Origin: Opeltia flavorubescens
Taxonomy: Eukaryota > Ascomycota > Lecanoromycetes > Teloschistales > Teloschistaceae
Direction: 5' to 3'
Length of the DNA stretch: 64,000 nt
NCBI GenBank assembly: GCA_000442125.1
Contig: KE546982.1
Coordinates: 282,608-346,607 of the forward strand
Each line of letters starts with the position of its first letter. The stretch's first letter is position 1. Below are positions 1 through 64,000 of the stretch, piece by piece. A program made the position numbers and the translations under genes. The notes beneath the pieces were generated by a model. It saw only the letters and a program-made list of their open reading frames with translations, did no database searches and was not told where the DNA came from.

Positions 1-2895
1 AGGGGGGAAGGGGGGGGAAGGGGCTGGGGGAGGACGTTACCTAAGGGAGTCTCCATTGGAGATCAGCTTCAACGGCTTTGGTACAATATCTTTGAATCGA
101 AAGACCTGGTGAGCCCCTAGAATACCAAGTATCACCATCCAAACCCCTTCAATACCCTCAGAAACCACGTCGATTTCAAATCCACATTCCTCAGATCTAG
201 AAATCCCCTTTCGCTTTTTCTCCAACACAATTTCACCACCTTTTCCAAAGCGGCTTCAATACCTGTAGCATCAGCCTCCATCCTGAAATATCACTCACCT
301 GTAAACCACTCAACTCGCTTCTATAATACTTCGTCCGTCTATCAATTTCTCTCGTCATGACCGGAGGACTATTCTACTCACATCGCCGCCAATACTGGCC
401 ATGAGAACATCCGGAAAGAGAGTATCAACAAGGGATTCTATATATCTAGGTGGACCCTTTCATCTTGTCTGCTATTGCTTTGGGCAGGATTGTTAGGCGC
501 CCGACCTTGCCGTTACGAACATTTTACCGGTGTAATCGAGGGTTTTTAGATGGGGAAATGCGTTCATCAGCCTTGAGATTGAGGTTGAAGATTTGAAGGG
601 TGACAGTGTAGGAGTGAAACCAAGGCAGGAATGTATATATAGCAACGGACAGAAGCACTGTGGATCGAGCGGGCGAGGTTTTCTGAGTGCTATAAGGTCT
701 GATCGATTGAGTCGTGTTCAAGTAGCATCGCCCGGCATTTCGGCGAAGTATTAGGGCCAGCTGACTCTTTACCTTGCGTACTGACGGAGGTATCACACTC
801 CATACATAGAATAGCTTCGATATATAATTTTTAAAGTAAAACGCCTGAAAATTCTTGCTCTAGTAAGCGGGGAGCGAGTCGTCCTTATCTGACGCGCCGA
901 GGAGGCCTTGTAAGATAGAGTATTCCCAGCGTCTATTAGTGCTGTTCTGATATCGAACGAGCAGAAAGCTTGCGAAATGGCATCATCAACGATGTCTATA
1001 CTCGACAGCCTGGCTGGTAGCGCCTTGAATACTTCGTCGGTCGACCGATCTGCTGAATCGTCAATAGAGACAAGTTTTCGAGCGCCGCTATTAGATAAAC
1101 TAGGTCATTCCCGCCGAGAAGGCTTAGTATTGAAGCATGCCGAAGTATCGACGCTGATCCCAGCTACCACGATGTAAGCGGGTTCTGCAACTCCAATACA
1201 TTAAGGTGTAAGCCGGAGCGGTAACGGCGGGGAAGATTTCGATGTCATGGCTGAAGGCGGTTGGAATGCTGTTCCCTAATGAGTACGCCATCCTGCCCGA
1301 CAAACAATGGGCGACTCAACAACAACAGATGCTTGGAGAGAATTTTCGAGTAATCAACGGCCCCCCCCCCCGGCCGTAAAACAAGCATACGTAGATTGAG
1401 TGATGAGCAAATTGTTGCAAATGGGTCAAAGAGCAGCGTCAATCAAGCTTCCCGGAGGAGCGCTTAACGCAGTAACAAGCTGATTCGATGATGACCATAG
1501 TCATGAACCAACAACTTACAGCAAGCCCGGTAACGCTAAGAGCAGGGTAGTTCGTAGCATGCTCAAGAGACACCTCTTCAAGGTCTCAACCTCGAGCGCT
1601 AAGCAGCACGTGAAAATTTCTTTTTGTGGCGATGAGATTCAAGTCGAATACGATGGTCTAAATCATGAAGTCGGTCTGGTGGACTCTAGATTGTCAACCA
1701 GAGGAGATCTTTAGCCGCCTGAGTGCGTGCCCTGGTCAGATTTGCCAATATTCTGGCCATACTTCTTCTCCTGTTGGAAACCCATTGGGATAGCACTTTT
1801 CCGACAGCCGAACGTTGAATATACATCTAAACGGCATTTGTAGAGCGCAGAAATATGGAAGTGAAGAGAAAGAAACTATACGCAGTGGAGGTAATGCAAA
1901 TTTTTTAAACGATAAAGATATATAGGGGTGTTAGAGAGATCCGTGAAACGCAATATAAGTAGGGATAGACTTCGACTAAGGAGTCCTAGCCAGGTAGCTG
2001 CTCATTTCCTATTTCATAGCATCTATAGTAGATTAATTACTCGTTAGGATCGATACTCTGATGAAATGTTTCTGTGAGACCGTAATAACCTTGAGACACA
2101 GTCCTTGGCAGTATATTTCCGCGCTTTATAGCGATTCGGCGGTTACTTTCACGGCGTTAGACATCTATTTGATTGATGATTGAATCAAATGTACCGAAAC
2201 CTTGATTTATGTTAGTATTTAAAACAATCAAATTCCTCCAAAACCACTCGTCGTCCTGCATACCGCGCTCCTTCCTCATACCACCCGGCTTTTGCCTTCC
2301 CAGTGGCCCGAATAACATTTCTAGATGAAATTTGCCACGATATATTGTCCATGACAATGAATATGCAAGGCTCCTTAGTAAGATACAATAACCTTGTCGT
2401 TACACCATGCACTGGGCTCTGCAGTCCATACATGGCCGGGCAGGAGATTTTATACGTCAAGCATCCTATTCGATCCCCTGAGACTGGATTAGGGAAGGCT
2501 TTCCGCGATAAGAAAATGGAAATTCAATTTGCTGATACCGAACCGAGTTATCCGCGTTCATAAAAAAATGGGCGTCGTTCGGCGAAATGTCAAAAATTTT
2601 CATCAATATCGACTACGACAATTTACCTGCAGCAGTTTTTTTTACCTACGCCAATTAAAGCTGAAGGCTCGAAGATCGTTCTCATCGTCACGACCGCTTT
2701 CTGATCCTCAATTTGGCTTGGTTCGATTTTCGATTCAACTTTTCCGAAAGCGCTGAATCGTACTATTAAAACCTTCGATCAAACAGCTATCGCAAAGCAA
2801 ATTTATCGATCCAAAATCCGAGGATTACCCCAGCTAACAGTTGAACTCCGCCCACGATCAAGAGTATCCATATTCTGACAGACATCCAGATCACT
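1..2895. other. Gene-poor left edge with decayed coding remnants
   Basis: No intact gene is supported here. The first 60 bases are purine-rich, with long G runs. Between roughly 977 and 1850 on the + strand several short stretches translate into protein-like sequence: a start-codon ORF at 977-1177, a stretch near 1300-1460 containing RRLSDEQI, and one near 1480-1850 containing KRHLFKVSTSSAKQHV. They do not form one continuous reading frame, so they look like a degraded gene. The RRLSDEQI string recalls the region before the basic part of fungal bZIP-like regulators, but this is too short to name a family. A run of C bases lies near 1360. Confidence 0.4.
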
Positions 2896-3397
2896 ATGCA
2901 AGCCTTCAATTGGCTCTTTCTCCTGACAATGTCAATCCTACTTGTCATCATTCCATCTGCCTCTCCCGCGCTCAACCAGAGTCGTAAGTGGCAACCCATC
3001 CCATCACGAGCCCACTCTATATCCTTTAGCACCGCAGGCAGGCTGACTCAGCCATCAAGTTTCCTCCCCAGAAGCCGCCACCGCCATCACCATTACTGAG
3101 CCACCAATCCCCTCCAACGAGATCGCCCCCGTCCAGAACAATCACGGCAACAGCTTCATCGACACCACTCTCCGTAAGATCTCTTCCGCGATTCTTGACG
3201 GCATCGTTCGTTTCGAGCGACGCACACTACCTGTCATATGCAGCCCATACATCAAAGCCTACGAGGAGGCTATCGAGGAGTCTATAAAGCTGTACCAAGA
3301 CCATCGCAAAGTTCAACATCAGACGATGGTATGGGCTGCCATGACATGTATTGTGGCGGGTATATTGTTGGGGTATATACTCGCCCGGTGGATTTGA
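2896..3397 (+). CDS. Small two-exon gene, predicted secreted or membrane protein (137 aa)
   Basis: Exons are 2896-2983 and 3072-3397, with an 88-bp phase-1 intron that opens with a consensus GTAAGT donor and ends in CCCCAG. The product begins with a clear hydrophobic signal or anchor segment of about 25 residues (MQAFNWLFLLTMSILL...), ending around SASPA. A middle region follows with a helical stretch containing FERRTLPVICSPYIKAYEEA. The C-terminus is a strongly hydrophobic segment followed by ARWI. The topology would be a single C-terminal anchor after signal removal, or a two-span protein. The frame across the junction is clean and codon use is sensible. I do not recognise a family. It lies on the same strand as, and 2.2 kb upstream of, the first member of the membrane-protein cluster, so it may belong to that locus, but no second copy is visible in this window. 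Confidence 0.72.
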
Positions 3398-5635
3398 CGG
3401 GGGGAACTGTTTAATGGAGCCTTCGCGTGCGCTCCTCTCTGGGGTTTCTGCAAAAGGGCCCGTCAACTGCCCACGGTTTCAATCACTGTTGGACTGGGGC
3501 AATCTTGTACCTTGGACAAGGATCCTACTTAGCGATTTGGTTTCAGCGGCCGAATAATAGCAAGATGGCCGATATTTGATAGAAAGTTGAAGATTGATGT
3601 ATGGCGGAAATTTCAACCAGAGTACCGACCTGGGAATCGAAATGCCTGCCTTTGTAATAGAAGTCAGGGGGTAATAATACCGAAATCCTACGTCATCTAC
3701 TATAAATCTTTGCTCACATACGGAAGATCGTGAGTGGACGAGCTTGATTATCAACGCTGGAAGTATATTGTATGGAATTCGTCTTCTGAATACGAATAGA
3801 CCTGCCCTCCCTCATCGCTTTCTGCCCCATACGTCGGCTCCATTCCTCCCTGTGCCATTTAGAAGCCATTGGCTTTGCTCTTCAGTCTCGATATCTTTTA
3901 GGTTTTCTGCAGAATAGTCATAAGCGCCTGCTTAATAGACGTCAAGAGGAGTCCGTTCAATCTGAAGTAGTCATTCTCATTTCTCGCATGCGGTCCGACT
4001 CCATGCTGACGGTCCCAGCAGATAACTGTACTTGTAGACTGCAAGGCCATAGCTCTGCTAGATGGCCCTAGCTCATGACCGCCGCTGCGCATCGCGCCAA
4101 GTAGGACGACTCCGAAAACGCCGCATTTGTTTAGGGCTCTGAGCGGAGAGGTTTAGCTATATTTACATCGTAAAGCCTCTCTTCCGATTTACGAGGCTGT
4201 CTCTAAACACCTTCAAATACGTATGATGCGACACTTTCAAGATTTCGAATGTTTCACACGGGCTGAGTTTCCATTTTGGAGGATTCTCATGCAACTATTA
4301 TCCGAAAAATGGACCTATTCAGCACATATCGATCTTTCTCCTCCGATCCTGAAATTTATCATTGCAATGAGCTTGATGCACTGGGTGTCGTGATATTCCC
4401 TTGAAAGCGGCTTATTTACCGAAAAGAATGCACGCCGAACAATATCTCGACTTGAGAAACCGGAGAGATCTCTTCAAATCTTCACCCGCAGATGAAGTCT
4501 TGCCTAACAAGCTAAGAACCCTACGGGTTAGATGACAATGAAGTTATAAAAACGACTTCCAGTCCACCAATTGATATCATAGAATCTGCTTCCAATTATC
4601 CCGTCAAGCAACTCGTACAAATAGCTGGACTGAATAAGTGCGCTCAATGAAGTTCAAATGTGAGCTTCGAGATGGTAGATATCGTTCTTGGTACACGTTA
4701 GAAATAAGCCTTAGGATTATAGACATATATACTGTGGAGCAATCTGCTTTATGGAAGTACGCACGTAAATATTCGGACTTCCTCGTCCAACTCTTAAATC
4801 CTTCCCTCCTTTCGCGTCTCCAGAATAGAGGGTCGAGGTCCATTACGGTCGTGGCGTCGCACTATTTGCGTTCTTCCCAAGTATCGAGTTCCGGGGACCA
4901 AAGTCGACAGGTAGACGGATCGCGCATCGATACTCACCTCCTTCTTCAGGAAATTGCTATAGTCATCTGACATAAGAAGAAATTGTATTCGGCCCGAGGC
5001 CTCTTCCCGTAGAGTTCCCAGCTCTTGTACCGAAACAATGGCATAGTGTCAAACTCGGAAGCGGTGTGTTCCTTCTGTTATTACGCTCACCTCTCGATGA
5101 TATTGATTTAACTGTATCTCTCAATAGATGATTCCAAACCTCCCCTCAATTTGAAAATAAAGTCTCGTCCTTGCTTAAAATTTGACTGAAAGATTACACG
5201 CAAATAATTTTACGCAGGATATAGGACCGTGATGCATTAACACCATTCAAAACAGTGACCGCATTCAAGTGGAGACACTATTATAAAGTACTGCGCACTC
5301 CACCGAGCTTTCCCCGCTTCAAATGTCGCTACGAGCAGAAGGTCGATAGCGAGTCGTTAGTAGAGTCTTCATCCTCGGGACAAATGTTCTCTCTATGGCC
5401 GACTTTGTTGGTTTTTCTTTTTTGGACCATTACGTCAAGGCGATTTTCTCGGCGCGGGGGGCGGCGTGGGGGCAGTCCTACGCTTGAAGTAAACAATGCG
5501 AAAACATTACAGATGCTAATTGAAGGCGATCCATAGGTGCTTCTTTAATTTCTAAATTTCTTTCTTCATAACACTGGTTCACGAAGAGAGAGCTGGGCCC
5601 CGAATAGCCTCTTATATCTGCTACCATAAAACGAA
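3398..5635. other. Intergenic, no convincing gene
   Basis: Only short ORFs are present. A possible small ORF runs from an ATG at 5383 to 5536 (51 codons: one hydrophobic segment followed by an Arg/Gly-rich stretch); it has no other support. The ORF at 4638-4970 lacks coding-like features. Confidence 0.4.
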
Positions 5636-6727
5636 ATGGAACACGAATACAGACCTACGAACAACGGGGAGCCTGAGAATGAGGTTCAGAGAGAAGCTCG
5701 GAGTCTTCCATGGAAGTACCTTTTTTTCGCCTGTCTGGCACTTCTGATCGCAACTTATCTAATGAGATGGCCCATCTCGATTTCCATGATGAAATTACCG
5801 CCTTCCGTGATAGGGATCAATATAAGCTCTTCATATTCCTCTCCGTTGGCCTCGGAACCCGCCAGCACTTCTGCTTCCTCAAACTCAGACTGTATGGACC
5901 TTTTGAGATCGCTCGATTCAATTGGACCACTACCCCATGCCTATCCGCCTGTATATGCCGCTCACCAAGCTGTTCTCAAGATCTTGAATCAAACGGAGCG
6001 ATGGTCGAACATCACCAAAGTTGAAAAGGACGTCGATTCGGTGATCGAAACTTTAGGCCGACAATTTGTCAACTTCGTTGCCAACTCTACCTCCCCAATC
6101 AACAGCGTTACCCTTGGCAATGATTGTTGCACGTTAGACCGGTACCTTCGCATGACGAGCGATCAAGTTCAGGCTGCGATAGAATTTTACACCCGCCTCA
6201 AGGGTACATACTTTGCACTTATTGCATCTGCCGCCCCGGAACCCGTTGGTTTCAAGAAGATCCTAGTGCTCTTGGACAGTCAGTTGTGGTTGTTTAATAC
6301 AACTAAGAGATACCTGGTACCGTACGAAAATTCTTTATGGAATAGGAGAACCGCACGAGCAGGTCTCGAAGCTTGTGAATTAGAGTCATCGCGGCTGGAA
6401 CATATCCTGCAGCTGGTTCAGGGGTTGTCTCGAAGCCTTCAGGACTTCTGGCCGGATACGAGTGTATGCCCTACAGATGAGAGTACTGTTGGTGTAATCT
6501 ATGTGGATTCCACCGACTATGATGAGATTGAACTATTGAAGCCCCAAGTTACGCGGGAATGGGTTCGAAATCGATTGAAGGAGCAGTTTCAGCAAATCTC
6601 AAGGGGGAAGAATACGGTGAAGGAGAGTTGGACAAAGCTCGTTGAATCAAGAGAGGATTGGGAGGAGAAATTCAGGCTTAGGTTCGACCAGGAATGGTGC
6701 AATGGAAAGGCGACGCCGAAGTCGTAG
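5636..6727 (+). CDS. Cluster family A, copy 1: single-span protein with Cys-containing helical ectodomain (363 aa)
   Basis: This is an intronless frame from an ATG in good context. Residues 1-27 are polar, about 28-46 form one membrane span (KYLFFACLALLIATYL), and the rest is a largely helical domain, probably outside the cytoplasm. Compared with the gene at 47823-49121 it shares the pattern C-x2-L-x2-SL at the domain start, a second Cys (DCCTLDRYL versus DFCNLHKLF), the motif FNTTKRYLV versus FNATKRFIV containing an N-glycosylation sequon, a late Cys (TSVC versus NIWC), and a C-terminal W-x-KLV-x-S...F-x-L...C block. The four matched Cys suggest two disulfides; this is inference. It is the first gene of copy 1 and is co-directional with family B. 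No known family was recognised. Confidence 0.85.
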   Translation: MEHEYRPTNNGEPENEVQREARSLPWKYLFFACLALLIATYLMRWPISISMMKLPPSVIGINISSSYSSPLASEPASTSASSNSDCMDLLRSLDSIGPLPHAYPPVYAAHQAVLKILNQTERWSNITKVEKDVDSVIETLGRQFVNFVANSTSPINSVTLGNDCCTLDRYLRMTSDQVQAAIEFYTRLKGTYFALIASAAPEPVGFKKILVLLDSQLWLFNTTKRYLVPYENSLWNRRTARAGLEACELESSRLEHILQLVQGLSRSLQDFWPDTSVCPTDESTVGVIYVDSTDYDEIELLKPQVTREWVRNRLKEQFQQISRGKNTVKESWTKLVESREDWEEKFRLRFDQEWCNGKATPKS

Positions 6728-9700
6728 TCGGAAGTAATGATGTAGGATCGTGAATGGAAGTGCAATTAGGACCAGGTAAAGCCGGTATCTTGAATGGCGG
6801 CTACAGATTCTAAGATACTGGACGTGATCAAAGACGAGATACAGGATAATTGCTTTGATCACAATGAAATCATCGGGGTTGTCGGGGGTGCAGGAGATTG
6901 TGAAGGTGTCAGTTAGATATGACTGCGTCTCTCAGTTTCAGTTGTTAAAGGTATCTTCCTTCGGCTTGTCGAATATTAGACCTTATTCCGCTTCACAAAT
7001 TTATTACCAACGGGACGTGAATTGTGACTATGACTAGTGTTGACTTTACCGTGGTGGTACCAGCTTCGATCTCTATATCTGTGACCACTAATACACTACT
7101 CGCTGTTCCTAGCACCTTCTTTATATCCTGCCCAACAGCGATAACCCCGGAAACTCCAGTCTCATTTGCCAAAAAACGGTCCTCAGGTTCCTATTTTCGT
7201 TGATTGCAGCTTTCATAGATTATTCTCGTTCGGCGAACAGTCGAGGCGAGTCTCAAGATGAGGATCAAGATGACATGATGGCGCCAATGGGAAAGTGGTG
7301 AGAACTTAGACAAGGAAGGCAACAGAAATTTACAGGAGGGCTGAGCTGGATTATACGGCCTTCTGTCATCTAGCGATAGCCAAAGCAGCGTTCCTATCGA
7401 TAACCTTCCCTGAACCATTTATTAAAGGCATGATTTTCTTACTCTAATTGTCCGTAAATCCTCTTTAATAACTTCTTTTTATATCTTTCCGTCCGCAGAG
7501 GATCGAGACTTCTTTACGATAAGAACTGTAGCGCCTACGTCCAGGGATGCGGGATCACTGAGCTTACTATACTGCCGTAGACTCAATCAGTAAGTAATTT
7601 CCAAAGATCCCTCAAAATCCGCTTTTCTTTACCACTGATAGCATACACACGATAATTTCTGAACCCAACACCTAACCGGTCATACCCCTACATCAAATCA
7701 CCGCAATGCTTCGATCCAGAGATCAGTCTCCTCGCTACAGCACCAGACTTCTATAAGTAGTCTGTCACCTCTTTATAAGCTTAAGTATGGCGCGCCGATA
7801 CAAATGCCCAACTTCCAAAGAATCGTTGTCAGGACAGTGACTACCTCCGAAAGACAAGAGATATGAGAAAGGAGCCACATGAAGAAACCCACCTATCGTC
7901 AACGCCCTTATATATATTTAATCTCCCGGGCAGTGGAGCTAAGTAAGTATAGGATAACCAGTAAACTTAGAACACAAAACCCTAGAGAACAATCAAGTAG
8001 TTGGACCGTTTCACTCCAATAATTACCTATCTGACTCAAAGCCTACCCCCGCTGTATATCGAGGAGGACAAGACTCACTACCGCCGCCGCCGCCGCCGCT
8101 GGTGAGGTCATCAGAAAGATTTTTGAGTTTTTGAACTGGTGGATAGGAGTGCTTCTTGGGTTCTCAGGTATGGCGCGTTGGAGACGATGACGGGGAGTAG
8201 AAAGGGTATTAAGATTGTCTTTAAAAGTGAATGGTAAGATGAGAGGTACTTTAATTGAATTATAGGTGATGTCGGAGAGCGGCATATACGGATGGAGAAG
8301 ACGGGCGAGTAAGAGCGATGCTGCTCGGAGGATATCAGGAGTAAGGATAAGGGGGAAAGGATGTAGTATATAGTCTGAGTAGTTAAATTATATTCCTTCT
8401 CTCTTCTTTGAGTTTTGTTTTCGAGGAATAAGGGCGTATATATCTTGTCTTGACACTTGATCCCCTTCTCTCAATCTGGTGCGGAGGGAAATATTTTCCA
8501 CAGTGTGTAAGGCCAGAAGATGTCCTATCCTGGAATGTAGAGAGACCTCGCTGGAGAACTTTGCGTAGAGTATTATTGCGTCGATTCGAAGGTCATACTT
8601 ATCTTCTTCATATCGGACCTCGAAACGCTTAGATGGCTGCCTAGGATTCGTTAGGGATTTGATGAAGCAAGTCTTAAATTTGTTTAAAAGGACTCTCGAA
8701 TTCGGCATCCGGGAATCACCAAAACCATGAGTCCATGCGAGAGTAGCTGCTATCTCCCGATCTGGAGGAGTGATGAGCAAACATTTATTGTTCGTCGGAC
8801 GCTCTTGACGGAAAGAGGTCGAGCGACGAAATCCTTTTCTTCTAGGATAGGGGATGGTCAACTTCGGCTTTGTCTGAACGTTGGTTTTGTCGGGATGGCT
8901 GGATTGCCATGGAAATATCTTGCAATGTGTGGAGAATTGTGGTTATAAAGCTGAGGTAAAGTTGATACGACGTGGGTGTTTTTTTTTTCTTGGAGAGATC
9001 GTAGATAAGAAGACGAATGAATTGTCTTGATACTCTTGGCGTTGAAAGTTGCTTACATTCTACTTCACGCACCGTTACCCAGGGCCAAGCTGTAATGTTC
9101 ATGCGAATATCCTTGATAGGTTCAGTCTGCTCCATATTTTGGGATTTGCAGGAAGACCGGATTACTTACCTAACAGCCCTCCTGCGCACCAAAAACTAAG
9201 ATTCGGTCACAAGTGAAGGTGTTTGGGGGAAAAGTTTAAGGGAGCCAGCGCGGCGTCAATTAAAAGATTCGCTTTTTGAAACCGGTTTTCAAGTTACTAC
9301 TCTTCTATATTGATAATGAATTCTCCGGCAGCAACTTTCGGTTTCTCACAATAATTAGCTGCAAGAACCTAGTAGGATTTTGGAAAATTGCGGGGGAAAG
9401 TAGGAGATTAATTTTCTGACCGCAAGCGCTCATGTGAAGGATTATTGTGAAAGAATCAAAAAGGACGAGACCTCGAGCAAGAAGTCAAGGATACTGGCCG
9501 TCCGCTGGATTCTCACGTCTTTCAACTTCGACTTTCAGACAACTCCAAGCCATCGATTTACCTAGCGTACCATTCCATGTTTCTGTTAACTACAACCTCA
9601 TCCATGCCTAGAACCCCAGTAGTAGCTCCGACTGCAAATTTTGCCCTCGAAGCCCACTGATGAGTGCGGAAGGTCTAGGCGAGGAACTCCGACAAACACG

Positions 9701-9976
9701 ACAGTAATAGGCGAACCGTCAACCCCCTTTATAATAATACTCGTAGTTTTTCTAAATAAGGCTGAATGTTTTGGACAATGCCGAGAGTACTGCAAATCCA
9801 CCGAGTCTGGACGTGGATTGTTCAATTCCCAACTCTGCCTTTGCCACTCCATAGCACACCTAGTTCAACACAAGATATGAATCCATCTTCAAGCGACACG
9901 ACTAAGTCGTTCAATATGCTAGGATCGCAGGTACATCGCAACTTCCCTGTACATTTGCGTTCCTCTATAACAGTCC
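6728..9976. other. Intergenic, no strong gene
   Basis: About 3.2 kb lie between family A and the next plausible ORF. There is a short CCG-type triplet run near 8083-8100. The only longer frame is the doubtful ORF at 8388-8861, listed separately. Elsewhere stops are frequent in all frames and I see no paired splice signals that rescue a gene. Confidence 0.4.
8388..8861 (-). CDS. Doubtful ORF, basic protein of up to 157 aa
   Basis: The frame opens with a non-ATG codon; no in-frame ATG precedes it, and an upstream exon could not be placed with confidence. The translation is basic and charged, with a helical-looking C-terminal half (HSRIGHLLALHTVENISLRT) and a Lys/Arg-rich end. Nothing similar occurs elsewhere in the window and no family is recognised. 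It may be a terminal exon or a remnant. Confidence 0.22.
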   Translation of the reverse strand: MTIPYPRRKGFRRSTSFRQERPTNNKCLLITPPDREIAATLAWTHGFGDSRMPNSRVLLNKFKTCFIKSLTNPRQPSKRFEVRYEEDKYDLRIDAIILYAKFSSEVSLHSRIGHLLALHTVENISLRTRLREGDQVSRQDIYALIPRKQNSKKREGI

Positions 9977-10483
9977 ATGCAGAACCCTGATCATAATAAC
10001 CGCGAAGCCGAGGTGGATAACACGCATCCTAACGTAAGCCGACTACACAGCGAGGAGAATAGTTCGGGGTCTATATTATTGAAAGCAGAGGATGAAGATG
10101 GATCACAAGACAGTCGTGAATGTTCCGAGTATTGGAGCACGCATTCGAATCGCAGTAGGGGGAGTTTAAATAACGACTACTTTATCTCTCCATATGCATC
10201 GGACAACGCCGAGAGCTCAAGCAATGGTTCCGATTTCGAGTCTATAAATTCGGATTACGACGGCACCGAGGCTTCGATTCTGACCGCTACACTTGCTGTC
10301 CGCTATAATTCACGAGCAGTCTTGATTGATATTCCAGCGCGCATCTCAAGAGTATCACCAGCTACAATTCAAACACGGCAACAAAACTTCCAACCACGCA
10401 CCAGTAGTTTGCAACCAGTGGACAGCAGTAAAGCAGAGGGCAGTGGGACTGGTACGGATACGGCACAGGATGCAAAAGCCTAA
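9977..10483 (+). CDS. Small acidic, serine-rich protein (168 aa)
   Basis: This is a single frame from an ATG. The product is hydrophilic and apparently disordered: rich in Ser, Asp, Glu and Asn over residues 10-95, then a short beta-like patch (TATLAVRYNSRAVLIDIPA), then a Gln/Ser/Thr-rich tail. It has no signal peptide or membrane span. It sits between families A and B of copy 1 on the same strand, but the equivalent gap between A' and B' in copy 2 is only 378 bp and lacks it, so it is not part of the conserved six. It could be a genuine lineage-specific gene or a chance ORF. Confidence 0.45.
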   Translation: MQNPDHNNREAEVDNTHPNVSRLHSEENSSGSILLKAEDEDGSQDSRECSEYWSTHSNRSRGSLNNDYFISPYASDNAESSSNGSDFESINSDYDGTEASILTATLAVRYNSRAVLIDIPARISRVSPATIQTRQQNFQPRTSSLQPVDSSKAEGSGTGTDTAQDAKA

Positions 10484-11229
10484 GGGCAAGCTAACACTGG
10501 TTCGGAAGGTTCGAAAACTTGTTGAATAATCGACAAATGTCTATTTCAACTTGGCAAATATTGCCGCGCATATCGTCGATCATGGACATCAATTCTTTTG
10601 GTTTACGAACTCCAAACTGCAAAGTCCACTTCTTATCTTGATTTAATAACGATAATGTAGCAGTTCTTGTCTGATACCACGAACCGAAGGGCTGTCTAGA
10701 ATTGATGGCCCAGGCGTTTTCAGCGATTTGTGAACCATTAGTTCTTCTACAATTGAATCTTGTAATGGCCTTTGATCAATCAAAAGAAAGCAATAGCCGG
10801 GTTTAGAAAATTGCATCACAGCATGTCCTTTCAGTTTTTCCCAATTCTTTCAGGGGAGCTAAATATGTCAATGAGTAAACAAGAATCTACACAGTCTGTG
10901 GATTTCCGACATTACCCCCACGGGTCTAATTTCCCAGTGCGAAAGCTTTGGAGCCCAATCAAATGATAATGTCTTTCATATCGTCTAAAATTTCCAGTCT
11001 CGCTCCGGCAGGCTTGGAAAGACGGCACAATTTACATTTCACGACTTTCGATTATAATCCTCCTCCGCCTCCCACTCATTCCATATCTTTCGCAAGACTC
11101 GTGCGATCGTGGACTCTCATTCATACCTACCTTAGATTAAACCCCGTTCTACTTTCGACTTTATAACTAGTACGCTCCTCTTTTTCAATTAGTTGAAGCC
11201 TACTTTCATGAAGTAAGTTACTGACATCC
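10484..11229. other. Intergenic region upstream of family B
   Basis: No gene is seen. Pyrimidine-rich tracts close to the following ATG (11040-11200) fit a fungal promoter or 5' UTR. Confidence 0.4.
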
Positions 11230-12267
11230 ATGGGTAGCAAAATAAGGAAAATGAAAGTCGTCTTGCGCTCCATCTTCCTCCTTGCCGTCATTATCCAGTT
11301 CCTTGGAACCGTATCTGCTGGCTGGACAACAATTTTCTCGCTCAATCCCCACAGTAACGATACCGCGAGCACGGAAACCGCCACTCATACCCCCTTTGCC
11401 ACACCGGACTCGCACGAACGCGTCCCCCCACAGGATTCCCCGGCCACCATATCATTCTCCCAACTCCCCTACCGAGCCCTCCGCTCTGTCGTATCCACAA
11501 CAACCAATCTCATAAATCGCATCGCCAAATCCTGCCGAACCGGATACCGCTACCTTCAAGCACGACGCAATGAGCGAGCACGTCGACTCGCGCGCGGGGA
11601 AGACATACAATCCACACTCCCCTACCATGTCCGCCAAGCTATCGGGTACAATCCCAGCGCTTTTCAAAAACTAGCTGATGGCCATCGCGGGTCCATCTAT
11701 GCGCCTGCAATCCTATCCCCGGCGCAGCAAGAACCCGAGTGGATGACGGCGATGAATGCGGGATTAAACATCAAAGACGTCCCGTCCATTGCGTTCAAGC
11801 TTGATCGAATCGTGGAGTTATTCGAGAAGGTGCCGTTAAGGGCTCCTTGGTTTTGGGTACCCTGGGCGACTGAGGTGCCGAAGAGGGTGGTCGGCTATTT
11901 TCACGAATGGTTGATATGGCTGGAATTGAAGATCGTGACGGAGGTCGTGGGCGCGATGATGACGTTCCTGATCCTAACCAGCGCCGCATCTATTGAGAAA
12001 TGGTGTCTAGGGGTGGATATCTGGCGTGCTATGTTTTGGACAATGGGCTCTTGGACTTTCGTAGCCTTGCTACAGTATGAGATTTTGATAGGCCCGATTG
12101 TCGCGTATATGGCTACTTGTTGGGTTCTATGGAAGATGGGAGTCCGGTTTTGGTGGGGGCTGGTTGCTGTGTTTTCTATCACGGGGTTACATAGTTGTGA
12201 CTTGATTTATTACATGGCCAGTGGTGCTGCTGACTTGTATTTGCAGAAGTGGAGCTATGTTCGTTAA
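11230..12267 (+). CDS. Cluster family B, copy 1: signal peptide plus multi-span C-terminus (345 aa)
   Basis: This is an intronless frame from ATG 11230; an in-frame ATG at 11251 would place the signal peptide (MKVVLRSIFLLAVIIQFLG) at the very start and matches the start of the paralogue at 46446-47444. After the signal comes a Ser/Thr/Pro-rich stretch, a basic helix (YRYLQARRNERARRLARG), a YAPA motif near residue 156, and from about residue 215 a hydrophobic half with roughly four membrane spans. Shared with the second copy: YL-x2-RR-x2-R, YAPA(I/V), and EIL(I/V)GP-x-V-x-YM in the second-last span. It is convergent with family C, as in copy 2. No named family fits. Confidence 0.82.
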   Translation: MGSKIRKMKVVLRSIFLLAVIIQFLGTVSAGWTTIFSLNPHSNDTASTETATHTPFATPDSHERVPPQDSPATISFSQLPYRALRSVVSTTTNLINRIAKSCRTGYRYLQARRNERARRLARGEDIQSTLPYHVRQAIGYNPSAFQKLADGHRGSIYAPAILSPAQQEPEWMTAMNAGLNIKDVPSIAFKLDRIVELFEKVPLRAPWFWVPWATEVPKRVVGYFHEWLIWLELKIVTEVVGAMMTFLILTSAASIEKWCLGVDIWRAMFWTMGSWTFVALLQYEILIGPIVAYMATCWVLWKMGVRFWWGLVAVFSITGLHSCDLIYYMASGAADLYLQKWSYVR

Positions 12268-13459
12268 GGATCAGGACTGAAGTGGTGTGGAGATGGATGG
12301 AAAGGCAGAATGATAATGGAAAGAGGAGGATTGATTGTTGCGAACTTGTTCGTCCATAGAGCAATAGTTTGATTTCCTCCTTTTTAAACTTGAGAAATCG
12401 CGGGTCAGGTGCCACTTTACCTCGGGATATTCCCAGAAGGTCGTGTTAGAGTTCATTGAAAAGTCTCATGCATGCTATCAACATCTTCGAACATCCTTGC
12501 AAGCCTTGAATTATGGCGTGCTTGAACGCAGGTTTGATTGAAGACCGAGCGATGCCCAGATCATACTTTAGCGGGTAAATCTCCATAGTCTCATACTTGA
12601 GTGCTCAGAAGATGAATTTGAATTTAAGAACGAAGGCATACCTTGACTAGGCAAGCTTACGGCCATCGATACTTTTCCTTTCTGGCCATAGTGCTAAAGT
12701 AATCATCACCTCCGCAACGCAGACGTATTAATCTCTTGCAAGCCAGAAAGAACCAGAGATGAACGAAAGGATCAAAAGCCGAAGAATAGACCGTGGAGCG
12801 CTGATATTCGCGGTTGTTTTGGCGGGCGCAGTGGCACCAGCCGATTGGCGAAAGACGCGCCATCGTTGGTTGTGCAGCGAGGAGATCTTGCTTAGAGCCT
12901 AGAGGNCCAGTTGACCGTGAAGTTGTGTGATGCTTCTGTGCGACGATCAACATGCGCGCGGACTAAATTGTCGCTTGAGAATATTCGAGGTATCACCAGC
13001 GCGAAACATATCCAAAGATCCTGGCAGTACGCAGGCGGGACTTGAGAGGCTGTCTTCTCTCGCCTCAATGCTTATATCTGAGCTGAAGAAGAGAGGATGG
13101 ACTGAATGCTCTGCAGTGAAATTCGGCTCTGGGAAGATCGTGTGTAGCTGTCGTCGAAGAGTCGAACATGGATGTTTCTCCGAATTCGACTTTGTCATTC
13201 GGACGGCAGGAAGAAAACGCGCCCGTAAGCGTGTGTAGGTAGAAGAGGAAAATCCGATGGGGGTGAGAAAAGATGGCTATCAAGATGAGCCGTCAAATCA
13301 ACGATTAAAACGGTGAGGGACGATGAGGTTTTGGTGAGTGGCTTTCGAAGGAAACGTCGGTGGATGTAATCGCAATGCAAGATGTTTAGTACCGGGTTTG
13401 GTCGTGATTCGCAATTGTAGGGAAACGGTAGAGGTTTTGAAGGCTTTTAGGGTTAATCA
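12268..13459. other. Intergenic between convergent families B and C
   Basis: This holds the 3' regions of two convergent genes and one ambiguous base near 12906. ORFs on both strands around 12927-13238 overlap each other and lack a consistent coding signal, so none is called. Confidence 0.4.
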
Positions 13460-14562
13460 TCATGGATCCTCATCGATGCCTCCCCACTCCTCTTCTGAGT
13501 CCTCTGTCTCACCATCTCTTCCATCTCTTCCTTCTCTTCCTTCTCTTTGTTCTTCGCCCTCCGAATCTCCGTCGTAGACTTTGTTTGCCTCATCTATACC
13601 TCTGCTTTCTTTGTTCTCACCCTCCTCAATTTCATCATCCTCTTCATTTTCGCCAATTTCCTGATCTTCACCCAAAGCATGTGACCTCATTCTCTCATCT
13701 TGCTGTTGATGTCTAACCTTTTCCACATTGCCATCATCCTCTCCATCTCCGTTTTCCTGCCTGGCTTCAAGTGCTTCGCCATTCACGTTATTGTTAGCAA
13801 CGTTATCTCCTGTACCAGAGCCCTGGCCGTCAACGTTCTTGCCCTCGTCTTCTCCGATCAATGTGTCTTCATCATCAAACATTTCTGCGTCGTTGTTGTC
13901 ATTTTTCTGCTGCCGCGCAGCTTCCACTACAACCTCCGCCGTGACCTCCGCCACAAATTCTCGTCTTCTCGACCCGTCAGCATTCTGGGCCTGTCTCGCC
14001 CGGAGCTTGCGCTCTCTCCGTTCACGCGGATTCCACACCCGCTGCATACCATCCCGTACTCGTCTCACGCCATTGCGGACCTACAGCAGTCATCAGCGCT
14101 ATCGCTCTCTATACGAATCTCATCAGCACGACCTACACTGGTTCCTGTTTCCGTGGGCGAGATCGCGCACCAAAATAGACCGAGGCACAACGCCATAGCG
14201 GCCGCGGTCACGGCACCACCTGCTAGGGAAGCTACCAGTTTCCTGGACGCCTCCTTTTGCGCAATCTTGACTGCCTGGCCCCGGGTAAATACATCTAAAC
14301 TGTATTCGGAAGACGTGTTTGATGAATGCTCTGCCCAGGCTTGTGCGTTCTCCAGTACAATCCTGCAAATGCGGAAAAACTTTGAATTCCCCACGCCTCG
14401 ATAGCCAGGTGGGATTTTAGATAGGTCGTTAGGACAGCGCCGTGCAAAACTGGCTAGCTGTTCGGGTGTTACGGACAGCACCTTGGCTTCCAAGTCCTCT
14501 GCTTCGAAGGCCTGGTAGTCGGCAAGGATCGCGTTGGTATCGAACAGCCGGGCTGGAGCCAT
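13460..14562 (-). CDS. Cluster family C, copy 1: one-span protein with basic stop-transfer and acidic tail (348 aa)
   Basis: Exons (minus strand) are 14562-14137 and 14080-13460, with a 56-bp phase-0 intron (GTAGGT...CTGTAG). The intron has the same length and phase, and the same place in the protein, as in the paralogue at 44513. The start MAPARL aligns with MAPLTL there. Domains: a soluble helical N-terminus containing TPEQLASFARRC, one membrane span at about residues 108-136, a strongly basic segment straight after it (RNGVRRVRDGMQRVW), then about 170 residues rich in Glu/Asp/Asn/Arg ending in EEEWGGIDEDP. The paralogue ends in EEGWGGICDDE, so the WGG terminus is conserved although the tail composition drifts. 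Long shadow ORFs on the opposite strand come from the acidic repeats. Confidence 0.82.
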
Positions 14563-14773
14563 GGCGAAAGATCGATGAATATCCTCCGAGGTCTGCTCTT
14601 TGGCGATGATGGGACGTAGCAATGACGGTGAAAATGGCGTTCAGGAAAATGATGATGAGGAAAAGGAGGATGACGACAAGGAAACGTCGTTGACTTGACG
14701 AAGTCAACTCCTATCGATCAATGTCAAAGCGAACACAGGGAGACGGGACTGGATGATTTTCAAAGTAAGCAGA

Positions 14774-15268
14774 TCACAAAACGGGGATCTCGAAAACCAA
14801 TGGCACGCGGTGACAGTGAAGAGACTTGCGCTTAAGGACGCGTAGGTGGACTAGATCGATCGATTTCGGGGGGAAGGCGCCCTGGGCGATGCGAGTAAGG
14901 GTTTTTTCTGGGATGCGGATACAGGCGAGGGTGGTGTGTGGATGCTGTGGAAGGTCGGCGGGGGGACGAGGAGGTGGATAAGGAGGAGGAAGATGTTGAG
15001 GAAGAGGAGGAAGACGTATAGTAGTCGCTGGGGGTATCAGGACCGGAGTTGCTTGTTGCTGAGATATGCGAAGGGAATGATAAGTGCTGCGAGTGCCGGA
15101 AGTATCTATGGTGTTTATAGCGTCGTTGCTCGGTGGAATTTGAGCAACAATCGTTAGTATCAGGAGCCAAAAATGAGTTTTGTGGCTTCGATTTCGACCA
15201 ACGAGTGCATCTTTGCCAACGTCAATCAGGTAGTAGTCGCCATCGAAGTCTATAATATCGATTCTCAT
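14774..15268 (-). CDS. Putative proline-rich protein (164 aa)
   Basis: This is a single frame from an ATG with orderly codon use. Residues 1-30 look like a folded beta segment (MRIDIIDFDGDYYLIDVG), followed by a hydrophobic stretch (HFWLLILTIVAQIP), a central polyproline region (about residues 85-110), and a C-terminal basic segment containing LRVLKRKSLHC. The hydrophobic stretch is too short to be sure of a membrane span. It lies between families C and D of copy 1, at the junction where copy 2 is rearranged. No family is recognised and no second copy is visible. An upstream exon is possible. Confidence 0.42.
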   Translation of the reverse strand: MRIDIIDFDGDYYLIDVGKDALVGRNRSHKTHFWLLILTIVAQIPPSNDAINTIDTSGTRSTYHSLRISQQQATPVLIPPATTIRLPPLPQHLPPPYPPPRPPADLPQHPHTTLACIRIPEKTLTRIAQGAFPPKSIDLVHLRVLKRKSLHCHRVPLVFEIPVL

Positions 15269-15828
15269 TAGACCGTAAGTAATAGTCAGAGGCTGCGAAG
15301 GAGCATGAAAGGCATTAGGCGGAAGGAATTAATAGCCTCATAACTTTCAGCGGATTTCTTGGGCGGGGGAAGCCAACTGGTTTCACTCACCCCTTCACTC
15401 AAACCAAAACCAAGCATTCCGAGAACTATCAGTGCTTGCTGGCTCGCTGGTGCGGGATCTATGCCGGAAGAGTAGAGAAAAGCGGGAAAAAAGACTGGTT
15501 CTTGATACTGGATGGATGATTGATTGTGAGGTGGTTTGAGGGAAAGGATATGGGCTCTTGCTGACCCAGGCAGAAAGCGGGCGATGGCTGAAGTGTGATG
15601 ATTCTGTGGAAAAATAGTCGAAACAAAGATGGAAAACTGTTGATTCAGCTTTAACGCGCTTCGGAAAGAAATTAAAGGTCCGTACCAGGGCTCCAATAGG
15701 CACAATAATTGGTCTGATCCAAGACTGTTTGCCAGTGACCTGCTTGTTCGGAGATTAGACATCCGAGGTAAACAAGGGACGTTGAACATCCCCCTCCGCC
15801 TCCGACAGGCACCACAAGAAAGCCCTCC

Positions 15829-16422
15829 TTGGAGACGTCCCTATGGCCGCCCAGGACTCCTCCTCCTCACTCCAAAAACACCGTTCACCACTCTCACCCC
15901 CACTGCGGCTCCGACTCCGACTCTCATCTCTCCCACCCCCACATCCCTTACGCCCAGCAAAGGAAAGCCCATTCGACCCAGAACATCAACATGAATAATC
16001 AAGCTCAGCCACCTCCACCTCCTTCTCCACCGACAAAAAGAAGAAGACCCACTCCTCGAACTCGTCTTCCCGGCCAGCCAGCCGATCGCAAAATCTTAAG
16101 AAAGCAGTCTAGGTCAAACATTTCCCCGGCAGCGAAGCAGCACCGAACTCTCCACCACTCACCTAATATTATACCGCAAGCACAAGCACAAGCACAAGCA
16201 CAAGCACAAGCAACACTCATACACAAACCCAAACGTTCCTTCCCTTCCTTACGCCTCGCCCTCCGCGTCCTACGAGCCCCTTCAACCCTCCCTCTCCGCC
16301 TTGAGAAACTATTTCCTCGAAAGAATTTTTCTGCTTCTTCGTGTCTACATCTCCCGTCCGTCGCAGCTAGCAAGCCCCAAACAAGTTATCATCATATAAG
16401 AAAACAACCCAGAATGAAATGA
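15829..16422 (+). CDS. Doubtful basic, Pro/Gln-rich ORF
   Basis: The frame gives up to 197 residues, with a proline run followed by a nuclear-signal-like TKRRRPTPRTR and a Gln-Ala repeat encoded by a hexanucleotide array. A neighbouring frame over the last 250 bases reads more like protein (ALRNYFLERIFLLLRVYI), so either a frame-changing intron is missed or the coding is decayed. No family is recognised. Confidence 0.25.
   Translation: METSLWPPRTPPPHSKNTVHHSHPHCGSDSDSHLSHPHIPYAQQRKAHSTQNINMNNQAQPPPPPSPPTKRRRPTPRTRLPGQPADRKILRKQSRSNISPAAKQHRTLHHSPNIIPQAQAQAQAQAQATLIHKPKRSFPSLRLALRVLRAPSTLPLRLEKLFPRKNFSASSCLHLPSVAASKPQTSYHHIRKQPRMK
16178..16214. repeat. Hexanucleotide microsatellite (GCACAA)n
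   Basis: About six near-perfect copies of GCACAA/AGCACA lie in a row. In the + frame of the surrounding ORF they encode Gln-Ala; in the next frame they encode Lys-His. Confidence 0.85.
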
Positions 16423-17960
16423 GATTTTTCCTCTTTCCAGCGCCCTTGTTGAAGGNCTAGGATCAGATATCGGGGCTTTGGTTGGAGGAGCACCTTCGCC
16501 GGTGGAAAGGGGTATGAGAGATATCTCCCGTAATATTAGATGTTATCATGAGTGAGGGGGATTGCGGAGAAGGCCCTTTTTGGGATAAGGGAAGGGAAAA
16601 GACGCTGGAGGAAAGGGAGGAGGAGGGCTTTTGATAAAGAGATACGGGGGCAGGGTGTGTGTTATAGATTTGGTAGGAGAGGAGATAGAGGGGGGACGAC
16701 AAAAGATCTCGAGCGTTTTATATACAGAGAAGAGTGTATTGGGTATAGGGGCTATTGTTGTTTGGCTTCAAGGGGTTGGATGGGGAGTTTTATATATTCC
16801 TTTCCTTTTTCTTCATTCCCTCTTTACTCCTCCTCTTTACTCTATACAATTCCTTCCGCCCCTTCGATCGATCGAGCTTGCCCTTTTCCCCGCTCCCTCT
16901 CAATCGAGATTTTCTGCTGGGTTTTGAAATATAGGATCGCAGATTGAGTCTCTATACTATATCCCGCTCAGAATATAGAATTAGTATATATAAATACACA
17001 AGATTTAGATCTCCAATGAGGATTGAGAGCAGTGAGAGCAGTGGGGGAATAGTAGGTCTAAAGGTGACTTTTTATGGGGTTTAGAGGATTGGAAAGGCTT
17101 TTTTGAGTGCGGATATTGAGGGAGGAGAAGTGAAGGGAGAGAAGGGTGGTGTGGCGGAGGATGGTATAGCGAAGGAAGAAGATCGCAAGGCAGTGGACGG
17201 AAATCATAATGGTGGGAAGGAGCGAAGTCGGTTAGAGATTCATTTAACAGCAGAGAGACGAGTCATGGGAGATCCGTAGATAGTATCGATGTTTTCTTTG
17301 CAACTATGTTATCTATATTATGACACGCCTCCTTGTCTAGACTTGTTTTCCTACCACCATTTCTAACCTAAAGACGGAGCGAAAATGCCAGCGCTCCATC
17401 CTTGAAGGTATACACCAAATCGGCATTTGGTCGCTCCCGTGTATCTACAGAGAATCCGATGCTTTAAGCAATAGTGGGTGTCAAAATCTATTGGGCAGAT
17501 CAATCCTGACGTCACGTGACCCCAATCACTTCGGACGAAAACCGTCTATACAGCAAGGGCTTTCGTCCCTTAGAATAATTAAGCAAGCTTTCCACATACG
17601 TGATTTCAATGGTGGGGACGATTTAACCTTTCAGATACTCTCGCTTCAGCCCAAGGGCTAAAGGCGTCGCAAGCCAGAAAGAGAACCGAGTTGACAGAAG
17701 AAAATAAATCTATTGTTCTCTCAGGGTCGCCGAGTGAATAATCGAAACCCCGGCCTAAAAACTCTCGTCGCAGCTTCGCGTTTTTAATTATCTGCGATCC
17801 AAGAAAACCCTATTTGTAGACCGCGCGAACCAAAGGCTCAGGCTCCCAGGCTCATAATGATGTGCGGAGAAAATAGATGCTCCTACAGAGAATCTAGGTT
17901 TGGGCACAGCATCAAGGGCGATTTGACGTGAACCCGCCGAGGTTCTTTGGCCGGTGTTTT

Positions 17961-18800
17961 TCAAAACGGAGACGGAGGATCGAGAATCTCCTCCCCCCAA
18001 CTCGGTTCCACTCCGAACCACCAGTTCCATTGCCTTGACCAAAAATCCCCGACCCATCCAGTCCACCACAGATAGCTTAGACCGCCGAGTGAGATAGCCA
18101 ACACCACAAAGACCCAAGCGACGAATACCGGCGATGAGGAGCGCGCCGATGGTTGAAGTCCGTACTTAGGGCTCCGAGGGAGCTGCTGTAGAGAACTCAT
18201 TGATCCAGACTCCGGACTCTGGGATGATGGTGATTGTTCGGGTGACTCTAACGACGTTTTCGAAGATTTGGAATTCGTGAAGCTGAACCTCACACGTGAC
18301 AATTTCTTTGCGCACCTCCGAACAAACCTAAGTAGCTTCCGAACTCTAAAGTAGAGCCAGTACAGTGTAATTAAGACCGCAACCCGTCGGACCCAGGTTA
18401 TCACTCCTGAAACCACATTATGATGAAGAGGTAGATACTCCAGCAGGGAAAATACTTTATTGGCAAATGGAGAATTCTTCACCCACTCATACCAAGCATT
18501 CCCCCGCAGATCGAAGTAGCCAGCCAACCAAGTTCCTCCCTTAACCATGAACCCAGAGATCCAGGAGTCCAAGTAGTCCACAGCCTTCCATAAAAGTAGA
18601 TCCGGATGATTGATACATTGATTCCGCCATTGACCTGCAGGACTGCTCTCCGGCGCGAGGAAGAAGGAGATGAGCATGAGGAAGCCGGTGGGAGCGAATA
18701 AGCAGGCCCACCATCGGAATATGTAGCGAAATATGGGGCGGCCTTTCCTCTTTGCCGCTCCCTCAGCGCTCTTCCGATTCCGAGCAGATTTGGGCATCAT
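17961..18800 (-). CDS. Cluster family D, copy 1: three-span membrane protein (279 aa)
   Basis: This is an intronless frame from ATG 18800 (a second ATG follows directly). A basic N-terminus (KSARNRKSAEGAAKRKGR) precedes span 1 at about residues 31-50. A 75-residue loop with many Trp residues follows, then span 2 at about 132-153 and a basic segment (RVRKLLRFVRRCAKKL). A Ser/Pro-rich linker of about 60 residues leads to span 3 near 225-247 and a Trp-rich end. The gene at 52893-53627 has the same order: span, loop, span, basic segment, Ser-rich linker, span, short tail. Sequence identity is low, so the pairing rests mainly on topology and identical position next to family E on the same strand. 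Confidence 0.78.
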   Translation of the reverse strand: MMPKSARNRKSAEGAAKRKGRPIFRYIFRWWACLFAPTGFLMLISFFLAPESSPAGQWRNQCINHPDLLLWKAVDYLDSWISGFMVKGGTWLAGYFDLRGNAWYEWVKNSPFANKVFSLLEYLPLHHNVVSGVITWVRRVAVLITLYWLYFRVRKLLRFVRRCAKKLSRVRFSFTNSKSSKTSLESPEQSPSSQSPESGSMSSLQQLPRSPKYGLQPSARSSSPVFVAWVFVVLAISLGGLSYLWWTGWVGDFWSRQWNWWFGVEPSWGEEILDPPSPF

Positions 18801-19828
18801 GTTGTGCAAAGGTGGGAGAGAAAGAGAGGGGGAAGAAGAGACCCGGTTTGGACGATGCGAAGGATTGATGTATATAGAAGGGCTTGATAGCGATTAAGCG
18901 ATGGTCCGGGGAGATTGCGCAGGAGCTACAGGGGATAAGGTTAGTAAGGCGGAATTGCGGGATTTGGCGATGGCTGTACGGGGGTAGATACCTCGTTGAA
19001 AGCCGATCGGTGGAGCAAGACCGTCGTTTTTTCATACACGCCAAGTGTGTCCCGGAGTAGGACTGATGTAGGACAATGATCTTGGTAGACTAGGTGCGAG
19101 TCGTCGATTCGTAAGAGAGTGATTAGGTATCAGATTAAGTAGGTTTGAGCGTGTAGGACGGTTATAATTTGTTTCTGTATTACGTCATCCATTACTTTCA
19201 ATTCCCTCCCGACACCATAAAGCTTTCAGGATAGTGATTCATTTACAGTAATAGATTGCTCCAGGTATTGCCAACGGACCGATCAAGAAAGTGCTCTATA
19301 GGATGTAATCTCGATTCTAAGATCTTACTCACCAACAAAGATTTTACTCACTGAACCTAAAAGGGAGAGCTGAGACGGGATATGAAAGAGCTCAAGAATG
19401 AGGAAGCGTGATCTAGGACATGAGCTTTCAAGAATCACTTGGGTGCGACCACCAAGAGAGGTATGGAAGTTCTCATGGACTGAACGCTATCGAATTCTTT
19501 GACCTGAGATTATTGCTTGTAGGAAGAATTGGAAGCATGACTAAAAGTTCATCGGTGCTAATTTTCACCGTACTATTGCCTTGAAGTAGACCTATGATGG
19601 ATGAATGTGGCCCAGAAAAAAGCCCCTGACATAAGCTGCTTATTCCACCTTCCTCTTTCTCCTACTTAATACCAACACACACCGATGGCAACCTAAGGAC
19701 TTCGATAGGAATTCGCTTTCCATCCCCATACACGCTTCTTTTCGTTAAAGTGGTGGCTGATAGTGGAGGTGTCGGCGCCGTGTGTAATTTTGGGGTTCCA
19801 GTAGGGAATGCTCCATGCGTCAGATGGC
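18801..19828. other. Intergenic between families D and E
   Basis: About 1 kb with no gene seen. It should contain the promoter of family D and the 3' end of family E. The equivalent gap in copy 2 is 366 bp. Confidence 0.4.
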
Positions 19829-21395
19829 TTATATCTCCTCTCGTGACTCACCCCCGTATCCCATCGACCACTCTTCCTTTCCCACAATCATCTGCAAAGT
19901 CCCAGCACCAATACCCCCTTCATATCGTCCAATCGCCGCGTGACGCTCCATCATCCACCTTCTCGGAGCTGGCCCCAAAGCATCCCGATCGATCTGAGTC
20001 ATACTCGATCCAACACTGTATATAAAGCAAAGGGTGTTGTCCATTTCAAAAGGCAAATTCCTCGCGCTTTCACAATTCCTCGGTAGCTCACCGGCGAAGG
20101 TGGAGATCCATTGGGTGATGTTCTGATCGGGGTCCTCGAGTAGCACGGTTGATGCTTTTACCAGACGCGGTAGTGGAAGTCGGATAGAACCATCGATGCT
20201 CCCGCGGTATGACCTGATGTGGCCAATGGTTTTTCTCAAATGAGCGTCCAAGTCCTGGGTCATGTATTGGAGTATGAACAGATCGTCGCGGATGGATTTG
20301 GCCAATTCAATCTGTGCTTCCAACGCTGCATCAGCTTCTGTTCGGGTACGGAAGAAGGGCGCTGGTCTGCGTTTGCTCTCAAGCTTGCTGATGAAGCTGT
20401 TCGTCCGCTCTAATGCCTGTACAAGAACTTGACTTTGCGACGGCTGAGAGCGGTTGGTAGCAGGGGCTTCTGAAATGATATTGCTCAAAGCTATGGCAGC
20501 TTCGTCCGTAAAAGTCTTGAACCTGGACCGGATCTGCGCCTTGAGCCGACTTGTACGAATCCTGGGTTTAGGTAGCCAGGGTTGCTCGACTAGCCGGTTA
20601 AAATCTCGAAGGCATGGCATGACCGCCTCGAATATGTACCATTTATCTTCATGGTCAGACTTGATGGCTGCTGCGAAGGCCAAAGCGAGGCTACGGAAAG
20701 CGTAGTTGATATTGTCCATTTCGCAGCAGAGGACAAGCACGAATCGATCCCACCTGTCGGCGAGATGAGAGAAGGTCTTGGTCATGGAATCTTGCTCGAA
20801 AGGATAGGTCAGCTCCTACATACCATGTGCGGAAGTGTCGGAGGGATAAGGGAAGTGGCTCACCTAGAGCACGCTTGAGATCCGACACGGACGGATCACC
20901 CATGGACAGGTGCTCCAGCTCCAGGCCTTTCCGTTCTATCAATGCTTCTTGATCTCTAAGCATCAAGTGGGCAACGAAGATTGCTTCTGTATGTCGGCTA
21001 TGAACAAGGTAATCGTCACGGTCTCTCTGTTGCTCCCAATCGACCTTGTGCCAGTCGGTCGGTATGACAAGGTCGGGCCAGCACCAATGCCCAAGAAAAG
21101 GTCGAGTAGTGCCCCATTGGCAAAGTCCTTCATCGAGGATCAAAGCAGTACCACTTAGATACATCCACGGCACAACGAGGAAGAAACCGATGAGAGGAAC
21201 AGCGACGTACGCGATGAATTTCGAATAGACGATATAGATTTCATCGACCCGGTATCCAGCGCGTTGTCCATAATAGAGGACTCGTCGAACAAAGATGAAT
21301 TCATGCCATGCAACAAGGGTATGTAGAATCCAGAGTGCGACAATCTTCAGCCACGATTTCTGCTCTTCGTTTGCATTCGTATCGGAGTCACTCAT
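19829..21395 (-). CDS. Cluster family E, copy 1: N-terminal spans plus large helical domain (497 aa)
   Basis: Exons (minus) are 21395-20864 and 20790-19829, with a 73-bp phase-1 intron (GTGAGC donor, GCAAG acceptor). The start MSDSDTN was chosen over longer upstream frames because it is an ATG at the point where membrane character begins. There are hydrophobic segments near residues 17-33 and 60-87, then a conserved CQWGTTRPFLGHWCW motif (CQWSRTRPWLGARCW in the paralogue), then more than 350 mostly helical residues. Shared in exon 2: E-x-DNIN, WLP(K/E)P-x2-(R/Q)T-x-RL-(K/E)AQI, and a C-terminal block with NCES...P-x-E, then (V)G...IDRDALG-x2-PR-W-x2-ER (IDGDAFG in the paralogue). It is divergent from family F. 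Function unknown; a surface-exposed or lumenal helical domain is inferred. Confidence 0.87.
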
Positions 21396-21871
21396 GATTG
21401 GTTGTGGCAAAATGGTGATATAATTTTGTCGTCTGGCTGTCAAGACGGTCTGGTAGAGGAAGGAATTGGACAATGTGGAAAGCAATTGCGGAGGACAGAA
21501 AAGGCAGAATGGCAAGTCCTTTGTGCCTGCACACTAGAGTCCAGTACTGCCCCGCACTGGATTGTGATGAGAATGGTGAATGTTGTTGGTAATAAAAAGT
21601 CCTGCGGATCACAGTAAATACTCTACAAACAATCCATGATCTTCTTCCCTCCAGCTTCTCAGAGTTCTAATTTGGAAGTTACTATCCCAGCCGCAATTCC
21701 TTTATTCGATACAACTCTAAGTAACTTTGGACTGGGCATTGAACTATCGCCGTCGCCTTTATCCACTCTCGACATCACCCTTCACCCGATACCCCGCTCT
21801 TCTCGCTTCCTTACAAACATTCAAACAAGATCCTTTCTAAACCATCCGTCCAACCATACGGATTCGTCAAA
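21396..21871. promoter_or_regulatory. Shared divergent promoter region of families E and F (copy 1)
   Basis: The 476 bp between the two start codons must hold both promoters. Pyrimidine-rich stretches precede the family F start at 21760-21870. The same divergent E/F arrangement exists in copy 2 (55498-56535), which suggests the pair is kept under joint control; this is inference. Confidence 0.5.
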
Positions 21872-23576
21872 ATGACTCACCAGACCAGCAGCTCCAAGTC
21901 CAAACCTCGCAGCACCCTTCACCGTTTGATTGTCTCGGTCGTAGTCGGAGTGTTTTTCTATGCCTTTTTAACCATTCTCGTTCCTTTGATCCTCGTGTTG
22001 AGTTGCTATCGACGTCCCCCGTACAGAACATGGCCTCCTCGAGAGTTCCAGTCGTGGAGAGCAAGGCAGGAATCGAATATCCTTATGATAGCAATTTCTC
22101 TCATCATCGGTCTTATCCTAGGACATTGGGGCACTTTTTACAGGTGTTACATCTTTGGGATACACTAAGACGGCAGACGCTGACATCGGTAGCTATTCCA
22201 CGGTCTCATTCGACCATCATGAGTCATTCTCACTACATGATCAAAAGGATGAGAATTCCAAGGCCATTATAATCCACGGCGATAATCCTCCGAGCTGCGA
22301 GTTTCCTCTAAACCTCGACGATCAGCCTCCTTCCGAACACGAAGACTTCTCAACTCATACGGATGAACTTCGATCTATCTACCGGAACTCTCCAACCCAC
22401 GACCAGCCGCTGACTTCAATCCGCCAGAACTTCCGCAACCAGTCACAGCCTCAAGGGACGGTAAGCTTCAGAAGGTTCAGATCTACGATCAAAGGCAGCT
22501 GATATCATCGATAGAACAATCTCCGGCAAAATCACGATATTCTAGCTGGCAAAAAAGCGGAACGGGGTCTGACCACGTTCATAGGCCCGGCGCTCCCTCC
22601 TCCAGGCTTGCGCGTCCGCGAAGAAGGGGGCCGAATCTGGCATGGGGTCACAGAAACTACCCCATTGCCCAAGTGGCTTGCCTACCCACAAGCAGCACGC
22701 GATTCGGCTTCATTTACAGGCCAATTCCCCCCTTCAATCTTGCATGTCGAGGGCCTAGAAACCCTCACTAGCACTTCCAACCACAATTATCGAAGCAATC
22801 CGATGACAAGACAAATCGAACCCCCTCACAGCTATCATCGTAACGATCTTCTCACCCTCAAAGAACCTGTCGCACGAAACGTTCCCCTCCAAAATCCCTC
22901 AACGCCCTCACGCACAACGCAACAACAACCACGCGCACGCCTCCAAGATCCAACACCCCGCAACCTGCGTTCACCAGCCCACCCAAAAAACACCCCAGCT
23001 GCCTCGCCCCTCACCTCCAAAACAGACCGCGAAGATCGAAAGAAAGCCTCTCTCCGCGAATCAAAAAACCGCCTCCTCGCCACCGCAAAAACCTGGAATC
23101 TCGCGCGCGAAAAGGACCTGCGCCATTTCATGTCCTACGCCGACGAACCCACTGGCTCCGCTCTAACATGCCCAAAACCCGCACGCATCGACGCCATCTG
23201 GCAGCGTCTGGAATACCTCATGCTCACCGGCGGCGAGAACACCGAGGAAATCTGCAGACGGACGGTAAAGATGAGGGTGTATCCCGGGGAACACTTGAAT
23301 GGTTTCAACGAGGCGAGGGTGTGGGTGAATTTCAACGGGCACAAGAGGGAGAGGGCGGGCGGAAGCTTTTTCGCGATGGTTGGTGAACTTTTGGGGTTTG
23401 GGGGTGGCGGTTTTGCGGGAATGAGTGAAAAAGAGAGAAAGAAGGAGAAGGAGAGGAGGGCGCCGCCGGGGTATGAATGGAGGTGGGGTGAGGAGGAACT
23501 TAGGAAGTTGGCGGGGAAATGGGAGGGGGTTTCGACGGTGATGGATACTGGGAGTGAGGATGAGTGGAGTGCGTGA
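21872..23576 (+). CDS. Cluster family F, copy 1: two-span protein with long disordered region and basic C-terminal domain (533 aa)
   Basis: Exons are 21872-22143, 22193-22460 and 22515-23576. Intron 1 is 49 bp, phase 2; intron 2 is 54 bp, phase 0, with a GTAAGC donor and GATAG acceptor. Spans lie at about residues 19-43 and 70-87, separated by a loop rich in Arg, Pro and Trp (YRRPPYRTWPPREFQSW). A polar region of about 280 residues follows, then a Lys/Arg-rich domain with VWVNFNGHKRER, a Lys/Glu-rich helix, APPGYEW and an acidic end. The gene at 56536-58730 has the same three-exon plan with the same two phases, and matching LRLWVNINRHRRGE and WPPGYTP motifs. The C-terminal domain may bind nucleic acid or a partner; no known domain was recognised. 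Confidence 0.85.
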
Positions 23577-23624
23577 GTGATGAGGGGATGGAAGGGAGAA
23601 AGTGGCCGGTGGAGATGATCTGCT

Positions 23625-24092
23625 CTACTCAATAATTCTCACCTGTTGAGCAGGCAACGATGAGTTGCATCTCAGTAAATTAAACTGTCGAATTCATCTT
23701 CTTCAATCTCGGATTTCAGACGTTGAGCAGGTAATCTCGGTAATATACTGTCTCAGTCTTATCTACTTCATGTGATGATCTCATTTGTTGAATGCACAAT
23801 CTCGGTTAATTAAGACTTGTTATTTTCTCTATCACACAGGCATTTCAATCATTGAGCTTGCAGGGTTTATTAAGCTTCGGTAAAACAATGTCTCGTTCTT
23901 ATCTGCTCTACACAATGATTTCATTTGTCAAGCGTGCAGGGATGAGTTGCATTTTAGGCAAACCAAAGCCTTAATCTTGTCTACATTACACCTAAATTCT
24001 ACCCGTTGAGCGTGCAATCTCGTTTAATCAAAGGCCTCGTTATCTTTTTCACACAAAAATCCCGGCTGTAGGGCTCGTAGGATCAGTCGTAT
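23625..24092. repeat. Decayed tandem repeat, about seven units of 62-80 bp
   Basis: Successive units share the elements GTTGAGC(G/A)(T/G)GCA, AATCTCGGT-x-AATTAA and CTTATCT, in the same order. Examples start near 23628, 23705, 23770, 23832, 23910, 23985 and 24052. Identity between units is only moderate and unit length varies, so the array is old. It lies just 3' of family F, before the coiled-coil genes. No coding frame runs through it. Confidence 0.7.
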
Positions 24093-24289
24093 CTTGAAAG
24101 TAAACGCTTTTCACTTTTTTTTACCATACACAAAGACTTCCATCATCTGATGGGCACAATCTCTTCCCATCTTGGTGCTTCAAGTGGAGTTCCTTGATTC
24201 TCCTCCCAATCGCAAACAAGTTCCCTCGCAAATAGAAATCTAAACTTGACCACCTATCTCATCTCTATAGTTGTGTCAACGGAGAAATC

Positions 24290-25123
24290 ATGGCAGGCGG
24301 AGTGAAACGAAAGGCGGAGGATTTCGAATCGATACCAGATGCATCCTTTGAGTCTTCTACCATGCGAGTCACCCAATGCGTCAGCCAAACCCGGATCGTC
24401 ACACTGACGTCTCCTAGCGATCCACACTCAAGTTCGGCAAAGAAAGAACACTCCATTGACAAGCTTGAAGCCGCGCAGGTGAGTCTTTCGTCCTTCTGGC
24501 GCCCCCTTCAATACTCCCCCAGCTAATCAAACGCACAGTCTCCCGCCCTCAATACCGGCATTGAGAGCGACATTTTACTCGAGGAGGCCCGCCTTGAGTC
24601 GCTACAAAACAACGTTACCGCCTTAGAAGCTAAGCTCAAAGCTTTCGTCACCGAGAAAGCCGCCTACATCCACAAAGCGGTCAGCAGCCAAGCCAGCACG
24701 GACTCAAAATGCAATCGCCTGAAAGCACTCATCGAGGAGCAAGAGCAGGATCTAGAAGACGCCGAATACCATCTTAAACTAGCATCTGACGCCTTAGTCA
24801 AAGCACGAGAGAAAGCTGCTTCCTGCTGTACCCCCAAGATCGATGCGTACATCGCTCTTCTTAAAATTGGGAATTTTGACGACGAGATGATTAAGTTGCT
24901 TGGGCCGGCCATTGAAAAAGCGAAGGTAGATGCACGTATTGGCCTGGAGGCGCGGACAAACGAGAAAATGGCGGAGGAAAAGGAGGTAGAATGCCAGGAG
25001 CGCGTGGATGTAGCACGGAAGGACTTGAAGATACGCGAAACGGACTACCGCCGGATATTGGCCGTCAGTTCGGGACATACGTGGCTGGGGAAGACGTTCT
25101 TTGAAAAGGTTGGAGGGTTTTGA
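24290..25123 (+). CDS. Coiled-coil protein (257 aa)
   Basis: Exons are 24290-24478 and 24539-25123, with a 60-bp phase-0 intron (GTGAGT donor, CACAG acceptor, CTAAT branch). The N-terminal 63 residues are polar, with a nuclear-signal-like GGVKRKAED start. The second exon is almost wholly heptad-like helix, rich in Glu, Lys, Ala and Leu: for example the segment around SLQNNVTALEAKLKAF-type heptads and a later one with LIEEQEQDLEDAEYHL. There is a CC pair near the middle and a short non-helical C-terminal end (GHTWLGKTFFEKVGGF). It has no membrane span. It lies downstream of family F on the same strand, next to another coiled-coil gene. Specific function cannot be read from composition. Confidence 0.8.
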
Positions 25124-25616
25124 AAGATAGGGAGGCATCATGGCGACTGCTTCTATTGCCGGAAGAATATGTCTAGCATAAATGCACTGGTGGAGCGAGA
25201 GAGCTGAGGAGATCATGATACGAAATTGTGACTAGATATCCAAGGATGGTGTGCTCGTCTGAGAAATTACTCCTCTTTATGCACTGAAAGTATGTCTTGG
25301 TCGCTTGTCTTTCCCTGCCTTCTTCGGTCCAGAGAATGCATTTCTCATATGTGTCAGCGATGGATAATTTAGTTGGTCAATGAAGTGCCCGAGACGTCAA
25401 CGCTCTTTTTTCATAATATGTCTGCACAATCGGTGTGCACTAATCCTTGCATAGAGAGTGATGTATTCATTCATCTAAGTAAAGGCTTTACAATTCGAAC
25501 TCTTTTCTGCCCTCTGCCATTGATTGACTCCACGTCTTGCCAATAGCAAAACTACTGCAAATCGCTGTTGTCACTCAAATCAAGTCTCTTTGGGTTTAGA
25601 ACTTCGAGAGATCAAC
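25124..25616. other. Intergenic between two coiled-coil genes
   Basis: About 490 bp with no gene; it should contain the terminator of the first and the promoter of the second coiled-coil gene. Confidence 0.45.
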
Positions 25617-26352
25617 ATGGAAAGCTTTACTATCAGCCACGAATCATCAGAAACCCGGCAACGTAATGATATTCCCATGACACCTAGCGCCCTCTGGGCC
25701 GAACTCCAGCGAGAAAGACAGCGTTCTCGCACTCTAGAAGATGACTTGCGGCGAGAAAAGGCGCAGCGCATTAGAGCCGAAAACGAGAGACGCTTGCTCG
25801 TCGGTAAAGTCAGGGAGATGAATGATCAGATGGATTATCTTGACTCTGAGATGGCTATCGAAAAATTGAAAGCGGAGCAAGCAACGAAACTTTTACGTTC
25901 GTATAAGAAGATTGCCTCTGATAATCGGCGCCAAAATGAGCGTTTGAAACGGCAAGTACACCATTTGGAGGAAGAAGCTCGTTCAGGCGCACAGTGTCAT
26001 CAACATCACGGTAAGTCGATGCCTTCGCTTGTGCACTTCATTGACTAAGCTTTCAGAAGATCAAGACCACGTCGTTTGCCCTGCCCCTACCCCAGCATCT
26101 TCAGTCGAGACGTCAGCAATCCTATTTCCTCCGCAGGAACAGGTTGCGACTGATGATCACTCCCATAGTTCCACGGCCACGGCTCCAATGGAGCAAAGTA
26201 CCGAAGAATCTATCACTCGCGACGCCTACGTGGAAATATTGAGCTATATCAAGGATAACCGCGAAGCTCAACTGCAGCTGATATTACAGAACGAGTGTGC
26301 CGTCAAGGAGGACATCAAGCGCCTGAAGACAATGCAGCGCGAAACCTCGTAG
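25617..26352 (+). CDS. Coiled-coil protein with N-terminal charged helix (229 aa)
   Basis: Exons are 25617-26010 and 26057-26352, with a 46-bp phase-1 intron (consensus GTAAGT donor, CTAAGC branch, TTTCAG acceptor). ATG 25617 was preferred to the open frame upstream, which starts with a non-matching context. Residues 20-125 form a long charged coiled coil, rich in Arg and Glu (WAELQRERQRSRTLEDDLRR), followed by a linker rich in Ser, Thr and Pro and a second helical segment near the C-terminus (YVEILSYIKDNREAQLQLIL). It is soluble, with no signal or span. It could pair with the preceding coiled-coil product; that is inference from adjacency only. Confidence 0.8.
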
Positions 26353-28814
26353 AAACGAGGGTCTGATGCCGGCGGTGAGGTAGAAAGCGCGTGATATACC
26401 ATTCGATGCATCAAATCAACCAGCTCTTGGTAAATTATCCAACCTCTGGACGGACACCACGCAAATTTGGTATGGATGACGTGATGAGGTGGTGGTAGAA
26501 TGCTCGGGGTCGGAGCCCAGATAATCAAGCAAGCCACAGTCATAAGGCATGGTTTATGCTCTCAGAGCGAGGTCGCAATGCATGGTATTCTACAAAAGCT
26601 CTTCTGAAGATCGATTTGGTCTCTAGTCCAGTTACAACCCTTTTCCGATTGAATTTGATACAGATGAAGATTGAGTGAATTCGACGGAGAACGTTGGAGG
26701 CGTCTGGTATGCCGGGATGCCGAAGTTGAACCTTGTAATTGACAGGGAACTTGGGACGTTGTAGCATAGAGATATGGCGCTCAATCGTGTCCATGGTTCG
26801 GCACTCCGGCCATGGATGGGCAGTTAAAGCGCGATATCGTCGTCGTCGTCTCTTAAGAGGATGAGGAGAGCAAAATGTCCGGAGGTAAATAAAGCTCGTC
26901 CCCCGCAATCTTCGGTCTTAGCTTATCTCCGGCTGCCAAGCCTCCCACATTTCCTCAGAACTTCTCGTTGGAAATCCTTCCTCAGAGAAGCTTTCGTTGA
27001 CATCCTCCCCTTAACGTCGCCTTAGCTGCCCTACAAGCTCCATCGGCATTATATACACCCTAGACCCCCGCTTGGTCTCACTTCTCCCCTCACGTCCACC
27101 GATCAAACGCATCCGAAATGTTAGTCTAGAACTACTCCAACCAACCGATCTCTACTATAACTCCCCTCCCATCCTCTTATACTTCCTAGTCCTACATGGG
27201 ACTCCGCACCCTGGTCGATAACCTCCCTCGTCCTCACATCTACCCTCCTATCCACGGCTTAAAGGAGATTTCAGCGTCGGTCCGACAGGTCCTTCATTTC
27301 AAACACATATCACTACCATCCCGATTCCAACTCATCGACAATCTACTTCGCCCCTAGCTTCAATCGCTCCGTCCATCAATTGAGGAAGTCCTGCTCCAGA
27401 GCCCGCCATTCGAAGGCAAGTTGAGCTGGAACTCGAAGAGCTTAGTGAAGATCAGTGGATGACATCGATCCTACATCACAAGTCGCAAAGAGGAAGCTGT
27501 TGGTAGAAATAAAAGGAAGGCAATAATGGTGGGGTGGAGGGCGATAAGGGATTAGATTAAGAGGATGAAGAAGTGCGAGTAAAGAGCCACGGTGCGGGCT
27601 TGAATGATTCAAGCAAGGCAGCAGCGTGTTTGGAGCTAGGAAAACTGAGCTGTAAGGGTGGAAAATCGTTGAAAGTGTGGCAAAAGGGGGCTGCTAGTAT
27701 TCTTGACTAAGGGAGGAAAGGAGGTGAAGGGGCCGTGGGTGGGAATTGAAGGAAAGGCGGTGTCGGTGGTGAGAGCGAGACAAGATCTGAGGTCCTGACA
27801 ATCAAGAAGGAAGTGTCAAAGAGCCGTTGTGCACGATCGGAATGTTTGACCTGGGCGACAGTATGATTGGAAATGAGACCACCAAGCTGCAAAGGCGGAA
27901 ATGATCTCGTTTCTTGCCACACCGAAGCCCTAGAATCAGGAGCGGGGCCACCGATCCCTCAAGGCGGAGAGCTATTATAAGATAGTCTTGGGACAAACCA
28001 CACAATCAAGCTCCCGAATGATGTGCGGTTCGCACATCATTCGAACTCAGCTATGTCGCCTGCTTCTCCGCCTCCTCCTCTTCCTCTCCACTGTGATGTA
28101 CCAGCAGCTTCATCCTCTCCCTTCTACCTTCCCGCCTGCCCCCCGCCACCTAGCTCCAACCTGCCGAGTGCATCCCAAAATGCTAAGAAGGCGCCACAGC
28201 GCGGCAAAGCGCGAACGGCGCTTTGGCGATTGCAGTAGTCTTTGGTAAATCAGGAATCGCTTAATAGCGTGAAGCTGGCTGGCGGGGAGCGGCGGCCGGC
28301 AGGGGGAAGGAACGGAGAGATGGGTGGCGACAGGAGTCGCGATAGGGAGGAGAGGGATGGCGGATGGAGCGGTCCATTACAATACAGTGGTCACCGAGGA
28401 GAAGGACTTGATTAGCCACGTCCAGCCGCGTAGGTTTGTCACTATACAGCAAATGTCTTTCGCTGCAATGTCGCGCTGTATCGAAGTCTACTTCAACGCT
28501 GTGAGAGCGTGTGTCTGCTGGTGGCATGGTTGAAATGAGAAGTGCAGACAGTTGTATCATTCTGTTCGCAACCGTGCCGCCTAAGGTTACAGGTCACCTC
28601 CATCGCTCAAGACTACGGCCATATCTGCAGCGTAGCTTGAGTCTGACCAAGGCAGAAGAGACCTCGATCAGGGCCTGTTCCAAAGGCTAATTGCCCTACT
28701 TGACTTTGTTGAATCTCTGTAGACGGATCAAATTCCTGTATCTTTTTACCATCTGTGTTCAATGCCATATTCATTGCTATAGGGATCTAACTAGACTAGC
28801 TGTCTTTCACTATC
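26353..28814. other. Start of the gene-poor middle region
   Basis: No intact gene. Around 26930-27420 the + strand has pyrimidine-rich, protein-like fragments broken by stops, so possibly a decayed gene. An interval at 28000-28250 is proline-codon rich in two frames, which is a composition effect. Confidence 0.35.
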
Positions 28815-28952
28815 TGCCTTTTGCCTTCGACCATCTGCCTTCGACCATCTGCCTTCGACCATCTGCCTTCGACCATCTGCCTTCGACCATCTGCCTTCGA
28901 CCATCTGCCTTCGACCATCTGCCCTCGACCATCTGCCTTCGACCATCTGCTC
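28815..28952. repeat. 14-bp minisatellite, about ten units
   Basis: The unit CTTCGACCATCTGC repeats head to tail with one unit changed (CCTCGACC). Because 14 is not a multiple of 3, the ORFs running through it are repeat artefacts. The copies are almost identical, so the array is young or actively homogenised. Confidence 0.93.
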
Positions 28953-31900
28953 TTAGCTCATCTACAATTCACCCATCCGCTGGCCCCAAGACGGCAATCT
29001 TCAAGGGTAGGAATTGGAGTCGCCGTAATAAAATTGCCGTGGTCTAACATAAAGCCAATCACCGCAAACTATCACCTCCTTCCTCTGTATGTCATCCATT
29101 GCTCCGACTGTAGCGATAATGCGGAGGACCGGTAGCGCTTGGACGACTCCTTTCTCTTCGCTTTAACGCCGTCTGAAGATTGAAGCATCTGCGTAGTTCT
29201 GGCTTCCTAAGACCTTTATTCCTCCGAGCCAGTAGCATGACATCTTCCGACAGAATTATGCAGTAACCTCCGTGCCTGATTTTGATCGTTAGTGAAAGCT
29301 AAGTGCGATGCAAGTGATAAGAGCGTGCTCGGTAGATTTCTGTGAATGTTCAGTGGTACTCTTGAAACCATGTCTTGCTCGAGTCAAGGGGTTACCACCG
29401 AGAGCCGCGTAGCATTCTCTTCAGCCTCTCGTTCCTCCGAGCCAGCATCAATACTTCATCAGTGGATGTTATTCGACGACCGGCGTGCTTGATCAGTCGA
29501 CCATCTCACTAATGGAGCATAGATCGGCCTTGAAACCTTGTCGCAATGGGAAAGTTACCATCTAGGTGTCTTGTGACTGTTGAATTCACCTCATCTAGGA
29601 CCTTATCTTCATCGACTTTGACCCCTACCCTTGGTATCCTGGGTAGAAATTCGGATGGCCGTTCATCATACTAAGCACGATCCCCGGTGTTTGCCAGTCG
29701 GAAGCCCTAGGGTATTTGAGGAAGAAGAAGTCGTCATAAACATCCCGAGCGAGGATGTGTACCCCTACCCTCAAATCGTTGCAGAAGGGTGTGTGTCGGA
29801 GTTGTCGCTTGTGACCTTTGACCTGATCGAGTGGTAACGGAGGAGTGTCAGGAAGGCAAGTGTTGATCATTCTAGGGATAAATATACCACCGAACTAGTC
29901 CAAAATCCGAATACCGTGACGAGGGGTCGTTAGGGCGTAATGCTTCTGGGATGAGATGCGTAGGTAGACAGGGGATTGCCTCTGGGTTGAGAGAAGGCAG
30001 AAATGACGTCATTGGCAGAAAACGAAAGCGGTGAAATTTCGGTTGTCGTTCGCGTTATTCGCGCCATTCAATATTTCCGTCTGGAGTCCACCTTACCATC
30101 CGCTGCGCACATCAGTCTCAGCCATTATTGATAGAGCAAGTCATGGAGCTGTATCCGCGAAGGCATGGACTAGATTTGTAGTCTGAAATGTTTATACTTT
30201 CCTTGCTGATAAATTACGCATCCGTAGTGCAGACCGATACCGCCTTTCCGCATTATAATTTGAGGCCTATCCCACGATCCGGCTCTTCCTTCTTACACCA
30301 ACCCAATGACACGTCGGTACGAATAGGCCAAGCCTTATCTCAGTTTCGTTGGAAGTCGAGATAATTTGCTTGATCTAGAGGCAATCGGTGGATGTCTTCA
30401 CGTCCCAGAGCTACAACGGTGTTCGAGGCACTTCTGGGTTGATGATTCCGTGACGGACTTGAGGATATCCAGGAACTGCACATCCATGATCTAGCGACAT
30501 GACAACCATCCAGATCTATGAGGGCTATCAAAGATCAAAGCTTGACGGGAGCAAGAAATGTACTCGCGACTAAGCTAGCTACGAATCACCGAGTTTGGCC
30601 GGCGTACCGATAGTCACCTACATCTATCCCTGAAGAGAGGAAGAGATACATTTCTGGCAAATTCGTAAATTTATACGAGTCGGACGTGCTTCTTGCATGT
30701 AATGCATAAAATCAGGTCGATGAATTTGGATGATGCACGAAGTGGCTTAGGCTACTATTCAGGAGCGTGTCTCGGTGAACATGGGTGGTCTGGCTATTCA
30801 CCCCTGTTACCAGATGACCTCCGAGCGATCCCATCTCGCGGCCAAACAAGAGATTGTCTGGGTTCTCGTCGACCTAAGGCCGCAGGTTGCGGTGAAATGC
30901 CATCCGGCCGCCCATATTGCCCTCCAGTCCTACCTCATCGCTCACTTCTTATTGGTTTCCGTCTGCAGGGTAGGAAACAAAGTCTTTTTCAATACTCGAC
31001 CCAAAAACATACTGACAGCCGTTCAGAGCCGTCGGATACCGAACGCGAGACAATGACCGCAAATAAGCACCTCAACAAAGCCTTACTCTCGTGAATGCAT
31101 CTCTGGGCCCCAAGCCGGCAAAGTACTTCGTTACCAGCCGCGAATCCTACATCATCCCCCACTGCCATCAATGACGCAAACACTCGGCTCATTCGTCAAG
31201 CCCGTTTAAAGGGCAGCTGCCACGTCCAAAGCCCGGTCAGACTCCAACTTTTTGATCCCACAACACGACGGTTGATCAGAACGACCCACATTTAGCAGAG
31301 CACAGTCCATGCACGGCAGCTGCAGGTTAAGTATGTCAAGAGTTGTACGAGCGGGCCGGAACACAGTGCACTAGCCACTTCCATCTCTCCAGCGCAGGCC
31401 CGCTTCCACCATCCACGAGCTTCGTCCGTGTGTTCCACGCGGCAAATGACTACCTTGCTCCTGATCGTTATTGCCGTTGGAAAGTAAAGGTTCATTGCCT
31501 TTTCACAAATCCACTTCCAGGGTAAAAAGAGTTGAACGATGAAGCTAAGCCTGGACCCCCCATATGAGATCTAGAGCGAAGCGGAAATTCAACGCGAGAG
31601 AAGATGACGAGTATCCTGGAGGGCTCGTTGGCGCTTTGCATCAGCCTGATTTTGTTCACCTCTTGTATACAATTTTCTGTGCACGATCATCGGCATTTAG
31701 CACCGCCCTCTCCGGAGAATCGATATTAGGATGGTTATTATATGAACAACTCACTCGCTTGATTACCGTTATCTACGACTGCACCGTTTACTTTTCTTTC
31801 AGCGCTCAACGCACCTTCCAGCTCGGATTCGTTAGAAGGGTGACAACTCTCACGATCTAGCACGGCTTATTGAAGGTATTGCCTTTTGACATGTCAATCG

Positions 31901-34900
31901 CAGTCTCAGCTCCTCCTATAAAGGCCTTGCCTATGGTCACTCGGCTTTACCTTAGTCTCTCCATACTCTATGTCTTGCTACGAGCCCCGCCAAGACCTTC
32001 GTATCGACCAACACACCTGCACACATGGCCTTGATTGTCGCACTTTTTTGCCAATACCACAGAGTCAGCTTGTACAGTGAACGAGACCGGTTACGGTATT
32101 GTGGTATCACTACATATGTTGCAAACAAACCCTGGATCTTCGCCAAAGAGCTTACGATCTTAAAGCAACAAGACAAAGATGGTAAAAGGCACGTAGAAAA
32201 TCTGCCTCGGAAGTGACGGAATCGTGTCGTACGTCAGAAAATGCATGACAGTAGTCAATACAGTCAATCGAGATGGCGATTGTAATGTGCGCCGGGTGCT
32301 CAAGTAGCAGCTAGCGACACCATCAACGCCTCCCCCATGCTGCTATTACTGGCGGTGCCTTCAATCCTTTTCACTATATCAACTATAATCATCTCCCAGT
32401 TTTCCACGAGCTACCACGTATATTCCTAAGACCCTCCGTCGGCATGTCACCGAGCGCCTGCGCGCTAAACAAGATCTTCAGATTTCAAGGGGCTATTTGA
32501 CTTGGCTCCGATATACCAAACCCTGCAATCTTGCCTCATTGCCGAAGTTTAAGTGAATTGATTTTCATCGAGATAAGACAGCATACAGTTCCTTGCCTTT
32601 CAGAATCTAGCACCAAAGCTTTTCTCGGAGCCATTTTGGCGATATTGCGTAGTCGCTAGTCAACGCATACGATCCAATTGCAGCACTGTTTGCGGATGAT
32701 ATGTCTGGTCGACGGACCGGTCATGCTTCGTTGCTTCAGTAAAGCCTTCTTGGGCGCATGGCCGAACCCCCAAGCCGCGGACGCAGAGCACCCGTTTCTC
32801 CATGAAGACCGTCATTCACTCACCTTCTCCGCGCGACCGTTGTAGCTCTTGGAAAGTTTGCGACATCAGAGCTAGCGGCCATTGCCAGAGCGAACCACAA
32901 CATCAAGAGAGCAGATCAACTGATGTTGAGGATGGGGCTCGTATCATTGGATACAGTCTAGTCTTCTGCGCTCTCGATATTATGGCGATGGTACATTCAT
33001 CTCAAGATATGCACAAGACTCTCGCCGTGACCGAATGACTGATTGGTGTTGAGGTACAGCCAGAATTCTTCTGCGAAGCGACGGTTTCACTCTTAACCTG
33101 ATGGCGATTTCAGCCCTACTCACCTGCCCATCATACCGACTACAGGGAATCCAAATATCTAAGGAAGAACGAAAATACAAGTGGATGCAAATGAAAAGTA
33201 TGCAATGGTAAAGTGATATCGTGTAGCAGGAGGACAACCGGTAGGAAAGTGACTGCTACGCGGGTTCTTAGCAACCTAGTCAATCCTCGTCTCCGACTGC
33301 CACCATTGTACAAGACGACAATCAGGATGTATCACCATCAGGTAACAGTGACATCAGCTGGTGACCGATACCCATCTACAAGGATGGCAAGAACATCATT
33401 TAGCAGCTTTGATGGTTGTATTTTTTGAAAATTATCATCCACTTTACTTTTTGGTTTGCAGCTCCCGCTATCTTTTAGCCGTCCTTTCAAGAAATATCTC
33501 AACACCTACCCTTTCGGAACGTACGCAGAATGAGAAGCAGCTAGCAGATTTTGTATTCTCATAAATCAGGTAAAGAATATTAAGGACGCCTCTGCGAGAA
33601 TATACGGCTCAAAGACAGAAAAGGAAAGGGTTCACAACCTCTTGCGTCGCTCTCTTGAAATCAGCCATTGTCAGAGGATGTCCGCTCCTGGGAGCTCGGA
33701 AAGCAATAGGCCAACAACCCATCACCCGAAATAAGCCACGCTGCTATAGATTGTCCCATCTTCCCAGACACCGAAAAGACACACGAGTCCATTCTCGCAT
33801 TGTACCACCTTGATCGATTTCGGACCCAATAAGCGCATAGATTAGGAAGAAATTGGTTCTTTCCTTGGGATGGAAGAAGGAGCGATGACCACGACCGTGG
33901 CGATCACTACAGCTCAATGCTCTTGCCAAGGCTAAAAGGCTCCCTACAATGCCATTCGCCGCAAAGACCCCCGGAACAAGGCGATTCGGTGCGCTCAACT
34001 CTGATTCTTCTGTGTACCGGAAGGTTTCCCAGCCCGAGGGAAGTGCATCGGGCCAGAGCAAACGCACATCCCTCCTCTTGAGCCTTTCGCTGGGCAGGAA
34101 AAATAATATTACTAGTGCTCGCAACGCTGTCCAAAGCGTCCTGGATCGACTGTTAGTCCTGAAGCTATATTGGAGGCCTCCAGTCCTTAGGAGAATACTA
34201 GGTATTCGACAACCTTCAGCAGCTGATCAATTGAGGTAACTCTACTTTGGAATCTACTTTTCCGCACCGACCAGGATCTTGAAAAATAACAGGTTGAACT
34301 TGAAGGGAATTGGACCAAGCACTGACCCTCTGTGAATTCCCAGTATCAGCTTTCCGACCGAGTATTTCGGGAATGGTTTCTGGCGCTAGCGAGATTGAAG
34401 GAGATGATGACGTGACTGACAGGCATTTTATATCATGTAGCTTGTCAGACATGTGGAGTATTTCAACCAGATAAATTGATTCTCAACTGCCTATTTCGCA
34501 CGTTCGTGTCTGGAATTTGTATATCTGTAATCGGAGATTCACAACTTCAGTCGGGTATCGTGTACACCACGACAGCTGGGGATGATCAGGCTGAGATTGA
34601 CAAAGAGTGAAGGAAAAATAAGATCACTGTGTAGATTTCATGTAAATTGAATGGGGAGAACAGCAATTCCAGCGAGATGACCGGAGTCAGGGCCATGGGT
34701 GTGGGTGGACTTTGCATCGAGGGCAATTTTTGTATAGGATACGATTTATTTATTCAGCAGCCGTTACAAGGCCTGAGCTGAAATGGAATGGTTCTTATTC
34801 CTTAGCTATAGCCTCATTCGCAGCGGTCACACTCAGGGTCATTCCAAGTTGAACTCGGTGCTGGCGCTGGGCGTCGAGACACAGCTGAAGGTCTACTTGT

Positions 34901-36386
34901 GCCTGATATACCATACAGATAATGGGCTTGCATGAACGTAAGGATGAACTCGATTGTTAGGGAGGAATGCAGAAGAGGTTATCGCTCACTTAGATTTAGG
35001 GGGACGGATCTTTGAAAATATGCGCTAGCTCTTTTAGGACTGACACCTGTCGATGCGTCGTTCGCCTTGGCGCAAGGTCCATGGGATGGCGCTTAGACCG
35101 TCGGGCCGAGCCCCGAGGCCCGTCCCGATGGTTGCTCTAGCACGATCACTGCGCGTCTTCCAAGTTCCCCGAATCATTGTATACTATACGCCCTTTATAA
35201 CGAGCTCTATTTCTGCTCCTAGCTCGAAGATCTACTACTTTAAAGATGGATACCAAAAGATCCAGAGTAGACGTGCACCGCTAGCCACTTCTATCGCCAG
35301 ATTGTCCTCATCTTGCGTTTCGTGTCGTCTTGCCTTTACCATGTATGGATTTGTGCATAGGTAATACAAGGTTCTCATCAGCTATAGCATCATTCGACGT
35401 GATAGTCGTAGGTAATTTAACATCTGTATTTGCAGCGTTGAGTGCAAGATTTAAACCTCATCCTCAAATTGGCAAAAGTACAATAGAAACTCACAATTCA
35501 TTCATCCAATTGATTCTGAAAAAGTGAAAAGAAAAAGGGCAAAAAGCTCAGGTCAAGCACCAGGCTCGAACCCTACGAAAAACCCCTTTCGGAATTTTTA
35601 CATGACTCGTACAAGGAAGAAACTAATGTAACAAACTCATACAATGGGGGTGGAACGATAACGCCTGCGCCATTCGACCATCCCCCAATTACACTCACTT
35701 ATTGACATGTCTTATATGCCTTTCGTTGCATCGTTAGAGTGCACCCACAGCTGAATATTCCACGCCTGTTCTTCCAAGTCTTAGCCTTATCCGCATCTAA
35801 CGCAACCTTCCTTTATTGAAGTCTTTTATTTCAATCTTCCAATGTTCTTTCTATCTCACCTCTTACTTAGTTATAAATCCTCATGAACCATGCACGTTCG
35901 TCAATTTCTCCAAATCTCAAAGCTGGAATTGTCGACTTTGGGTGAAGGCGTTGATTGCCAATCGGCATAGCATAAGGCGACGGTTGTATGATCGTGTTCC
36001 GACTTCATCCCTTGTGGATATTGACCGTGACAAACTATGACGACCAAATATGATAAGTCGAACAGCCGACTATAGATCTGGCATTCCTTGGATATCAGTA
36101 ACAGTTGGTGAACTCCATTACCACGAGCGGGACAAGCATTTCTTACTCACGGTATCGGTCTAGCCTTCTTCTTGTAGATCCTGTACGACGGAAACCCTTC
36201 CAAGGCCTCGCTACGGCGCCTAGTGAAATGGTAAAACAATAATGCCAGGGTCCTCGAGTCAGGACAGACACCTCCAGACGGTGGTCATACGAGGGTGACA
36301 GCATAGCGTGTCGCTATCTGGGACGCGACGACCGCAAAACCACAACGATAGTCCTCTAGGATATCGGACAGACCCTTGTCTTGCTT
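28953..36386. other. Gene-poor region, scattered short protein-like fragments only
   Basis: About 7.4 kb in which no ORF exceeds about 135 codons. Fragments such as 30693-31094, 31564-31860 and 33744-34124 have no start context, splice partners or repeated motifs to support them. I see no transposon ends, long direct repeats or inverted repeats. It is best described as decayed sequence. Confidence 0.35.
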
Positions 36387-36757
36387 ATGCTCGTTATATC
36401 AGGCGCCGATACAAGCAAAGCTGAGCGCAGCCATTCAACCGAGAACTTACCTCTCGCCCAAAAAAGATACTCTGGGCCATTTCCAGACATAATGACAGCA
36501 GCAGCAGCATTAGAGAACAAACAGGCAGACATCTGGGAACATCAGAAGATATTGAAAGAAAAGTCAGCCGGTGATACTTCGATCCAAGCGGACGCCCGCC
36601 AGCTTTACGTATACCACGAAGGGACCGCAGGTAAGCTGGAAATCATTGGTAGACTCTGTTCTCTTTCTCTGCAATTCTCGGGCCCTGTCACTAATTAATA
36701 GATACAAAGGCGCACCAACAAAGACATCGGTGGAAACAAAAAACACCAGAAACTTAG
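36387..36757 (+). CDS. Tentative small two-exon gene (99 aa)
   Basis: Exons would be 36387-36630 and 36702-36757. The 71-bp phase-1 intron has strong signals: GTAAGC donor, CACTAAT branch and AATAG acceptor. The product has a charged helix (LENKQADIWEHQKILKEK) and a short basic end (KAHQQRHRWKQK). An ATG at 36492 would give a 64-residue form. The case rests on the intron; without transcript data it could be chance or a remnant. No family is recognised. Confidence 0.33.
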
Positions 36758-39054
36758 ATCGGAGAGACGAAGCAGGCCATATTTTGGGAATAAAGAACGT
36801 GAAAACATCGAGCCTTTGTTCTCAAACGTGCAAGACTTTTTGCGGCATTCCTTACAGTAGGAGAAAGTGTGGAAGCTAGAGAACGGGAGCTAGTTTAATG
36901 TATCTTGGCAAACCCCCATCAAAATTGTCTTCGAACTCTATACGGAATCTCTGTCAAGTAAAGTCAATTACTTATCGCGCTTTCTGCTATACAGTTCTCA
37001 CACCCTCGCTTTCAGATAATTCCCATTCCATTTCCTGCCTAGCTTAGCCTAACTCCGGTGAATTTATATCATGCCAAGAGAGTCCTTGGATCCTTTCTCT
37101 ATACCCAAGAGCTGGTTGCTTACATCACTGCAATTTTTGCCGAGGGATAAAATTATGCAGCGATAACGACGTTCCCATTCAATTGAAAATAGCGAGGTTA
37201 TTGCATTACTGGCAGTATCAAGGCGTGGAGAAGAAATGGGGTGGACATAAAAGGGGGGTGGCGGATTTGAGGGGTGGCCCGGCGAGAAAGGGGTGTGCGG
37301 CGGCGAAAATAGGGGGTTCGCGGAGCCGTTTTCCACACCACAATTTACCTGCTTAGTCGGAAAACTGAACTGAATATTCATTTATCAGCACCCTTTTCAG
37401 CGTAGGTGAATCCCAAGTCTCGATGCCGAGACTGACCATGTTTCTCTGGTGTTGAGCATGCATATTAATACGACGAGTAAGGTGCCTCACGATATAGGAC
37501 ATATTGATCACTGACGCTTTAGAGGCTGTTACAGGGGAGATCCCAAATTGATACTCTGAAAAACGGAGGTACAGACCGATGCGCCAGCTTTTGGTCATCC
37601 TATTTGCCCTGAGAGTAAGAAGAGAAATTCTCCGCCAGTCAAGCCCTATTGTTAAGTCTCATGTCTATAGTGGGCTTGCTTACTCTATTGGTCCTGGCGT
37701 TGTGGCTATCCGCGTTCTTTTGCTTCGCAGGCAAGGGAAGTATTATCTGGAAGCTGGTTGCTACAGAATATAAAAGAAAAACAGCTTGAATTCTGCCCAA
37801 TCCAAGGGGCTACCTTTTGGTGCAGAATTTCGTTTGGCAATTGCTCAAGTCCTAGCCTCGAGGTGATTGGATTATACACAGGGATGATTTGATATCAAAG
37901 GTAGAATCGAATCTTGAAAGCTTGTTAACATACTGATTAGATGTATAGTTGTCGACTCCTCTCAAATCCCGTCCTTCCTAAGCCACCCATCCAATCCTCC
38001 TCTTTCNTCTCTTAAATCATCCACTCTCAACCAATTTCCGTCTCAACCCTCATCGCCCCTAATCTTTCCATCACCCTCGTCCTCAATTCCCAACCCCCAA
38101 CCCCCAAGCCCAGCCGACGTATTCCACGACCTCTCCCTCCCTCACAGTCCAAAAAACGCAGCAGCCATCCCCCTCACGACATACAAAAAACCCGCACCAT
38201 AACCCTCCCCGACAAGAACTCACGCGCCTTCTCCGTTCTTCGAGAAAAATAAAAGAGTCTGCTAGAAACGCATCGAGCGCGCTCAGGACAATAGTATTTG
38301 AAATCACTATCATCCTACCAACCAACCAAAACCCCCCCCCCCCATCCATCGAACAACGAAAAAAACGTTCCTCATCGCCTTCGTCCCTTTCATCACACCC
38401 TACATCTAACTCCCTTGCGCGACAAACATGACCCTGCAAGATCTCGTCCTCCAGCGCAGTGATTGTTGATTGAAGAACCTCATCTTATCTCGCTCGTACA
38501 CCGCCCCGTCGGCGCTAGAGCCAAGGAGTTTTCGGACGTTCCGTTGAGGATTAATATCGGATTTCAGGAATGCTCTATGGATGGAAAGGATGGAGTAAGG
38601 TAAGGATGGTGTCGTTGTGAGGGTCTAAGGAATGGGGAAGGGGAGATGAGGGGAATCGGAGAGTTGCGGTCGTGGTTGGGGATGGGATAGGGAGAAGAGA
38701 ATAAAATGTGTGATGGTAGGGGAAGGAGGGGGGAATGTTCTGGTTGCTATGAAGATGGCGGGTATACTCGGTTCTCAACGACGTGGCGATCGATCAGTCT
38801 ATTCAAAAAGATGTGTGAGGACACGCGAGATGATGGATGTTATGTGTTATGGGATCTGCGATTGAGATGTGGCTTCGCCGGTTGCCCTTGGTTGAGAGGC
38901 TGTGTGACTAGAGGCGCTAAGCGTTGATGTTGTTTTGAGAGGCGAGTATTGCCGAATAAGACAATTCTTTTATATTGATGCGGCATTAAGGATAAGGGAT
39001 AGAGATAAAGACGTAGGTAATAAGATTATTATTAAAACCTATACTCTTACCTAA
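36758..39054. other. Intergenic, mostly low-complexity
   Basis: No gene is supported. At 37960-38440 the + strand is C-rich, with an ambiguous base near 38007 and a long C run near 38330; reverse ORFs over it are composition artefacts. AT-rich sequence at 38940-39060 probably contains the 3' end of the minus-strand candidate that follows. Confidence 0.35.
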
Positions 39055-40086
39055 TTAAATTACGAAAGATTCCCTGCCTGTCTCCTTTATCCCTTTCTTT
39101 GCTCGACTCGTGAAACGAGGACCTCTTGCCCTCGAGAAGTTCCGCCGACTCCGGACCAATTCATGATTGAAGGTTGGTGGACGATATTTCGATGGGGCTT
39201 CGAAGCAATGGGTAAGTCTGTGGATGAACAGGTCGTCGAAGGGGAGGGTGTTATTAGCCTCGGTAATGGCAATGGCGAAAGTCGACGACCGCCGCTGCTG
39301 ATGCTGCCTCTCCCGGTCCTGAACCCCTAGTCCGCGCAGCGCAGATGCCGTCGATGGCGTGGTCTCTCCTTTTGCGACCATTGTGCCTGATGTGCGAGTC
39401 GATTGAGCTGGTGCCGAGGCGGCTGGCGTAGGAGGCCCAGCGCCCTCTCGTCTGGCCGCAGCATCATACCCGCCCCAAGGGTAATATTGGTCCCAGAAGT
39501 GTTTGGCCGATCGAAAGAAATCCGTATCGTCTTGTAATCGCCATGTTATGAGCGACGTATCCGGCACGAGGCCAGTCTTTGTCAATTCGATGGGTTCAGG
39601 AACCCTGGCGCAACCTGCACGATGTTAGCATACAGTCTTCGGTTCTCGATCCGACACCTTGAGCTTCCACTTATAACAACCTAGCGACTCTGTATGGCAG
39701 GAATGAAGCGTATAGGTTGGCGATATGTGTACAGAGATGATCTCTGGACCACTGCGTCGTTGTGCCTGATCGGCTGGGTTGGCTTTGGATGAGGGAATGG
39801 ACTGGATGTCTGTCGATTCCGGTCATTGAAATCCAGTAGATTGAGCCTGGAAGAATGAATGGGTATGAGGATACACGCAATAGTTTATTGCCCGCCGGAC
39901 GATGGTACGATCGAATAAACTCGAGTCAGAGCCTCGGTAGACGCGATTCCGCCTAGTAGACGCGCTAAGGAAGCTAACACGTTTCGGGTTAGTGTCTTCA
40001 GCGCCGCTGCGACTCGTCTCATCAACGTCTGCCCCAGTAGACTGCAACATTATGATTGGAGGCAGCATTACCGATTTTTGAACCAT
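39055..40086 (-). CDS. Tentative three-exon gene, uncharacterised protein (297 aa)
   Basis: Proposed exons (minus) are 40086-39909, 39846-39681 and 39604-39055, with introns of 62 bp (phase 1) and 76 bp (phase 2). The reading frame stays open across both junctions, and acceptors end in TTCCAG and GCCAG; a good TGCTAAC branch lies in the second intron. The middle of the protein looks folded (FLPYRVA...PEPIELTKTGLVPDTSLITW and a DDTDFFRSAKHFWDQYYPW stretch), followed by an Ala/Ser/Thr-rich linker and a basic C-terminus. No signal peptide or span. I do not recognise the family. The donors of both introns (GTACCA, GTTGTT) are weak, so the model could be wrong in detail, or the locus may be decaying. 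Confidence 0.4.
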
Positions 40087-42315
40087 CAAATCTTGCCTTT
40101 ATTACACCTGTGAACCCGGAACCTAGGACGGCCCCTTCTCGATCCTGTTGATCTCCTCAGCTTCAATGGCTTCTGTTGACGGAGTCGTAGTGGTTCTTGG
40201 AGTTTTTCTGAAGAGGCTCTCATATTTGCATCTTGATGGCCGATGTAACGGGTACGATACCCTGCAGACTTTGAGCTTTGATTGATCAGAGCGATGCGGT
40301 GTTCATACGCTTGGGCTTAGGGGGTCGTTGTAACGTTAGCCATTTCTAAGACCATCACCAAGCGTAAGATTAGCAGCAGATTTCCTCGACTGATCAACGT
40401 AGCTTCCTTGTCTGGCTGTTTGCCTACGTCTCCATTTTTGATGAGGCTGTTAAGGATATGCTTGGCGTTAGAAGGGATTAAAGTGTCCTTCCATCGCACC
40501 TGCATTTTGTCTGGCGATTAGTGTACTTATTTTCGCTTCGCCATCGGATCAAGGTTTCCTGCTACTCCGAGACCTCATTGATATCTAAAGTCACATCAGA
40601 CAATTTCTCAAATTCCACAAGGATTCTCTGAATCCACATGCGCAGCCAGCCCGCACGCAGACTTGATTATTTTCCATGGCGACCTGTTCCATACACTGCG
40701 TCGCCGAAGATTTTACTACTTCCTATATATTTTCACGACGATAGTCTCACAGCGGTCTGCCTATTTTTCCAAGGGAGGAGAAACTCCGTCAATGGCAAAT
40801 CCGACAGGAATTTTGTTAGTGCTACGGCTATCTTCTCAAGCATTAGTCCGACTAATTGGCTGAGCTGGAGTTTTGGAAGCTCGTAATAGACAGCCGTTTT
40901 ATCAAGCACAGAGCAATACCACTCTGAAACTCAAGAACTTTCGCCTAAAAAGTATGAAAGGATGTGATGATAAGCGAAGGAGGTTCAATGCATGATTCCG
41001 TCAGTAATAAGCTACAAGAACATCTATCAGAGCTTCTATGATCAACTGATATACCTTAGTGACGCATCCAGCTGCCGTTGTGAATTCTTGGGAGCTCTGC
41101 TTCTTGGCGCCGTGAATATTCATGGCAGGTTTATGGGATAGGATGTGGGCTCATTAAATTGTCCGAACCACGACCTGAGCATTCAGCCATAAGCTACTTC
41201 CTTGTCTGGGCTGCTAGATCGACGTCTAATCAAGGATCCATAGTCAGGTATTAATACAGCTTTCTGGTCGAACACACAGCAGGAGCATATTGATCTCTTC
41301 TTTCCGAAAGGATAGAAGTTGCCGGTAGGTGTACTCACTATCTTCTATTAGCACTGTTTTTTCATCATACGTAGGATTGTAATTTACAGGTGGAAACGTA
41401 TCTGGTCGACTTGTCGTACACCAAAACCGCACAGCAGTTGCGACGGAAGATTCTGGACCATTGTCAGCGCGCGCGAGCCTTGATTTTCACAGAATTGGTC
41501 CAAGTAGTTGTCGGCAAACCCAACGGGCACCAGTGACATTACATGAAGGCCCCATTCGAGTGTATCTAGTATAGCTAGCTTTGATTGGTCTACGAAAAGT
41601 TTCGACTTGGAGAGCGCGCCCTATATTTCTTCCTGGTCGAAACGTTCAAATGGCGGTGAACAGGTGATGTCCAGAAAATTGGCGCAAAGTAACGCATCTG
41701 GCTTCTCGTGTGATCCATTCCGAAGTCATGCTGTCGACGATCAACCTCACCACCGCAATATCGAAGACAGTTCCGGGATTGTCTACTGCTCCGATCATTT
41801 ACGAGTCCCGATAGGGATGTCTGCCGCCGCCAATGACCTGGACAAGTCGGTGTGATCGTCCCGGAAAGGTTGGAGCCAGTCGTTCGGGTCCTACTCGAGG
41901 ATGTCGAGGGCGGGAGTGATCTTCTACCAGTCACAACATCTTAGATAAAAGTACAAGAGGTTTTGCGTGAAATACTTAAGGATTGGAAGGCTGGAATGCT
42001 AGACGTTATTAATCTAAGCCAACTCGGATAAAACAGGATTGCTCTTTCAAGCTCTATGCCGAGGCCAGCTTTTTCAATCGCGGCGAAAGAGCCAACCGCT
42101 ACCGCAAGGTTTGACTGAGTCCTCTCTGTCTGATCAGCTCGCTGAATCCCGAGCCGTAAACAGCAGTAAGAACAGTGACAGCTCGGTGACAACAAATTGT
42201 GCCCGCCCACCACCATACAAACACAGCATTCGATGATGTCAACTGCTTTATAGCAGAGAAGAAGAAACAACAGACGGCAGATCTCTTGAAGAATGGATCC
42301 CCAACGTCGACGGTT
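40087..42315. other. Decayed coding remnants on the minus strand
   Basis: Between about 41240 and 41900 minus-strand frames give protein-like pieces (for example DSEYTYRQLLSFRKEEINML, and LVPVGFADNYLDQFCENQG in another frame) separated by stops. ATG ORF 40317-40505 is a further isolated fragment. These may be one old gene in decay. Family unknown. Confidence 0.3.
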
Positions 42316-43597
42316 TCAGCCACATTCATCTCCGTCTACATCCATCTGATCCTCCTGCCCAACGTCGTCCGATTTGATCTCCTCACATCGGTAAAAGCGA
42401 CTCAAGTGTTCTGTCATTCGACTGCCCAACTCATTCGCTCCACTTTCCTCGATCTTCGGAATGAGCTGACATGTTTCCAGATGTCTCATCGCCTCATCGT
42501 ACGCATCGCCACTTCTGGTAACCAAGCGCTTGAAACTACACCGGGATGGCATTAGTTCTGGATTCATCACGGACAGTGAACGATTGGTGACAAGTACGTA
42601 GGCGAGCACCGGAGACGATACTTACAAGGCATCCGTCAGATCATTGACAAGCCAAAAGATACAGCCGTCACCGAGTTTCCCACAGACAAAGGTAAGCCCC
42701 CTGACGAGATCAAGAGCGTCTTTGATTGATGCAAAGTACTCTTTACCGTGTTTATTGCGTAAGCGCGTCATCATCACACTCTTCCCCTCCGATGATCTCT
42801 TCCACACTGTTCCCCAAAGCTTCTCAAAGACTTGGCCCATGATGAGGAAGTGGAGGAGCCGAGCGGCCTTTGCTGTCATCTCTGCGATTCTCCGGCAGAT
42901 ATATGGCACTTCTGTGGCCGTGGGAATCGGTCCCAGAGCCGCCTCAAGGTGTAGATATTTGGCCAGATCGATACGGGCAGCGGAACCGAGCGTCTTTTGC
43001 GAGCATGGTGGTAGCTGGAAATCAACCTTTCTAAGGATGGGCCCCCACTTACTACTGGTAGGAGGTAAGTCGGATGACCAAGCAACAGCAGCCAATGTCT
43101 TGGGCCGGCCTGGCTTCTTGCCGGTCCCTGTCGGCGTCGCTGGCGGTACATGATCCCTCTGCCTCCTCGCTGGCGTCACTTGATCCCTTTGCCTCCTCGC
43201 TGGAGGCACGACGTGATCACTGTCATCTTCCAAGACTGTTTCATTACTGGCATCGACCCTGTCGTTAGCGTCGATTCTGTCAGTGACAGGTGGCTGCTGG
43301 GTATAGGCTGGCGGTGGGATATCACGCGGCAGCGGTGCCAAACGCCTCTGGAGATCCCGCAATGACTCTTTCTCATCTTCATCTAATGCATCGAGTGGTA
43401 GAAGCTCTAGTTTAGAGCGACCCTAAGGATATTCAGCATCTGCAAGCTATTACACACTGGATTTTGGGAATTACTTCGCGACTGAGACACTGAACGAGCA
43501 TGTTGTAATAATCTCGTGGTCTCGGATGAGTTATGGCTGGGGTTGAGCTCTCGGGGGGCTGTGGTTGAACTGATGTAAATTGAAAAAGATTTCTCAT
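42316..43597 (-). CDS. AT-hook protein, three exons (379 aa)
   Basis: Exons (minus) are 43597-43475, 43422-42626 and 42535-42316. The introns are 52 bp (phase 0; GTAATT donor, CTTAG acceptor) and 90 bp (phase 2; consensus GTAAGT donor, GTGTAG acceptor). The N-terminal 130 residues are polar, with a tandem pair of ARRQRD-containing repeats encoded by a roughly 30-bp DNA duplication at 43149-43208. Then GKKPGRPK at about residue 142 fits the AT-hook core GRP flanked by basic residues, suggesting minor-groove binding to AT-rich DNA. The following 200 residues look folded (PYICRRIAEMTAKAARLLHFL; FEKLWGTVWKRSSEG) and the end is acidic (EDQMDVDGDEC). It is divergent from C' across a repeat-rich interval. 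A nuclear or chromatin role is plausible; no full-length family was recognised. Confidence 0.75.
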
Positions 43598-43602
43598 TTT
43601 TG

Positions 43603-43714
43603 CTTAAGAAGGTGATGTTTTCTTAAGAAGTTGCTGTTTGCTTGAGAAGTTGCTGTTTACTGAAGAAGTTGATGTTTCCTTAAGAAGGTGCTGTTTTCTT
43701 AAGATGGTGCTGGC
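43603..43714. repeat. 19-bp minisatellite array, left arm (about six units)
   Basis: The unit is CTTAAGAAGTTGCTGTTTG, with variants at a few positions. The array begins about 6 bp upstream of the AT-hook gene start codon, so it lies in its 5' leader or promoter. The same unit recurs in opposite orientation at 44140-44485. Confidence 0.85.
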
Positions 43715-44139
43715 AGCTCAGGGAAACCAAAGATTGCCGGTGGTAAAGGAAGAGAAAAGAAAGACGAAGAATGTGGCAAATTTTCTTTCGTTATCGCCAG
43801 GACCACCTGAACCCTATCACCAGGACTGAATGACGCATGTTCACAAATAAACAGCTTCGGAGCCGCTGTTGATTGGCTTATATTGTTGACTCGGACGTTG
43901 GGTGGGCCGATCAACCGCCTTCACTAAGTCGGGTGAACAAGGTGAAATCAGGATTGATTAGCCAAGATCACCTCGCTTCCTCGAATCATGGCCTGGACAC
44001 GTATCACGAGCTTTGTTGATCGCTATAATTGGTAGAATACATGACGGCATGATATACTCGGGGACTCCGTAGATCCGATATGTTATCTACCTCTTTACAC
44101 TCCTTGTCGCTCCTGAGCTGTCTGGACTCTCCAATTAAT
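43715..44139. other. Unique spacer between the two 19-bp arrays
   Basis: About 425 bp of non-repetitive sequence with no gene seen. It should hold core promoters for the divergent AT-hook gene and the family C copy. Confidence 0.4.
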
Positions 44140-44485
44140 AGCAACATTTTAAGCAAACAGCACCTCGTCAAGAAAACACCTTCTCAAGCAAACAGCACCT
44201 TGTCAAGNNNNNNNNNNNNNNNNNNNNNNNNNNNNNNNNNNNNNNNNNNNNNNNNNNNNNNNNNNNNNNNNNNNNNNNNNNNNNNNNNNNNNNNNNNNNN
44301 NNNNNNNNNNNNNNNNNNNNNNNNNNNNNNNNNNNNNNNNNNNNNNNNNNNNNNNNNNNNNNNNNNNNNNNNNNNNNNNNNNNNNNNNNNNNNNNNNNNN
44401 NNNNNNNNNNNNNNNNNNNNNNNNNNNNNNNNNNNNNNNNNNTCAAGAAAACACCTTCTTAAGCAAACAGCAACTTCTTAAGCGT
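44140..44485. repeat. 19-bp minisatellite array, right arm, containing the assembly gap
   Basis: The reverse complement of the left-arm unit repeats here, with alternating 19-bp and 16-bp versions. Bases 44208-44442 are Ns, flanked on both sides by repeat sequence, so the gap is almost certainly unresolved array and the true copy number is unknown. The array ends about 28 bp before the start codon of C', in the same orientation relative to that gene as the left array has to the AT-hook gene. Confidence 0.82.
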
Positions 44486-44512
44486 TTTCAACTCTTGCAC
44501 CCGCAACTTTCA

Positions 44513-45573
44513 ATGGCACCTCTGACTCTTGAGAGGCGACGCTTCCCGCCGTTCGGACTGCAAAAGGAGAATTGGTACGCATGGGGCGCGCTGGTCGGCA
44601 AGGCTGAGCTCGTGAAAGACCTGGAAGCGCACACTCCTCAGCAACTCAACGATTTTTTCGGCCGCTACTGCCAGTCAGAGCCTCAGCCTGACCACAGCGG
44701 TATTCGCTTCGAGGATGTTTTCGAGGCTTGTGCGTATCTTAAGGATGAGGGCATAAAGCTACTTGAATTATCAGCCAAAATGAATGCCACGGCCACGTCG
44801 AGCACGTCAATACATCTCGTGTGGCCGACGATGGCCAACAAGAGGTCGTTATGGAGGCCGTCAAGGGCCATGGTGTTGGGTTCCAGCCTAACAGCCATTG
44901 AGCTTGTTTTCGTCACGTACCTCATGTGGAAAGTGATTGAGGACGGACCGCTGGGACAGAAGGTATGTCATAACAGAGCAATCTCATGAGGTAGCACCAG
45001 TATTAATCATTGCTGTAGATACGCCACTGCTCCAGGAAGTTACGAGAGCAAGTCCGCGGCCGCTTCAGACGACGAGAACACAAGGAGCAGGTTCGGCAGA
45101 CAAGACTGCTTAACGACTTGGAAAAGGGAAAGACAGATGAGGAGAAGGCGGCGGAGAAGGCGGCAGAGGAGAAAGTGCGGCAGGAGAAGGTTGCGGAGAA
45201 AGTACGGCAGGAGAACGCGGCGGTGGAGAGTTGGCGTCAGAAGGAGTTGCGGACTAAATTGGAGCAATCAAACAATGACCCTTCTTCTTCTTCGGCCATT
45301 AGTATTCTACAAACAAGCTCGGAGTGCCAGGAGAGTCGAGACAGAAAAACCGGAGAGAATAATCAGGAGAAGGAGCCGGGGGATGGGATGGATGAGCATA
45401 AGGATGAAGACCAAGATGACGATGACGAAGACCATGAAGATGACGATAAGGATGACGATAAGGATGACGATGAGGATGACGATGAGGCAAAAGTGGAGGC
45501 GCAGTTGCAGACGGAGAAAGAGAAGGGAAACGAGGATGAGGAGGGATGGGGAGGCATCTGTGATGACGAATGA
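44513..45573 (+). CDS. Cluster family C, copy 2: one-span protein with acidic tail (334 aa)
   Basis: Exons are 44513-44962 and 45019-45573, with a 56-bp phase-0 intron (GTATGT...CTGTAG). Intron length and phase equal those of copy 1. ATG 44513 gives MAPLTL, matching MAPARL. The soluble N-terminus contains TPQQLNDFFGRYC (TPEQLASFARRC in copy 1). One span lies at about residues 118-142, followed by a basic segment (RKLREQVRGRFRRREHK), a Lys/Glu/Ala helix with repeats of EKAAEKAAEEKVRQEK type, a run of KDDD/EDDD repeats, and the terminal EEGWGGICDDE. The acidic run makes spurious long ORFs in the other frames. It is convergent with B', as C is with B in copy 1. Confidence 0.85.
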
Positions 45574-46445
45574 GCCGGTCACCCCCCTCAGCTTCCCTTA
45601 CCACTCGGCACAGTCCCATTTTGATCTATTCACGTCAGAAGCACCGGCATACACGTGCGGACCGATTACACCTCGGAGGCTTGTCGAGTAACGCCCCACT
45701 CCTCAGACATGGTGATTTTGCATCCTCTATGCCAGCTACCTATCGCGTGTGCAAGATTCTAATGGAGGTCTTGGAAAACCAAGACAGAAATCAATGACAG
45801 TCGGGAACCTCGCTGGGACATGGACGAATGTAATTCAAGCCCACGAAGATCTGGTATCTCCAGGTCCATTACGAACACGAAGAAGTACACGAAATCCTAC
45901 ATTTATGGTCATTGGCACCCTTTCTAAGCAGTCACATTTGCAGGTGTATCAAAGGATGAGGGCAAGGATGATAAAACTGATTCCCAAGAGCATATAGCCA
46001 GGGTAACGACGGCGAGGGTGATGACGTCTGGAAGGATTACTTCTATAGATCAGTGCATGCTTCTTAACGTTTCGACGCCTGTTCCAAACGGAGTGCGGCA
46101 TCTTTCCACGCAAAGCGGTATGGTCAAAGGGAAAATGGAGCGTTCCACGAACTTTTTGCGATTAACTTGTGTTCCTCGAGCGATTTTGCCATTACAGACA
46201 ATGACTTTGCTTTTAAGGGTTGCTATTGTAGATCGTCCATGGTCAACTTTTTGATCGTTTGATTGATCCTCGTCCAACAAATATTACAAAGTAGAAATCC
46301 TAATACCAGACGATGTGGACTTTAAAAAAGCGTCCCAAGTCCAAATCGTCTCACCGTCGCCCGATCTTCCAACCATACGGAGTCACTACCTCGCTCCCCT
46401 CCCCAAGTCCCCGGCTCGGTTCTCGATCAGACCAGCCCTAATCAT
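45574..46445. other. Intergenic between convergent C' and B'
   Basis: About 870 bp without a supported gene; short ORFs overlap on both strands with no coding signal. Confidence 0.4.
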
Positions 46446-47444
46446 TCATGGCCAGTCCTCAAACATCTTCGTATTCCAGCTCAACAGGTCGGGGCATTTC
46501 CAATAAAACACCAAACAGCCCAGCACAAACGTCCTCCTCCATATACTCCCCACCCTAACAGCCGTCAGGAACCCCAAAGCAAGCATGTAATTCACCGCTG
46601 GGCCCACCAGGATCTCGACCTTGGTCAAACACAGCAATGTCACAGCCACCACCACCTTTTTGAGACTCTGCCGATAGGACTCTCGGCTCCAGATATTCAA
46701 CAGAGCGGCAAGAAGCACGATAAGGATGCCCGCATGCACGCATCCGACGACCCAGAACGCGAGAGAATACCCCAGGTATCTTAGCACCGCCAGAACCCAT
46801 GACGCGGACGTAATGCAGAGCCCGATAAACTTATCGCGCAACCAGTCTGTGGTAACGGCGAGGGGGCTCCCGAAGGGGATGCGGTCGATGACGGCTTGTA
46901 GGGCGTCAAGATAAAAAGTAACGAGGAAGATGTCGTCATGGTCTAGACCGACGCCTTCGACAGCTGCTTCCCGGACGTCCTTGGCTGTCGTTCGGACTGC
47001 AGGGGCGTAAGGGTGGCCGCTGGTAGATCCGAATCCGAGCGGTAAAGACTCTCGCCCTCCACCTAGTTTTCCTTGCACGAGCTCGGCGAGTGTCAGTTGC
47101 GTGTGCTGTTGTTCCATCTCCCGTTTCCAACGCCGCCGGGAGAGGTATTGGCAGTTCACCTTGATCAAGCGCGGGAGGTCTACGATGGTGGTTCCTATTG
47201 ATTTGGCGAGAGAGAGGACGGCGTGCCAGGATTTTGCGGCTGCGGACGGGATGTTGGTATAGAAAGGCGTAGTGTGGTCTTCTGGTTCGTTTCGGGTTGA
47301 AGGAGTTGGGCCAAGCTCTGCGCTTGGAGAGACTGTATTGGAGGGTAGGAGAGTGGTAGACGACATCGTTGTCGACGTCGCTTGTGATAAGATTTGGAGG
47401 ACGATAAACCAAACCACGTTGATCCATATCAAATTTGCCTTCAT
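46446..47444 (-). CDS. Cluster family B, copy 2: signal peptide plus multi-span C-terminus (332 aa)
   Basis: This is an intronless frame. ATG 47444 was chosen because it gives a typical signal peptide (MKANLIWINVVWFIVLQILS) and aligns with the internal Met of copy 1; the open frame upstream has no ATG. A Ser/Thr-rich stretch follows, then a basic helix (YLSRRRWKREMEQQ), the motif PYAPAVR (IYAPAIL in copy 1), and from about residue 195 a hydrophobic half with about four to five spans, including KVEILVGPAVNYML (QYEILIGPIVAYMA in copy 1). The adjacent gene A' starts 378 bp upstream on the same strand, so A' and B' are co-directional as A and B are. Confidence 0.83.
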   Translation of the reverse strand: MKANLIWINVVWFIVLQILSQATSTTMSSTTLLPSNTVSPSAELGPTPSTRNEPEDHTTPFYTNIPSAAAKSWHAVLSLAKSIGTTIVDLPRLIKVNCQYLSRRRWKREMEQQHTQLTLAELVQGKLGGGRESLPLGFGSTSGHPYAPAVRTTAKDVREAAVEGVGLDHDDIFLVTFYLDALQAVIDRIPFGSPLAVTTDWLRDKFIGLCITSASWVLAVLRYLGYSLAFWVVGCVHAGILIVLLAALLNIWSRESYRQSLKKVVVAVTLLCLTKVEILVGPAVNYMLALGFLTAVRVGSIWRRTFVLGCLVFYWKCPDLLSWNTKMFEDWP

Positions 47445-47822
47445 TTTTGCTAGAAGAAATTGAGTAATCGCTAAGAAAAAGAAAGATTGATCGAGCAAAT
47501 GGTAAAGCTACGGAAAGAGTTTTGTTTTGCTTTCTAGCATGTCAAGAAATTTGCCAAGGTGGGATCCGGTTGTTATACCAGATTGGGGCATGATGTCACA
47601 TGATCAATGTTTCCCAGCCATCGAAATCTGCTCTTCTCATCCCTACAGTATTTGGTAGCCACGATCTCCTCCGTCTGTTTCAGCAGCTCATCGGCCGCCT
47701 CTAATCGACTCTTCACGAGGGGGGCGGCTCGGAGGAATTAGGCTGTCATGTTTAGACCGCTCTTTGCTAAAGTCTGTCAGTTCCGAGTATTATAAAGAGG
47801 GTGCGACTAATCTAACGTATTC
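47445..47822. other. Short intergenic region between B' and A'
   Basis: 378 bp holding the B' promoter and the A' 3' end. No gene is seen. Confidence 0.45.
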
Positions 47823-49121
47823 CTACTTATCAACGCACTTCTCAAAGTCCAGTCCTAGGACGAACTTCCTCTTCTCATTGGATCCCGACACGACAAGCTT
47901 TTCCCATTTATCTTTTAGTCGATGATTATCATCTATGTATCGCTTTTTCCATTCCATAAGAAGCTTCTGCCTCCATTCACGTTTCTCTTGCGGGCCCAAG
48001 CCTTCCTTGTAAACGTCCGAAAAAGGGGCTTGGTTGAAAGGATTTGCAACCTGAAGACACCATATGTTGCTTTCACGTCGAAATCGAGAGAGAGTCTCGG
48101 CCACCTCCTTAATCACCTCGGAAATCTGTTCGTGCCGCGATAAATACGCATAATAGGCTTTGATAGTTGCATTCGCTTTACGCATGTTGGTATAGCCTTG
48201 TTCATGTTTCACTATGAATCTCTTGGTTGCGTTAAACCCAAGCGATATGGACGTGAGCGGTATCTTGACTATGAGGTGATCTGCTATCGCATGGAACAAG
48301 ATCTGACCAACGTTGCTTGGATGACCTACTGAGTCGGCAGTTGATTTGAGGTCTTTGTAATGATCCTTGATAGGTTCGTAAAATGTGCGTAGATCATCCA
48401 TCTCGCGGCCACCGTCCCAAAAAAGCTTATGGAGATTGCAGAAATCACGCTCAAGGGTAGCAGTAGTAGCCGTAGCTGTAGAGGTGAATATCCGAATGAT
48501 TTCGGTAAGGAAGTTGGTGAGTCCTTCACCGGTAGCTTCAACAATTGAATCAACGGCTTTACGAACCCCTTCCATAGACCCCAGTAAGTCGGTACGATTT
48601 GTCTCCTCAAGAACCAAGCGGTGGGCGTTATCGGATGAGAGGGCATAAGGGACTTGCTCAAGCAGCTCGAGGGACTTGAAAAGGCTGATGCAGTGCCAGT
48701 TCTCGGGATTTGAAACAGGCGATTCCAGAATATCGGAGCCCGGTGGTTCTGATACCTCGGGACTTGGCGGTCTCGAGGTCTCAGCGTTTGGCAGCCGAGC
48801 CGGCATCAATATTGAGTCGCTATGTACTGGGGATAACCAGTTCGACGCCGAGAATGACCAGTTCGATAACGATGATGACCAGTTCGATAGCGAGAATATC
48901 CGGTCCGGTGCTGAAACTCGCCAATTCGGCGCTCGCGGTGGCCAATTTCTAGCCATGAGAGCTATAGCAATAGCAATAGCAACAGGTAAGAGGAAGCGTG
49001 GTCGAACCAACTTGGCGGCTTTCCATGGCTCAGCTGCCTGGATGGGCCTTGGAGCCTCCTCTCTTTCGTTTCCATTGAATTGTGCTTCCCAATCTTCCAC
49101 CCTGAAGGTGGGTTCAGGCAT
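47823..49121 (-). CDS. Cluster family A, copy 2: single-span protein with Cys-containing helical ectodomain (432 aa)
   Basis: This is an intronless frame from ATG 49121. The N-terminus is a polar region of about 40 residues, followed by a span (FLLPVAIAIAIALMA) and a juxtamembrane stretch with four NW-containing repeats (SLSNWSSSLSNWSFSASNW) that copy 1 lacks, then a Pro/Ser linker. The ectodomain matches copy 1 in all four Cys positions, in the FNATKRF sequon motif and in the closing W-x-KLVVS...F-x-L-x-F-x-KC block. The extra 70 residues relative to copy 1 are mostly the NW repeat and linker. Role unknown; a surface-exposed anchored protein is the simplest reading. Confidence 0.86.
   Translation of the reverse strand: MPEPTFRVEDWEAQFNGNEREEAPRPIQAAEPWKAAKLVRPRFLLPVAIAIAIALMARNWPPRAPNWRVSAPDRIFSLSNWSSSLSNWSFSASNWLSPVHSDSILMPARLPNAETSRPPSPEVSEPPGSDILESPVSNPENWHCISLFKSLELLEQVPYALSSDNAHRLVLEETNRTDLLGSMEGVRKAVDSIVEATGEGLTNFLTEIIRIFTSTATATTATLERDFCNLHKLFWDGGREMDDLRTFYEPIKDHYKDLKSTADSVGHPSNVGQILFHAIADHLIVKIPLTSISLGFNATKRFIVKHEQGYTNMRKANATIKAYYAYLSRHEQISEVIKEVAETLSRFRRESNIWCLQVANPFNQAPFSDVYKEGLGPQEKREWRQKLLMEWKKRYIDDNHRLKDKWEKLVVSGSNEKRKFVLGLDFEKCVDK
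48838..48930. repeat. Short tandem repeat encoding the NW repeats of family A copy 2
   Basis: On the + strand the element CCAGTTCGA(T/C)A-x-CGA recurs every 21-30 bp (near 48837, 48858, 48879 and 48897). It lies in frame inside the coding region and accounts for the juxtamembrane length difference between the two family A copies. Confidence 0.75.
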
Positions 49122-49684
49122 GTTGGGAATAGAAATTGCTCTATTACGTATATCTTCAGAGCGTTGATTGAGTTTATCTAGGATTAAACTGGCTGAGCAT
49201 AGAATCTGGAAGATATCTTAGGTCGTGTATGGGCCAAGCGCTGTACCTAATCCAAAATCATACCTACCTAGTACCGATGCGGCTGGGACATGGACTAGTC
49301 CGGTTGGGGCTGTCTTGGCGCCAAGGTCATCAACCAGGCAACAGAAGCAAACCATCTCACTTACCACAAATTGATCCTATTCCTAAAGTATGGCAGAGTC
49401 ATCATGGACAGATCACGTGCCACTCCCCAACATCAACGTGTGTTCTTCATAGTGACCGCTGTCATGGCCGGATTTCTACTGCTGGCATGACAGAGCTTAT
49501 ACCGTCTCTTCCGCCTACAGCATTATTGTCCGGCATACATCAAGGGGAGGATGAGTCGGTGAAGGCATGCCAGACAGTTCGCCTTCAGGACTCGACCTTC
49601 TTCAACCGCCACGATTGAGATCCGCCTGCACTTTCTCTCGCCCTGCAGCAGTAGTCCCCAAATCAGCAGTCCGTCTCTTCCCAA
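49122..49684. other. Intergenic upstream of A'
   Basis: About 560 bp; should contain the A' promoter. The ORF at 49229-49618 lacks coding features. This interval begins the rearranged junction between A' and D'. Confidence 0.4.
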
Positions 49685-51212
49685 CCTTCAAGCGCCTCGA
49701 TGAACTCTTGCGACTCCATCCACACATGGCTGGACAAGACGCAATCATTTGTAGACAGCCTGACAGCGATTCCAATCTCGCCGGAGCACGTCCAAGTCAT
49801 TGACATGAAACACAGACGAAGTCCCTCACCAGAGTTGGGGCCACCACAACCCAGTCTTACTGTGCCATTCCCCCGAAAGACATTCAAACAGCGAATCCTC
49901 TCAATGATGTCCTCGGATCAGACTACCTTGCCTGATCTATATATTGTCCACCCGACCCTGACTTCCAAGTGGCTCACATCTCTTCCTTGGCGAATCCTCA
50001 CTCCGGCAAGGAATCCGTCCACCAGCGCCTCGTCGTACCAAACTCCCGTCACTCCACCAATCCTTCCTCGCACTCCGCCCAAAACCTGCCGCCCAGCCAT
50101 GTCCGTGACTATTCGAAGCAGCATCGGATGTCCTTCGATGAGGAAATGCTCGAGAAGCCCGAAATAAAAAGGTTTCGCGATCTCATCAAGAAGGTTGTCC
50201 ATACCGAACGTCCTTCGGGCCACCAAGCGAAATCCGAGAAAGGATAGCAGACTCGAATATTTCGGATTGTCTTTTACAATGAGGCCACCATCTTGGATCA
50301 CATCCATCCTCTCCTAGTTGAAGGTGGACGGCAAGTCCTCATCCATGGTCCGCCCACGGAAGAAGCGTCTTCAACGGAGACCAAGGTCTACAACTCCCTT
50401 TGGAAAGGTTTCGAGGATTCAGGATTAGACTGGTCCTTGAATCGCGAGCTTACCCGCACATTCCTACCCAATAAATACCACATCATCGGCTACGACGAGC
50501 AGATTGCGAAAGCTCCCGCGAAGGAGTGCGGTATGAAGGCTCTAAAACCTAATCGGGCTTATGGGCTCGCAATCAGCGATATACCGCCTCCCGAAACTCA
50601 ACCAGCCCTCTTAGGAGATGGGACACGATATTTGTTGAACGCGATCCCAGACCTGCAATAACTCTTCCTTCTCATCAAGGGCGTAAGGAGCGCGGATGAT
50701 TTGAACAAGGCTTTTGACCAGGCCTGCCGGGGCGGCACCGTCGCTGTCTTCATCCAGCGTCTGCTCCTCCAAGCTACAGGGGAGGATCTGATGCAGGAAG
50801 GAGCTGACCGCCAGACTCAGATGTACACGGCGACAATTGACACCTACGCCATGTACTCTTAAGTGAACTACGCCCATGTCAAGACAGCCCTGCCGTTAGG
50901 TAAGAAGGTCGTGGACTTTTACATGGGATGTATCTATTCCCGTACCTTCCGAGCCGATTTTGCTGAGATCTGCTTACAACGCTTCTGCTACAATATCCTG
51001 AACCGGGGTGTTCAATCTCATCGGGCAATACTCGAGTCGCGCTGTTCGAAAATACATCAGGTCGAATGACAGATGATCGAATGCGACGCACAAGAAGCCA
51101 GAGCGCAGACTGCCGCTTCTATCGCTGCTGCATCAGGAGCTCAAGAGCAAGCTAGTAGCAACAAGAAGCGCAAGGCTGCGCCCGGATCAGTCAGGCAGGC
51201 AAGTGGTTGATG
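49685..51212 (+). pseudogene. Broken gene resembling fungal PD-(D/E)XK nuclease-like proteins
   Basis: Successive + strand pieces read as one protein family in order. The N-terminal part begins with IHTWLDKTQSF and has an RRSPSPE patch. Then come a segment before KRFRDLIKKVV, a long segment with LVEGGRQ...LDWSLNRELT, LPNKYHIIGYDEQIA, then FLLIKGVRSADDL...QACRGGTVAVF, a TATIDTYAMYS strip, and a C-terminal piece with YNILNRGVQSHR and a basic end (NKKRKAA). The order of an acidic/Lys strip, a Q-A-x-RGG-x2 strip and a following beta strip fits PD-(D/E)XK-like accessory proteins common in filamentous ascomycetes. The frame is interrupted several times, so it looks inactive. It inserts no visible terminal repeats and lies at the junction where copy 2 differs from copy 1. 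Confidence 0.6.
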
Positions 51213-52097
51213 TCTTCTTCAGCAGAATACTTGCAGCGGGAGGTATTGGCCCACAATTGGGTGAACAACAGTTGACATATCTATTTACGAACCGCGATCA
51301 TAACAGATGCATTACTAATTGAGAATCGGGGATTGCTACTATCAATCTACAGCAAGAGGGGGGCAGCGAGGCAAGACACTCGGAGCCTTGCCGGAAGATT
51401 ATTTCTCATGAGATACCTATAGCGATTAGACAGATGATTTCCTTAATATTAGCACGGGTTACTGATAATGACGTGCAATCAGAAAAATGCATCAAAAAGA
51501 CTGTAATAAAACCCCTAACCGACTTTACGACGGTTATTAATCCTTTTGTCCTGTTTCAGCTTCTTTTTTTAACCCGCTACCGAGGAATGATCGCAGGGCC
51601 ATAATGTGAAAAAGGGAAGCTTATCGGTTTTACTTCATCAGCATCATCTGTAAGAGAGGAGATGCGTATCATTGAATGGAGGAGGGAATAATATGCATTA
51701 CGGGATCTTGCCTGGAGCTTAAATGGATCTCGTCTCACAGATCTCCCACCATGTAGCCTTCGCCCTGAATTTTTTCACATCATCGGTCTCATATCATGCA
51801 ATTCGTATCACAGCTACCACATCGTCGGCCTTCAATACACGCACGGGAAAAGGCAATCGCCACGGCGGAGAGGGTAAGGGAGAAGGGGAAATGGGACAAC
51901 GCATGTATCGGAGTTGAGGAAGAATCGATGGTGGAGTCAAAGGCTATCTCCGGAAAAGGCCGATGAAAAGGAAATCAGGGTCATTCGCGTGCAAGTCTTT
52001 CCGGCAGATAATAGATGGAAAAATTCCCTCGTCTCCCCCTCATGCTCACCTTTGGGTTCAGATGCCACCTCTCTCGGCTTTTAAACGCGGTCAAGTC
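51213..52097. other. Intergenic, no gene seen
   Basis: About 885 bp between the broken gene and the next tentative gene. Short ORFs only. Confidence 0.4.
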
Positions 52098-52692
52098 ATG
52101 TCATCATCGTTGATACTTCTTTGCTACTCGCCTTGTGGATGGTGGTCGGAGTTTGGTATCTGCCATTTGCGTCCATCCCGTTACCCTCGCCTTTTGCGCA
52201 CATTTGCCTGCAGTGGTAAGTATCGTGAGTTTTGCAATAACTGGCGTCTAATTTTCGTCCTCGCAAGTACTTGATGAGCAAGATGAGATCCCGGTGATGC
52301 CACGGGGCGATGGATGCTCCTCGACTATTCTTCCCTCAGATGGGGCGGGCTGTGGTGGTGAAGGGGGAAGGAAGAAGGAGATGTCGAGCCATATGAGGAA
52401 AGGGAAGCTGGGGGAAGAAGACGAAATACGGAAGAGGAGAGAGCGCAAGGAGATTACTAAAGACCGAGGGGGAGGAATGAAAAGAAGTCGCTTTGCACCG
52501 ATTGCTCTAGAGAAGTTGAAGAAGTTGCAGAAGTCGATTGGGAATAAGCTACTTTGGAACTTTTACATTAGCGGGGCGAAATATCCATTAGGACGTCAGC
52601 TTTTGATTTTTCTCACGTCGCAGAAGTGCTGTATCACATGCTTTCTTGGTCTGGCATCTTGGCTGACAACGATTCCTTTCCGGGATACCTAG
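52098..52692 (+). CDS. Tentative two-exon gene (180 aa), basic protein
   Basis: Exons would be 52098-52215 and 52268-52692, with a 52-bp phase-1 intron that has a consensus GTAAGT donor and a GCAAG acceptor. The start MSSSLILLCY is weakly hydrophobic. The body is highly charged (EDEIRKRRERKEITKDR) with a nuclear-signal-like segment, and the C-terminus has an amphipathic or hydrophobic stretch (LIFLTSQKCCITCFLGL). No paralogue is visible in copy 1. The gene depends on the intron being real. Confidence 0.38.
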
Positions 52693-52892
52693 GATGCGCC
52701 GCTCTGTAAAGATATCAGTGCTTGAAACTTTCGATACCCACTGGCTCTGCGACGCTTAAACCAAATCGTGTAAAGTGAATGATTATAGCCATACCTTGTC
52801 TTGGACAAAATTCCGATGAAAATTCAATGTCATCAGCCTGAATATGTCTCCAAACCCGCCACGGGCAATACGATATTGCCTTCGGGTTCAGG

Positions 52893-53627
52893 TCATCCCT
52901 GGAACAGTAGGATAAGAGTATTCATCGCTTTGTATGGGGATGTTTCGGAAGTCTTAAAAAGGATCAGGAGAATGATCAAGATGATTGACAAGGCGACATA
53001 GAGTATCACTCGACCTGTGGAGCGGGACGGCGATTGTGCTTCAGGTTTCGAGGTCTGCGACGTCTGCTGTGAGGAGATCTGTGACCGGGACCTGAGGCTC
53101 TGAGGTGATGAATGGGTGTGACTCTTGGACGGAGCTGTCTCAGCCTTGTCTCGCGCGGCAGACGATCCTTTATGTTGAAGGGGACCGCGAAGCTTCGATG
53201 TACACGCTTGGTAGAGCTGAAACGGGGCACGGGCTATCCGGACGAGAAGTGATAACCCCAAGACTGCCGCGAGACGACCGTAAATCCGTTGCGCCAAGAT
53301 GGTCGACAAGAGAAAAGTCTTGATTGCCTCCGATAGGCCAAACCGCTCATCTAGCCCGGAAGAAAAAGCAGTGATGGGCCAGAGCATCCAAGCTCCGAAC
53401 CAATCCACCCCGGACAAAACAAGGTGCTGCATTAGACCCCAAATTGCCACGGAGACGTTTTTGATCCCGGTCCACGTGCCGAGGTGTCTACCAATGGGAC
53501 TGTCCTTTGATGCGCACAAGCAAGTGATAACGACGAATGCTAGCATTACGGCCAATGGATTGACAACCCATCGATAAAAGTATAGGATCTTCTCTTCACG
53601 CTTTAGATACAGCTTAAGCTTAGCCAT
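52893..53627 (-). CDS. Cluster family D, copy 2: three-span membrane protein (244 aa)
   Basis: This is an intronless frame. ATG 53627 was chosen because the longer open frame upstream has no ATG and because MAKLKLYLKREEK aligns with the basic start of copy 1. Spans lie at about residues 21-38, 116-135 and 207-226. Between spans 1 and 2 is a Trp-containing loop of about 75 residues. Between spans 2 and 3 is a basic then Ser/Gln/Pro-rich linker of about 65 residues (SPQSLRSRSQISSQQTSQTS). After span 3 comes a short hydrophobic tail. The order and spacing repeat copy 1. The Ser-rich linker probably faces the cytoplasm and could be phosphorylated; that is inference. Confidence 0.78.
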   Translation of the reverse strand: MAKLKLYLKREEKILYFYRWVVNPLAVMLAFVVITCLCASKDSPIGRHLGTWTGIKNVSVAIWGLMQHLVLSGVDWFGAWMLWPITAFSSGLDERFGLSEAIKTFLLSTILAQRIYGRLAAVLGLSLLVRIARAPFQLYQACTSKLRGPLQHKGSSAARDKAETAPSKSHTHSSPQSLRSRSQISSQQTSQTSKPEAQSPSRSTGRVILYVALSIILIILLILFKTSETSPYKAMNTLILLFQG

Positions 53628-53993
53628 GATGCTGGAAGAGAAGGTGGGAGAACTGGTGCTAATGACTACCACTGTGGAAGTAGCGGAATGGGCGGTTTCG
53701 ATCGAAGCGGAGCCTTCTATGATAGGATTTGTAAGGTGTGACAATGGAAGAATGATCGAATTGGTGGAGAGAAAGCTACACGCAATGTTCGACGAGCGAT
53801 TTGTGGAAGATACTAGTAACCTTGTTGCGGCTATACCTATTGCGGCTACACCGCACTGGCAGAGCTTGAATGAACCAGGTAAGGCTGAATGGCCCCCTTA
53901 GCCTTATACTAGCTTACCAGCTCGTACCAGCTCATTTGGCTCAGAGCTGGGTCGACACTTTTGCTGATGTAGTAGATCGCTTTCAGGTATTAT
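53628..53993. other. Short intergenic region between D' and E'
   Basis: 366 bp with the D' promoter and E' 3' end. No gene is seen. Confidence 0.45.
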
Positions 53994-55497
53994 CTACAGA
54001 TATCCACCATTCCCGAGAATGAATTGCGCGATTGTAGCGTTCATTCTTGCCTTCTGACGGGTTTCTGCGGCCTTCCGTTCCACAATCCACGATCTCGGCT
54101 TGTCACCGAAAGCATCCCCATCGATTTCGGCGCTTCGACATCCCACCGTATGAAGAAGACAAAATGGATTCAGCTCCGACGGTTGGTCCTTATCGCTCTC
54201 GCAATGTTTTGGAAAATCTGCTATGAACCGGGATTTCCAAGCTTCGCGATCGATTTCCGGCTTCTTGAGCAGCTGATCCCGAGCGGCCACCACACGGGGA
54301 GACGTAAGCCCCCACCGAAGCGCCATATCGATGCTCTTCCGGTGAGCCTTGAGATAAGCAAGCATGTCCCTACACAGACTATCTTGATGCTTGACCGTTT
54401 CTTTAAAATTTACCAAGTCTGTATACATCCCCTCGGCTACTTGAATTGCCGTAGCCAAATTCCGATCGACACCCGGTTCTGTAGAGTAATGTGGGAACCA
54501 TCCCGCTTGGTTCTCATTGAGACTTTTGATGACAGTTCTGACGGTATCTTGCGCCTTTGAAAGGGATCGGATGAGAGATTGCACTTGGCTGTCCGTAGTA
54601 GGCGAGCTCGAAATGATGCTTTCCAAAGACAAGATAGCTTCATCGACGAAGGTTTTTGCCTTGGACTGAATCTGAGCCTCGAGGCGTCTGGTTTGGGTTT
54701 TGGGCTCGGGGAGCCACGTTACCAGGACCATCCGGTTCCATTCTTGTACGACTGTGATGAACGGAAAGCTCCAATACCAAGTGTCTTTATGGTCCACTAT
54801 GGCAGCGTCTGCATAGGTCCTCATAAGGCTAGAAAGCCCCATGTTGATATTATCTTTCTCACTGCAGAATGTATAGATGTAATCCGACGATTCGTCGGCG
54901 GTATTGGCTGCGTCCGAAGTGACCGATTCTTGTTAAGAAGTGTGGGTCAGCTTCTCGTTAGATTCACTGGAGCAATGAAAGGGGGGTTGGTATACCTATA
55001 TCCTTTAGAAGCCCCCGCACACCAGGGTCATCGGAGCGCAGACGGGCTAGCTTCGAGCCTCCATGCTCCAGCCTTGCTTGCCAGTCTCTGATTGTCATCG
55101 GAGCGGTGAGGAAGGCTTCGAGGGATGGATGAAGGGTAAGGTAGTCCCCTCGCGCCTGCTGCTGATCCCACCGGTCCCTGACCCAACCCAGCGTCGGCAC
55201 ATCGAGCTCGGACCAACAGCGGGCTCCTAGCCAAGGCCGGGTGCGGCTCCATTGGCAGGGCCCGTTATCGAAGGACCAAATGAGGGCGAGGAAGATTAGT
55301 GGCGCAATAAAAACAGCCGCCCCGAACGGCCAAATGAAGAGACCCACTGCATGCCAATAGACAGCCTGATAGTCCTCGCGTGTTCTATCCCAACGACGGC
55401 CGAGGCGTACGACTCGTTTGAAGAGCAGGAATTGCAAAACGGTGAACACGGTGTCCCGGAGCGAACGGCAGCACGCTTTGATACGATCGAATACCAT
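53994..55497 (-). CDS. Cluster family E, copy 2: N-terminal spans plus large helical domain (471 aa)
   Basis: Exons (minus) are 55497-54996 and 54907-53994, with an 88-bp phase-1 intron (GTATAC donor, ACGCAG acceptor). The intron falls at the same codon position relative to conserved residues as in copy 1. Start MVFDRIKACC is an ATG. The hydrophobic region lies at about residues 45-75 (FIWPFGAAVFIAPLIFLALIW), then CQWSRTRPWLGARCW, then the long helical domain. Shared blocks with copy 1 include KDNIN, WLPEPKTQTRRLEAQI, and near the end F-x-KHCESD...P-x-EL-x-PFCL...VG and IDGDAFG-x-KPR-W-x-VER. Two conserved Cys after the span and one in the (N/H)CES motif may be structural. Confidence 0.87.
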
Positions 55498-56535
55498 TGT
55501 GTCTTCTTAAGGCGTGGAATCTTCTCTGGAGCGGCAGTCAGCAATATGGCTCTTTGTATGCATATATACGGCTGGAAAAAATAGTCGGAGCGTCGTGAAG
55601 GGTCAAATGGAGGGAGATTGGAACAGTCTAGGGCGGACCTTCCGCATGGGGGACTTACTCGACTTCAAGTGTGATTGGGTCAGTGGTCTAGTAAATGTTC
55701 TGGTTGGTTGGTGAAATGTGGTCAGGTCAGTGGTCTAGCAATTGTTCTGGTGGTTGGTTCGGTGTTTGATCTGTTGGTTGGTTACAAGACAGCTTGTACT
55801 TCCAGAAGCAAGATGTCTTGGTGCGCCGCAGCAGAATTATTCGACTGTAGTGTTTTGAGGAGGCGGCGGTCGTTGAAGGCAAGGGATTCTTTTCACCTGT
55901 AGTGCTCTACTGATGGTGTTTTTGATCCGTGCAATGGATTCACCGCGGACTGGTGGCTTAATCGCGAATGCGAGAGATTGGAATTAGGCCCGTGCTGAGT
56001 TCACTAAAATGATAAAAAAACAGTGCTATCCGTGTTCCTAAGGACCCAGGAACTATATCAAAATTCACTGAGTCCATAGCGCTTGCTGACAGTGGGGGCC
56101 AAATTGCACTAATCCTCACTTAGGTACGGGTGCCGATATCGGACTCGAGCGATCCGTGTAGCCGATCACATTACAACCAAAGCAATCAAGTCCTCGAGAC
56201 CTAAGAGCTACAGCACAGCCAAGTCGATCTTACACGGAACAATACCAAAGGGACACTGTTACGAGCACACCGGCAACCAGAATCTAGTTCCTCTCTTTCT
56301 CAGCACCCGCACCAACACTTTGTTTGCACCATCGAGGCTCCTTACGAAACGGAGGAGCAGAGCAGTGTAGGAGTCAAGCAGTGAAGGGAAGACCGCTGCA
56401 GGGTTGAACACTTACGCAGGTCAGGCAGTCTCGACCTCACAAACTTGCTCCACTGTTTCTAGGTATACCACCCGTGTTCTAGCACTTGGTCTCAGAACAA
56501 GTCATCGAATCAGTCTAATACAAAACAGAAACGCC
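55498..56535. promoter_or_regulatory. Shared divergent promoter region of families E and F (copy 2)
   Basis: 1038 bp between the two start codons. It contains a roughly 48-bp direct repeat (element GTCAGTGGTCTAG-x-AA at 55678 and 55726) together with several GGTTGGT runs. TTG-initiated open frames just upstream of the family F start are ignored in favour of the ATG at 56536. Confidence 0.5.
55678..55775. repeat. Direct repeat, two units of about 48 bp
   Basis: GTCAGTGGTCTAG(T/C)AA-x-TGTTCTGG occurs twice, each time followed by a GGTTGGT element. It sits inside the E'/F' divergent promoter interval and could be a duplicated regulatory block. Confidence 0.7.
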
Positions 56536-58730
56536 ATGAAAGAAACATCATTCACCCCTAAAACGAGGTTGACGTGCAACTTTAAGCCGATCCCAAGAAA
56601 TCTCTTCCGCGCAGTTCACCGTTTCTTTTGGCCGCTACTCCTCGGAATTCTAGCCCCTCAGTTCTCGATTATTGTTATCCGCTTCTTTAGGAATCCCTGG
56701 AGCTATGATCGCCCTCCGGAAAAGGAGTGGAAACCTTGGGAGACGCAAGAAGATATTAACAAATGGGCTTATCCGGTCTTGTACATTCTTCGTCTCGTGA
56801 TCTGGGGATGGATCTCTTATTCTTAGTGGGTACTCACTTTCTTGGGATGAGCAGACGTTGATACTTATAGCGTCTTGGACATTTCATTCCAGCCTGAGGT
56901 GTATCCACCGCCAAGTAGCCTACGAGAGACTCCGCCAAGTGGCCCACCAGAGACTCCGCCAAGTGGCCTACCAGAAACCCCAGAAACGAGACAAATCGCG
57001 GCCACTCCGGAACAATATCCGCTCGATGGGAGTGCGGTAAACTCTCAGGAGGAAGCGCCAGCTCCAAAGGTCGAGGACGCCCAACAGGACCTTTTCAGAA
57101 CCCCAAGAGCAGGTCAAACGGTTGCAACGACTCTGAACCAGCGTTCACTTGACATCAGAACCCTAATGTTAGGTGAAGGAGCCGTTACTACAAAACAACG
57201 ACCGCTTGGTAGCAAAGCGAAAAATGAGTCCCAAACTCCAAAACCGAGTCGAAGAACTATACCAACTTCGACGCCAAATCTATCTAATATAGATGATGGA
57301 GAGGGGTACAACGGTTATACTACTGGGGCTCTAGATTCATCAGAGCGTAACCTAAATCGGTCGCGAGGAATTTCTCGCCGCGATCAGATCAAGTCAAAGC
57401 TATACCGGTCCAAACCTTTACCAAAGAATAATTATTCCCAGGGTATATATTCTAACCAGGTAAATAATTACAATTCAATTTCTACAATCAAGTTGGATTC
57501 TAATAGAAATAGAATGATTTTTCTCCATCCGATCATATTTCTCTAGCCGATAGTTCCAGTCCGGGTAATAATTTCCGTCAGCGTATTCCATCTTCTCCAG
57601 GTAATCCTTCCGGTCTGGATACTAGGCCTTTCCCAGACAATCGTCCGCTGGGTAATCTCTCGCCATTTAATAAAAACGAGGATATCGATATCTCTCGCAA
57701 AGAAATAGGAGAAGCGTCGTTCTCAATTCAAAGTCCGCCTGGTAATATTGCCCCCTTCCTACAATCAAGGCGCTCGTACGGTAAGAGGGGAAACCCCTTT
57801 CACGCACGTCAAGATGGTGAAACACGCTCTCAAAAGAGGATCCCATTCAAAAAAGAAGCGGTAGCTGTAGCAAAGGAGGCAATATCGGAAGAAGAAACGG
57901 CGGGGCTAGAGACAAAGAAAGAGACGGTTGAGAACAAAGAAGAAATACTGAAAGAACAGGAAAAGACGGTAGGAGAAAAGGAAAATCCGCTAAAGCAACA
58001 GGAGAAGACATTAGAAGAGAAAAGTTCAACGGCGGAACGAGAAGAAGCGACGCTGAAAGACAAGAAAGCGGTACCAGAAGTCAACGAACCCACGCCAGCG
58101 AAAGAAGAAACGATACCAGGAGTCAAGGATTCTCCGCCGGCAAAAGAGAGAGCGATACAAGAAGTCAAAGCGGCAACGCCGCCGGAAAAAGCTGCGTCCT
58201 CCAATATCCCCGTTGGATCAAGATCATGCAAGGATCGTTTCTTCCACTCCCGGGAATTTAGGCAGACCGCGCTCAAGAAAGATAGGGACTATGTTCTAGA
58301 GGTTGCATTGTCTTGGGGGGAATCCTATACAGAAGAGGATTTTAAAAAACTCATCCGCTACAACGCCAAGATCGACGATGACGCCCTACAAAGACTAAAT
58401 TCAAAAACGATCAACGAAAAGACTTTAGAAGCAGAGCATCACGTTTGGCTGCGATCGAATCTACGGCCTCATGCAGAACGAATCTTTCCTGGGAAGAAAG
58501 CGAGACCCCTTAATATCTTGAGGCTTTGGGTCAATATCAATCGGCATCGAAGAGGGGAGGTGCCGTTTTGGCCTCCGGGCTATACACCTGTACACAGCGA
58601 GGAACAAGCGAGAGGTGCGGATTTGGATTCAATGACAACGGATGCCGATGGGACCACTTACGACTCAACATCAGACAGCGGGACGCTGGATGAAGAGTCG
58701 GACGACGAAAAAAGGGGTGGAGAGGAATGA
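56536..58730 (+). CDS. Cluster family F, copy 2: two-span protein, repeat-rich disordered region, basic C-terminal domain (698 aa)
   Basis: Exons are 56536-56825, 56871-57459 and 57513-58730. Intron 1 is 45 bp, phase 2; intron 2 is 53 bp, phase 0, with GTAAAT donor and AATAG acceptor; both phases equal copy 1. Spans lie at about residues 31-50 and 78-95, with a Pro/Trp-rich loop (FFRNPWSYDRPPEKEWKPW). The disordered part holds repeats: PPSGPPETPPSGLPETPE early, several SPGN/PLGN units in the middle, and a Lys/Glu block of roughly 120 residues before the C-terminal domain. That domain contains VALSWGESYTEEDFKKLI, LRLWVNINRHRRGE and WPPGYTP, then an acidic Asp/Ser/Thr tail. It is 165 residues longer than copy 1, mostly by repeat expansion. 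Confidence 0.85.
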
Positions 58731-60035
58731 AATCCTTGGCGGCGTGTTTGCCCATGAGTGGCCAGCTACCAACGTCCAGGGAAACCGGAGAAAACGGCTA
58801 GATGGCGTACAATCTGAAGTAGCAACGAGTATACCAGCCAGAATTCATCGGTTCATTTACAGTTTTTCATTCTAATTTCCTTTCCTTGATCCTGTTTATA
58901 AATCGCGCTGGAAACGTGCTGTTACGAATCCGCCATGGGGCGCCATAGCCTTGGTATTCTTATATTTTTGACACCAAACCCTATAGAGATTTAGCAACCA
59001 TCCAGTTTACTACTACTACTTCCATATATAACGTAGTCATTTATTACCAATGGTAGTATTTGGTGTGCAGATCTAGCTTGTATCAATATATATGATGCAA
59101 GGCCTGCAATCTCGCCCCAAATAGTTGGACTATTTTCGACGATCCTTTCAAGCAACACCGCACTGGATCTCCTTATACCCTTTCGTTCTCGAATTGCAAT
59201 CAAAATCAGGTTCGAGAATCAGGACAAGAATACTAAGGCAAGCCTTTTGCAAAAGTAAACCTGAAAATAAAATTATTTTAGCTAATATTTAACTCTAATT
59301 AATTTAAAAATAAATAAAGTAATTATAAAAATCAACCAAATTCTACTCCTCTTTATTTTTACCTGCTCGTGTTCTAGGGCATGTGTGGGATAAGGGATAG
59401 CCTCAAGATAGCGAGTAATCTGAATGTAGGACTATCGGTGATGGTGCACTCGTTTATACCTGCCCAGATTTTCGGAGTTTCGCCGCAACTTGCCCCTTTC
59501 AGAAAGCCCTTACCATGAAATACTACGCAATGGGTACTTTTCAACGAGACTTTCACATTCATTTAAATCATCCTTTATCTCACCCTTTCAGTCGACGTTT
59601 ATGGCGAATATAAGATCAGCCATTTATCAAAAGTCCGACTTCTCTAGCGCTCAAAATACTGCTTGAAGATGGCTTACTAATTTAAACCCTAAAGTATGTT
59701 TTGGCAGAGGGTACGACAGAAGATCATGCGGTGGCCACCGTCATCTTTCGGAGGATTCTCGATCGCGGGTGGTATGGCTTCCAATCTCATTGTTTCATCG
59801 GGGCCAATGACGATAAAATATCTATTCAGTCTCTGTTCCGATCGCGTGTCAAGCCGCCGAACCATGATATATTATCCAAATGAACCTCAACTTGATATCG
59901 ACCACTCCATACTCAATGTGTTTCTCGGCCCAAGTGACCTGGGAGCGCCATTGTAATAAATCACAAATAAAAAAAGGCGGGAGTTCGCTTTGGGAAGGAC
60001 TGAATTTAGTCCGAATCACCGCCTTAACCAAGATC
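58731..60035. other. Intergenic with an AT-rich block
   Basis: No gene is seen. Bases 59240-59360 are markedly AT-rich (runs such as AATTAATTTAAAAATAAA), unlike the surrounding DNA. This could be a 3' region, a replication-origin-like tract or simply mutated repeat DNA. Confidence 0.4.
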
Positions 60036-60662
60036 CTATATACGCCTCAGCAATAGCGAGGATTCAGGTAAGGAGGTCAATTTACCGTCAATAAGGGGCC
60101 TTGGAGCTTGACCGCTGTGCCGCCAGCAGTACCAGGCTGCCATACCGGGCTCTGTAACAATCTTCGAATATCTACATGGCCCGTCAGGCTTTTGGCCGGC
60201 GCAGCGGATCTTGGTACCTGTGGCCATCCCCATCGCGTGACCTTCTCTTGCAGTAATGGGCTTCTCTTCGACAACCTCTTCCTCTTCGGAAAGTTCTTCT
60301 TCTTCGGTGAGTTCTTCTCCTTCGGTAACCTCTTCCACTTCGGCAAGCTCTTCCTCCTCGACAAGTTCTTCCTCTTCAGCGGGCTCTCCATCCACAGCAG
60401 GCTTCTCCTCGCCCTGAAGCCATTAAATCAAGTCTCCAGACAAGAGCCAAATTGCCCCGTATAGCCGTCCGCAGGGCACGTCGACTGCCATCCAAAGGTA
60501 AGGCCGGATCTGAAAATAGATAAAGGATAATACATCCCGTATAGTCCGTATCACGAGCCCCGCCAGATTAAGTATCCCAATCCCGATCCAAGCAGCGGGA
60601 AGAAGTACCGAAGCCCCGACCGAGAAGATTACAACCAGGGAAATCCAGTAGAGCCAGTACAT
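60036..60662 (-). CDS. Membrane segment joined to acidic repeat and Cys/His cluster (about 186 aa if spliced)
   Basis: The first frame (from ATG 60662) is hydrophobic, with probably two spans (YWISLVVIFSVGASVLL; IGILNLAGLVI). The second (from about 60413) is a run of EEEEL repeats, followed by CAGQKPDGPCRYSKI...WYCWRH. The pattern C...G-x2-C...C-x2-H resembles a small zinc-type knot seen in fungal and viral proteins of the KKGxPC...YCxxH kind. A 66-bp phase-0 intron (60414-60479, acceptor TTCAG) would join the two, but its GTGCCC donor is weak; alternatively they are two genes. A GTAAAT donor-like site near the end suggests a possible further exon. Confidence 0.5.
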
Positions 60663-61464
60663 GATTTGAGGGTCAGAGAGCTCTGGTAATAGTAGTAACT
60701 CTGCACTAGAATAATTTTGGTTGAAATATCGACGAAGCAGTCTTATGCCGGAGGAACTAATAGTTGAAAAAAAGCTTTGGGAGAGAGCAAGTTACTACGT
60801 CACATACAATAACCTTTCTTCTGGAACAAAGCATTCTGTAGAAGTTATATACGTAAAAGATATTTTTTGGCGGAAGCAACGGCTAATAAGAAAGACCAAC
60901 CGGTTGTCAGAATAGACCACCATAATCGTTACAAAGCAATCCTATCATTGCCGTGCATCATCTTGAATGTCAAAGAAATTCTGTTGATATCCAATTGGTC
61001 TCTTTGCTTGATTGCTACAATAGATGCCTACCACAGAGCGCTCTGTGATGTAATCCATGCTAAAATTTCAGTGACCATCTATTCTTGACATTCCGTGCAT
61101 CAAGCTGGTCTCGCGACTCGGTGGAATTCTTCTTGGTTAGTCCGTGATACAGGAGGTTTTAATTCGATATCGCTCTTCAATCCGGCCATCAGATTTTCAG
61201 CTACGGCATTTGTCACTCCTTTGGCTGAAATCTGAAGGGCGACATGTGTCGCTCCTCAGATTGCCACCATAATCTGAACAGCCGCATGTGTCGCTCCTCA
61301 GATTGCCACTGGATTCTCAACAGCATCATGCGTCGCACTTCAATCTTGGTAGAATCTAATACTATTGGAGGATGTCCAGCTTCAGATGGCCGGATATGGT
61401 AGACTCCGTGGTCCTTCCGCGGTGGTCTCGCGGGGCCGGAGAAAAGCTGTAATATCGCCTTCCT
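60663..61464. other. Intergenic with short tandem repeat
   Basis: No gene is supported. It contains the 42-bp tandem repeat listed separately. Confidence 0.45.
61229..61355. repeat. Tandem repeat, three units of about 42 bp
   Basis: Each unit runs as AATCTGAAGGGCGACATGTG, then TCGCTCCTCAGATTGCCAC, with drift in the third unit. The first two share a 24-base exact core. GCGACATGTGTCGC inside the first unit is nearly palindromic, so single strands could form small hairpins. Situated 3' of the gene at 61465. Confidence 0.75.
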
Positions 61465-62857
61465 CTAAATTTGGCGGTAGTAAGTGTCAAAACGGTCTGC
61501 TTCTTCGTCGTCCGCAATGATCAAGTGGAGGGTGCTAAGGAATGAATTCTCTAGGGCCTGGAGCTTTAGTGCGGGAATTGTAATCTGGTCTTGCGGGCAA
61601 AGGATGTTGATTTCTTTCCCTAAGACTTCCACATCCGAGTGGAATTGGGAGAAACGTTGTAAGAGGAGAGTTATATTTTGACCAGTCGCCCCGAGGTCGA
61701 CATCGATAGTAGCATGGATACCACGCCAGTCATCATTCTTTTCGTGTAGCTGTACCTGACTCTCGCCGTAACTCCACTGAGGCAAATGCCAGAGAGACCG
61801 AAGTTCTGGAGTGTAGACATCCTCCTTCTCCATCCTTCTTATCTGATCGCTCGACTTTTCGGACTCGTTCGCAAGGTATGTTCGCATTTTACCGTTAGAG
61901 TCTCGGGCGGCAAGAAGGGCTTGTTGAAGCTGTGAATAGTGTGCTTGGGTAGAGTCGAGGGTCGGAAGCATTTTCCGCAGCTGGAAACATTGACCTGGCT
62001 GCATGAATAGAGCGTCCTTGGCGGATGGCGATAATGTAGTGTGGATATGAGACTGTAGTAGGGCAGTGTATGATTCGGCTCTGGACAATGCGACGTCATA
62101 CTCCCCGCGTAAATCGAGGGCCCGTGAGAGGGCTGAATGGTCCCTTTGACGGAGAAGGACAATTATCCGGCTATTGTGTGATTTGGCATCCGACAAGATC
62201 TGCTTCGTCGTAAGAAGAGGCTGTAAGTGATACGAAGGCCGAGGACGGGGAGTGGATAAGAAGACAAAGACCGCTATGGAAACCAGAGCGATGATAATAA
62301 GGCAAGTGTATGAACAGCAGCAATTACCGAAAGATGGCTGAGATTGGGGCGGCCTGGGCGGGTTGGAGCCTAGCTGCGGTTGTGGTCGGATGTGTTGTGG
62401 CCGTGGCAGCTGGGAATCTGGTTGCGATCGCGGTCCGGAATCTGTCGGTGGTAGCATTCGGGAGTTCGTTGGCACTGGTATTGGGGGATTAGATGGCTCT
62501 ACAAAGGAAGTGTTTGATGGCGATAGTCTTGCTAGTGCTGGTCCGAGATCTGGCCATAGGATGTCAGGGCTGGTCCGAGGTGAATTGACAGAGTCGTCAG
62601 GGTTGGCAGTGTTCCTTGGCTGGACGGTTCTACTGCGATGTAGACTGGCGGAAGGCGGGGTTGGGAGATTCGCGGTTCCTCCTGGCTGGACATTTCTACC
62701 GCCGTGTTGCGATCGATCTACCTTGAGACTGTCAGCTCTTCTGCCTGTTGATTGATGCGAAGGTTACCTCTGGTGGATAGCCATTGCGCATCCGGGGACA
62801 TTGATGCTCATCATCGTCGGGCTGGCTCCAATCCATAGTCGGTGGTGGAAGAACCAT
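61465..62857 (-). CDS. Single-span protein with Pro-rich N-terminus and helical ectodomain (448 aa), possible distant family A member
   Basis: Exons (minus) are 62857-62768 and 62721-61465, with a 46-bp phase-0 intron (GTAACC donor, CTGAC branch, CTCAAG acceptor). The first exon gives MVLPPPTMDWSQPDDDEH. Residues 31-160 are rich in Pro, Ser and Gln; a Cys-rich entry (GNCCCSYTC) leads into a span at about residues 164-185. The rest is predominantly helical, with two Cys: GQCFQLRKML and NILCPQDQ. These correspond in order and rough spacing to the middle two of the four Cys in families A and A' (FCNLHKLF and NIWCLQV). That, plus the same topology, hints at a distant family A member, but I see no FN(T/A)TKR motif, so it stays a hypothesis. 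Confidence 0.75.
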
Positions 62858-63749
62858 CGTTCCAGGAGTCTGTGGTTCGAGAGCAGTGGGATGTTGCGTA
62901 TTGTCAGATCAGCAAAGCCTGAGTATTCTACAAAAAGGTTGTCAGCAAAAGAAGCTGGGATCTGGGAAAGAGCTGAAAACTATGGATAGAGGATGATTTT
63001 CTTCTCTAACATGGAAGAGACAAAGACAGGACTGAGACGGCGGCTGCTTGCACATCTACCCGAGACATGCCACCGCCACACAGGTCCAGGCCCCGGAGAG
63101 CGGTGTCTCTTTGCAATACATGACGGGATACCCCTGGGTAGCATCTGCATCTAGTCATTTGGATGTTATGCGCTCACTGGCAAACAATATAGAACGTGAG
63201 GTGTCAAGTATGGTCGTGCTAAAAGTGCGCTTGGCTGCAGCCTAATTTTGGAGTGTCACGGGAAGGACAAAACCCAAGATATCCGATCAGTCAAAGGAAC
63301 CAACCGTTGAACCTCAATCATCGAGCAAACCAGTAGGGGCAGAGGCAGAGAAACAAACGGCTCCTTTCCCTAGCGTGCCACTGGCCGCCCTGACTAGCTG
63401 TCTTCAATCCCATGTCCTACAACATACCGGCTGCTCCTTTGATCGGGAGATACCAATGAACCAAGACCTTTTACTTACTCCAACCGGCCCGTTTGCTGTA
63501 TGTCGATAGCCGGGCGTGAGGGGGTCTCAATGTATCGACCATCTTGCCAAGTCTATAACCCGGCATCCTTGCGCTCATTGATTTCCCCCTATATCAAGGA
63601 TCCAATCACCGAATATCCTTATCTCGGCATAAGTACTCTGCAAACCGGCCAAACAAGTAAAGACTCTCATCGGCTTCCTGATCCATTTCAAAATCAACAG
63701 TCCACACTACCTTCCCTGCCTCACTCCGCCAATCCTCAATCTTGTCCAA
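62858..63749. other. Intergenic upstream of the edge gene
   Basis: About 890 bp between two divergent genes. No gene is seen. Bases 63540-63740 are pyrimidine-rich before the next start codon. Confidence 0.4.
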
Positions 63750-64000
63750 ATGACGGCTATTCCGCAGATGTTACTCCAGAACGCAGCAGCCATTCAATAC
63801 GCTCTTCTAAACAGCGTGACATCTGTTCAGCGTACTCTCTTCCACAGTATTGTAGTCTTCCAGGCCAGACTTTTTCTTGCTATCGATCGAGCTTTCGGAG
63901 CTGGGGGCACCACCGCAGACGCAGTCTTGATGGTAATGGAAGGTTGGCGGTGGTACGCCTGGTTCGCTCTACGCAAAAACGTCCACGCTGTACAAGCGAA
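63750..64000 (+). CDS. 5' part of a gene that continues past the right edge (83 aa visible)
   Basis: ATG 63750 in context CCAAATGAC opens a frame that remains open to the last base, 83 complete codons. The visible part reads MTAIPQMLLQNAAAIQYALL..., a helical and mildly hydrophobic sequence with no clear signal peptide, followed by FQARLFLAIDRAFGAGG and a Trp-rich strip (GWRWYAWFAL). No start of families A-F resembles it. Because the frame has no stop in 251 bases and sensible codons, it is probably the start of a real gene. Confidence 0.6.
   Translation, partial: MTAIPQMLLQNAAAIQYALLNSVTSVQRTLFHSIVVFQARLFLAIDRAFGAGGTTADAVLMVMEGWRWYAWFALRKNVHAVQA

Follow-up and report, generated by a model that had tools for sequence, protein, structure and literature searches.

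A locus in which the same six gene families occur twice raises the question of whether it encodes one membrane system of six cooperating parts or simply a neighbourhood that was copied. We examined this in a window of 64,000 nucleotides from Opeltia flavorubescens, for which a preliminary description had proposed six gene pairs (A to F and A' to F') whose products act together. All six pairs are present at the positions given for them. The window holds two copies of six uncharacterised membrane-protein genes that differ by one internal flip, and this points to an old duplication of the neighbourhood. We regard the duplication of the six-gene neighbourhood itself as nearly certain, and read the two clusters as the outcome of an old segmental duplication that copied a fungal neighbourhood restricted to its lineage. 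No paper describing such a six-gene cluster was found in the literature searched, which mostly did not include subscription journals.

Gene models and order in the two copies

The gene models were built by hand, with A, B and D as single-exon genes, one intron each in C and E, and two in F. The eight modelled introns are 45-73 bases long and have GT...AG ends. In the first copy, A (5636-6727, plus strand, 363 aa) has one transmembrane (TM) segment near the N-terminus and a large C-terminal part with four conserved Cys. B (11230-12267, plus strand, 345 aa) has a signal-like hydrophobic segment at its N-terminus and several further hydrophobic segments in its C-terminal part. C (13460-14562, minus strand, 348 aa; exons 13460-14080 and 14137-14562) has one TM and an acidic tail, and D (17961-18800, minus strand, 279 aa) is a basic protein with three hydrophobic segments. 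E (19829-21395, minus strand, 497 aa; exons 19829-20790 and 20864-21395) combines an N-terminal membrane anchor with a large C-terminal part with five conserved Cys. It appeared as two pieces in the list of open reading frames (ORFs), which the intron joins into one gene. F (21872-23576, plus strand, 533 aa; exons 21872-22143, 22193-22460 and 22515-23576) encodes two TM segments, followed by an extended region of low complexity and, at the C-terminal end, a stretch that is conserved.

The second copy consists of C' (44513-45573, plus strand, 334 aa; exons 44513-44962 and 45019-45573), B' (46446-47444, minus strand, 332 aa counted from the first ATG), A' (47823-49121, minus strand, 432 aa), D' (52893-53627, minus strand, 244 aa counted from the first ATG), E' (53994-55497, minus strand, 478 aa; exons 53994-54928 and 54996-55497) and F' (56536-58730, plus strand, 698 aa; exons 56536-56825, 56871-57459 and 57513-58730). 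The 5' end of C' is less certain, because its ATG lies only 70 bases from a run of N (44208-44442). Short tandem repeats flank this run (44133-44482), and the assembly just upstream of C' is therefore uncertain.

With strands included, the order is A+ B+ C- D- E- F+ in the first cluster and C'+ B'- A'- D'- E'- F'+ in the second. A single inversion of the A-B-C block converts one order into the other; counting both overall orientations, 42 of the 46,080 signed orders lie within one inversion. Because only this block was inverted, A-B are in tandem, B-C convergent, E-D in tandem and E-F divergent in both copies. The six genes are contiguous in each copy, over 17.9 and 14.2 kb, with 20.9 kb between the clusters. 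Spacing is unequal, the A-B gap being 4502 bases in one copy and 378 in the other.

Segmental duplication of fungal gene clusters can copy a whole neighbourhood nearby, with inversion and divergence to follow. The present locus resembles this pattern: it was copied nearby, inverted in part and diverged, with homologous genes (five of six by sequence, D weakly), conserved order and strand, and conserved intron positions. What sets it apart is its content: the six families are unrelated to one another, lack a Pfam match and are membrane-anchored throughout, and every one of them has been kept.

Homology, introns and constraint

Pairing was assessed first by blastp, with the stop-to-stop ORFs of the window compared all against each other at E<=0.01. 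This recovered E/E' (exon 2, 34% identity, 1e-51; exon 1, 36%, 2e-25), A/A' (28%, 7e-20), B/B' (22%, 5e-5) and F/F' (exon 1, 22%, 2e-4; exon 3, 0.006). The first exon of E and E' (20864-21395 and 54996-55497), which holds the anchor, is thus a conserved pair in its own right. Five other pairs passed this threshold: three were shadows of the E exons on the opposite strand, and two were short stretches, at 29.1/29.4 kb and 43.6/44.1 kb. The C and D pairs were not detected by blastp of these ORFs.

Spliced proteins were then compared with shuffles that preserve composition in 20-residue blocks. Local Z values were 27.2 (A), 7.7 (B), 5.7 (C), 3.0 (D), 61.3 (E) and 5.6 (F). For C, residues 1-175 alone gave a Z of 11.9, and none of 1000 shuffles reached the score. 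In the case of F, the local score was reached by 1 of 500 block shuffles; the N-terminal part was matched by 0 of 1000, and the C-terminal part by 0 of 1000 in local and 1 of 1000 in semiglobal alignment. Over its whole length F is weak, with Z values of 3.4 and 2.2 (semiglobal, full shuffles). At the level of sequence comparison, the strongest single result for the pairing is a six-by-six matrix of the families, in which the diagonal block-shuffle Z values were 30.8 (A), 5.9 (B), 5.3 (C), 3.3 (D), 59.8 (E) and 6.0 (F), and all 30 off-diagonal cells stayed at or below 1.7. A common origin of A and E, also considered, found no support: this matrix gave no signal, and hhalign, run with two sequences per side and no positive control, returned a probability of 0.3%.

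The pair D/D' has to be treated separately. Its local score was reached by 6 of 500 block shuffles (semiglobal, 9 of 500), and in a 1000-shuffle test by 10 (local) and 5 (semiglobal). With full shuffles, cross-family noise reached Z values of 5.0 (D'-F) and 3.5 (A'-E), and in 103 comparisons of eight extra ORFs with the family proteins and ORF H (see below), unrelated ORFs reached 4.7 against A' and 5.1 against A. Because unrelated comparisons reach about 5, a Z of 3 is not proof, and homology of D and D' is not proven by sequence alone. We accepted the pair because both genes occupy the expected slot on the expected strand and have a similar layout of first TM, Ser-rich stretch and last TM. 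Thus, of the pairing by homology that had been proposed, five pairs hold by sequence and D/D' mainly by position, strand and layout.

Intron positions agree with the pairing. In C, residue 143 (phase 0) aligns with residue 151 (phase 0); in E, residue 178 (phase 1) with residue 168 (phase 1); and for the first intron of F, residue 91 (phase 2) with residue 97 (phase 2). The second intron of F is in phase 0 in both copies, at residues that do not align. Since the splice sites were picked by eye with both copies known, these coincidences count as support and not as independent proof.

Over aligned residues, identity is 33% for E and 31% for A, 25% each for C and D, and 23% each for B and F. In all six pairs, codon position 2 shows the highest nucleotide identity. 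At position 3 it is 0.29-0.39, which is the lowest of the three values in every pair but B, whose positions 1 and 3 are equal. The proteins of all six pairs are under protein-level constraint, and both copies are open. No direct repeat of at least 40 bases linking the two copies was found. With third positions close to random and the copies joined by no long repeat, either the duplication took place long ago or this region is fast-evolving.

Searches for relatives and adjacent loci

The six families had been described as having no recognised relatives. This stands for Pfam in the case of all twelve genes, for PDB sequences in the case of A, B and E exon 2, for viral contigs with A, B and E, and for prokaryote contigs with A and E; for C, D and F it is confined to Pfam. 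In the Pfam scan, run on A, B and D whole and on C, E and F one exon at a time, no match to any of the twelve genes attained the cut-off of its family; the highest score was 16.7 bits (B'), where 25 was required. The best PDB sequence matches had E values of 0.19 for E exon 2 and 0.48 for A, with none up to 1 for B. Viral contigs yielded no relatives (queries: the E exon 2, A and B pairs, and E' exon 2 alone), nor did prokaryote contigs (E exon 2 and A pairs), and plasmids gave no tblastn match for E exon 2. The prokaryote, virus and plasmid negatives say little about a fungal family. AlphaFold2 models of single chains from two-sequence alignments had mean pLDDT values of 45.1 (E exon 2) and 35.5 (A), too poor for contacts; with the poor E model, Foldseek gave 0 matches at E<=0.001 and 326 at E<=10.

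Across the window GC content is 44-52% in 2-kb steps and ORFs are sparse; neither a tRNA nor, at gathering scores, any Rfam match was found in it. Together with the short introns, we take these features to be those of a filamentous ascomycete. Pfam was also run on 166 other ORFs of at least 75 aa; among 111 of these there were two single matches, both weak (E 0.0065 and 0.0092), and the remaining 55 had none at E<=0.01. Neither the twelve genes nor the scanned ORFs contain a transporter or recognition-system Pfam domain, and no transposon or enzyme domain was found by Pfam in the scanned ORFs.

These scans bear on the proposal that the genes are cargo of a large mobile element inserted or duplicated here. 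Such an element would fit two copies 20.9 kb apart, the lack of a recognisable gene in the scanned ORFs of the stretch, and a broken gene between A' and D' (49655-51210, plus strand), of which several open pieces with stops remain. However, the 166 non-family ORFs of at least 75 aa contain no recombinase, transposase or integrase domain and the window no inverted repeat of at least 40 bases, while the ends of an element may lie beyond the window. We consider this origin very improbable. The broken gene may resemble a fungal domain of unknown function, for which Pfam gives no support.

Several other loci were observed. ORF H (61465-62475, minus strand, 336 aa) shares the layout of A, with a single strong TM and an extended C-terminal part; a third copy around H was rejected, this A-like layout being accompanied by no sequence relation to A or E. 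Its matches at three loci in viral contigs cover 21 residues only and were taken as chance. At 60039-60791 (minus strand), a hydrophobic ORF (60426-60791) is followed by an acidic one (60039-60422), and the two are perhaps one spliced gene. The acidic ORF, without a Pfam match at E<=1, has a Cys/His-rich stretch that we take to resemble a zinc-finger type. Just after F, two probable unpaired genes (24290-26352, plus strand) are predicted to be rich in coiled coil and have coding-like codon use, as does an unpaired ORF at 42625-43422 (minus strand), which had no Pfam match among the matches listed. An array of a 14-base unit lies at 28822-28950 (9.2 copies, 98% matches).

Membrane topology and possible joint function

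The expectation that five or all six families are membrane-anchored was borne out, as each of the twelve proteins has a 19-residue segment with a mean hydropathy of at least 1.5. In A and E, the conserved Cys (four and five) and every N-glycosylation sequon are located after the TM. From this distribution, the C-terminal parts of A and E are probably extracytoplasmic and disulfide-bearing. Cys placement is no strict guide to topology, since there are further, non-conserved Cys, two before the TM in E' and three after it in C'. In C, the two conserved Cys and the only sequon precede the TM, and the acidic tail follows it; the charges on either flank do not decide between orientations. D is a basic protein (K+R 34 vs D+E 16; D' 28 vs 11) and C acidic (K+R 44 vs D+E 77; C' 52 vs 78), and a contact between the two would be speculation.

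Our best explanation can be outlined as follows. Firstly, six adjacent genes were duplicated as one segment. Secondly, the A-B-C block was inverted in one copy. Thirdly, all six pairs stayed open and diverged strongly. The products are read as integral membrane proteins in which no enzymatic domain is recognisable: A and E would be anchored once, near the N-terminus, with a large disulfide-bearing part that is probably extracytoplasmic, B and D would have several membrane segments, and C and F long charged or low-complexity parts that are probably cytosolic. The likeliest mechanism, in our view, would be a non-enzymatic membrane or cell-surface assembly, A and E facing outward and C and F acting as inner scaffolds, kept in two diverged versions. 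As a whole, this explanation is tentative, its chances falling somewhat short of even; one membrane or surface assembly of the six products is plausible but, like its topology, location and role, inferred. In a stricter version, which we consider unlikely, a fungal membrane machine not described before would require all of A to F, again with the same outward parts and inner scaffolds and with two diverged versions kept in one genome.

Joint use can be argued because all six pairs were retained, both copies are open and constrained, and membrane location is common to them. However, since the six genes adjoin one another, a single segmental duplication copies all of them, whatever their function. 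An ordinary segmental duplication of fast-evolving, lineage-restricted neighbours, each pair being kept separately and without any six-part system, is a possibility that we take seriously without favouring it. It agrees with the contiguity of the six genes in both copies and with the lack of any cross-family relation in the six-by-six matrix. It agrees also with the upstream regions: over 600 bases ahead of each of the twelve genes, with N removed, no common motif was found among 7-, 8- and 9-mers, which were common to at most 6, 4 and 3 genes, whereas 60 shuffled sets averaged 5.95, 4.03 and 3.03. Plain adjacency, the missing common k-mer and unequal spacing likewise speak against joint function. 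Separate retention accounts less readily for protein-level constraint and open copies in six of six pairs, all of them membrane proteins. We weigh joint function and independent retention equally. Of the interpretation originally offered, the duplicated six-gene membrane-protein neighbourhood is well supported, and joint action of the products, as a surface complex, a recognition system or a transport assembly, is a proposal.

Self/non-self recognition at the hyphal surface, the copies being diverged specificities, is a lesser option. HET-domain incompatibility loci are marked by the HET domain; no Pfam match to it was found in the twelve genes or in the 166 other ORFs of at least 75 aa. PMC9550227 describes cwr-1/cwr-2 as a cell-fusion checkpoint locus of Neurospora crassa; PF11915 is present in cwr-2, and cwr-1 encodes an AA11 polysaccharide monooxygenase. 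The likeness lies in linked fungal genes with one multi-spanning product; unlike that pair, as described there (PMC9550227), the present locus has six genes, and neither the twelve genes nor the scanned ORFs have a Pfam match to the AA11 monooxygenase or the PF11915 membrane protein. The outward parts inferred for A and E and the strong divergence of the copies would suit a recognition locus, but no known fungal recognition-gene domain occurs in the twelve genes or scanned ORFs, and we consider this role improbable.

What the locus means depends on whether clustering of A to F recurs in other fungi. If it does not, the window would hold a well-preserved but ordinary segmental duplication. If it does, six families without a named relative would gain a common context, the natural duplicate would reveal the residues that each family had to keep, and the cluster would become a testable candidate for an undescribed membrane assembly.
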